A stretch of DNA of 64,000 nt from the NCBI GenBank assembly GCA_903813345.2, contig CAIIXF020000006.1:28093936-28157935 (forward strand), given 5' to 3'. Shown piece after piece: positions 1 through 64,000 of this stretch (the stretch's first letter is position 1; each line of letters begins with the position of its first letter). The stretch comes from Owenia fusiformis (Eukaryota > Annelida > Polychaeta > Sabellida > Oweniidae). Made by a program: the position numbers and the translations under genes. The notes under the pieces are model-generated. The model did no database searches, was not told where the DNA came from, and worked only from the letters and a program-made list of their open reading frames with translations.

Positions 1-3000
1 TTGTCTGCTTGCAGTTGTTGGTTTTCTGATTTTAGATCATGCAGCTGTTGACTGCCTACTGGACCAAGAGACTGGAGGCTAGTGGGATCTATGGGAAAAA
101 CAGAAATAATCACCATCACCATGAGGCAGAACTAACTTTTTTAGGAATAAAAAAAATACAAGAAAAAATAAAGCTTACTGCAAGAAAAAGTTAAGCTAGC
201 AATAAGCTTTGTAATATAAGTGCTATTGTGGTTGATTATAAAAGTTACTCGTCTGCAATATTACAGACCAAAGATATTTGTCCCACATTTGATTCCTTGA
301 ATTTGATAATCAGGTGATTTGCAGGAAAAAATGAAGGTACATGTATTTAGAAAATATTCCAAAACCAGCACATCTAATTCATTCAACTCAATTCAAAAGT
401 GTAAATTCCAAAAAATGGTGAATGGTGTAAAATTTGTATAAAGTATACCAGTTGTATAAAATGTGAAATGTTGCATGCTAATAATGACTGAAAGAAACAT
501 CCAAAAATATTGTGAAGAGTGAGTGATTTTTCTGTAACCATTCCTCCTGGCTATGCAGAATCTGAACCATTCCTTTTCTTTATAAGCTAAACATCTCAGC
601 ACAACATTATTCTTTCTTACACATGCTTTGATGTATGTAGAATAAAACACATGTACATACCACCACTATTAGTTGCTGACAGGGCCTCTTGTATTATACC
701 AGACTCATCTTTTATACCCTCAGGGTCCTGGAACAGTAAATGAGGTCTATTATCAATACTAAATAAATATAAATATTTATAGCGTTTTCATAGTTATGAA
801 AATTCAAAAGTGTATGATACAACCAATCCAGATTAATAAACGTCTGAAACATTGAATAATGTCAGATCAAGGGAGAAAATTAAAACTGCTAGGAGATATG
901 GACCTGCAACCAAAGTCAAAACCATTTAATTCAGAAAATTCAAATGAAAATAATTGCAGTTTAGTTCTCAATGAAAAATAAAAAAGGAGATTCTAGAAAA
1001 CTGAGAATAATTTTTGGAAATTTTTTCTTATCAATCTTGAGGAGGTGAGGGAAACGATGGCCAATTTGGCTGAAATTTTTTGTGGAGTCCCTTGTAATCA
1101 GAGATCATATGATACCAAGAGCAGCTTGATCAGAAAATATTTTCTAAAAATGGAACACCGTTCCCTCTTCAACTCTATCCAATTATTTAACCTATTCACT
1201 ACCCAGAGGTTCAAGATTTCTCGTCACCTTGGAAACGACTTTGAAACCCAGAGTGACAAGAAAATCTGTCCCAACATTTTTCACTGAAATTGCTCTAATT
1301 TTGACAATTTTCATCCAATTTACACCAAAAATGTTTTAAAATGTGTAGAAATGATCTCTGTCGACTAATTTCACTAAATTGAGCATCACTTGTTGTATAT
1401 GCATGTAGTAAAATGTCAAAGGCTGGCAAAAATGAATAATTCCCTGGTTTCAACCCAATTTTAGAACCTGGGAATCAAGAGGTTAACTCTCTTTTTAACT
1501 TGAACCATCAAATCCAGAGATACCAAAGAAATATCCTTAAGGGACATTTTTCCTTGTTTTAGCTTATTGTAAAACCTTCTATTACGTCAAACTATGGAAT
1601 ACATGACATGCTAAGTTTTATCCTTCATGGACATTTTTTCTTGCTAAATCTAATGTCAAACCTTATCTATTACTTTCCACGTCAAACCATTTTTCAATCC
1701 AAATCTATCAACCTACTCAAAAGCTAAGGTCTAAATAAGATATGAGACTCAATGAATTTTTTACCTGCTTAGCTTTATCCTGCATGGCTGCCACCATTCC
1801 CTGTATGGCTTTATAACACTTCAGCACCTCCTCTTTCTTCTCTTTGTTTTCTCTCTCAAGTTCTTTAACACGCTCTTTCCTCTTCTGTAATGTAACAATG
1901 AAAAAAATCTCTGTAGCTAATTACCCCTCATAAATTTTTTTAGATAGATAAGATGAATTACTTATTCTCAGTGTGTTACTGAGCATTATAATAATATATA
2001 GGCCAAATATCACATGTTTCAGGAGTCAGAGGCATAGCCAGCAAATATCAAGGAGGGGGTGCGATCTTTTGGGTATGCATCACTGCGAGCGAAGCAAGGC
2101 CAAAAAAGGTGTGTAGTGTTCACCCATCGCACCCCCTGGGTACGCCCATGAGAGTTTAATAAGAATGTAAGAGATCATTTGTTCACAACACCATTTTCTT
2201 TCCATAAAGAATGTGTTATTGAGCACAAAATATCTTATTCTATAACTTAAAGTATAACTAAAGTATAACTACCTTATCCTTTTCTTTTCTTTCATCTAGC
2301 TTTTTCTGTAAATAGAATACATAGCATAAATCTTATGAGACTAATAAGTACATCAGTATAAGATGGCTCAGGAGTCAATATACTGGGAATCTGACATTTC
2401 TCTTTCTAGTCTGCATGGAATATTATATTGTGTATTAAGAATTGAAAAAAATCATTATCTTTAAAAATATGAGTAAAGAGACTGGACACACCAAATCAGT
2501 TATTTAAGTTGACATATAAAAAATATTTACTTCTTGCTCAACAGCGTTTATTTTAAACTTTTTCGAGTTTCTGAGAAACTTACCATTGTATCATCAGTCT
2601 GAGCTGGAGCGCTTCTATATTGCACATCTGATTTTTTCCATTTCTGAAAACGATGCCAAACAATTTGAATGTAAGATATGTTCTACATATACTTAAGACA
2701 ATGCTGACAAATAACTTTAACAGAACGCAAGGCAATAGGAAATAATGGAAAAATAATTGAACTTTTAAACAACAAGGGACACCCATTATTACTATTGCAC
2801 CTAAAAATAATTTTCTTGAAATATTTCATAAAATTAAAAAATGACATCCTAAGAATTTACCCAGCCTACCCCAAAACTAAGGAATTATCTCTGACCATTT
2901 CAAATCTGGAAAAATGCAGACAAGAGTAGTGAGATACAGAGACCCAACACCAAGCTAACGAGAATATTGAGCTTAGTGTCTTTTTAAGGTACAATAAAAA

Positions 3001-6000
3001 TATCTCACCTTTAACTCAACATCTTTTTCCCCAAGAGTAAGCTGCAGAAGTCCTAGCTGGGACTCTAGTTCCTGTATGTGAGCAGAGGACTCTTGTAACT
3101 GGGTCTGCAGATCCTGACATGCTGTTTCATACTGCTGCACCTAATAATGATTAACAGAGTGATACCAAAAATGAGACCATTTTGAAATTTCAATCTCGAA
3201 AGGAAACAACAAAACCAAACAAGGCATTACGGTGCAAAAAGTCACCACCTACCATTTGTTAGATACTACATACTCTGGATCCTGACATCTGAACACCATC
3301 CATAAAAACATCAGTGACCACAACAATGTCACCACTTCTGGTGGTGACATAATAACTCAAGCATTATAGAGGCTCACATAATTGTATCAACATGTATTCT
3401 ATCAGCATCACAACAATGTTGATTAACTACCTGATTCTCCATGGCTTTCTGCTCTTCAATGTGTTCCATCAATTGTTCTCGAGCAGTCTCAAGCTCAGAG
3501 TCAGATCCAGCCTGCTCAAGCAACTGTTCGATTTTAGCGTCCTTTGAGGTTATCACATGGTTGAGATCTTCAATAATTCTGAAAAATACCGGAAAAGTTA
3601 TTTGATTAGATTGAAACCACCAAGTGCTAATTTCATTAAAATTGATGTAATAAAACCAAAGCATTAACATGCAAAATGTAACCACCTGCCATTTGTTACA
3701 GAAATCAATTAATTGGTTCTATGAGTTTTTATGGGAACTAGATGTGTTTATAGGTTGTTTAAATTTCTGTTGGTATGATTTATTTCTGTTAAGGGGAATT
3801 TCCTTTCTAACTTGAATGTAGGTCAGTGTATATGTGTGATAAGCATAATAAATATATAATAGGTATAATCAAACCTTATTTTTTCCATTAGGTCATGCTC
3901 AGCCTGAGCTAACGTGTTATCTGTTTGCTGCTCAGTTGCTAAGTGATTGTTGTTCGTTCCTAAGTGATCATTGTCTGATGTTTTTTGATTGTCCATGGTT
4001 GCTATGGCTTCATTAAGCTGTTGTTTCAACTGTTCGTTGTTATGTTCAAGAGATAATACTTTTTCTCTGGCACCCTCCAATTCCTGTTGACTCTCAGCAA
4101 TTTCCTTCAAAATTCCAATTGATAACTTTACTTTATAGCAAGTGCATATATTTTAGTCCATACTTCAGGTACCTTAAATAATGTGTTTGTTACAACCAGG
4201 GCAGGCCTGTAGCCAGGGTGAATTTATTTCAAACTTCAAGCAGTTTTTCACCATTCTGAGCACTTTTCTAATGATTTTGGGCCAAAAGCTGTCAAATGTG
4301 AACCCCCTGGAAATTTTTGAAAAGTGAAACCCCCTTGGCAAAAGTTGGCTAGGGGCCTTCAGGTTAAGCATAAGCTGTCAGACCACTCAACTGTGTTTCC
4401 TGGTTATACTCCATGTATGACCATGACCATGCATAGCTTGACCCTAAATATATATATTCAATATTTTTCATCTTTGAAAAAAATTATGGAAAATCTATTG
4501 CTTCACACTGGAATGTTAATTTAAATATGCTTGCTTTTCGAAACTTTCATACATTTTGTTGCTGATCCCTTTCCATTTGATTTGACAATATATCAACCTG
4601 AACATTAAAAAAAACATTACCTCTTCCATTAAGCGTAACTTCTCTTCCAGCTCACGGACGTCACGGTCTGCGCTAAAACTTGCATTTTGCGCCACCTGTT
4701 GGATTGCCTGGTCCATTTCTATTTGATGCTGGTCACTTATGGTTTCGAGAGCATGGCTAAAATATAATACAATAATACACAAGAATTATTATTCCTTAAT
4801 ATTTGTTGAATATTTAACCCACTGAATCCAGAATAGTTTTCATTTTCTTGCTTATTTTGCCTTTTGTTCAAATATGCAATATTTAATGTTCATTTTAATG
4901 ATATTAGTGAACATAGACCAATTACACATATTTTAATACATGTACATAATTATAGTAGTGTAAATTGAGCAAAATTTGTCAAGGCCATTTTAGTGAGAAA
5001 TTTTGTGACTGAAGTGGGGTTTCACTAGAATTTCTCATGACAGGGTAAATAAATGAAAACAACAGTCAAAATTAATGGAAATCATACATGGATTTAACAT
5101 GGAAAAGTTGAAAAGTCCCTAAAAACAACATGCCATTTTGCGAAAAACAACTGGTGAAAATCGCCTGTTGCCTGCTGCTAATGAAACCCCTGCTGATGTA
5201 TTGGTCACTATTCAAGTCAGGTGAATAAATTTCTTTCCAATTAATTGATTGTTGATCTGATAATACACCACACCAAGATGTATTCAATTTTTGGTTTTAA
5301 AAAATCATCATTTCACAATTTTATAATTTTCTTCACTTACGAGGCTTTCTTCAGCAGCTCCTGCTTATCTTGTAACTCTTTCTTCAAACTCTGGCATTCC
5401 ACATTTAGCTCAATGTTCTGAAACAGAAAAAGTGTGATTTTAGCTTTCAAAATATTAAGCAAAATGTGCTAATCATACAGTGGCAAGTTGACCTTCCTAT
5501 TTCACAATCAGCTAATTATCTTACTTCCCTTCACATTAGCAAAGTTCTAAACTTAATAACTACTAATTAGATCATGACACAATATCATCATAATTACCAG
5601 TATAATAACATGTGAAAAATATCATGACAAAATAATGGAATCTAGGAAAAACACAAATACAGATATGAGTCAATATTTAGAGGATAAATGATAAAATAAA
5701 ATAATAGCCAAAAACATACAGTTTTGACAACATCATCTCCATCATGGAAGCGTTGCTGCATTTTCTCCTCCAGATAGTAAATCCTCAATTTCAGACTGAA
5801 GTTTTCCTTCTTCAATTCCGCAATTTGCTGAAATTCACAAGATTCAAAAAGTTTTTGTAAAATCACACAATGTTGTAATGTTGTAAGCATTCATCATTTA
5901 TGGTCCATGGGCAATTCTCAAAATTATCCCAATGAGCATCAAACTAACAAGGAATCCGCAGTGATAAATATCGCACTTTTCATCCAAAAATTCAGAATGG

Positions 6001-9000
6001 CTGCTTAGTAATTTACCAAGCATGCCCAAAACCCAATCAGATCTTGACATCAGTCTGCCCTTGTCAATTTGTAATTTCTTGAAATTTTGATGATTCAAGA
6101 GTCATGTGGCACCCTAAGACCCATCAAGACAACAACAATAAAGCACTCTCAGATGAAATGCAATTAAAGACCAATACCTGATCATATTCTTTCATGGTGC
6201 GGGCTCGTATAGGTGACATCCTCCCACTGCTAGTCTTCGCCACCACTGCAATCAGAAAATCTTAACATTTACACAGGAGAATCAATCAGTTTCTTAAGAG
6301 GTAAAACTTACTTGTTTGTGGTTGAATATGATCACTCTACTATACCTTGCATTTGGTGTTGATAAGCAACCCATTTGGCTTATTAGTAATGATTATGCAT
6401 TTGCTTTTATTTGTCTGTTCCTTATTAATGGTTTATCGGTTGAATGTCAGATGTTACTAAGGCACTTTCAAAAATATACTAGACAATACAATTAGACAAA
6501 CAAAGTATCTTATGCATTTCTATGTGTTAGGTATAGTCGCTTTCCGATAAATTGTACCACCTTTTGATACATCATTGGCTAGCTTGATGATGTCATATGT
6601 TGATGATATCATAGGTTGATGATGTCATAGGTTGTATTCTTTAAATTAGCAAGAAGTCAATCCTTTATTTGTATGGTCAGATTTCTACCTCCATACAACC
6701 AATGACATCATCAATTCAGCCAAGATATCATAGTCTTTCTAATATATCAAAAGGTGGCAGTATTTATCGGAATGATCTATCCAGTGTTGTTTTTGTTTAT
6801 TTTTAACATATCTAGCAGTATAAGTGTAGCATTGTAGTAACAATGAGTAATATGTCAAAATCTTAAACCATTCCTATTATATTGGTGAACCTGATATCTG
6901 ATATCAACTTCCTTATAATACACACCATACATTCTGATACTCATAGCATCTTTCTGTTTCACTTAGGGGTGAGATTTGAGATGTCATGGTTTATCATGAT
7001 GCACACCATACATTATTTTTGATATTCATAGATTTGTATGTTGAATTAGCTATCATTCGGGAATTCCTGGCTGTCAGCTGACGATTTGACCGCGCGCTAT
7101 TTTATGTCCAACTCATTCAAATATGAATATGAATCAATAGTAGCCGGTAATATCCTTATTGATATGAGTTGGACATAAAGGAGCAGTCAAATCGTCAGTT
7201 GACAGCTGACAGTTGAATTCACTAATGTGACCTTAGTCTCTTACTTGGTACTGATCCGTCTGGATGCTCCATTCTGTGGCCAAGTGATTCTAACTGGGGG
7301 CCTAAAGTCACTTCTCCCAGTTGTTCAGGGTTCATACTGCAACACACAATCAAGTACCTAATTATAGCAGAGGTACCCTGAATCCATGTCAGTGAGTCAC
7401 ACTTCCCTCTTACATAACGGATGATTTTACAGTTCGAATGATGATCTGAACTTACTGTACTCAAATGTAGTTTACATGGACTATTGTATAAGTTTTACAA
7501 TGGGAAGTTAATCTCAGCTGCTTATACAGTCAGTGTCATGATTTTTGATTACTAATTCTGACTGAATCAAAGAATTATGTCTAAAGTCAAGATGGAGTCA
7601 AGCTCTAGGAAAGGAATACAACCTCTAGGTCCATCACAAGCTGAAAATGTTAGTTTATTTTAATCATAATTTGTGATCGTTTACTGGCAAAATTCTTAGT
7701 TCATCAATTTTCAATCAATTTAAATTTGATTAAATGTACTGCATAAATCAATGTTTGGGAATCTTTGTGAACACTGAGAAAAATAAAAATTAAAAAGAAA
7801 TGAAAATTCATGCTTACTGTTAAAGCACTTGCTATATTTGTGTGATTCACATCTTCGAAATGCCAACTGTAGTTATTACAACATTATAATGAAGAAAACT
7901 CGATGAGAACATTCTGTTGCAAAATCAATACCATCGTAGTATTAAATTTAACTGATATTGTTTTTGTTTCAATGCATACAGTTGATTATCACAACACATG
8001 TGTGATTCCCTAGATTAGAAATAAATTAAATCATAAAATAGAGCTTCTGAAGAGCTGATTTTAAATATCAATATTTTTCTTACTAGAAAGTTATTTGCTT
8101 GGATTACACCAAAATACTTAAAATTCAGAATATGTAACTTTTCCAATCAACATATTTTTGACCTGCTTCTGTAATTATTGAGTTAAGATCATTATGAAAT
8201 ATTAAAAAAATGTGAGTTTAGTTGGTATCAGAATTATAGACTCTGTCCGAGTCCGTTTATGAAGGACAGGACTCCTCCTTTCCCCTCTTGATTAAACTGT
8301 ATCAGATAATGTGGTAATAAATTGCCACCTCTTTTCAATGTTTAAAATATCATTGGTAGATTAAATAAGTACGAGGCAAAATGTCACAGATACCAACCGC
8401 CTCCACAAAAAAGTTGAAGACTATAACAATATGTCATCATTTGTAGTGGTGACATAAAAATGACAAAATCAGAAATAAAACAAAATAAAAAATAAATTAC
8501 TTCTAAGAAAATGTCTCAAAAAATATGACCTTCTTTCTGTTATTTACCTACACCATTTCCCAACCATAGTATGATCATTGATCAATTTATGCATTAGTGA
8601 TATAATGATATATTCTTCATATTTCATTTTCAGTACTTAAATAATATTTCATATTTACAATGAATGGTGTTTTAGTAGGAAGATTTTTCAAATATGTAAA
8701 GGCGCTTACTAATATCAAGAATTGTGAGTTGTCATGGGAATTGTAATTACATGTAATAGAGATTGATAAACTCCAAAATTAAAACATGACTACTTCATAG
8801 TAAATTCTTGGAAACAGTGCACATCGTCTGTGATGTCAGCCACATTACTCCATCAACAACTCAAACAAACCTCCAATTGTGTACGGCAGAAAGATCATTT
8901 CTGGAACCATACCAGGAATCAATAACCCAGATGCGAGTAGAAATAATCTTGATTTACGTCATTAAAAATTCAAAATTCAGTCAAACTAATATCATATTTG

Positions 9001-10898
9001 AAATCTACATGTAAAATTACATCTAGAAATGTGGTTTTAAAAAGTGTTTATCAACTTTTAAAAATTAATTTTCTTTGAAAATGTGACTTCTAGCTCGGGG
9101 AGATTCCCCATAGATCCCATGCTATAAAAGCACAAAAAATGAAGTATCTTTTTTTTTAGTGAACAGATAATATTTTGCTTTACTGGACATATTTTCATTA
9201 GTATAAGTATCAGACGCATAAGGGTTATATGAAAATTGAGCCACTTAAATTGATAATATTCAAGTTTAAGTGAACTTTCTCATATACCTGCCATGTTAAT
9301 TAACCCGAATCAGCCACCAGGTGGTGAAACAGGTAACTACCTACTCGCATTTGGGTAATTGAGTCTGGACATCAGTGTCAGTGAGTATGTCCCTTTATGT
9401 CTTTTTGTGCCTCAGTCGAGTTAAGTCGACATGCTTATATATATATATGTATTTCAGTAATCATTTAAGTGCTTACGGAGAAAGCCAACAAAAGTATGTA
9501 TATATTTAGGTATTTTTCAACTTACTCTCAAATACATCTAAATATAATTTTTGGAAATGATGTATTCTCTGAATACACAGAGAGATCATTTCTGGAACCA
9601 TACCAGGAATCAATTGAGTCTGGACATCATTGAGTATGTCCCTTTATGTCTTTTTGTGCCTCAGTCGAGTTAAGTCAACATGCTTATATACGGTATATGT
9701 ATTTAAGTAATTATTTAAGTGATTAGGGAGAAAGCCAACAAAAGTACGTATATTTTGAGGTATTTATCAACTTACTCTCAAATACATCTATGCTAAATAC
9801 AATTTTTGGAAATTTAGAGTCTTATCCTGCAGTAGGAGAGATACATCGAACGTTTGAAGTTATTTCATCATGGGGTTACTTCGACCAAGGGGTTATTTTT
9901 AACTATGGCCGACATTTCACATTTCAGAGATCCACCATCTTGGATTTAGATCTCGCCATTGGAGATTTCCATTTATTTTCAAAGTTTCCAAAAACAAACA
10001 TGGCAAAATGTGTGAATTTAAATACATGTATAAGTCAATGCCAAAATCCCATGGTCAAAATAGCCCCATTACGAAGTAACCCCATAGGACGAAGTACGAC
10101 GTACCTCCCCTATCATTTAAGACACAGACCAACAGGACTAAAATCTGTAAGAGGTCTTTGTTTTGATATGACTTAGGTAATGACTGTAATGTTTCTTTAT
10201 GCTATATCATTCTGTGAAAGAACGAGAGGAGTAGAATTAAGTTGTTTTGCTGAGTGTGTTGCTTTTTTGATAGTTCTAGCTTACTGAACACAGCTGCCTC
10301 ACTTCTGTCAGCTCGGTAGAGTAAGTTCTAGCCTATAGTTGGGGACATAAATAAATGACAGGTGGATTTGCTGAAGTGAGGATTTCCCATGTTAAAAATA
10401 AGAGAATTTACAAGAGGCCATACATCAGTGGATGAGATTATACAAAATGTAAAATATACAAATTTTAAGGGATATATATCTAGACAATATTGGTAATTAT
10501 GGGCTTTCAGACCACCATAATTAGGAAATGGTGATCGAAAATCGACCTGTCATTTATTTTTGTCCCCAACTGTATAACAACTTCAAAATGAGTTCTGCTG
10601 AAGTTCAAAGGGGTCAAATTATTACTCCACAGTCTATTGAAGATCGGGCAGATCCCCCAAAAGCTCTTATCCTTCCTAGAAAAACTGAAAGCTAAGATTT
10701 CTTCCTGATTATCAATAGGTCTCTGCACTGAAGGTTTGCAGAATTTTTTTTGAAAAATAAAAAACAAATGAAAATCTATTTTGAAACTGCATGATTGCCT
10801 CCATTTGATGATGATTAAACATTAGTAAGAGAATTACTGACATACCTCCCCTCGAACTCAATGGGTAGTGTTGGATCATCTCCTACAAGGGAGTCCAT
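1..10898 (-). CDS. CDK5RAP2: CDK5RAP2/myomegalin/centrosomin-like protein, 5' part (14 exons, partial)
   Basis: Large coiled-coil centrosomal scaffold. In the family the N-terminal CM1 domain binds and activates gamma-tubulin ring complexes at centrosomes and Golgi. Exons (minus, transcript order): 10846-10898, 7245-7336, 6178-6245, 5720-5827, 5341-5417, 4621-4756, 3875-4104, 3431-3578, 3009-3140, 2584-2643, 2273-2305, 1765-1884, 661-727 and 1-88 (runs off the edge). Phases join at every junction and give about 470 residues. The start is the ATG at 10898, whose exon ends in a good gtatgt donor. CM1 spans about residues 57-133, with the recognisable core KKENFSLKLRIYYLEEKMQ. Everything after it is Gln/Glu/Lys-rich heptad coiled coil. 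The acceptor of 3875-4104 is an AAG with a weak pyrimidine tract, so that boundary may be off by a few codons. Small exons could be missing. Invertebrates usually have one gene for the vertebrate pair CDK5RAP2 and PDE4DIP, so the symbol stands for both. Confidence 0.9.
2033..2152. repeat. Small G-rich/C-rich inverted repeat in a CDK5RAP2-like intron
   Basis: A GGCATAGCCAGC-type left end and a GGGTACGCCCATG right end flank GGGGGTGCGATC and its complement. It resembles the repeat at 58634-58885. Confidence 0.5.
3238..3352. repeat. GTCACCACC-family MITE copy
   Basis: Starts with gtcaccacctaccatttgtt and ends ggtggtgacataa. Its inverted termini and internal accatccataaaaacat phrase recur in the copies at 8389-8458, 17685-17779, 44348-44472 and 49609-49712. 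Confidence 0.7.
4203..4361. repeat. Degenerate copy of the CAGGCCCGTAGCCAGG element
   Basis: Lies in the CDK5RAP2-like intron between exons 4621-4756 and 3875-4104. It shares its ends and internal phrases (tttttcaccattctgagcac, gtgaaccccctgg) with the intact copy at 32724-32929, and its terminal repeats have drifted. Confidence 0.7.
5341..5417 (-). CDS. CDK5RAP2: CM1 exon c
   Basis: Begins NIELNVECQSLKKELQDK, which continues CM1 in the same register as in vertebrate proteins. It has a gtttcag acceptor and gtaagt donor and ends with two bases of a split Ser codon. Confidence 0.88.
5720..5827 (-). CDS. CDK5RAP2: CM1 exon b (core of the gamma-TuRC activating motif)
   Basis: 36 codons, phase 0 on both sides, with a tttcag acceptor and gtatgt donor. 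It encodes QIAELKKENFSLKLRIYYLE and on to VVKT. The Lys-Glu-Asn-Phe and Leu-Arg-Ile-Tyr residues are the most conserved part of CM1 from fly centrosomin to human CDK5RAP2. Confidence 0.93.
6178..6245 (-). CDS. CDK5RAP2: CM1 exon a (start of the CM1 motif)
   Basis: Completes a split ATG codon and encodes residues 50-71, including SPIRARTMKEYDQ, the family's Ser-Pro-x-Arg-Ala-Arg lead-in to CM1. It is flanked by a ttgcag acceptor and gtattg donor and ends at phase 0. Confidence 0.88.
6542..6772. mobile_element. MITE with about 26-bp terminal inverted repeats
   Basis: Left end TTCCGATAAATTGTACCACC and right end the inverse, with few mismatches (ggtggcagtatttatcggaa). The interior holds several gatgatgtcatagg-type repeats. 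No coding capacity. It sits in the intron upstream of the CM1 exons. Confidence 0.75.
7061..7220. mobile_element. Short inverted-repeat element (foldback MITE)
   Basis: Both ends read GAATTC followed by a CTGTCAGCTGACGATTTGAC-like arm and, further in, TTATGTCCAACTCAT or its complement. The element is about 160 bp. It ends 24 bp from the splice donor of CDK5RAP2-like exon 7245-7336. Confidence 0.75.
8890..9815. repeat. Tandem duplication; one copy is split by an insertion
   Basis: A roughly 235-bp segment (agatcatttctggaaccata through aatttttggaaat) occurs at 9585-9815. It also occurs, interrupted by the 433-bp element, at 8890-9565. The homologous right parts are offset by 250 bp with about 90% identity by eye. 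Confidence 0.8.
8924..9356. mobile_element. 433-bp insertion with AAT target duplication and a preserved empty site nearby
   Basis: The termini are ACCCAGATGCGAGTAG and its inverse CTACTCGCATTTGGGT. AAT precedes (8921-8923) and follows (9357-9359). The uninterrupted flanks, ccaggaatcaattgagtctg, occur at about 9605-9624 in a tandem duplicate, so this copy is the filled site. A TAA duplication in the PIF/Harbinger style is the alternative reading. Confidence 0.75.
10335..10573. mobile_element. MITE with about 28-bp terminal inverted repeats
   Basis: Left ATAGTTGGGGACATAAATAA is matched inversely by the right end ttatttttgtccccaactgt. The element is about 239 bp without coding capacity, in the first intron of the CDK5RAP2-like gene. 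Confidence 0.75.
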
Positions 10899-10973
10899 TT
10901 CGCCATATATTTGACTTCTTTTGAATAAGATTCAAATTTTTATTTTCCAAATTTCCGCCATGTTTACTGGATT

Positions 10974-10985
10974 CACGCATGCGCA
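10974..10985. promoter_or_regulatory. Candidate NRF-1 site upstream of the CDK5RAP2-like start
   Basis: cacgcatgcgca reads TGCGCATGCGTG on the other strand, 11 of 12 matches to the palindromic NRF-1 consensus. It lies 76 bp upstream of the presumed ATG, in a locally GC-richer patch. The position suits a TATA-less promoter; binding is inferred. Confidence 0.45.
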
Positions 10986-12879
10986 GTTTAATACTTTCGA
11001 CTTCTGGGATGAGTAATTCAAAATAGGTATTTACATTTGCTTAGTGCACATTTGGCATCCTGAGATATTTTTACTGTATCATGTGTCTAAGTTTTGATCT
11101 TAAGACAACGTATGGTATCTGATGCTAAAAAGTGGTAAGAACAATACTGATTGTTTACAGTGTCGAAGCATGGTCTTACTTTCAAGAGAGCCGCATCTCC
11201 ACAGATCGCCCAGAGTACCGACAAATATATGTCGGCTCGGCTGATTAAGTAATGAATGTGATATTACAATAAACTAAAATTTTTAAGCACAATTGCCAAA
11301 TTGAAATTCAAAAATTGTGCAACTACAAAACATAGCAAATAAGTGTACACCAGTCATAACTGAGTCACAGCCCATCAAAAACAAACCCCAACTATCCCAA
11401 TCTATTATCTAATTTGAAAAAAGCAATGTCTTAGGCCACCACAACCATACAGCTCCTTTTTCACAGTCCAGGACCATAATACTAAGGGATATTTCATTCA
11501 TACAGAAGCCATTACAATATGTTGAAGAATAAATTGATAAACCTATACTCATAACATCAAAAAATAGTTGTAGCCATGATACTAGTATTCATACAAGGTG
11601 TAAACTTATAAGTAACTTTTGAATAGCGTTAAAATTGAATTACACACTGGTAACGGCATGATTTGTTTATTTAGATTAAATTTTTCATTCCTCTGAATTT
11701 AGAAGTAAATTACAAGGCCTTGGAAAAAGAGTCAAAGGTACTAGAGTTTTTTAGATTATATAAAGATGTCGCTTGATTTATGGAATTGTGGGTAATAAAA
11801 GTGGCCATATTGATGTCAAAAAGGTTTGTAAATAAAGATACTACGTATAAATGATTTAAACAGTGATCAACTCATAATTAAATCACAAGACCAACCACAG
11901 ATATAGTTCCTCTTCCAAACTCTACTTATGCAAGGCTGTGTTGTATATAAATGATCTTACGGTGTAAAATTTACTTGCTGGATTTGTGTAATTTTTTTTC
12001 AAAAAACAGGAAGTGAGCTCATTTCAAATGGGTTTCTAATGTGTCTTGATTCATAACCCTTAGTATGTAAGTATAACTGGTCAATATCTTTAGTATCTAT
12101 ATTGTGTATCGTACTTTTATATGCATACATTTTATGGAGTCCTAGCTGTAGTCTAAAATGAATTATTGTTTTCATGTGACTTAGTTCCACCCCCTAATGT
12201 TTTAGCAATTTAGATCTATCCAGCTAAGCTTCGATCTCATCCATAAGAATCGTTACAACTGAAAAAATGATTTGTCTTTACTTTACTTGATGAATATTAT
12301 TATCTGCTGCTAGAAGATTCTCATTTGGCTGGTGGAATTAGGGACATGGTCATTTTAGAAAGCTGAAAATCTACTGACAGTTTCAAAAATGATAACTTCA
12401 ACTTACTTTGAGGGTGTGAAAGGAAAGATCAACCTTCTAATATTTAAATCATCTTTGACATTTTTCAATCTTCGAACGCTAACACTTTAAGACTCCTTAG
12501 ACTCGCATGTGTGGTGGTCCTAATTATTGCACAGTTGTGTTTTGAGTGTTATTTTATGATACTGGATATATTTCACTGTTAATAATAGATGTATACATTT
12601 ACTATAATCATTTTTCTATCTGTTTTAGTGTAAAATATCAACAAAATCTACATAATTCACTTACTTTTGTGTCTTTATTTGGAGGGGGTCAAACTTTTTC
12701 AGAAGAATTTCACTTCTTGCGCGATCGTATTCATAACAATAGTGGAAGTAAAAAATTGAAAAAAAAATGAAGAGATATTTCTAAATATATTAATAAATAA
12801 TGAAGATTTGGAGTAATGGTGTTGAGCTGGTGTTATGAACACTGTTTTAAAAGATGTACGAAGCATATTTTGAATATTC

Positions 12880-13150
12880 AGTCCTAAAATCTTGTTTGTC
12901 GAGGCTTATATACAGGTTTTCAACCAAACCGTTTTGTGGAGTCATCTTAAAAATTTCTTACCATTTTAGCTGTCAGAAATTGCCATGAAAGTATGCCAGG
13001 CATAAATATGCTCATATATTTCTATCACACCCTTGAGTGCTATATTGTAATCAGTTTGCTGGGCAGGCAGGCAAACTGAATAGTTTTTGGGCAGTCTGGG
13101 TATATATTAGGGTGGCCATTTTGAATTTTCCATCACAAAATCTGTATTCT
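12880..13150. repeat. Decayed copy of the 162-bp-unit element
   Basis: Contains caggttttcaaccaaaccg and gtggccattttgaattttcc, diverged versions of the unit repeated at 42143-43386. Confidence 0.5.
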
Positions 13151-13287
13151 ATTCAAGGCTCTGATTATGATCATTCTGTGTCTTGTTTTTACATGAAATT
13201 TGTTATTACAATAATATGCCAGGTCAGAAACAATACAGGTAAAATTAATGTCTGTTAAATAATTTATTCCTGAGTTATAAGGGCTAT

Positions 13288-13518
13288 CAGGGCTCTCACC
13301 AGGAAATATTAAGGGTGTGGTGCTAACATCTTTAGAACAACCGTTCAATCGTGATAAATCATATTTATGTTATCTTTTATCCTTTTTACATGCTATTATT
13401 ATTATATATCCAGTCAAGTTTAGGCTGTGGAAACAGTCATGATTTGCCAATAGGGTGTGGAAGGAGCTAAATAGAGTGTGGTGCTGCGCCACAGTCTAAA
13501 CGCATGGGGAGAGCCCTG
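13288..13518. mobile_element. Short MITE with CAGGGCTCTC termini
   Basis: Left CAGGGCTCTCACC and right GGGGAGAGCCCTG are inverted. The interior carries gggtgtgg repeats. About 231 bp, non-coding, roughly 275 bp upstream of the presumed Rab14 5' splice acceptor. Confidence 0.65.
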
Positions 13519-13814
13519 GCTATGTTCTTAAGATATGATTTTCTATATCAATTATGGCTCAATATAGTTATAACTTAGTGCAAAATACTTGAATAAGCTT
13601 TCCAATGATAATACATCCTCCTATGATTGGTTGTTTCCGAGATCATAGGGGGGGGTATTTAAGGGGTAAAATCAGCAACATTTAGTAAATTTTGAATAAA
13701 CGCTTCCCCTTCAACAAAGAACATCTAGGATAAATAACATTTAAAGTTAATCCCAGAAATATCCAGTACTAAATATTTATTTTCATTTCCAGATCTCATT
13801 TAAGAAACTCATAA

Positions 13815-18478
<4,664 letters not shown>

Positions 18479-20855
18479 CATCGTATATTGCAATATAGAC
18501 CTTTATGAATATATATAAGAACCATCTAAATGGCAAACTCAGTAACGTCAAAATGGCAAACTCTTATGGGTTTGAAAATGAAACATTCTATGGGGAGATC
18601 CAGATATTAATAACAGATTCTATCACCAATTTTAGCAAATATTCAAATAAATATTCAGTGATGTTCATGTTTATTTAACTCAAGTAAAAGGTTATGTCAA
18701 AATATTGTTTTTCAAACTGTGGGAGTTTTCTGTGAAAAAAAATTAAAAGTTTTCAATGAATTTGGACATTCTGCATCTTCAAAAACTTTGATCTTTGACA
18801 AGATATCTCAATTATCTTTTCCAAAAATTGAATTAGGATTGAAAGGAAAACATAAGATGTTTTTGAAAGGATTGCTTACAACATTTTAGTCACCAATATT
18901 TCTATTTCCTAAAAGTTTGTACTTCAAATGTAGAGATATATTAAGATACAATGTCAAAGAACAAACTGTCATCTGATCCACCAACAATATATTATCATTG
19001 ACCTGACTCTAAGAGGAAGATGATGACAAGATTTTTACAATGGAAGATCAAATGAAATAATCTTTTTCACATATGTTATGATTATTTTGACTAATACCTT
19101 TTATTTCTGAGATTGAAAGCACGGACATCATCACAATATTCTTATAAAATCTGAAAATTCAGATTTTTATGAAGCCAAGGAAAAGAGGATATCACATAGG
19201 ATTTATAAATGTCTTTGAAATCCTCTTTAGGGCCAGAGGATTTTAATTTCTTAGGGACATTTATTCCTGTTAGAGGGAAGTCAGAATTCCAGATGTATAT
19301 TATGTATAAAGAGGGATTCTAATATTTTAACTTAATATTTTTCTCCATCTCAGACTTTGAATATAATGGGCTCAGCTTTAGATTAAACATCATCTATAAC
19401 AATAACAGTCATATTCATCATGCTGTCATTGTGTTTGAGCCGCAATTTCTTCATTCATTTTGGCACTCATCTGTATGTTTGTTAGGATACGGGAGGACAC
19501 TCAATCGGGGTTTAGCCGGGCGTCTGTTTTTAGAACTGTCGTAACTCATGATTTGGTCGCAAGTCATTGCTCGTCAGAAATAAGACAATGGTTTTCTTGG
19601 AAAAGTAAGCTAGTAAGTTACGATCGTACCAAAAATTATACCCAGGGTCTCAAAATATGGGAGGCAAATTTTAATAAGTAACCAAATGAATATGATATAA
19701 TTCTACTATTGGGCAAAATTTTCCCAGTTTCACTAAAAACGTGGTCAATATTACTATTTCAATAGAAATTTCCTACCTCATGCTTGGTAACCTACGTGAT
19801 CAAATATGGAGGAAATATTTAGGAATTGGCTGCCAAGTGCTGACCCTGAGGCCTGAAGTCCGTTACTTTCAGTCTAGGTCTATATATGATGGAATATAAA
19901 TGTGGCATTTGGTCAGTAATACAACCATTATGATGTATCCTATTTAGGAAGAAATCAGTAAATGCTTTGAGGAATACTTTTGTCATAAGTGAATATAAAC
20001 CTGTGATTAGTGGTAGCATAAAAACTTTCACAAGTTTCATAAGGCAATTTTGATTTGATTTCAAGGCATAAAGTTTTAAATTGTGACTATATGAAATATA
20101 ACATTATAAGTAGTTTGTAAGTGTACATAATGTGGATACTTAAAACAGTTGCATTCCTATATGTCCTTGATGTGATTTTGTTGAAGTTGAAATCTGTATC
20201 AATTTCCAAGATCATCAATCCAAATTAGGTTACATGTATTTCAAAATTGTTAAGCTCATTAATATAATGACATTTTAGATTTTCACCAGCTTCCATACTC
20301 ACTAGGATCCCAATTTTATCATATAATGTTCTGCAATAGAATTGTAAATATGTAGACTTGTAAATTAAAAACAAGGGTGTCCCAGATGTTTTAAGTCAAT
20401 TCTATTCATTCATGGGGCAGTCCTCGTATTAAGAAATACATGTATAATATTCAGTGTTAGATCGATTATAGTTGAGTCTTGATGATGGACAGGGTGGGAA
20501 AGGTCTTTGTGTTTTGGTCCCATCCAGAACTGAATTTCTTAAAAATGTATAATTAAGAATTTGCGGTCTTATAGTATCCATCTGTACATCAAATCCAAAT
20601 TTTTTTTAAATGTTCATTCAACTCAAGTTTTTAAAGAAAAATATGATACTTTTTTATTGAGAAATTCATGCTTAATAGGGAAATCATATTTAATCGTCAT
20701 GGTACAAGGATTGTGTTTTCTGATTGGTGCATTTTGCTCCATCTCAAGCCTGGGTTTTATCTGAATCGTTAGTTTTGTGCATGTATATTACATTAGTCTA
20801 TGTATATTACTCTACTCAATCTAATATAATGTACAGCACTATGTATGTATGAAGT

Positions 20856-20861
20856 AATAAA
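20856..20861 (+). terminator. Candidate poly(A) signal for Rab14
   Basis: AATAAA followed by T/G-rich sequence, about 2.4 kb after the stop. A nearer AATAAA exists at about 18645, so alternative 3' ends are possible. Confidence 0.35.
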
Positions 20862-21571
20862 TGGATGTATATATTTAATTTAAATCTTACATTTTCTTGT
20901 CATGTGAAGTTTGTAGTCCATTGCTATTTAGGCAAAGGATCATCATGAAATGATCATGTTTGTCAAAATATGAAAATCTAGTCTTGAGTAAATCCCAACT
21001 CTAACATGTTAAAGAACTCGTCTTTTCAAGCAGCAAACCAAGAGAAAATTCTGGGCACTGTAGTTTATGTTTTTTTTGGTGTATGAGCTACTGTGAATTA
21101 ACTAATTGATGAATGATTTCAAGAGGTAACATAGTCAAATGAAAAGTCCTTCTGAGCCCCCTCCCTCCACACACCTACCCACGTGATGTGTTGAGCCCCC
21201 CCCCCTCCCACTGTCTTGAAGTGAGACTTGGGTAACAGAATACCTATTGTAATCATTACAATACCTGGTAATGTACCTCTATCTTTGGTTCCGGATTAAC
21301 ATGACCAGAGAAATGGTCTTGGTACGAGATGAGACAGCACCCTCTGTAGCTCAGTGCAAGCTATTAGCATTATTATCAGTTAATAAATGGATAATCAAAT
21401 ATGGGAGCCCATGCAGAGCTCATACATTGAACGCACCTGGGCACATGCAGTATTGAATCTTTGCCAGGGTATTACATTGCCCTTTAGCACACCTTTTGAT
21501 TTTCTACACAAGAAAACTATTGATTTTTTCATTTGGTAAAGTCAATATACGATGTCGAACTAGGCTTTTAC

Positions 21572-22117
21572 TTATCCCGTTCCCGGACTATGGTCCTGTG
21601 AACATCTCAATCTTTTGCCTGTGCGATTACAACATGGGAGAATTTTTTACTCATCTTACACTTCAGATACCTACTTCAATAGATTCCTTGGTAATTTAGC
21701 ATTCTTTTCGTGTAGTTGAATCCACAATTGTCTGGGTTTATCGGCAGAACGAAGACATTTTCGTTTTTGATCGCAATATTCGCGTGTAACATTTAACTTA
21801 TTTCAACCGTCAAATTCCTCCATATTGGTACTTCCGGGCTACATCCGGGACAGCCAAACGGGGGATTCCCCTTTTAAATCCAACCGCCATTTTGAAAAGT
21901 GATGGAATCTCTCTCGATGAAAAAGAGAAAATGTTCCCGTTCTGCCGATATACCCAGACAATCGGCGGTTCCAATATATTAGAAGTTACATCTTGAGTTC
22001 TATAATGCATTGAGGTAGGTATCTTAAGTGTAAGGGGCGTAGATAATTCTCCCAAGTTGTAATCGTACAGGCAAATGAATGCGCTCAGTGCAGGACTATA
22101 GTCCGGGAACGGGATAA
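21572..22117. mobile_element. MULE-like non-autonomous DNA transposon (546 bp, 9-bp target duplication)
   Basis: The ends are TTATCCCGTTCCCGGACTAT and the inverse atagtccgggaacgggataa. Imperfect inverted arms continue inward for over 100 bp (ggtaggtatcttaagtgtaa pairs with the left arm). The exact direct repeat GGCTTTTAC flanks it at 21563-21571 and 22118-22126. Long inverted repeats plus a 9-bp duplication are the Mutator/MULE pattern. No transposase is encoded. Confidence 0.85.
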
Positions 22118-22660
22118 GGCTTTTACCACTTTCAAAAAGATCATTCTTTTGTAAATATTTGTGTTTTGGATCACTTTTTACACGAGGTGTCTAAATGAAA
22201 CTTATGTACTGAAAGGGTTTTATTTGGATATGGGGTTCATATCTAAGGAACAATATTAGATTTTATTCATTTCACAAAAGATGAGCTTACAATCTACATT
22301 TATGGTCAAAGAATTGAAAAAAACATCTCCAGCCTATGGTACCCTGTGTTCAGAGTCTATATATTATAAACGAAGCTCTCTTTTAAGAAGCGAAGTCGAA
22401 TAAATGCAAAGGATAGGCCTATGGCAAATATGACTTGCTTTAGAAGTTTTATTGATTTTGACCTATAGATGTCTCAGCTGCTCCGTCATGTATTTTCGAC
22501 TATGTACGTACATTCTGAAGTTAAGTCTGTCAATTGAAGCCTAATGCCAGTGAACAATATCAAAGGACAAAGTATTTATATAATATGACATATTTTTATT
22601 TGCATAGGTAATATTTACAATACAGCTCTGAGCTGTCGATTTGTGACACTTCTTATATTG

Positions 22661-22731
22661 TTGGCGTTACATCACTGATGATGTCACACATCTGATGAAG
22701 TCACATATCTGATCATCAGTAGTGTAACACC
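22661..22731. repeat. Short hairpin
   Basis: ggcgttacatcactgatgat pairs with atcatcagtagtgtaacacc across a short centre of related gatgatgtcac sequence. Confidence 0.7.
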
Positions 22732-23956
22732 ATGATTTGATAAAAAATATACCAATATATAACATTATAATTTGCAAAACTACCAAATGTCCATTAAAGC
22801 TGGGCATTATTGAGTAGAGTATTGCGTTGTACATCGGCACTTATGCATATGTAAATTTTAATTTCATAAGTGATTACAATTGGTTCAAACGAAAAGATTG
22901 GAAATACATGAAATCTAGTTCCATTCAAGGTAGAGAATCATTGTGGTCGTTAAGTTCATTATTTTGATTTTAATCTGGCTCTCTCAGTCAATTCACTATC
23001 TGAGTATCATGAACTTCATGTTTATATCTTAGTTACATGAACTTCATTTCTTGCTATAAATTCACCACATATGAATAATAATTAAATATTTGACTTTTCG
23101 ACCACTTTGATATTTTTTACAGTTACAGATTCAAAAATATTACAATTATAAAGTTTACAACATGCATCTCTAGAAAAAACAATCAGATTATCTACAATCT
23201 GTAAATAAATATACATGATCTATATTGAATCTGTGACACGGTTTTTCTTTTTAAAATCATACATAGTAAAAATGTATAAGAATATAGTAAAGTTGAAACA
23301 GATATAGAAGGCACAAAAATAAGGCCTAGTGATGTGATGACATCATAATACTACTTGGAGCATGGCCCCATGCAAATACTGATCATTTTTAAGAGCATGA
23401 TCGCTACATTAAATTTCAATTAATGCATAATTTTGCATATTTTGAGAACATTAGCAGTGAGTTAGTAATAATGCTTTAATACTTAATTGTAATACTACTT
23501 TACTATAGTAACTAAATACTGTTTCGTTGTGACATCTTGCCTTTAAATGCTAATTCTGTTGGTGTCTCATCCATAGTTAAATTTATAAGTTTAATCTGAC
23601 GTGCATAGGTTTGATAAGTTGAAGGATTTGTGTAAATGCTGAAAATAATCGTTAGAGAAAAGTTGACAAAGAAAAGTTAAGAATATATGAGTTAAAAATG
23701 TGGCAAGGGTTTTTAAACCAGTATCTAAACTACTTTAATGCAAATGTGCGATATAATATAATATTGTTGATATTCCCCTAAACCTTGTTATATATTATGT
23801 TTTTGGTCAATACTGAATACTGATGACAATACTGCAGAAAACATTATCACAAACATTTTCGAAAAAACAGTACAAACATTTAAACAAATTCAAAGAATGA
23901 CTTTCTTCTCCTTAACGTTTGTGATGTAATGTTCATTTTTTATTCGTAATCAGCAG

Positions 23957-26900
23957 TTAAAACGCTTCTCCCATTGCCCATCGGTGATTGCCACGGCGAC
24001 GACGTAAACGTACTATTTGAGAGTCTATTTCGCTGGCCTTATTTTTGTCCAGAATGTCTTTTTCTATGTTAAGTTTCGAAAGCTTTAGTAGTCCTATATT
24101 TCTGCTAGTGGATGTGAGTGATTCTAAAAGACCATTTCCACCCTGTAAATAAAAATAAAAACGTTGATAAATATCATCAATCAAATTGAAGTTTATCTGA
24201 ACTTTAAAAGAAAGTTTAATTTTACCATGATTCTATATGAGAGCATGTACAGATGAAAGAAGCAGTAAACCATCTTCAATAGTATCAACTCAGACTACAG
24301 CAAAAGGAATCAATAAAATATTGCATGTTAAGTCAAATGCAATTAATATCATTGATATATTGCGAGAAGAAACAAAAAATCTATAATATAGTGATCATGC
24401 TTCAAAGACAAATGAATAATCCGGAACTGAACTTGAAAAATCTTATTTTTCCACTTACTATTTCCGAGTAGCATATTCAAACATAAATCAATATAGTTAT
24501 TTTTCGGAAAATAAATTCCACTTACGTTAATAATTCCTTGGGCTTCTGGTAGTTGAGTTCCAGGATGTCGTTGCAATACACGAATAATTGGTCTGTCAAG
24601 CCTCTCTTTGGATACCAAATCAGAGTAAAGCTCTGGGCCTAGAGAGTAGCCTCGGGCACGATCGGTCGCATCATACCAGCGCTGAGACCGGTGGATTGCA
24701 TGACGATTCTCTCCAGCTGTCACTTGCAAGTGTTGCTGAAAAATGCAGAAATTCATTTTGAATAAAATTTTCAAATAAAATCATGGTTATCCAAAAAAGA
24801 TGATTTGAATCAATTTAAACACCGGAACAAAAATGACAAAATGTTAATGTTTTGTTTAAGAGTGACTTATACATTTTCTGAAAGGGTTAGAATGCAAACG
24901 GCATTGTAATTGCCGATTTGATATATTCAAGTTGCGTGATTGGCAATTAAATCAATCTGAGATCCAGCTATAACCATTAACACTACTTTATTTTGCACCT
25001 AACATGGAACAACCTTTAACACAATCACTGTGATAAGACGTTGCTACGGCAACGTGATATAAACCTGTGTGAAATGCACCATTGATTATGCAACTGAACA
25101 AGACTCGTAAAGAAAATGATGTAAATTATCCATAAAGCAACAGACTCAAGTAGCGTTCTAAATTAATTTAAATCTACCTTGGCTTTATTTGCGGAAACAT
25201 AATATTTTCTGAAAAAATATCAATAACAATCAATTTACCTTTTTCTGAATAATAACTAGAAAAATGACAATCTCTCGAATAATCTTTTGATTGAATAATA
25301 TGGAATTTTTTTATGTAATACCTTGAGTCCAATAGTCTCAGCAATTTTCCCTGTCATTCCATCATTAACTGATTTAGCAGCAGATTTCTGTAAACGGTTT
25401 GTTCGGTCAATTGAATCCCGGAGTTCATAACGTAGATGATTAGAGCGTCCTCTGGCATCATCAGCCTGTTGTAGTGCTTGTTCCGCCTCGGGGGTGAAAG
25501 ATCCCAAAGGGTCAGCTGGGGGTAGACCATATCGGCCGGATCCTGTTTGGGAGTGAATCGGGAAATTGTTGACAGATGAGATAGCGTGACAGATAAGATC
25601 GAGAACACGTGAGCGTTCTTGGACGGTTCCTGCCAAGCGTCTTCTAGCCCCATCCAAAACCTGGAATCAAATAAATGAATAATAAAATAATATTTCACTT
25701 TAACACCATTCAATACAAACAACCACTGAAAAATTTGGAGTAAACAAACGTCTGGTTTTCCATTATATGCAGACAGTCAAAGATCAATACACTTTCCCTA
25801 TAATAATACTTTTCTCAATGTCAATCATGCCAATGTGTCAACAATCTTATTTTATGTAAATCTTAAGCATACAGTCAACTGAAGACATTGAAACGTTTTC
25901 TATTGAAGAATTCAATTGAATCTTGCTATGTTTGTTTGTGTGCTTAACTTTAAATTTCTGAGCTGGTCAGTTTGAATGTGGTATGTCCACTAAGGGGAGT
26001 TAAAGTTCATTGTTTAAGTTTAAGTGATTAATATCCAAGGGACTTTTGAAATTCCACTTGAAGAAAATAGTGTTGGCAAATAAAATAAAAAAACTACTTG
26101 AATCATCACATCTTTCAAATAAATAAAAATCAACTTTGTCGTTGGAAACGGTAACTTAAAATAGCCAGTTTATGAAATTATACATTTCTTTCAAAAATAT
26201 TTGAAAAACATTTTTTTAATATAATTTGTTTTTTAACGCTGGTACAATAATCTTATTAGTGTTATAAAATTAACAGGATGAGGATATGGGATTAATCAAA
26301 ATATGGGGTTGATTAAAATATGGAGATATTAAAATTTTTATTTACCTGTAGCTGTTGTTGGACTAGTTTCAGTTGGGCTTCGAGTTGTCTCTTCAAGTTA
26401 AGCAAATGCTGACGCTCGGCTCCAAGTAAATCATCAGCTCCATCACGATCCTATAAAACAAATCAATGTTAGCAGAGCAGAATACAAATTTGCTTTATGT
26501 TATTGATGTAATCTTTTGTTCTTAATAAAACACAATTGTTTCTCAGTCAATAGAGTAATTTATTATTTATAGTTTTTTAGGTGAATACAATTTATTCCTA
26601 CAATTATTTAGAGACGAAAAGTGATCAATAAACGATTAGTCCCATGAGATTTTTTCTCCCTAGTTACAATCTTTGAAGACACAAATAAATTAGAAGTGGT
26701 GTAATAAAATAAGAAATACCTTTTCTCTTGCGGGTCTAGACATTCTGATATCTGTGCTTTCTCTGTTTAACATTAAATCTTTACGTTTGTGTTCCAGTGC
26801 TTTTTCAAGCGCCTCTTTTCCTCTGGTTAGCGATTTGATTTCTTCGTTAGTTTCGAGTAAACTTTCTCGAAGTTTGGTAACAACAGCTCGTACTTCACGA

Positions 26901-27109
26901 AAGTACCTTCTTGCCTCATCATTGCTTAGTTGCGCTAGAGTGTCTCTAAGATGTGGGAGGGGATCCAAAGCTTTGCCTATTTCACAAGATTTATCACTTC
27001 TCTGAACAACATTTTGTGATAACTTTATTCCTTTGACTGTGTTATTTCTCCAAGACTGTGGGCCAATTGTGGCAGCATTGAAAGTCACTGTTTTAGTTGC
27101 TAAAGCCAT
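23957..27109 (-). CDS. TEKTL1: Tektin-family protein, TEKTL1/CCDC105-like (complete, 5 exons)
   Basis: Filamentous coiled-coil protein expected inside the A-tubule of ciliary or sperm-flagellar doublet microtubules. Exons (minus): 26720-27109, 26346-26450, 25322-25660, 24526-24735 and 23957-24142. All junctions are phase 0 with consensus splice sites, giving 409 aa, close to the 400-450 of tektins. The N-terminal 130 residues hold the Glu/Arg-rich helix RRYFREVRAVVTKLRESL. A second coiled coil follows (ERQHLLNLKRQLEAQLKLVQ). Residues about 326-343 read RPIIRVLQRHPGTQLPEA, where canonical tektins have the RPNVELCRD loop, which is why TEKTL1 is preferred over tektin 1-5. The C-terminus is basic (VRLRRRRGNHRW). 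The family is seen with good confidence; the exact member is less sure. Confidence 0.82.
24526..24735 (-). CDS. TEKTL1: TEKTL1-like exon 4 (tektin-loop exon)
   Basis: 70 codons, phase 0. It contains QRWYDATDRARGYSLGPELY followed by the loop IIRVLQRHPGTQLPEA in place of the canonical Cys-containing tektin nonapeptide. Confidence 0.85.
25040..25053. promoter_or_regulatory. Palindromic X-box-like motif in a tektin-like intron
   Basis: GTTGCTACGGCAAC fits the RFX X-box layout (GTNRCY, 0-3 nt, RGYAAC) with perfect half-sites. It lies in the third intron, about 2 kb from the start codon, not in the proximal promoter. RFX factors drive ciliary genes; function here is inferred. Confidence 0.35.
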
Positions 27110-27824
27110 TGTCTCCTGTCTATTCTATAATGTAATATTGTATGTTAGATGTATTTTAACTAACTAAAATTCACTGAAACGTTCCTCACTCAGTTATAAA
27201 TCTCCATTCAATCAATACTCCGGTAAGACTGATTATTTGTTCCCAAGGAGCGTTGTTGTCACATGGAAGCTCTATAGCAACGCTTCGCAGAGCACTTCCG
27301 CTTCCTATAGGTTATATTTTAGCAGACGCTATTTTATTACATTTCTATCAATTTGAACTTTTTTGGGTTAATTTGAAAATTATCCTCTACCTGATTTTAA
27401 ACAATGGGGTTAGATGATATTAAGCAAATAGTCTAATCAGTAATCAAAATGTAAACAAACCTGCCACACCCACTTTTACAAATATTACAGATCCAATCAC
27501 TGTTTTCTGAATACATTAGCAATCATGTTCCTTTTTTGCTCTGCTAATATGTACTTTTTATATTTATCTACATATTCCGATTATAATTATCTCGTTTTAT
27601 ATGTTTAATCCCTAAATTTGGGACTCAAATGCACAAGATTATCTGAGTACATTTGTTTCTATTGACATGACCTTTGCTGGTTACCTTGACTTACCCACAA
27701 TTCCTTTCTCGGGGTCAAGTGACGTCATTCAAAAACAGGAGGAAGCCATTGATTTTCAGTATTCAAATTTTCGTTTGGATTTTTCCTTGTAGAACAAGTA
27801 TAGATGGTTCACTAATCATATACT
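27110..27824. promoter_or_regulatory. Divergent (bidirectional) promoter region, tektin-like / phostensin-like
   Basis: 715 bp separate the two divergent start codons. The stretch holds GC-richer patches (27240-27310 and about 27700-27740), a CACATGG motif and a GACGTCA CRE-like octamer core at about 27720. A gtag at 27791-27792 could be a 5' UTR acceptor for the plus-strand gene. Confidence 0.5.
27804..27815 (+). promoter_or_regulatory. Minimal upstream ORF before the phostensin-like start
   Basis: ATG GTT CAC TAA ends 9 nt before the main ATG. If it is in the mature 5' UTR it could moderate translation by reinitiation. Confidence 0.4.
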
Positions 27825-29903
27825 ATGTCTAGTATACCACAGTGGAAGCAGGCCTTGCTTGAGAGGAGGCGCCGACAAGATGAAGAAGCGCGGAAAAGGC
27901 ACAAACAAGAGCTTCAAAAACTTTCTCATATGCCTGCGTGGAAACGGGATTTAATTTTGAAACGAAAAGGATTCCTAAATTCTGATAGCATTTCTTTGAC
28001 TGAGACAGTGTATAGTAAAACAAATACAGAACAAAACATTCCTTCTAACATTTATGCAAATAATGTGACTGAAAATGGTGATATTCCTGATACAAAATCT
28101 AACGAAAATGGGGATGTAGAAAGTGACATTCATGCCACACCTTTTGAGTCCAATTCTGACTCATGTCTCACAAATGGATTTGAACTTGTGGGGAGTTTTG
28201 AAAATGAGGAGGAAGCCTTGAACAGTCGATTGGTTTCCAATCAGTCCAATAACATGTCGAATATACCAATAAACAGTGATTTATCGGTTGCTGAGGACAT
28301 AAAATCTAGGCCTGCTAATTCTGTATCTAAAAGATGTGACAGCTGGGATAGTGAGACAGATGTAAAGGGTACAACAAACTTAGTTACATCTCAGACTCTT
28401 CAAGATCAAGAGGCCGAGGAAGAGGAGATGCAGTATCAACCAGGATTTGTACATAAACTATTAGGAAAATTTATTGCCCTGTCAAAACAGGATCAATCTG
28501 AGCAACAAATGCCTTCACTACGCAGGACTCACAGCTTAGAAAATATTGTGGATACACCAAGTATTGATGAAAAATTAGAATCGCATCATCCAAGATCTAA
28601 TATCTATATTCCTCCTCCTATAATTACGACAAGTCGGATGATAAATGTGAACACTTTATCGCCAAGGGAACGGTTAGGCTCAACAAGTCCTTTGAGTCAA
28701 GTCCATTATGAACAAGATTTAGCCAAAGCAACTGAAATTCTCCCAGAAACCAAACAGCGACAAAACCTTCCTCGAGAAAACTCAATAGAGGGAGATAAAA
28801 AAGTAGTTGAAGAGAAAATTGAGACTGTTAATATGCAGGATGATAGTTTATCAGAAGAGGCTGTCGTTGAAAAAGCAGTAGATGAAGAGCCTAAATTTGT
28901 AGGTATTGCTTCTACAAAAAGTAAATTCGAAACCCTTTCAAAACCTTCACCGAAAAAACGAAGGGCTCCACCCCCTCCCAATCCAATTAAACCATGGGAA
29001 AAAGAAAATGCTTCAAATAATGCACAAGTTGACTCAATCTGTAAGGAAACAGATCGCAAAGTTATTAAAACAGAAATAAGCAGCTCTACAAACAATGAAC
29101 AAGTAAATACCATAAATGGTGTTGAACCAAATGTGAATGGAAGTTTACATAAAGAAAATAAAATAGAAACTAATAATAAGCCAAATGTATTGAAAGAACA
29201 AAATGACACGACGAAAGAGATTCTTAAGAAGCTTAGGAGGTTAGGACGATCTTGGCATTATAGCAAAGACCCAGATAATCGTGATATCCCTACTAATGCT
29301 ATACCAGTTGACATATCTGGTCTAAATGACAAAATCAATCTCAAAGTTAGTAAACCCAAAGAAAAGGCAAGCTCTAACACTAATATAACACTTACATCTA
29401 TCAAACCTAAAACAGATGAAATACCTCAAACCATATCAAAGCCAAAACAGGAAAATAAAAATCTGACCAAAGCTGCACCAAAACTTCCAGTTCCAAAAGA
29501 CACATATGCTCTCAAAAAGAAAGCTCCAAAGGTTGCACCAGCCCCAACCAATAATGACTCTGGTGGATTTAGGATACGAGCTGCTGACCATAGTGCACCC
29601 GTACCTAAAACCAGATCCTTTGAGCTTACAAAACGTTCTCGTATACCACCTAGTGGAGATACAGGATCGGTGACTATTATAAATATTGGTAACGACTCTA
29701 CAGAATATATCTCTAATAAGAGCTCGCCTGTTACCAATATTGATGATGTCACAATAACAACAGAGTCTGTCCCTGTGACAAACATTGATGATGTTGCAAT
29801 CGTTGATAAGGATAAGCGTGTTCCAGAATCTTGTAACATTGTATTTATTGGAGAAAATGTCAAAGGATCGCGGAACTGCATGAAGAAAACAAGGAATTAT
29901 AAG
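27825..29903 (+). CDS. PPP1R18: Phostensin-like exon 1 (693 codons)
   Basis: One uninterrupted exon holding most of the protein, ending RNYK before a gtaagt donor. Reading through gives only seven extra residues before a stop, so an unspliced short isoform lacking the PP1 site is conceivable. Confidence 0.9.
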
Positions 29904-32900
29904 GTAAGTTCTAAGCTCTATACTTAATACGAAAAAATAATATGATGAGTCAAGTCAAAGTGACTTATTGAACCGATCCAAAATAGTTACATGCCTCAAA
30001 ATTAAAAAATATTTCAAAAATCAAATTATAGCCTTGAACAAATACTGAATAGAAAAATATTTAAACCAAAATCGCAGCAACATTAGACTGCATATTGACA
30101 CTTTATGGGCCCTTTGGACATTCTGAGAAAGATTTTTTATCACAGCTACAGTCAAAACAGCAATGTTTGTGAGTACTTTGAATTTAAAAAATAAGCAATC
30201 AAATGACCATATTGAAACAGTTTATGTAAAAATAGAAACATTTATATTTATCCTATTATTATTATTTATTACATAAATTGTTTCAATTTGGTTATTTAAT
30301 TGCTTATTTTTTAAATTCAAAGTACTCACAAACATTACTGTTTTGACTGTAGCTGTGATAAAATGTCCACAGGGCCCATAAAGTGTCAATATGCAGCTGT
30401 GTCAATGTAGCTGTGATAAAAAATCTTTCTCTTTTACTGTAGGTGTTCACCTGTAGGAAGGAGTGCTGTACTGTATTTTCCAACCTTATGACATGCCTTA
30501 TGAAATCTTATAAGCTTCTAAGGGTAGCCAAGCCAATATTTATTTATTAGATTTTAGTTGTATACATTGCTTCATATGGGTGGAACCAGTATTAACTATG
30601 TGTTCAATATACCATAATTGTTGTGTTAAGACACATGACGTCTGAATAACATTTGATCTGCTGATATTTTTTAGGTTTCACATGTTTTACATATTATACC
30701 AGTATATTTTCTTAAGATTTACTCCAACTGTATTGTTCTACTTTAGAGTTACAGTTTACTTTAGAGTTACGGTTTTTAAATGATTGGTGATTCAAAAAGA
30801 CATATGATAAATATAATAGAACCATATACCCTAAAATATGACTAAGCTGTCTTCACCAAATAAAATACAGATCATAAACTGACATTGAGCCATATTAATA
30901 GAGGGACCGATGTAATTAGGGATGCTCCCTGCCCTTCATATGTGACTAAAATATCTTCAATAAGGAAGCAAGTGATGTAGTTAGAAGTTCTTTAATCCCA
31001 AGGCCTAGAAAGTCATAGATTATGGATAAAGGTTTTGAAATGTCAATCAAAATAACTCATTACTTATTTGTGTCAGATACTCTGTCTAGTCACTCTAACT
31101 GCACTTAAAATGATACAATATACTTATTTAGATACATAAATAATAAAAAATCTTTTAAACTCAGACATATTAAGAGTTGGAATGATTACTTCTTCCCTTA
31201 TCTATAGTATTTCCAAATACAGTAGTGATACTGATCGTAAAGGCTCTGATTGTAAAGATGTTATCTAAATTACAGGTATCAATATACCTATGTCTGGTTT
31301 ATAGCCCAAAATACCTGGGCAATTATGCTATAAAATGTCATAATATTACTTATAAGTTCTCAGAATTAAGGATGGGTAATGATGATAAGGATTTTCAGAT
31401 TTTGGACTTTTAACTCAAGGCTGCCATGCTTTTATAGACTGGAGCATGTCTACTCTGAATGACTTGTTTAGATTTATATTATGGGTACCCTTTTAAAGAT
31501 CGACTATTTGGGTTTAGGTAAATAGTACTTATTGCCTTTCGATAGAAAGAAGGTTAAAGAAAAATGAATATACCTTTATGCCTTTTTGGAAAGGTTAGTC
31601 AAGATTCATTTTGAAGCATAATATACATATAATAAGTTCCTTTTGTATATTACGTATGCCTGGAGCAATGTATGTTTAGGGGGGCTTTAATATGTTTATT
31701 CAACTGGTTTTCTATTTAATTCCTAATAAGATTAACCATGTAACGGGTCAGGATTTGGTTTAAATCCAAAGTTATGATTCAAGTTGAAATAAGTACTAAA
31801 CTGTGCCAAAGTATTTAGTCCTATAGATATCGTAATGAAAAATGTGATTTTAATTTTACACCTGAAAAATTATGAGAACCTAGAAGATCTTTTCTTCGAT
31901 TGAAAACTTATTAAAAATCTTTCATTGCAGGTGAACTTGACTTGCAATTACTTTATTGAACATTAGAGATTGATGTCTCCTTAACATATGAATAAAGACA
32001 ACAAAAGATTTGATTTCAACAATTATTGTGATACCAGTCATCTTGTCATTTTCTTTTCTTTGCATTTTATCATTACAATTTAAATTCCAAAGTCTATAAC
32101 ATGAAAATTGAATATAGACCCGCCAATGTTACCTATCGGTACAAGAGATGAATCGAGGATGAATCAGAGTGTCAGAGACACATTGAATAGTATAATGACC
32201 AAGATTTCCTGAATGATAAAGAATAGTTCCACTTGTCTTGTGTGGCCACTCTACATACTACACCTTCACTGGAATATAATATAGGGAGGGGGGTATGCAG
32301 ACTACCTCACACCCCTGGCTTAAAGTGGGGCTTCTTTCAAGATAGTCTTGAACTGCAGACTGCATTCATTACTCAGATATATTTCAATTTGCCTTGCTAA
32401 GAAAGGTACCTAGTAATAATAGAAGGCTGTGATCTCTCACAATGGCAAAACCTCATGTTGCTTACTCTTTGCATCCGTTCAACGTCTCTTTTTAAAAGAG
32501 ATCTTCATCTCAATTCTTTTAGCTAACAATAAATCTCTGAACTCACTTAGTCAATCAGACTCCTCAACATATGGCTGAGTTTCTATATATGGTCATTTCC
32601 TCTGATATTATCACAGGCACTAGTCATAAGGGCGGCCTGCTAAACTGTTGTAATATAGTTGATATTAGGCATAGGGTAGTTATAACTAGACTCTTCATGC
32701 AAGGTACATATTGCTAATCCATGCAGGCCCGTAGCCAGGGGGGGTTCGCAGGGTTCGGGCGAACCCCCCCCCCTGGCCAAAAATTCTTTCAAAATCATGC
32801 AGTTTTTCACCATTTTGAGCACTTCTCTTGTGATTTTAGCCATATTTGGGCCAAAATTGTCAAATGTGAACCCCCCTGGAAATTTTTGAAAACTGAACCC

Positions 32901-35900
32901 CCCCTTGGCAAATCCTGGCTACGGGCCTGCCATGGCATCCTTTTTTCTCAATCACCAAGAGTTGCAATTTCAGATAGATGTAAAAACATATTGTCTGGCA
33001 TCTAGTCTCTGCCCCCCACCCCCTCCCCCTACCTTTGTTAATCAGAGGTGACATATATAAAAAAAGGTGTCGAGATCAATATGACTGTATGTGGCAAGAT
33101 CTTTAAATCCTCAGGGTAGGTCGTATATGAGTGAGATGTGAGTTTTAAGGACATTACAATTATTGTATTGAGAAATTAGCTAACCTTGAATCTTATGTCT
33201 TCAGACAATGTTCACATCACAAGAGGGATCAACAAACACACATTTTAAACTAAAGTGATCAGTTTTATCAAGTTAAGAGTACATGTAGAATATGTGATAT
33301 GATTTAGCCTTCACATAATTTACAGTATATATTTCATGTTTTATCTGATAACTGCAACATTATCATATGTTCATGTAACTTAATATTAGATAAACAATTA
33401 TTTATGTTTCAAAATGAATTCAAGTGACACATCTCAAGGCTCTTAACCTCATTGAAATAGCAGGAAGTGATTTGTCCGATGAGTTAAAACTTCTCAGAAG
33501 TAGGGGAGATGTATCAAACTTTGATGGGGTTAATTTGTCATGAGGCTACTCTAATCATGGGGCTATTTCAACCATTGTCGATTATTTTTATATCCAGGGT
33601 CTGCCATCTTGGATTAAGGTCTGGCCCATTGAAGATTTAGATTTATTTTTAAAATTTTCAAAAAACTAACATGTCGGAATGTATGGATAGGAATTCAAAC
33701 ATGACCGTGCTCTATTCGAATTTCTCAACCAATCAGAATGCAGAATAGCCAATATAGAACGTTCTCTAATTCTCCATAGATGCACGACCATGCTCTGTTC
33801 AATCTGCAATTTGCATTGTTTTGAGTGACGTCACAACTCAGCTGCACATCTGGGGCTCTGTCCGGGGATAGCTGTTCTTTTTTACTCCCTCCGTAACTAC
33901 TGTAACTATTTAACTCCCATGTTTGCACACACCGTATAAAATCAAGGAGGATTGGCTCCCAGGATCGAAACTCGATATTTTCCAACAATGAAAACGTCGA
34001 AATGTCGTTATTTTCTGAAATTAAAACCGACTATAAATTCAAAATAAACAGTTCAAAAGATTCAAACCAATATCTCGATCGTTTCTTGTGAGTTTTGGAA
34101 TTTTTCGTTTGGAAATAAGACCAAAATTCACGATTTAAATGTTGAAGTGAACAAAATGGCGGCTGTTTGAATTCGAATTTTGTATTACGACATACCCATA
34201 TATGGGACAGAATATCGGTGGTGCACTCTGGGAGCCAATCCTCCTTGGTATAAAATCTAAAACGGGGAGTAAAATAGAACAGCCCAAACAAATTCTAAAA
34301 TTTTTCCGGTCGACTTCAGAATCTTGACAGCATGCGTATTCTTCCTTCATGCCCGTTCCACAAACACGGCTTTTACTAATTTTTATGTTTGAATCGGAAT
34401 AAATAATGATAGGCCATTCAATATGGTGAAATTCAGCACTCGTTGGACAGAATGTTAGTACAAATGCACTCACCTTCGGTTCGTGCTTTGTACAACATTC
34501 TGTCCAACTCGTGCTGAATTTCACCATATTGAATGGCCTATCATTATTTATTCCTTAAATATAAGCCAATGTCGTTCTATGACGAAGTAAGCACATAGTT
34601 TGATGCATCTTCCCTAACATATGAAGAAAAATGTCTAATCAATTGGCATTATGATCAGTGTTCAGTAATTATGACGGTTACAGGCTTGCGTATTAGATAA
34701 GTGATAATAATACTCATGTCTTATTAGGTTTCTCTACAGTTTAATCATACAACTTTCTGAAATTTCTGTAGTAATGCATGCCAATTTTTGTAATTGTATT
34801 ATGGGTATCATTCCTTGTTGATTCCATGTTATTCATTCCGAAAAAAGCAAAATTTGGCATCGATGTATTTTTTATTTATGTTAAAGTCGTAAATGTCAAT
34901 GAGCATCAATCTCCGAAGATGACTCATTTATTTGTTAACCACTAAGACATAAAAAACATCATCCTTCAATCTGTTTGGACCTAATGAGCTACAGTGAACC
35001 TCCTCTATTATGAACAGCAACAGTGTATTAATTCACAGTGATTTCACTGTAGCTGAAAATATAGGTACCTGTTACATAGTAAGCGGGTTAATTGCTCGTT
35101 ACGAAATCTTATGACAAAGGTTTCATAACAAATGATTTTTATATGCCTGTGTAACAACTCAAAAATCATTTGTTATGCATGAAGTTTTTTTGTCAAAATG
35201 CGATGAAGTGACTAAACCTAATATGGTTTAAGAATTCAGAATTTAAATTATTGTTTTCATAACATGCTTCTAATTATTTATTTTTAATGTCAGCAGTATG
35301 AGTCAAGTGATCATCGATATGATTCAAAAATGTTGTGTAACATTTTGTTTGCGGCTGATAACAGTGTAATTAACATTTCATGATAATATGCAGGCAATCT
35401 TGTCTTGACGTACAAATGATGTGATAAGTTTGTTTTTTCGGGGCATGTTTTGTTAGAAAATGTTTACCATGTTATGTACAGTTAAATCTATCTTATCCGA
35501 ATACTACCTGGACTGGTCAAAAGTGTTCAGATTGTCAGGTGTTCATATTTTGAGGTATTTAACATCTGTGGCAAATACAAAAAATGGGATAAAAAAGTGT
35601 CTACATTTAGAGACGTTCAGATTAGAGAGGTGTTCAGATATACAGGGTATACTTAGAGGTTATGTCACTATGACGTGAAATATGCCTGAGTTCTCCCAAT
35701 ATAGGCCGACCTTGGGAGGCTCTATATTTGGGCAAGAACGAAGGCATATTTCACGTCATAGTGACATAACTGATGTATTACATGCCTTTGTTCCCATGGT
35801 TACTTTGTATCAATGACGTGACGTCATGATATTATCATGGTTATTAAAGAAATCTAATATCAAAACGAGGTAAGCGGGCTATATCGGGGTAATCGGGCAA

Positions 35901-38900
35901 TATCGGTGGATATAGCTCGCTAACTTTCCCATTGACTTCCATACAAATGCTTCGCTAGGTATGTAATACTGTCCCATATAGCATTTTCCATCAAAATTAC
36001 AGACAGGAAGTCACTGTCTTGTATTTAAGGATCAAAATTAATCACCTCAGAGAGCTCAATGCAAAAAACAAGTTCCTTTCGGTTTCGGAAATTCAGAAGG
36101 AAAATTTGTACAATGTTCTTCATAAGAAAAAATCATAATTTTATAAAAAAAGGATTTAATTATTAGCCCTGTTTACATTTGAGATGGATTTTCACATCTC
36201 TAATGTGTTCTATTTTATTGTATTTTAATAATGGACTGCTTTGTTGACTAAACTGCAACTGGTTTGTAGGGTTTGCCATTTTATTGTATTATATGTTGGA
36301 CTGCTTTGTTGACTAAACTGCAACTGGGTTGATGGGCTTGGCATTTTATTGTAATATATGTTGGACTGCTTTGTTGACTAAACTGCAACTGGGTTGATGG
36401 GCTTGACATTGTATTGTATTATATGTTGGACTGCTTTGTTGACTAAACTGCAACTGGGTTGATGGGCTTGACATTGTATTGTATTATATGTTGGACTGCT
36501 TTGTTGACTAAACTGCAACTGGGTTGATGGGCTTGACATTGTATTGTATTATATGTTGGACTGCTTTTTTGACTAAACTGCAACTGGGTTGATGGGCTTG
36601 GCATTTTATTGTAATATATGTTGGACTGCTTTGTTGACTAAACTGCAACTGGGTTGATGGGCTTGACATTTTATTGTAATATATGTTGGACTGCTTTGTT
36701 GACTAAACTGCAACTGGGTTGATGGGCTTGGCATTTTATTGTAATGTATGTTGGACTGATTTGTTGACTAAACTGCAACTGGGTTGATGGGCTTGGCATT
36801 TTATTGTAATATATGTTGGACTGCTTTGTTGACTAAACTGCAACTGGGTTGATGGGCTTGCCATTTTATTGTATTATATGTTGGACTGCTTTGTTGACTA
36901 AACTGCAACTGGGTTGATGGGCTTGACATTGTATTATATTATATGTTGGACTGCTTTGTTGACTTAACTGCAACTGGTTTGTAGGGCTTGCCATTTTATT
37001 GTAATGTATGTTGGACTGATTTGTTGACTAAACTGCAACTGGGTTGATGGGCTTGACATTGTATTGTATTATATGTTGGACTGCTTTGTTGACTAAACTG
37101 CAACTGGTTTGTAGGGTTTGCCATTTTATTGTAATATATGTTGGACTGCTTTGTTGACTAAACTGCAACTGGTTTGTAGGGTTTGCCATTTTATTGTAAT
37201 ATATGTTGGACTGCTTTGATGACTAAACTGCAACTGGGTTGATAGGCTTGGCACATTTTGATTTTGAGATGTTGCTTGGGGCTGTTGATATGACTTGAAA
37301 GTATGATAAATCAACATATCAAAAAAACTATCAAGGATCAGTTTTTACTGGTTTATTTCATTACCATAATTAAAAGTTGGTTTCAAGTGTTGTTTTTAAT
37401 TGGTGTTTTCCTTCAATATTCCCATTTGAGTATTCCCATAAAAGAGTTCTGTAAAATATTCTGTTCAAGCTGTGATAGAGCACTCATGTTTCACGCAGTA
37501 TTTAAATACATTCTAAAGCCCCATGTAAACATTTTAAATTTCTCATTTCTTAGCTTTGAAATACTGTATTAAAACCAGAATGGTTTTTGAAGCGCGTGTC
37601 AAATGTACACGTATACTTGTATGATATTATGTTTAAATCATTTAAATTTGTATTAGAGTCTATTAGCAATGACACATACTTATGACCTCGTAATATATAA
37701 CATAAACACATGTAAATGTCAACAAAAATCTGAATGAGCAAATCACAGAGCAGTTTATTTTAAGGGTATATAAGGGTAAGGGCTATGAAAAAACTTGTTG
37801 ATAGGATTTTTGTTTGATGACTGGGTATTTCAGGGTCATCTACGAGATCCAATTATTTTTGGCAGAGATCTCTTAATCTTACAGTTGGGTATGATAAGAA
37901 TATATAACAAACATAGTCGCATTCCGGAAAACTGAATAAATCCTGGCAGCTTTGAAATTTTAAACCTGTCCACTAGGCTATATTTAATTGATTGTCTAGT
38001 TTTTCAGGCCAAATATTATTTTAAAATCATGCATTTTCCACCATTCTGAACACTTAAAAGTGATTTTGGGCCAAAGTTATAAATTATGAACCCCCTAGAT
38101 TTTTTTTAAAAAGTATTAAAAACCCCTCTTTGCTAAATCTGGCCAGGGCTTGTATACCTTTTCAGCTTGAGGTACTCTACATTTGGAAAAAAGTGATTTT
38201 TGGCCGAAGTTGTCAAACCCCCTAGATTTAAAAAAAAAGTCAACCCCTCTTTGCTAAATCTGGCCAGGGCTTGTACCTCATTTCAGCTTGAGGTACTCTA
38301 CATTTGGAAATATGTTTTCTACATCATTCTCATTCTGTATAAACTGAACTCCATCCTACATCCCATCAATATACAAATACAAATGTACATGGATTTTAAG
38401 TTAAGATGTGAACACCTGTCTATTTTATACACTAGTTATTCTCAAAGAAAAAGACCATATTGATTTATTTTCATCTTTACACCTGTTGCTAATAGACTAT
38501 TATATGATAAGTTTTACTTCAATTAGTGACATCGCCTGTTTTCAACATGTTTGGTGCTCGTAAAATTTACAATTATGATAAAAATTAAACCTTAAACACT
38601 TATGGCCTGAGATTGCAGAGTAGAATAGTTATAATTTGAATATTAAAGTTGATGATTTGTATTTTGTTCTTTCCTTAGGACAGTTTTCTAGTACTCGTAC
38701 ATGGCTATTGTCGAGATATATTTGCCTTCTGTTGAAACTATATTTTAAACTGACCATTAAAAGGTGAATACTGAACACTCATTAAAGGTGAACACTTACA
38801 GATCGTGTTGAATAAGTCCTTACACTGAAATTTATTTCAAAGCCTGGGTATAGGGGCAGGAAAGAAATGGCCCTATCATATTGTTATTGTTATACAGTAT

Positions 38901-41900
38901 TCCAACTGTTATACAGCAATCCAACTGTTATACAGCAATCCAACTGTTATACAGCAATCCAACTGTTATACAGCAATCCAACTGTTATACAGTATTCCAA
39001 CTGTTATACAGCAATCCAACTGTTATACAGGCATCAAAAAAAGAAATTTAAAGAAGAACTGAATACAATAACGCAAATACATTTGCCTGAATATGTACAT
39101 ATGAACATCAAAGGATTTAACATTTTCCTGGGGCTTGTTCACCAAATATGAAAATGAAAACATTATCATAATACTATTCTTAAGGGTATGACAGTCCTTC
39201 ATATTTTAAACTTGTGAACTTTTTAGCTAAGGTAAACTAATCTAACATGCAAATATGTAAGAATTTAATCCTTTGAATATCTTGAATTGCCCAAATCATT
39301 CTATATTTTAGTCCCTTTTGTTTCAATGTGTAGTTTTGAGAGACTTTGAGATGTTTGGTTGATATGGCACAAGTATGTTGTCAGTATATTCAAAGTTGAT
39401 TTTTATGAATTTTAATAAAAACAAGATTGTAATTCTTTATGTGAACATGAATTGAAGAAAACTAATAAACTCTAAAAAATATTGAAGTCACTTTTTGGAA
39501 AATAATCAAGATCACATAATTGAATTTCCAAGAACCTCTATTGCAATATTTATTAGCAATATCATTAAAGTTTAGATATATCAAGTTGATAATAACATTT
39601 TCAACAGATGAGCCCGAGATAACGAAATTATGATCTTCATTTCTCTCTTTTCAGCAGAGTAAATGTCAGTTCAATGAAACAGAGAGGCTCTACACATACC
39701 CTGATGAAGGATTCCTTCTACGCCATCTTGACATTACACCTGACTGGGAGCTGGAGAAAAACAACAAGAACCTGTGCAAGAACAACAAGGACGATGATGA
39801 TGATGAGGATGAGGTGAAACCTGCAAAGGTTGGCCCACTTGCACCAAAAGATGTTGATATCGTGGATGCTAGTGCATCAGTTTCTGCTCTTAAGTCAACC
39901 CCAGGGATTGGAGCCAGTAGTAAAGGTGAGACAGGCTGGGGGCCAATAAAATCAGGCACGGGGGGTGAGATAGGAGATTTTTTTGTATCAGCTTTCACTT
40001 TCAAGTCAACCCTGAAGATATGAAGGCAGAAATATAAGGTAAACTGGAGGCATTCATGAACAGGCATATTCTGGTTTCGAGAGATGATCACATTCTGTCC
40101 AAGTCAGATTTCAGGTTGACCTCATTTAATGATACCTTTAAGGCCCATGTTAAAGTCCTTTCATTGTCATGTATTTTTATTGCCAGAATAAACATTTAAC
40201 AATACAAGTGATATAAAACATAACATAAGAGAATTTGTTCCCATGAAGCGAAAACAAATCACGATGAATAAAAGTCTTGCCAGTGTTTTCTTAAAATTAA
40301 TCCCTATTTTTGGCAACTTTTTTTATTGGCCCATGTGACATTGACTGTACTTTAAAATAATGTCTGTAATTAGATTAAAAATGTTTCCTTCCTCATCCTA
40401 TGAGTGAAATGAACTTATAGGATGAACACTGAATGCCATAGTATATTAGGTACGAAATACATATTTATGTTAAGTAGCAAACCAAGATTATTGGTATGGG
40501 TAATTTCCTCCAAAATTTTTGAGCTCTTACAGTTGTGTTGATAGGAAACCTTTTATTTCCAATATATTTCCCCTGAAATATTTCTACTTTTAGTTAATTC
40601 AAAAATGATGAAAACAGACTTTCAATACATATTTTGAATCATTGCATGGGCCAGAAATCATCTTACATCTGAGCACTATCTACCATATACATGTACCCTT
40701 TACTAGAAGAGAAATAGACATTCATTTGGGCTAAGAATACAGGGGAATTACTCCCAGGTTGATTTGCGGCATAGGAGGGGGTTGAAACGGCAAGGGATAC
40801 AGCTAAGACTAGAGATGATCATCCTCTGAATACAGGCTCCAGAACTCATTCTCATTTCTCCAAGAAGAAGGAAGGAATGTAGCAGGTGATGTCTGGAGTC
40901 TTGTATTTGGAGGATGGGAGATGATACAATGAATGAATATCTTTTATGATTGTGTCAATAATTCAACATACTTTTGTACTTAAAGTGTTATCTTGGTATT
41001 GTACTATACAATGACATAGATTGTTGTGAAGTGGATGATCTGAATGAATGTTTCCCACATATGCCACAAAAGCCATCATTAATCAATTTATTAAACATAC
41101 GTTTCAGATTAAGCACTTCCTAAGGCACTTATCCAAAGTTATCAACAGTTAATCACTACATATTCTGTTTGTATATCATAGCTAGTTTATCATTGTGGTA
41201 TTTAATCTTGCCTTTAACATCTCTGTCTATCTTGACATTTTTTATCGCACTTTCAAAAAGTGGTACTGGTATATTGTCGTCTTGGGCTGCTTGGGCTGCT
41301 GGGGAGCCCCACATAAATCATAATTAACAGCGAAACCTGCTTTTCTGTTCAACTTGAAATGTTTATAGATGTACATGTAATGGTAGACTAGTGTCAAGAT
41401 CTGAAATGGTTTTGCACTGGCAGATCCAGGGCATGGGGCCTGCCCCCCCCCCCTTGGGTAGGCCCAGATTTTGGGGCCCAAACATTTTGTAGGACCTCAA
41501 TTAGTGGGCCTTTTTAGGCATTATTTATAGATTTTCAAAATTTGGGCCTAACTTTGGTATTTAGGGACCAAAAATTTGTTTCCACATAAGCGTGGAATTT
41601 TTTCTGACAACCACCCTCCCATTATCTACTTCACTAACACAACACACTAGAGGGGGGGGTGCTCGCAAGGGCTCGTAGCTAGACTAGCTCATCAAAGTGC
41701 AATATTTGTCTTTGTGTCTTGTTTATTTATCCTGACATCTGGAATACTGGTGACAAGAATGTTCTGATGTATATCAAAATGTACCTAAATGATAGTCTGA
41801 CAATAGTAAACACTCAAAGTTCAACAAAGTATGGAGTTATTGATTATTGATTTTTATTATTTCTCTTGCATTTTTCTGAATGACATTGGTTTCCTCATAG

Positions 41901-44900
41901 AATCGAAGCACTGCAACCAGGTGCTGCTCCTTAGGAATTTGAATTCTCCTTGTACCAAATCTAAAATCAGTTGGCGAGAGTTTCAAAATTGTGTTGAAAA
42001 TCTGGTATTTTTAGACTTACACCTTCTCATTTGGACTCACTTTAAAGTAGCAAAAATCAAGGAAAGGAGAAACTTTGTTCAGAATTTCAAAAATAAGATT
42101 TTGTACCAATTGCCAAAAAATTACACAAAAATCTGGTTTTATTATGTCCCCACCACATAGTGTGGGGCCATATTGTCGGCCTAGGCGCGTCCGTCCGTCC
42201 GTCTGTCTGTCTGTTTGTCTGTCTGATCTGATTAGGTTTTGGACCTGTTAGCTCAGTCATGACAGCCATTTTGAATGTCTTAAGAAAAGTTAGCGTGCGA
42301 TAATACTTTGTATCATATTGAATGGTGTTTTTGAGTTTTCATACTTAGACTATTTAGTAGCTTTATAAAAAATTTCAGGTGTACTTTATTGTAAAAGCCT
42401 ATGTTATTGTTAACAGTAGTAATATGTGCTAATTTTGTAAAAAGAAATCAGCAAAAACTTATAATCACTTTTTTATTGTCGGCCATTTTGGATTTTTCCA
42501 TCCTAAAATCTCGTCTGTAAAGTCTTGTCTATGCGTTTTCAGGCGAACCATTTGGTAGATCATTTCCAAATTTTCAGGGATGTTTCTTAGTATGAAAATC
42601 TAGATCTGATTAGTTTTTTGGCATTCTGGGTAAATGTCAAGGCAGCCATTTTGGATTTTCCGTCCTAAAATCTTGTCTGTGAAGTCTTGTCTATGCATTT
42701 CCAGGTGAAGCGTTTGGTAGATCAATTTCAAATTTTCAGGGATGATTCTTAGTATGAAAATCTAGATAAGTTTTTTGGCATTCTGGGTAAATGTAAAGGC
42801 AGCCATTTTGGATTTTCCATCCTAAAATCTTGTCTGTAAAGTCTTGTCTACGCGTTTTCAGGTGAACCATTTGGTAGATCAATTTAAAATTTTCAGGGAT
42901 GATTCTTAGTATGAAAATCTAGATCTGATTAGTTTTTTGGCATTCTGGGTAAATGTCAAGGCAGCCATTTTGGATTTTCCATCCTAAAATCTTGTCTGTA
43001 AAGTCTTGTCTACGCGTTTTCAGGTGAAGGGTTTGGTAGATCAATTTCAAATTTTTAGGGATGATTCTTAGTATGAAAATCTAGATCTGATTAGTTTTTT
43101 GGCATTCTGGGTAAATGTCAAGGCAGCCATTTTGGATTTTCCGTGCTAAAATCTTGCCTGTAAAGTCTTGTCTACGTGTTTTCAGGTGAACTGTTTGGTA
43201 GATCAATTTCAAATTTTTAGGGATGATTCTTAGTATGAAAATCTAGAACTGACTAATTTTTTCGGCATTCTTGGTAAATTTAAAGGTGGCCATTTTGCAT
43301 TTTCCGTTCCAAAATTGTAGCAGTAAAGTCTTGTCTACTCATTTTCAGGATAACCATTAGATGGGATCACCCATTGGTGGGGACATATTGTACACATTTG
43401 TGTTCTTGTTTTTCATATATTGAGGTTTCTTTGGAGATTTCCTTTTTATCTCATACTTGTTTTACTGAAATGTATTGCAACTTCATTTGCAGTCTCTTTG
43501 CACAATTTTAGCTGATAAAACATTGATCGATAGTAGAGATGAAATGTACATTACAAAGATCAAGTCATAAACCACTCGACAGCGTTGACCAAACCCAAAT
43601 ATATAAATCAGAAATAAACTGGACATGTACAACTTCATGGTTTTCTTATTGACTTAACATATATTACAATTTTCTCTCAAGGTTTTACACACATTTTTGG
43701 CCTTTTGTATTTGTATGAACTTAAATGTTAATGTTTTTATCAACATTTAAACAATTAACTCATTTCGTGCAAAGTTCAAAAACAAAATAGTTTCAAAAGG
43801 AAATGAAAAAATCACGATATTTGTCTAAAGATAAGGCACATGCTCGTTGGCTTATAAGGCTAACTAGCTAAGCTATCAATTTTCTTAGAAGATACATATT
43901 TCTGAGGTCAAATTCAAAAAATATTTGCAAATGATTTACTCAATATGTTTATATACGAGAGTTGTTCATAAAGTTCTCAAAATATTTCTTTATTTTTATT
44001 ATATTCTAATGAAATTTTTAGTTATGAGTAAACAATGACTTATTAATCCAACAAAAAATATTAGGTAGGCTACAGTGAATAACACTAATGTTTTAATCTA
44101 TTAGAACATATAGAAAAATAAAAAAAATAGAGAGATTTTATCAGAACTTTATAATCACCCCTCATATGATATGTATAGGTTCCAAATTTTACATGTGAAT
44201 GATTCATGGTGAATCTATGCCCAAAAAATAAAATATAAAGCAAAGATATATTTCTCAGGTGTTGTTTATAATGTTAATATCTGTTTAAAATATATGATAA
44301 CTCTGAAAATTAAATTCACTCACTGGTTTGCTGATTCTGGTTATAATGTCACCACAAAAAGTGGTGACATATTTGTTATAGTCTTCAACATTTTTATGGA
44401 CAGTGGTTGGTGGTCCACAGTTGGTGGTCAGCAGTCAGTGTCTGTAAAAAATGGCAGGTGGTGATATTTTGGATGTTAATACCTTGTATATAATATTGTT
44501 CTCCCAATATTAAAAAATAATACCTCAAAATCTAATAATGACTGATTTGACTCAGTCAGTGACATTTAATATGAACATAACTGCTGGCAATATATTAATA
44601 AAAAACTCATGACCTAATATGTATTGTATTTAATAAAACTAGGTTAAAAGGGTTTAGGGTTGACTTTTAAGGAGGTGCCCTAGTATCATAAAAAACAGAG
44701 AACATGCAACATTCATTCAATGTTTAAGTAAAATACTGAATAGTGTTCTAGAAATTCATAAGGTACATGTATAAAACAGTTAAAATGAAATTCCATTTTC
44801 AATTTGACATCTTTAAACCTTGTAAGTTAGTTCAGGAAACTGGTCCCACGTTTCAAGTATCATGCTTAATAATAGAATTCAACGTGCTCTTTTTTCAATC

Positions 44901-47334
44901 TGAGAAGAGTTGTGAAGGAGGAAGTAACCTGACATGCTTTGTAGTCAATATAAAAATATGAAATAAACCTCTATGAAATACACAATATAACTCTTCAGTA
45001 GGACTTGTGTATAACATTTTATGCTGGGGTATAACCATTTTATTCTGGGGTATAACCATTTTATTTCCAAGAGGAAATTGACTGATGTTTACATACAGAA
45101 TTGCTAGAGTATGATTTATAAGGTTTTATGATTTAACAATCTGTTTTTCAAAATTTTGCATGTCTTTATGAAAAACATTGTTCATTTCATAATGTTGCTA
45201 AGTTGCTATTTAATGTCTCTCATCTTGCCTGTTCAGTTGTGCCATTTGTGTTTTTTGTGTTTTCTTCTTGTTAGATTTTATAAAAAGAAGCAAGACCCAT
45301 TACATAAAAGCAGCGACCAAAACCTCCTTGATCTGTTTTTCAAACACACTTACATTTGACATTTTACTCTGAGAGTCATGTGATCTGCCATTCTGATAAA
45401 TCTGGTTCTTGTAACATCTTTCTGTATCACCAGAAAGATTCTCATGCATGGCTTAGGAGAAAATGAGATGTCATTGTTTATCATGATGTTCAAACTTGTA
45501 TACAAAGATCTAGCGCTGGGAATACAGAAAAGACCAAGACACGCTTTACTTCACTAAGCAACATGCCAATTGCAACTATCTCAAGTCTTCTTATTTTCCA
45601 ATTTTAATATGGGGCCAGATTATGTAACTTTTGAGTGGAAACATATCTCAGAGCATTATCTCATCTTGCTTCATCAAGCTTCGGACCTATTGTCACCTTG
45701 ATTCACGACAAATTATTGGTTATACACTAAATAAACAAACCCCAGCTGATGCGCTGTCTTGATGGCATTATCTAGCAAAGTTTCAAACTTTATGGTGATA
45801 GGTAAACCAACCACCATATGCCATGTTGGCTTTCTCAGGTAGCTCTTGTACAAGCACCTGTTGATAATACCACTGGCAGATCCAGAAGCCAACAAGGGGG
45901 GGGGCAGTGGAAAAGTTTTTGGGCCTCTAAAACCAAAAGTTAGGCCCAAATTTTGAACATTTAAGGCTTATTTTTTGGTAATAGGCCCAAAAAGGCCAAG
46001 TTATGGCCAAAAAGGCCCATTTTTGAGGCCCTACAAAATTTTTGTTTGGGGCCCTGTAAAATCTTCTGGGGCCACACCATGCCCCCCCCCCAACTCCCCT
46101 GGATCCGTCAGTGAATGCTCTTTTATTGAGTCCAAGTTCATTGCATATAAGGTGGAAACATTTTCTAGAACATAATCTGGCAGCCTTTGAAGTTAACTAC
46201 CTCGTATTTCTGATAAAAAGTCATCAACGATATGCCCAGCACTGTTAAGCTATGTGAGCTGAACTTTTTCAAGATGGTATGATGTAAGTTTTCTAGGTGG
46301 GAACATTCCCCAGAACAGATGTAACTAAGTGTGAAGCCAAGCTTCCTAAACATGCTGACATCATAATCTCTGACATTTCGTTTCTTCCCGTATAATTATT
46401 GCTCATGACCTTTCAGCCAGTACTTGTCTATTAGGGCCATCAAGAAATGCAGATTCATATTTTGTCATTATTTAGAATACTGATCCCGCACATAACATAG
46501 CCCATATTAGTGGTCATTTTCCCTTCATGATATTAGTATGGCGATAATCAGACTCAGGGAAATGTTTCTGTTGTGGAAGTTCATTGAGTCAAGACAACCC
46601 AGTGAGGTCACAAGCCATGAAATCTAACTCTTCTGGAATTTTGTTGTTTATATCTCACCATAAATAGACATCCAAGCTGGAATAAAGATGTTCTTGTATT
46701 TTCTGTATAATTAGATTCTGAGACCTGTTGCTACATATTTAAACCAACCCCCCCCCCCTCCCCAATATTTACATACTGCCACTGTTTTATAAAATAAGTT
46801 TTGAGAGGGGCAGACTGCTGTTGAAGTGGTAAACAGTAGAAATTGACATTTAGATGTTTTATCTTTGTTGTTGCCAGTTACTAGGGTATCATGTAATAGA
46901 GAACCATACTGGGTTATTTTGTTGCCCATTAATCTTTTTCATGGTAGTCAATGTTTTGCTGATTTTGATTTGGCACAAATATTGTTTTTTGTTTTTAATC
47001 AATATTTGTTGTATTCAGTATAAAGCTGTGCCTTTTATTGACATTGTTTATAAATCCAAGGTTAATTCATTTTTACAATTAGTTATTCAATAAATGTTAT
47101 GTATTCTCAAAGCTAACTTAATTTGCATCTTGTGTATTTGTAGGAGATCTGTCGAACTATCGCTCAAAGTTCCAACAAGAATTCGAATTTGGGAAACGGG
47201 AAGAAGAGGAGGAGCCAAAAATTGTTCACAGACCTGAACCCACCCCTGACCCAGAGGATGTCACGGTGAAGCCATCTGAAGAGGACGAAAACTTTGCATG
47301 GTCAGATTCTGCGACATCAGACATGTTATTTTAG
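27825..47334 (+). CDS. PPP1R18: Phostensin/taperin-family protein (complete, 3 exons)
   Basis: Actin-associated, protein-phosphatase-1-binding family. Exons 27825-29903, 39655-39925 and 47144-47334 join in phase to 846 aa. Residues 1-50 carry the phostensin N-terminal signature: IPQWKQALLERRRRQDEE, then MPAWKRDLILKRKG. Other features: PGFVHKLLGKFIALS (about 205-220), Glu-rich stretches, a proline run in KKRRAPPPPNPIKPWEKE (about 380-397) and a repeated VTNIDDV (about 640-665). Exon 2 opens with SKCQFNETERLYTYPDEG, where K-C-Q-F is an RVxF-type PP1 docking site followed by the YPxE box seen in phostensin and taperin. Exon 3 gives GDLSNYRSKFQQEFEFG and an acidic tail. The vertebrate pair PPP1R18 and TPRN share these parts; the two-block N-terminus favours PPP1R18. 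Confidence 0.85.
30091..30436. repeat. Long foldback repeat (about 345 bp)
   Basis: The left arm catattgacactttatgggc...cagctacagtcaaaacag...tttgtgagtactttgaattt is mirrored by the right arm ending at the complement of the start. The arms are about 140 bp around an AT-rich loop (tattattattatttatt). Confidence 0.85.
32724..32929. mobile_element. 206-bp MITE with CAGGCCCGTAGCCAGG termini
   Basis: The 16-bp terminal inverted repeats are perfect and CCATG flanks both sides (32719-32723 and 32930-32934), a likely 5-bp target duplication. The interior is rich in G and C runs. Related, decayed copies lie at 4203-4361 and 38020-38300. Confidence 0.8.
33871..34283. mobile_element. Inverted-repeat element (about 413 bp)
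   Basis: The left end gctgttcttttttactccct and, further in, aaggaggattggctcccag are both mirrored at the right (ctgggagccaatcctcctt and gggagtaaaatagaacagc). The left arm carries an extra ~45 bp. Minus-strand open frames here are by-products. Confidence 0.7.
34396..34554. repeat. Near-perfect 159-bp hairpin
   Basis: The left arm GGAATAAATAATGATAGGCC continues through ttcaatatggtgaaattcag and cgttggacagaatgtt. The right arm is its inverse, ending with tatcattatttattcc. Confidence 0.9.
35659..35770. repeat. Foldback repeat (112 bp)
   Basis: GTTATGTCACTATGACGTGA plus aatatgcc is mirrored by ggcatatttcacgtcatagt plus gacataac. The loop includes imperfect pairs (ctcccaatata and tatatttggg). Confidence 0.85.
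36197..37255. repeat. 65-bp minisatellite, 16 copies, exact spacing
   Basis: GGACTGCTTTGTTGACTAAA starts at 36233 and then every 65 bp to 37208 without a single indel (two units have GGACTGAT, one has TTTTTT). Units differ at a few fixed positions: GGTTTGTAGGGTTTGCC against GGGTTGATGGGCTTGRC, and GTATTGTATT against TTATTGTAAT. A partial unit precedes the array. Located in phostensin-like intron 1. Confidence 0.97.
38020..38300. repeat. Decayed CAGGCCCGTAGCC-element with an internal tandem duplication
   Basis: ccaccattctgaacactt and the gaaccccctag phrase match the interior of 32724-32929. About 115 bp (ccccctagat through gaggtactctacatttggaa) then occurs twice in a row. Confidence 0.7.
38886..39035. 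repeat. 19-bp tandem repeat, about 8 copies
   Basis: The unit is CTGTTATACAGCAATCCAA, with a CAGTATTCCAA variant in two copies. The plus-strand open frame through it is an artefact of the repeat. Confidence 0.95.
39655..39925 (+). CDS. PPP1R18: Phostensin-like exon 2 (PP1-docking exon, NAGNAG acceptor)
   Basis: The acceptor reads ttttcagcag, so splicing can begin at CAG or three bases later, adding or omitting a Gln just before SKCQF. The exon carries the candidate PP1 site and TYPDEGFLLRHLDITPDWEL, then an Asn/Lys/Asp-rich linker with an acidic run (DDDDDEDE), ending G|gtgag. Confidence 0.88.
40818..40920. mobile_element. 100-bp MITE, copy 1
   Basis: The inverted ends CATCCTCTGAATACAGGCTCC and ggagtcttgtatttggaggatg surround an agaagaaggaaggaatgtag centre. 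A second copy lies at 51182-51290. Confidence 0.75.
41415..41530. repeat. Partial copy of the CACTGGCAGATCCAG element
   Basis: Begins CACTGGCAGATCCAGGGCAT and continues into a C run and ggcccagattttggggccc, as in the complete element at 45871-46113. No right terminus is seen. Confidence 0.6.
42143..43386. mobile_element. 1.24-kb TATGTCCCCACCA element with internal 162-bp tandem units
   Basis: The ends TATGTCCCCACCA and TGGTGGGGACATA are inverted. After a GTCC/GTCT microsatellite (42188-42226) come about five clear 157-162-bp units. Each contains ggcattctgggtaaatgt (42621, 42778, 42940, 43102, 43264), gcagccattttggattttcc and ggtagatcaatttcaaat. No protein is encoded. Confidence 0.85.
44348..44472. 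repeat. GTCACCACC-family MITE copy
   Basis: taatgtcaccacaaaaagtg ... atggcaggtggtgatatttt, with the family's internal gttatagtcttcaacattttt segment. Confidence 0.7.
45010..45068. repeat. 21-bp repeat, 3 copies
   Basis: TATAACCATTTTATTCTGGGG occurs nearly three times at 21-bp spacing. Confidence 0.8.
45871..46113. mobile_element. CACTGGCAGATCCAG inverted-repeat element (243 bp)
   Basis: Left CACTGGCAGATCCAG and right CTGGATCCGTCAGTG are inverted with two mismatches. G and C runs flank the interior, which repeats aaaggccc phrases. Related to 41415-41530. Confidence 0.75.
47144..47334 (+). CDS. PPP1R18: Phostensin-like exon 3 (C-terminus)
   Basis: After a gtatttgtag acceptor it reads GDLSNYRSKFQQEFEFG and an acidic/proline tail, ending SATSDMLF and a TAG stop. 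The split Gly codon joins exon 2 in phase. Confidence 0.87.
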
Positions 47335-49300
47335 AAATGCAAATTCAGTGCACAATGCAAATTGGTCTGATACTGATATCAGAATTTATGAGGAGGACAT
47401 GACACTTTTAATCAAATCAATCAATCTCAAAATGAAAAAACACAGATCAAAATCAAGTACCATAAATGAGGAATAATACATACACAGGAAAAGGGAAAGG
47501 AGAATTATATATATCACTGTGTCTTATGCCAAATATGGGACTACCATTAACATATGCAATTGTTATTCAGTGCTTCTGAGGCCAGTCCATGAATTACAAT
47601 ATGCTTATTCTGAATGATGTTCTTTTATTTGCATGTATCAGGTCATACATGTTTGATTGTACAGAGTGGGCCAGTGCTGTACAGTACATGGTTATTTTAA
47701 TATATTTTGCCTTGGTCTCTTTTGCTGTTGAAAAAATAGAAATTGATAGTCTGTAAGCCTTCTGTATCTTGAAAAGTAAATTATCTTGAAAAATGTAACT
47801 TTCAAAACAGCAACATAATATTGTATGAGTCAGCAATCTTGACAGCTTTGAACTTTAAATCCACCCAGAAAACATCATGGGCCTCTTTAGATTTCATTCT
47901 GACATAATAATTGGCAGAGATGTTTACTTTACACTAGGACTATGCCAGTCAGCATATTATAAATTGAAAAATATGGGTCTACATCTATTTCCTGCTCATT
48001 ACTATTTGCAGTTTACAGTATATGTTGTTGCAAGGCGACTAATTGTTTTTTGTTCAGGATTTCTGGGTTTTCAACATGAGATTATGCAGACCCACCAGTG
48101 GAGTTTGCTCTCCCATGGTATATCACTCTGGTTATATTTTGCACAATTTATTCTCTTTGATTTAATGGTCATCCTCCCATTACATGATATTTCTCATAAC
48201 AATTGAACATTTTTTTTGAACATCAAACATATAGGCCTATCTGTTTTTAATATCTTGTAAAATTGCTATAATCTAAACTACAAACTCATGATGTTATTTG
48301 AGGAAAAGCTACAGATCATTCTAACCTGTTTCTGTTTACAAGTTATCCTGCTTCCTTTCATATTTTCTGTATCTTGTGAAGCAAGTGGTCGAATTTGAAG
48401 AGAACTAGCTATAGGATTTAAACTCAGAGCATTGTGAATCAAACTAGAATCTGATTGATAGATTGGTACAGCACTATACCTATAGCACTATACCCACAGC
48501 GCTATACCTAAATTACAAAAAACAAACATTGAAATAATGAAACTGTTTTCGATTGTTGCCTCCTATGCTCTTTTCGAAGTTGAATCGCCATGACATCTAT
48601 CAGGAAAATATATCTCATTTTTGTCTATTTCACTCTGAAATCTTCAATTTAGTCCTGTATATAAACAGAAAAGTATTCAGATTTAAGCTTATTTATTTAT
48701 AAGGCAGCTTAGTTCCAAAATCCTAATGGTTTTCTGGCTTGTATTTGGGACCAAGTAAGCGTTCTTGTACAACTTTTAAATTAAAACCAAAGAGATGACA
48801 ATGCATTTGGTAGCTATTATACGCTTTTTATCAACTTCTTTTTTGTGTCAGTGCTGCTCTTGCCTCTTAAATATTTTGCTTATTTGCGTTGTGTTCTTGA
48901 ACTTGAGTTAATTGAAAACAATTTGACATATTAGAAACAGGAGTCTGAGGCGGAAGTTGCTGATGTTTTGAAATGAATGTAATTTAAGAACTTTGAGATA
49001 AATCAATAACACTGCTTTTGCTTCCCTTTTTAAAAAAGGCTTTGTAACTGGATGTATACATCTATCTGTAATGTACCCACATATCCTTATAAAGAATAGG
49101 AAAATATATCTTAATGTGTAAATTCAAGGAAGAGCTTTTGAAATTGTTATCGTATAACTAATAGAAATGCTCGCCTAATGTCTCATGACGGTGTGTCATA
49201 TACATGTAAATATTTGTGGATAAGCTGATTAGATATGTTGCTCAGAATCAGACATCATGAGACCATATTAGGTAGCATTATGTACAGTACTACATGTACA

Positions 49301-49471
49301 GTGAAACCTAAATGGAACACCTCTACGAGAGGAACACCTCTGTTAGTAGAATATTTCTCAGAGTTCTAGGACCAGCTGACTTAATGTTAAATTATCCTCT
49401 ATAAGTAGAACTTTTCTCAAGTGGAACACATTTAAGAGGTACCAAAGGTGTTCCACTTAGACAGGTTTTAC
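49301..49471. repeat. GTGAAACCT...GGAACACC inverted repeat
   Basis: gtgaaacctaaatggaacac at the left is mirrored by gtgttccacttagacaggtt plus ttac at the right. Inner ggaacacct and ctcaagtggaacac motifs repeat. Confidence 0.7.
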
Positions 49472-49608
49472 AGCACTAGTAAATTTGAGTAAGATGAAGG
49501 TGTCAAAAATAGTAAAAATTAAAAATTAAAATTCAATTTTTAAAACCTTTTCCCCACTTTTAGTACATGTGCATTTAGTAAGAAATGCATTTAAATAGAA
49601 ATGTTATT

Positions 49609-49712
49609 ATGTCACCTCCACAAGTATTGACATATTGTTATAGTCTCCAAGTATTTTTGTGGATGGTGTTCGCCAGTCAACAGCTATAACAAATGGCAGG
49701 TAGTGACATGCC
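49609..49712. repeat. GTCACCACC-family MITE copy (diverged)
   Basis: tatgtcacctccacaagt ... caaatggcaggtagtgacat with the shared gttatagtctccaagtattttt segment. Confidence 0.65.
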
Positions 49713-50689
49713 TTATTTTCATTGAATCATTGACCCACTTTGAAATAATTTGAAAATAATTTGAATGAGTAATATGATATGGTAAAGTGTTACTTGTATG
49801 CTTTATAAGAGCCTTTAAGACGAGGCATAAATCTGCTATCTGTATTGCCAGTATATTATCATGTTTATGTGAAATTGTACTTATTGTATTGTTATTGTAA
49901 AATGTACCATCTACTCGGCATCTAATGTTGTCCGGAGTAACACATTATAAATGTATGTCTGTATTTCGCACATTTTCAATATTTATTTCACTTTTAGGAT
50001 TTACTGTTTGATTATGGTGCCATCTATAGTCACCTAATTGACTCAAATATGAAAATGTAAAGCTTGTAAATATGTAACATATTATACATGTACATGTAAT
50101 GTATATGAAAGCACACTTTGTGTATTTTCATGTAAAGCTTATATCCATCAATGGCACATTAATGAAATTTATGATTCGTGTAGAACTATTTTTATAAATC
50201 TCTACATCGATCGCACAGGATGTAAGATTTTAGTTAGTTTTTCATAAGAAATTTCACAAGTTTAATCTTTCTAAAAAAATGTGGGCAGGATTCTCAACAC
50301 CGTATATTGATCAGAAGGGATACAGTGTGTAGTTGTTGCATCTGTGGAATTGGTTTGCAGGATTTATTTTTAAAAAAAACTTTACCCATATACATATACT
50401 GCTATACATTTCATCTACTGTTATTTATTTCCAATTTAAATAAACAAAAAAATCTATACACATGCATTATTTTTCTATAAATTTTCATATTTATTAGGAA
50501 TAATTTAAAAGATAATAAGATTCTATAAAGTTTAAGAAAATGTTGTTTAATTGCTAATGTATTTCAATTTTTTCATTAATGGTCATTTGCTTTACTTTAA
50601 ACTATCATTATGAAAATTAAAATATAGAATTCCATAAAATCCTGGCTTATTATGAAGCTTGAATCTGTGAACTTTATTTTAGTAAGAAA

Positions 50690-51062
50690 TGAATTGTGTA
50701 CAATGTGTGAATGGAAGGACAATGAATGAAAAGAATTGTGTACAATAATCAAATGTGGACAATGAGCAAATTGGGGACAATGAGTGAAGAGAATAGTGTA
50801 CAATAACCAAATAGGGACAATGAATGAAGAGAATAGTGTACAATAACCAAATAGGGACAATGAATGAAGAGAATTGTGTACAATAAATAAATGGGGGACA
50901 ATGAATGGAGAGAAATGTGTACAATAACCAAATGGGGGACAATGAATGAAAAGAAATGTGTGAGGCACAATAGGACAATAAACTTAGAGAATTATTTATA
51001 ATATGTGAATTGGGGACAGTAAAATAATTGTGTACAATGTGTGAATGGGGGACAATACTCAA
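50690..51062. repeat. 40-bp minisatellite, about 8-9 units
   Basis: Units of the type GTGTACAATAACCAAATAGG plus gacaatgaatgaagagaatt repeat exactly 40 bp apart in the centre (50791, 50831, 50871) and drift outside. Long minus-strand frames here only reflect the repeat. Confidence 0.93.
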
Positions 51063-51181
51063 GTTCTCCTTGTGATATCATATCGCAGAATGCTATGAAT
51101 GTAAATATTTTTTAAAAGGAGTATCCAGTCTAAAAATGAAACTCATTAATCGAAATAGAAAAGTAAAAACAATGCTTTAAC

Positions 51182-51290
51182 CATCCTCTGAGCACAGCCT
51201 CTAGAACTCTTTCCCCATTCTTCCTGGAAGAAGGAATGTAGTGGATGATGTCCGGAGCGCTACTTCCAGAGGATGTGCTAAAGAGAATCA
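51182..51290. mobile_element. 100-bp MITE, copy 2
   Basis: catcctctgagcacagcctc ... gaagaaggaatgtagtggatgatgtc ... ttccagaggatg matches the copy at 40818-40920. Confidence 0.7.
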
Positions 51291-51479
51291 TGCATCAAGT
51301 CCATGTCCACCCCTTCTGTTCAGAGAGCATAGCAAGAGGGTTACTGATGCATGACTACCTAGAGTAAGCTATTGGTACAGATGAATGAAATACTGTATTT
51401 GCATTGTATAACTTTCATTTTGGTCTTCAGGGGCATTATTTTTAAACTGGATAAACCGGCTAACCTTACACAGCTGCAG

Positions 51480-51785
51480 TAAAAGATAAGGGTCTGTATT
51501 CAAGGACCCATCTCTTAAATATAAAGGGTTAAAATCTACAGACTCATATCTTGATTTGAAAGGGTTAAAACTAAATTTTCTTTGATTATCGAGGGCTGAA
51601 ATATTGAATAAAAAAGTAACGGTTTAATACTGTTTAAGCTCATTTGGAAGAGTTGAATGTAAAAACCCATCCAATGTGAGATGTTTAGTTCATGTAAAAA
51701 GGGTTAAGCGTTTGAACCCATGTGGTATTGAAAGGGTTAATAGTTAAAGGCAAATTCATATCTTGACCAGAAAGGGTTAATTTTT
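51480..51785. repeat. Degenerate AAAGGGTTAA repeat cluster
   Basis: At least five gaaagggttaa or aaagggttaa motifs recur every 40-70 bp, with intervening cagactcatatcttgat-type phrases also repeated (51536 and 51747 areas). Confidence 0.6.
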
Positions 51786-52186
51786 TTTATAACTGCTACA
51801 GTCGCATTTATGACTATGATGTATTGTAACTTGTATATTGTAATCTATATTTATTGTACTCTTTGACAGACATATATATTACAGTGACATATGTTATTAC
51901 ACTGAATGAAAAGATAAAATGTCTTTATGTTATGCTATTTGCCATCTTCAATCAGTTACCAATTTATTAAAACATTGTTTAAATTTCAAGAAAGATTTTA
52001 AATGATTTATAAATGGTGAACTGAAAGGGTATCATGCGACATAGCTTTGTATCATTTGAGACTTTTTAGTCTAATTTAATCTTTCTACTACCTATACCCC
52101 CCCCCACTTTATCGGCACCTTTCACATAATACAGGGATACTGGCTTTCATGCTTTTGTTTGAAGCTGTTGATATGATTCTTTGCAA

Positions 52187-52197
52187 AAAATAAAATA
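52187..52197 (+). terminator. Possible distal poly(A) signal
   Basis: Overlapping AATAAAATAAA followed within 40 bp by tgtgtatttttt-like sequence. If used by the phostensin-like gene the 3' UTR would be about 4.9 kb. Confidence 0.25.
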
Positions 52198-52570
52198 AAG
52201 GCTGATGTGTAAATGTACTCTTGTGTATTTTTTGTTACTATGTATTTTGATATTGGTGGGTTCGTTTTGTCTTTAGGGATTGCACGTTTAGTACAAGGCG
52301 TTTAGTAGCAACTTTAACTATGTCCTATTATCTGCCAAATGAGAAGCATCTTAGCAAGATCCTTTACCCTCAAAGTTTAAGACTACAAATCAATATTTTG
52401 GGTTGAAAGTCAGGATATACATTCCTCCCAAGGTTCTACACATATGAGCAGTTGACTATTTATTAAAATTTCACATGAGTTTTGAGGGCTCACAACTGAA
52501 AAAGGTCTCTCGAAAATTTTCAAGGTAAAAAAGATGAGTTTTCAAATCGGGTATTTGGATTCAAGAGGTC

Positions 52571-52798
52571 AAATCAGTCAGTAAAGAGATTGGGGTCTGG
52601 AAAAGAACAAGCTAACCAAGGGACATTAACAGAAACTTTGTAAAGTGATGAATTCGTAAAATCCATTGTTCTCTCACTGTGACATCATTATATCCATGGT
52701 TACAATTGATTTATGAATTCGTAACTACAAAGTTTCTGTTAATGGCCCCTTGGTTAGCTTGTTCTTTTCCATACCCCAATCTCTTTACTGACCGATTT
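52571..52798. repeat. Long inverted repeat (228 bp)
   Basis: aaatcagtcagtaaagagat through cattaacagaaactttgta at the left is mirrored by tacaaagtttctgttaatg through ctctttactgaccgattt at the right. Arms are about 75 bp. Confidence 0.88.
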
Positions 52799-54486
52799 GA
52801 AAAGTTTAGCGGCTATAGCCTACAGGAATATATAGCCGACCTTCAGCTCCATAGACTTCAATACAAATGCTTAGCTAGGTATGTATATGGACATAACTGC
52901 TAAATATACCAGCTGTAGAATATTTTATTCTAATCTTTTTTGTTTCTTGCGTGTCTAGTATTCATAGATGATTATTGATTTGTTTCATTAATGTGCTAAA
53001 TCAGAATAGTTTTCTTTCAATGTGTTACAAATAGTAGGTCACCATGACCTGTATATAATTATCAAAAATCGTTGTCTAAATGCTTACAAATTCAATATTG
53101 AACATTGTTAAAAAACTTCAGTTGGATATCATCCACTTATAAATAATACTAAAAATAACTTTACTCTTCAACACAGTTCAAGATTTTGATTGACAGCTTG
53201 CTCTATATTTGGAACATGAAATTGATGGCTTGTGATAAATCTACAAGGTCAAGCTGATCTGGTCATTCTCTAGACAATTTAGAAGCAAGTTTTTCATAGA
53301 AATTGACCAGATCTATCTTTATATTTCTCAGTCAAAACATATCTATAGAAAAATTGACCTTCCAAACCATTCTTGTCTATCTTATTTCAGTTTAAATAAG
53401 AGGTTTTAATCATGAGTATTTTTGTCTGAAAAAAGGATTTTGCAGTGATTTGTAGGACTGTATTGTCAAAGAATTTCCATAGAAAGCACATCCCCAAGCT
53501 TCACAAGTTCAGGGTTTCATATGAATTTTTTTGAGATGGAATAATCAGTTTTACCAGATAAGGATAGCATTGATCCAATATTCATTTTGACGTATAACTC
53601 AAAATGACATAATATCATGGTCTCTAACCTATTCTAATCTTTTAAGGAGACACCTCATTTTAAAGACTTCCTCCTTTATTTATCCCACTCCCCCTGTATC
53701 TTCTAAAAAATGTGGACCTACCTTTTTTGCTTTCTTAAAGGATTTTTTTTAAACTGGGCATTATTTTTCAAGCGCAAGCACAGACATTTTTGGGCCCCTC
53801 CCCTCGCGATTTTCAGGATCGCTCAAGGTGTCTTGTGAAAACATTCTCTTTACATTATATGTGTTGCCGGGGAGGGATGAGGGGGGGTTAGAGCACCCCC
53901 CCCCACCTACCAAAAGCTGGTAACAAGCAAGGGGGGCATGGCAATAACTCACAAAGTCGTGAATTTTGTTATGCTAATGTACGAATTGTATCCAAGTAAA
54001 GTCTAACCATAAATGTGCCTGATTAAGCTCAAAGAGATCACAGGCCCCTGATTGTTCATATTTTCCAAAAACTCTCCAAAGTCTTCTCCATTAATTCAAA
54101 TCATCAAAAATTTCAAAACCATTTATAAATTTGATAAAATTCAGTTTATTGCAATAATTTTTCATATATGTTCATCAAAAATAATTCTGCACACAGGCCT
54201 AGTTTAATACAAGATAAATAAAAAAAGATGGCATCTTGGTGTACTACAAATAAGTTCCTAAAATCATTATTTTTTATCAGGGTTTGGGTATATTTTCCAA
54301 ATCATTCTTAATAAAAGTATACCATCATTCATTGTTTTTACTATATCCCTGGTTACAAGAGTTGATAATACACTGCAAACCCAGCTGCATGGTTACAATG
54401 GAATGATCAATCTTGTTCTATAAACTCATTATCTATTAGACTCCCCTGAGAGTTTTGAAAAAAACACTATTCTTACTCATTTTTTG

Positions 54487-55060
54487 ATCATATAACTCTA
54501 CTACAAGACTATGCTTACACTTTTATAATCATATTGCAATATTTAAAGACTATGCCTACACTTTTATAATCATATTGCAATACTGTAAGAGTCCTAACAT
54601 ATTTTATAATCAAATAGCAATATTTAAAGACTATGCTTACACTTTTATAATCATATTGCAATACTCTAAGAGTCCTCACACATTTTATAATCATATAACA
54701 ATATTTAAAGACTATGCTTACACTTTTATAATCATATTGCAATACTCTAAGAGTCCTCACACAGTTTATAATCATATAACAATATTTAAAGACTATGCTT
54801 CACTTTTATAATCATATTGCAATACTCTAAGAGTCCTCACACAGTTTATAATCATATAACAATATTTAAAGACTATGCTTCACTTTTATAATCATATTGC
54901 AATACTCTAAGAGTCCTCACACATTTTATAATCATATAGCAATATTTAAAGACTATATATGCTTACACTTTTATAATCATATTGCAATTCTCTAAGAGTC
55001 CTCACACATTTTATAATCATATTACAATACACATATAAAGAGTGCAAAGATACTCTAAGA
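54487..55060. repeat. 80-bp tandem repeat, about 7 units
   Basis: The unit contains aaagactatgcttacac, tttataatcatattgcaata, ctctaagagtcctcacac and tttataatcatataacaat. Spacing is 80-82 bp. Each unit itself holds two related ~40-bp halves, suggesting an older, shorter period. Confidence 0.9.
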
Positions 55061-56253
55061 CTATGCTTACATATTGTACAATCACATTACATGTACAATT
55101 CTTCAATACTACATGTAATAAATTTTACAATCATATAACGATACTTCAAAAATGATAACAAATTTAATAATCATATAACAAAACTTCAAGACTATGCTTA
55201 CATATTTAATAATCATATATCAATACTGCAATACTACGCTTACACATTTATTTGTAATTTAACAATACTAACAACAACAATATAATAACAACAGCAACGC
55301 CAAAGCGTAGCAAATCCCATAGAACAGCCATGGCTGGCATATTTACAAACCAAGTATATAGCAAAAATGAAAATATCAAAAGATATAGTACAGTAATTAA
55401 ATCACTACAATTCTTTATATTACACATACACAAATTATTTATTTTACATCACAGTATATTAGATCATATTACAATTATTGCTATATAAATATTGACTAGT
55501 TAAAATACTATTAATTCAACACTTAATGAGTTAAATACCCTGTAGTTCTAAACCTGATTTTTCTCTTTTCAGCAGATCCATATATTTCTTTGAAACCTTG
55601 TTCAGTAACATATTCATTGTAAAAAATTGAGCAATTTGGATTGTATTTTCTCAATTAACATTGTACATGTATATACATGTACATGTATATCGAAGCAGGG
55701 GTCTAGCTTGGGCCTGACCCTCTGGTCATTCTAAGGCAATTTTTAATACAGACCATCTGATTGTCACACTAAATATAAGAAAAAAACATTGCAAATATTT
55801 TTTAATGCCATGTACTGACAGTTGGTCTCAAGCCCTTAAATCACAGTATAATCAATTTTATCCAATTTTGCAACATTTAAGGAAATTTTGATGCAACATT
55901 GCAGCATCTCGAAATATCACTATAGAGGTCAACAATGAACCCAGGACAATGAACAAGACAGTAACATGCCAAATGTCACCACCTACCATTTGATACAGAT
56001 GCCAAATGCTGATGGCCAAATGCCAAATGTTGAATGTCAAAGCATCAAAATTTTACATATCATAGTTGCAACACCTGATTTAGAAATTATTAACTATGAA
56101 TTTTCTGTTGACTGCCCCCTGGAAAAACTTTAAAAAACTGGTAAAAAATCCTTTGGCAATTGTCAAATGGGCTACATAGTACTGACTGGCTTGATCAAAT
56201 GAATATTGTTAATGTACAGTATGTGGGCATGTCCACTTTCATAGAGCAATATG

Positions 56254-56337
56254 TAACTTTATGCTAATTTGCTATCACGCCCTTCTGACGGAATGTAACT
56301 ATATGCTAATTTGCTATCACGCCCTTCTGACGGAACC
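56254..56337. repeat. 42-bp tandem duplication across the MFS stop codon
   Basis: The 42 bp ending gctatcacgcccttctgacgga occur twice, offset 42 bp, with one mismatch. The right copy includes the last codons and TGA of the MFS gene. Confidence 0.9.
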
Positions 56338-57472
56338 GTTTCGATATTTTTTTTCCTGAAGCAATGGTGTATACTCATCCAGATCGTCGTGATTGGGAAG
56401 TCGTTTCTTACACACTTTCATAATTATCAACGTCAATAGAAAAAATGCTGCTCCAAGAACATATAATCCTGGGAAAGTTATCAATAGAGCTATGCGTAAA
56501 TCAAGCACCTCGGATATTGGAGAAACAAATATGTTCATGTTTCCACCTATTGCGCTTATTATGAAGACATAAAGAGCTACTGCTGATGCACGTAGATTGT
56601 ATGGAACTAAATCTACCACCACAGCTAAGCAGACACCGATCCACATTTCACCGAATATATATGCTGGTATCTGGGAGATGAACGCCCATGGGGGATCCAG
56701 GAATAAGGTCCCTACTTGGAAAGGAGCAGCAAGAATCTGGAAGATATAGATTCAAAAGTTAGATATTTGTAATAATTTACTCATTGGTGATGGAAATGTC
56801 ATCTTCATTTGGAGGTTGGCAAACATGTTTATTAAAGTGACAGTTATGTATAGATGGGGTAAAATGTTTGAATATATCTGTTCAATAAAAATGGCAACAT
56901 GAAAAAGTTAACAGTGTGTCATTTTACAACTTACCTGGCTACAAATGAGGACTAAAAGTCGGGCACTCAATCCCCGTTGCCGTAGCAACTTGTCCGAGAT
57001 GTAACCGCCACCTATTGCTCCAATGGCACCAAACACAATAGGAATCCAAGACATATACATCTCAACCTGGAATGTCAAATGTTTGAGAATTAATATTATA
57101 CTTTTTGAGTCTAATTTTCTCACTTTTTAGCATGTTTGAGATAGCAAGTGGCAAAGTTAAGACTTGTATCTTTTCCTTTACCTATTACTGTATATACATG
57201 TACTAATCCAATGCTATGTATCAAAATATTCACATATACTAAGTGTTAGAATGATTCATTCATCCGTCTCATCAAATACAATTCTCTATAAGCACATAAC
57301 TTACTCTTGTGCCAGGATGATAGTATGTGAAGAAGTTGTTGATATTGTATGACCAAACGTAGCCCCCACCATTTCTGATAGCGCCACCTAGGCAGAGGAA
57401 TAACAGCACAGGATTGGTGAATGTCCTTAAAGCCTCTTTAAACTTGGATGCATTAGATGCCATGGCAACAGA
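56317..57472 (-). CDS. MFS transporter, C-terminal half (last three exons, partial)
   Basis: Exons (minus): 57305-57472, 56935-57066 and 56317-56736, all phase 0 with consensus sites, give 239 aa plus stop. They hold about six hydrophobic helices, the second half of a 12-helix major facilitator: FTNPVLLFLCLGGAIRNGGG, MSWIPIVFGAIGAIGGGYIS with the loop motif DKLLRQRG (the conserved MFS GxxxDrxxRR-like loop, here between helices 8 and 9), a long segment around MWIGVCLAVVVDLVPYNLRA, and FPGLYVLGAAFFLLTLIIMK. The tail has EYTPLL, an acidic dileucine signal of the type that directs proteins to endosomes and lysosomes. It looks like animal spinster-like or orphan MFS proteins; the substrate is unknown. 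Exons for helices 1-6 are not seen in the window. Confidence 0.85.
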
Positions 57473-58633
57473 CTGAAAAACAGACACATTTTGTTAAATT
57501 GGTAGAGTATGAGGATTGTTTATATATCGTACAACAATATAGTCCTCCAGATAACTGCAAAGTTCTGATCAAATCTGATCAGCTCTGGAAAACTCGTTAG
57601 TGTTCAAGTTGACAGATTATTTAGATAAGATGTAAGTTATGGGTTTGTCTTCTTGGTTTTAGTCTAGAGTGAACTCACTGTCCTCCTCTCATAGACAGTT
57701 TGCAGTCTGTTTCAATGTATTTTTAAAGGCAAATATCTAGTGTTCTTTGAAGTATTCAAGACTAAATAAGATGTTACTAGTATACAATACATGTACTATA
57801 CTACCCAGAGACAGATATAATATTTACTCCAGTTTCAAGTATTCAAATATTCTAAAATGAAAAATAGAGTACCAAATTTCATTTGGTATAATTATATTTT
57901 TTGATAGAGACAATGGCCATTGTTAAAATTAAATAAACATGAGATTATTAATTTATTAGGGTAGTTTATACTTCATGCCTAGTTCACACTTCAAAACTAA
58001 GTTGAATTCAGATGTCATCTTGAAAATAGAATGAGCCTAAATGGATTACTGTCTCAAAGGGTATCTAAGTCTAGAGATGAGTTATAAGTAATTCACGACT
58101 TTGAAAATGTTTTGACAACTTTTGCACATGGGACTTCATATTTATCCCTAAAAAATGGTTGTGATTTTATTTCATAATGATACAAGATACTTTTTTTTAA
58201 AGACCATTCGCAAGTCTTGTTAGTGCAAAATTAATGAATATAATTTCATGTATATATTTTTCATTGATGCACTTGATATCTAAAGTTCACAATTTGTGAA
58301 CAATTTCTGCATCTTAAACTTTCATAAAATAAATTCCATAATGATCAAATTATGATACCTTTATTACTTAATGTAAGATGAGGTAATTTGAGTGTGAGGG
58401 AGGGTGGGGGAGTATTTTTGCATGAATTTAACAAATGAACCAACCCCTACGAGTCACAAAATCCTGGCTATTGTAAGCCACATAATATGATGAAGGCAAA
58501 TGAATATCAGTCAGTCAAGCTATTTATCTATCTAAATCACAATGTGATATTGTGCAGGTAGAACTTTTTTTTATTTTATTGCCTAATATATAGGAATTTG
58601 CAGGATATGAAGTTTAAAAATGGAAGTGTCTAT

Positions 58634-58885
58634 AGGGGGCGTAGCCAGCTTTCAGTCAGGGCATGGGGGGGGGGGGGGCTGCAATCGCCAAAAATATTCC
58701 ATTTTCAGTCAGGGGATGTGATTGTGGCATAAGAAGCCAACAATTAAGATTTATCTTGAATTTTACAAAAAATTATGCAACTTAAATAAAAAGCATTTAA
58801 TTTAAAGCTCTTTTCTTCTCATGGTTATATTTTATTGGTAATGGGGGGGGGGTGCGATCACCAATTGCACCCCCCCCCCATGCCT
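58634..58885. repeat. G-run/C-run repeat (GGGCGTAGCCAG type)
   Basis: gggcgtagccagctttcagt followed by a 14-G run, then a second G run, tgcgatcaccaattgca and a C run. Same family as 2033-2152. Confidence 0.55.
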
Positions 58886-59529
58886 TTGTCTAATTGAAAT
58901 GTAAAAACTCTGCATTGAACTACAAGTATTAAAAGTTGATTTCACATTCAAATAGCTGAATACAGATATTCTATCTACTAGTATACTCATATGAACAGAG
59001 ATATAGAATTTCAAACTGAAACATTAAGATAATCTGTTCTGTCATTGAAACAATATTTATGGCCAGCTAAAATTCTGAGAATTTAATGTGTTTCATTCGT
59101 TTACTCCTGGACTAAATAGGGAAGTTATTTTGTTTTGTTAACAATTACATGTTTTACTCATGCAGTGTCCAAAGACACATTTAACAATTGTTACAGAAAC
59201 AATGAAATTAAGATAAGGATTTGGATGGGCACCTAAAATATTTATGTTACAGGAAATCTTGACATGAAATCAACAACAAAAATCATCATAATTTGCATAC
59301 TTTTTTCACATCTTTATAGACATGTACTTGCTGTGTTTCTTTTTCATGTCTTTATAGGTTTATTTTATTCTTTTTTACATCTTATAGATTAGATGTGAGA
59401 TTACTGCAGGTTTATGTACTTACTGTAGCCTTATATTTTATATTATCACACCTTACTTAACCTTTGTATTCTTGATTAAATGTATATGTAAATATGTTTT
59501 GATTTTGAAAATAATAATAAAAAAAATAA

Positions 59530-59640
59530 AATAAATAAAAAGCACACTGATATGAAATGAAATGGGCCTAAAATAGACCCCTGAGGAACACCAGCTTCAA
59601 GAAATAGTCAATCTGATTCAATTTCATCAATAACTGTAGT
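59530..59640 (-). pseudogene. Decayed non-LTR retrotransposon fragment (reverse transcriptase motif)
   Basis: On the minus strand one frame reads GVPQGSILGPFHF, the conserved reverse-transcriptase segment usually seen as GVPQGSILGPLLF in LINEs. Upstream the frame is broken by stops and nothing else of the domain is legible, so it is a short fossil. Confidence 0.65.
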
Positions 59641-59847
59641 TGTCTAGCCTTTTAAGGATATCATATGGCAAGAAATCATATGCATTTATTTGCAATTAAA
59701 AAATGAGCCTCTTCAAGTCAAGTCAATAATTCAATGAACAGAAATTTTTAATTTGAGTCACCCAAATATTTCAGATATGCATAAGGAATAATCAAATGAG
59801 ATTAGTCAATCCTCATCTTTTGAAAATGAGTGAAACAGTACTATAAG

Positions 59848-59985
59848 TTATTTAATGATTTGAAGTGCAATACAGGATATATTCTGCTCGAGAAATTCTG
59901 GATTGGAACGAGACGAAGTCAAGTGCCAATACAGAATATCGAGAGCAGAATATATCCTGTATTGCACTTCAAATCATTCTATAAC
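59848..59985. repeat. Near-perfect hairpin (about 138 bp)
   Basis: aatgatttgaagtgcaatac plus aggatatattctgctcga is mirrored by gagcagaatatatcctgta plus ttgcacttcaaatcatt. The loop of about 45 bp contains gccaatacagaatatcgag, itself related to the arms. Confidence 0.9.
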
Positions 59986-60921
59986 GTTTTTGTCGTGTGA
60001 TCCTCTGTATTGGTACTGAGAATGTCCCCTCCGTATCAATATTTTCTGTATTGCCACGGAGATGATCAATGGAAGAACAGACCAATCAGAAAGCTTCATT
60101 TTACAGATCATACGATAAATTTGCTTCTTTTCAAGTTGATGGAAACAAACAAAAAAGATGGCACCTAATATTGAACCAAACTAGCACAAGTGATTAAAAT
60201 TTAGATTCTATGAAATAATCCAGTCACTAAACTTATTATGATATTTTATCCTATGCCAAGTAGAGTTTTAGGGAGATAAGTTGGTAAGATATATCCCGTA
60301 TCCTGATTTTGAGGTTTCCATATAGACTGTGGACTAGTCTGTAGAAGTGCTCTAGAAATGCATTCTACTTTTCATGGAAGGTCACACATTCCAACATATT
60401 TCAAACAATCTGTATGATAATGCTGTACACTTTCTGGGTAGTTGGACTTCATGTAGGGGTGGCAGACGGCCCTCAGGCCAATTTATACCCCTACCCCAAC
60501 AAAACCTTGGGGGTACTTTAATACCACCCAATAAAAAGAATACTAATGCATATCAGATATTCATTGTTTTTTTTATAGTGGGTAGGGCATGCCATCCATC
60601 ATTGACAGTCAAACTATTCTAACAGTAAGTGTTTTTTATTATGACTTCAACAGTGTTCAACTAGATCAGAGATCAGACATATAAAGTATTTTTATTTGAT
60701 GTATTACTAAAGTTGGTAGACGCATTCAGGTTAGAGCTAATGCGCATGTATATACTTATAAGTATATTGGTACAAATCAGAAATCAGTTGAGTGCTGAAA
60801 TTTTCATTAATACTGCATTGTTACTGTCTCTTCGGCATATGAAATGCTTCATCAAGGAAGAAGAACAACCAACTTGATAAAGTACACAAAATGCTTTATG
60901 GAACAATATTTTTGCTTTCAG

Positions 60922-61028
60922 GTATTTGGGCTGCTGTTGAGTTATTTCTTTCTGATGTTCTCATTCCAACCAACTAGTTCAGAGAGTGCTCTGATGTCAT
61001 TGTCATGCAACTGTTCAATTATGACATA
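60922..61028 (+). CDS. Orphan C-terminal exon of a gustatory-receptor-like gene (partial or remnant)
   Basis: A tttgctttcag acceptor precedes an open frame reading VFGLLLSYFFLMFSFQPTSS and then a Ser/Cys-rich tail to TAA, 36 codons less the stop. A phase-0 intron just before a last helix with a T/S-Y-x(5)-Q-F-like motif is the hallmark of gustatory receptors; here it is SYFFLMFSFQ. The large exon found downstream at 62138 ends at phase 0 and lacks this helix, so the lone exon most likely belongs to an upstream paralogue whose other exons are lost or not recognised. It could also be chance: the opposite strand is open here too. Confidence 0.45.
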
Positions 61029-62137
61029 ACGGACACAGTCATTATTCTTAATTTCGGTAAATTCTGGTGGTCAATTCATTTGAATTGGCAACAGATGACT
61101 GAACCTAGTCTTCAGAGAGAATACTTAATCATGTTTTAAAGTATAAATATAATGAGGTAATCAGATGATTGTTCATTGTTAATAAATAGACAGTCACACT
61201 ATATCTTTTTAATTTTTATTTTTTTATTCAGCAGTACATGTAATATAACATACATTTAATAGAGTATACTTATCAGCTTGATATCCTTCTGGATATATAA
61301 AGCATTTAATTACAATATTTTGTACTAAAATAATGAAATAATAAAAATAAATAATTTAATAACCATTTTAAAAGTTTCCTCTTGAACAGAGTTCTGTTAA
61401 AAAGCCAGAGTCATTTCAGAGCAGATCAATCCTTAAAGATAGACAGGTGAACAAATGAATAGGCATATGAATAGAATTAGTTTCTCTCTATGGGATAATA
61501 ACGTGTCAAATAAAAGGTAGCTACATCATCTGAAAGCTTTTAAAAACGATGTTCCCATTAATGAAGTAATTGTTCTCTAAAAGGAAAAGCTAATTTTCAT
61601 AATTGGCATAGAGAATTCTAGAACATAAGTAAATTATATTTCATTAAAGACAGGTCTATTACAATAAACTAAGATAAAATTGCAAGTCATAGATTACCTG
61701 ACATAAACAGAAAGTAGGAAGAAATCTAATAAAATGATGTTACATCGCAGTATAAATCACTTTTTTAATAAGAGTAGATGGAATATATGCAAATACTACC
61801 TGATTTCTGGATCACTAACCACATCATGTAAATATTTTCTCAAGAGGGAAGCATATAAACAACTGAACATTGGAACAAGAAAATAAGGAATAAAATTTAG
61901 ATAAATTTTTGATTTTATGAAATGTACGAAACAGCAACAAATATTTATGTATGGCAATAAGTAGAATTTAAGAAAAGTTGAACATCATCACATTAAAAGA
62001 TATGAAGCTGGGAACTTATGAGAATAAAGACAACACAACAAATGCATGGTATGCCGAAGACATTATATTTGTAATTCTTTCAATAAAACTGTATAAATAC
62101 TACATAACTCAAATATAGCATCAAGAGTATTTTCATT
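61029..62137. other. Intergenic, AT-rich
   Basis: No gene, tandem repeat or inverted repeat recognised. Should contain the promoter and 5' UTR of the receptor-like gene at 62138. Confidence 0.5.
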
Positions 62138-63259
62138 ATGAGTGTCGCACCGGTAGATACAACGGATACTATTAAAAACTATGATGACAATGACTTGGGG
62201 TTGGCAGAATGTTATGATCTGAATGATGATAAAGATATATTCCAACAAAGCAGTCTTTTCCAAGCAATGAAGCCATTACTATGGAGTCTAAAGCTGTGTG
62301 GTCTGTACCATGAAAGACAATGGAGGGTGAAAAATGGGAAAGGTGACCTCGAGGAAATTGGAAAAGTTACCCCCTCTCGGATATGGAGCATTGTTTCAAT
62401 GATAGTCCAATGGCTGAACTTTGGAAAAATCATGCTGGCATTTTTGCGAGATAATGAATTTGGCTCTGGGTTGATGATCAAGGTCATGGTCATGATGTGG
62501 CATTTAAACTGTGGTATATCATGCATAGTTATGTACCGCTGTTGGGCAAAGCCAGAAAATTTACCTGGCCTCATCTATAAATGGGAAAAACTTTGCAAAC
62601 AAGACACAGAAGATACCCTACAAAAATTCAAGCGTTTGGTCAAAATTGGTCTTTTCTTTTCATGGGGACTTACTATTATGAACTTTGTCTTTTTCGTTTA
62701 CTTTCTGTTTAATAATGACATATTTCATGTTGTCATGGTGCCCTTTGAAAAGGATGTTCAAGGTCTTTTAATTGTCAAGATAGTCTTTGTTGTAGTAAGT
62801 GGGACATTAGTCAACATGTCATGTACATTTCCTTCTCTAACTCACATCGCAGTGACATGGCTTCTTAATGAGGAATTCAAAAAGTTTAACAAACAATTCA
62901 AAGATAGCATAAGTGAATGCCATGGCCTAGAAGGCAGCATTGAGAGCCATAGAAAACGACACATGGACATATGTCAGCTCACAGGATTTGCTGACGAAGC
63001 TTTCAAATGTTACCATGCTTCAGCGATTGGAATTCCTATAACTGTTACCTTAATCATTATTTACAACATCATGAATTTGGACAGGATCAGAACCGATTCC
63101 TTTTTGACAATGACAATGGTATTCTGGTTGTTGATGAACCTGTTTATTATGATAGAAGCGTTACTGATGTGTGCAATTGTTAATAGCACAGCACATGACT
63201 CTTATGATGACGTTCATTCACTAGATCTTCAATACATGGATCAAAAGGAAGTTTTGCAG
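62138..63259 (+). CDS. Gustatory-receptor-like seven-helix protein (first coding exon, partial gene)
   Basis: 374 codons from ATG to a phase-0 donor (gttttgcag|gtatgt). Without splicing the frame adds only nine residues. The N-terminus is long and acidic (1-40), presumably cytoplasmic. Hydrophobic segments lie at about 82-102, 112-135, 168-192, 208-230, 294-315 and 322-350, which makes six helices; the seventh would come from a later exon. The region HMDICQLTGFADEAFKCYHA before the fifth helix resembles the intracellular loop (H-x-x-x-C/L-x-L) of insect gustatory and invertebrate Grl receptors. These are inverted-topology seven-helix proteins forming ligand-gated cation channels. Long loop 2 and lack of a DRY motif argue against a class A GPCR. 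Ligand unknown. Confidence 0.75.
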
Positions 63260-64000
63260 GTATGTTTTAAGGTACAACTTGTAAAGTAGTCATTTTGAAA
63301 TAATTATCATATATCTAAACAAGATGAAAGATTATCAATAATTTACAAGTTTTAAAACATCAACTAACTTGCCTCATCTAAGACATATAGGGTACAGGAG
63401 TAAAACAACTGTCACACTGTTTCAAACTAATAAATATGAAACCTTGTAACCCTCAACCTTAATTAGAGGAGCAGGAAAGGTAATACTGTCAGCCCCCCCC
63501 CCCCCCCCATCCACATATTATCTTATTAATTTAATTAGGCAAATATCATCTTATGTATGTTTATCCTTTATATTTGAGCCCATAATAAATCAAAATAATC
63601 ACTTAGTGTCATAATCATTCTATTATCATATCATTTTCCTTATTAACCATTTAGTTCATTACATTTAATCATTTTATGAATGTACTTTTATGTTGTTACC
63701 AAAACAAGAAGCATCATCATCAGTATCAGAGACGTGATATAATTAATTACTGACTACTACATTGTAGTTAAGTGTGCATAGTAAAATTTAAAAGCAGTGT
63801 TGAAGTAAAAGATAAAAGATTTAAACATAACTGTGAGAGTTAAGGGAAGTGTTGAGGTAGTAATTGTGTTTGGGAAGAAGGAGTGTGAATTGAAATTGTT
63901 GACCTATCTGTCATGGACAAAGGCCTGGCTGTACCAGTAAACACCCAATAGTCATGTATCTGTACTCATTTTTGTAGTCATTTTTGTGACCAACATGTGC
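63260..64000 (+). other. Intron of the receptor-like gene to the window edge
   Basis: No exon recognised. It contains a 16-C run at 63493-63508. The missing exon(s) for the last helix should lie beyond the window. Confidence 0.5.

Follow-up and report, generated by a model that had tools for sequence, protein, structure and literature searches.

Four adjacent genes of Owenia fusiformis whose human counterparts appear to lie on the MHC paralogon: a probable instance of conserved macrosynteny

Regions paralogous to the human MHC have been described at 6p21.3, 9q33-q34, 1q21-q25/1p11-p32 and 19p13.1-p13.4 (PMC1309616). A paper of 2023 argues for a proto-MHC, and gives rxr, notch, pbx, brd, psmb and C3-like as the framework families of the primordial complex (PMC10751288); of the brd framework family, BRD4 has been placed at 19p13.1 and BRD3 at 9q34.2 (PMC5133849). 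A reconstruction of 2021 treats the wider proto-MHC chromosome, in which NKC and LRC join the MHC, as an artefact, split over Pvc5, 11, 13, 14, 15, 17 and 18 (PMC8302630). Chordate linkage groups have been reported as intact in scallop, the order of their genes being scrambled (PMC7269912). A limited literature search found no report assigning the four genes described below to a linkage group or to the MHC paralogon, or treating them as ohnologues.

The window, that is, the whole stretch of 64,000 bases of Owenia fusiformis DNA that was analysed, has a G+C content of 31.4-36.2% in 4 kb steps and reads as animal DNA in character, as judged from the introns and the animal relatives of its genes. 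It contains at least six genes, four of which are relevant to the claim of paralogon membership. Their order from left to right is as follows.

1762-6234, minus strand: CM1 (Cnn_1N) gene of the CDK5RAP2/PDE4DIP type, from Pfam Cnn_1N and PDB CDK5RAP2; coding pieces 6178-6234, 5720-5833 (CM1), 5340-5414, 4621-4752, 3880-4110, 3431-3577, 3009-3131 and 1762-1884
13824-18478, plus strand: RAB14, seven coding pieces, stop codon at 18476-18478, from the PDB Rab14 chain and exon positions
23960-27109, minus strand: TEKTL1/CCDC105 tektin-like gene; pieces 26720-27109, 26346-26435, 25322-25660, 24526-24723 and 23960-24142
27825-29903, plus strand: first coding exon of the phostensin/taperin-like gene, which encodes PxWK motifs at residues 5 and 37 near the N-terminus; from the open reading frame, splice site and PPP1R18 alignment
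39658-39925 (or from 39655), plus strand: the same gene, coding exon 2, with KCQF in place of human KISF, from splice sites and alignment
47144-47334, plus strand: the same gene, last coding exon with the stop codon at 47332-47334; by itself it matches neither PPP1R18 nor TPRN significantly
56320-57454, minus strand: MFS transporter gene, C-terminal half; pieces 57308-57454, 56935-57066 and 56320-56736
62138-63289, plus strand: single-ORF 7tm_7 chemosensory (gustatory-like) receptor gene, Pfam 7tm_7 at 1.8e-8 (34.5 bits, cut-off 26.6)

The original prediction, that CM1, RAB14, TEKTL1 and phostensin-like genes are adjacent within 47 kb, was borne out by the Pfam and PDB searches together with exon mapping. 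The identities of the first three are secure from tool searches, and that of the phostensin/taperin-like gene is weaker. Scans of the window for tRNA genes and with Rfam gave no match. Three copies of a dispersed repeat that includes a GAACCCCC stretch lie at 4274-4334, 32842-32902 and 38062-38122; relative to the one taken as reference, the other two show 74% and 61% identity. An 81-base tandem array of about six copies (94% match) occupies 54517-55029.

The CM1 motif matched Pfam Cnn_1N at 9e-18, and the CM1 exon with the preceding exon matched PDB chains of CDK5RAP2, which we take to be human, over residues 50-128 (1e-22, 77 query residues; the query was short of a single residue, one Q at the exon junction). 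At the level of the sequence this match does not separate CDK5RAP2 from PDE4DIP. The first exon of the gene was not located. Since the visible coding pieces stop at 1762 without a stop codon, the gene probably extends beyond the left edge of the window. A C-terminal CM2 region is a feature of the CDK5RAP2/PDE4DIP family, and the 3' end of the present gene lies outside the window.

The product of the second gene is closest to Rab14, whose chain was matched in PDB at 1.1e-109 compared with 1.5e-75 for Rab4A, the best non-Rab14 chain (a V stood in the query for the splice-site-derived F before MADC, a single residue). In the product of the third, Pfam Tektin was found at 1.5e-26 (93.5 bits), and the PDB search gave four rows, namely the CCDC105 chain of entry 8snb, presumably from sea urchin, at 4.1e-128, two further chains of CCDC105 (5e-32 and 6.1e-30) and one tektin (0.012). 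By sequence, it is thus a member of the tektin family whose best match is CCDC105 and not a tektin, and the tektin-like assignment was upheld. The Pfam queries for the CM1, TEKTL1-like and MFS pieces, and the PDB and NCBIfam queries for the latter, may carry a few intronic residues at the piece ends. TEKTL1 stands head to head with the phostensin-like gene, the start codons being 715 bases apart (27110-27824). Mice without the tektin-like protein (TEKTL1/CCDC105) were fertile in one study (PMC11148293).

The three coding exons of the phostensin-like gene were joined in frame at GT-AG sites into a protein of 845 residues, which ends exactly where the original prediction had placed the end. Comparison was made with provisional sequences of human PPP1R18 and TPRN; each of them exceeds the cut-offs of both Pfam families by a wide margin, and the provisional PPP1R18 has the printed length of 613 residues (PMC3907856). 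The first 51 residues aligned with PPP1R18 from Met1 without a gap at a score of 133 (best of 1000 shuffles 59, 0/1000 as high), and a C-terminal core aligned at a score of 80 (best shuffle 46, again 0/1000), the two blocks lying in the same order in both proteins. When PPP1R18 was searched against the 2085 open reading frames of the window, exon 1 came first (4.1e-9), exon 2 second at an E value (0.074) that falls short of HMMER's inclusion threshold, and exon 3 reached E 28. With TPRN as the query, exons 1 and 2 were absent among the 21 matches listed and exon 3 had E 36; the N-terminal score against TPRN was equalled by 3 of 1000 shuffles, and that of the core (49) was barely above the best shuffle (46). 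Pfam Phostensin_N gave 19.8-22.5 bits over 16-18 residues, below its cut-off of 23, while Pfam Phostensin, which comprises the PP1-binding and SH3-binding region, was not matched even at E values up to 10, and a PDB search with the protein returned nothing meaningful. The phostensin-like assignment stood as far as the N-terminal block and core of PPP1R18 are concerned and failed to reach the level of the Pfam families. The pattern [RK]x(0,1)[VI]{P}[FW] for RVxF-type PP1 motifs found no match in the protein, and because KISF is replaced by KCQF at this place, PP1 binding should not be assumed from the sequence.

A taperin-type tail was considered for the last exon and dropped: a short GDLSNY block reached a score against the TPRN tail that 21 of 5000 shuffles also attained, but at another stretch near the TPRN end than expected, whereas 3136 of 5000 shuffles scored as high for the last 14 residues and 215 of 1000 for the last 70. 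The first intron of the gene holds a 65-base tandem array of 16 copies (93% match, 36212-37259), and the second intron a 162-base array of about five copies (42482-43358). At 30135-30363, two 98-base arms that are 94% complementary form an inverted repeat with a spacing of 33 bases.

Taperin, the product of a deafness gene (DFNB79; PMC12139522), has been described as similar to phostensin (PMC6317715, PMC12139522), one of these papers giving the similarity in two regions, with KISF as residues 624-627 of mouse TPRN. Like PPP1R18 (again in its provisional letters), the window protein has a pair of PxWK motifs near the N-terminus, at residues 5 and 37, a similar C-terminal core and an acidic stretch after it; it differs in having KCQF instead of the PP1-binding KISF and 845 instead of 613 residues. 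It shares with TPRN one PAWK motif and the C-terminal core; TPRN, however, has a single N-terminal motif and is the weaker match. Core identities were 30/51 between PPP1R18 and TPRN, 20/47 between the window protein and PPP1R18 and 15/47 between it and TPRN (provisional human letters). The human pair shows the greatest mutual similarity, which fits an origin of PPP1R18 and TPRN by a vertebrate-side duplication, although unequal rates could produce the same pattern. Of the suggestion that phostensin and taperin are ohnologues, the part that they are duplicates thus gained some support. The copy described here is the one seen in a 64 kb window, and others may exist elsewhere. The gene could serve as an outgroup for the phostensin/taperin pair.

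The two genes that follow contribute no recognised paralogon gene. In the MFS fragment, MFS_1 was found at 7.2e-5 (22.3 bits, under the cut-off of 33.4), PDB gave no match up to E 1 and NCBIfam only matches far under the cut-offs; the N-terminal half was not found by Pfam between 57300 and 62100. Six-frame Pfam scans covered 34,505 of the 64,000 bases (8250-13200, 18700-23650, 29930-34880, 39930-44880 and 47400-62100) and revealed no further gene at cut-off in these gaps and introns, the sub-cut-off rows ERGIC_N, ADDT, DNA_pol3_delta_C and DUF4819 being discarded as chance. In the remainder (1-8249, 13201-18699, 23651-29929, 34881-39929, 44881-47399 and 62101-64000) coverage was that of the named gene pieces. 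The Pfam scans, of which the six-frame part took in those 34,505 bases, showed no member of the rxr, notch, pbx, brd, psmb or C3-like framework families; such genes may lie outside the window.

In human, CDK5RAP2 and RAB14 are closely spaced at 9q33, PDE4DIP is at 1q21 and TPRN at 9q34. CDK5RAP2 and RAB14 appear together in one gene list for 9q31-q34 (PMC3335609), and both belong to the 18 genes that one study sequenced in homozygous regions, chromosome 9 included (PMC2928813). TEKTL1 variants 19-15020518 and 19-15023114 place that gene on chromosome 19 near 15.02 Mb (PMC10991756), phostensin lies between HLA-C and HLA-E, at 6p21.33 according to a reference title (PMC3907856), and taperin is C9orf75, likewise by a reference title (PMC12139522). 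The proposal that the human counterparts map to the MHC paralogon has partial printed support, namely for chromosome 9, 6p21.33 and chromosome 19 near 15.02 Mb, PDE4DIP at 1q21 and TPRN at 9q34 being placed from general background.

The neighbourhood of the four genes is probably explained by ordinary conserved macrosynteny. The four genes would descend from one bilaterian chromosome-scale linkage group, a membership deduced from coarse human positions; exchange between chromosomes being rare and inversions reshuffling genes within them, members of the group could become adjacent in any order. In vertebrates the group would have been multiplied by whole-genome duplication, and after differential loss RAB14 and TEKTL1 would remain as single genes, the CM1 and phostensin/taperin families as pairs over 9q, 6p, 19p and 1q. 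The four genes and their order are read directly in the window; membership of all four in one group, the single state of RAB14 and TEKTL1 in vertebrates and the origin of the pairs by whole-genome duplication are our inferences. That the four share one ancestral linkage group is plausible and would be nothing special, since amphioxus and scallop have kept such groups; most likely the finding exemplifies a known phenomenon. There was no sign in this analysis of compactness or immune function as a binding force. A rough null with 17 linkage groups, whose sizes and retention were assumed and which is a guide only, gave a chance of 2.0e-4 to 3.2e-4 that four genes of a scrambled genome fall in one group; the chance of four out of four was 0.26-0.68 with a per-gene group retention of 0.7-0.9, 0.08 at 0.5 and 0.014 at 0.3. 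At a retention of 0.5 or less, and with the assumed sizes, the result would be unusual even under macrosynteny.

The main competitor, which we consider unlikely while giving it appreciable weight, is chance adjacency combined with coarse cytoband matching: large human bands would be mosaics of several ancestral chromosomes and carry little signal of ancestry. It is favoured by the reconstruction that distributes the wider proto-MHC chromosome among seven proto-vertebrate chromosomes (PMC8302630), since a chromosome that is a mosaic of ancestral ones makes shared cytobands weak evidence. Against macrosynteny it also counts that the informative genes are few (four) and that a match becomes likelier by chance when a paralogue on whichever arm is accepted. 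Against chance adjacency stand the roughly 2e-4 to 3e-4 expected for a scrambled genome (assumed sizes) and the occurrence of CDK5RAP2 and RAB14 in one human interval (PMC3335609). The weaker identity of the phostensin-like gene opens another doubt, that it is no homologue of phostensin/taperin and the set is really of three genes. The sub-cut-off Pfam score, the absent Phostensin domain and RVxF motif and the failure of the TPRN query to list exons 1 and 2 among its 21 matches would agree with this, but the ungapped N-terminal block and the separate core, co-linear with the provisional PPP1R18 and each unmatched in 1000 shuffles, make it very improbable, as do the PxWK motifs at the same two residues as in PPP1R18, since just 20 of 20000 shuffles hold two anywhere.

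The idea, envisaged in part by the original prediction, that selection or shared regulation has held a compact proto-MHC block together since a time before the vertebrate duplications found no support and is equally hard to credit. Four genes lie in 47 kb, and the 715 bases between the head-to-head start codons of TEKTL1 and the phostensin-like gene would leave room for a shared promoter; yet the scanned parts yielded no framework family, the linkage-group literature describes a largely scrambled gene order at such depth (PMC7269912), one reconstruction calls the wider proto-MHC chromosome an artefact (PMC8302630), the human counterparts are scattered across several chromosomes and the two genes beyond add nothing to the block. 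Somewhat less remote, though still improbable, is a pre-duplication micro-block of a proto-MHC chromosome, in which CDK5RAP2-RAB14 would be an ancient pair persisting at human 9q33 and the phostensin-like gene of a single ancestral PPP1R18/TPRN type, its PP1 motif unacquired or lost.

Conserved macrosynteny remains the preferred explanation. If the linkage is confirmed, TEKTL1 and phostensin/taperin, two little-studied families, become usable for tracing one ancestral chromosome; the four-gene linkage alone leaves the picture of the origin of the MHC unchanged. Compared with the MHC paralogon and the proto-MHC of amphioxus (PMC10751288, PMC5133849), the locus is similar in that the human counterparts of its genes appear to lie on chromosome 9, 6p, chromosome 19 and 1q, and dissimilar in that the scanned parts of the window hold no framework family. 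With respect to the chordate and bilaterian ancestral linkage groups (PMC7269912), the present view is of one 64 kb window with genes placed by coarse human positions only; the likeness would be that genes of one group stay on one chromosome while their order is shuffled.
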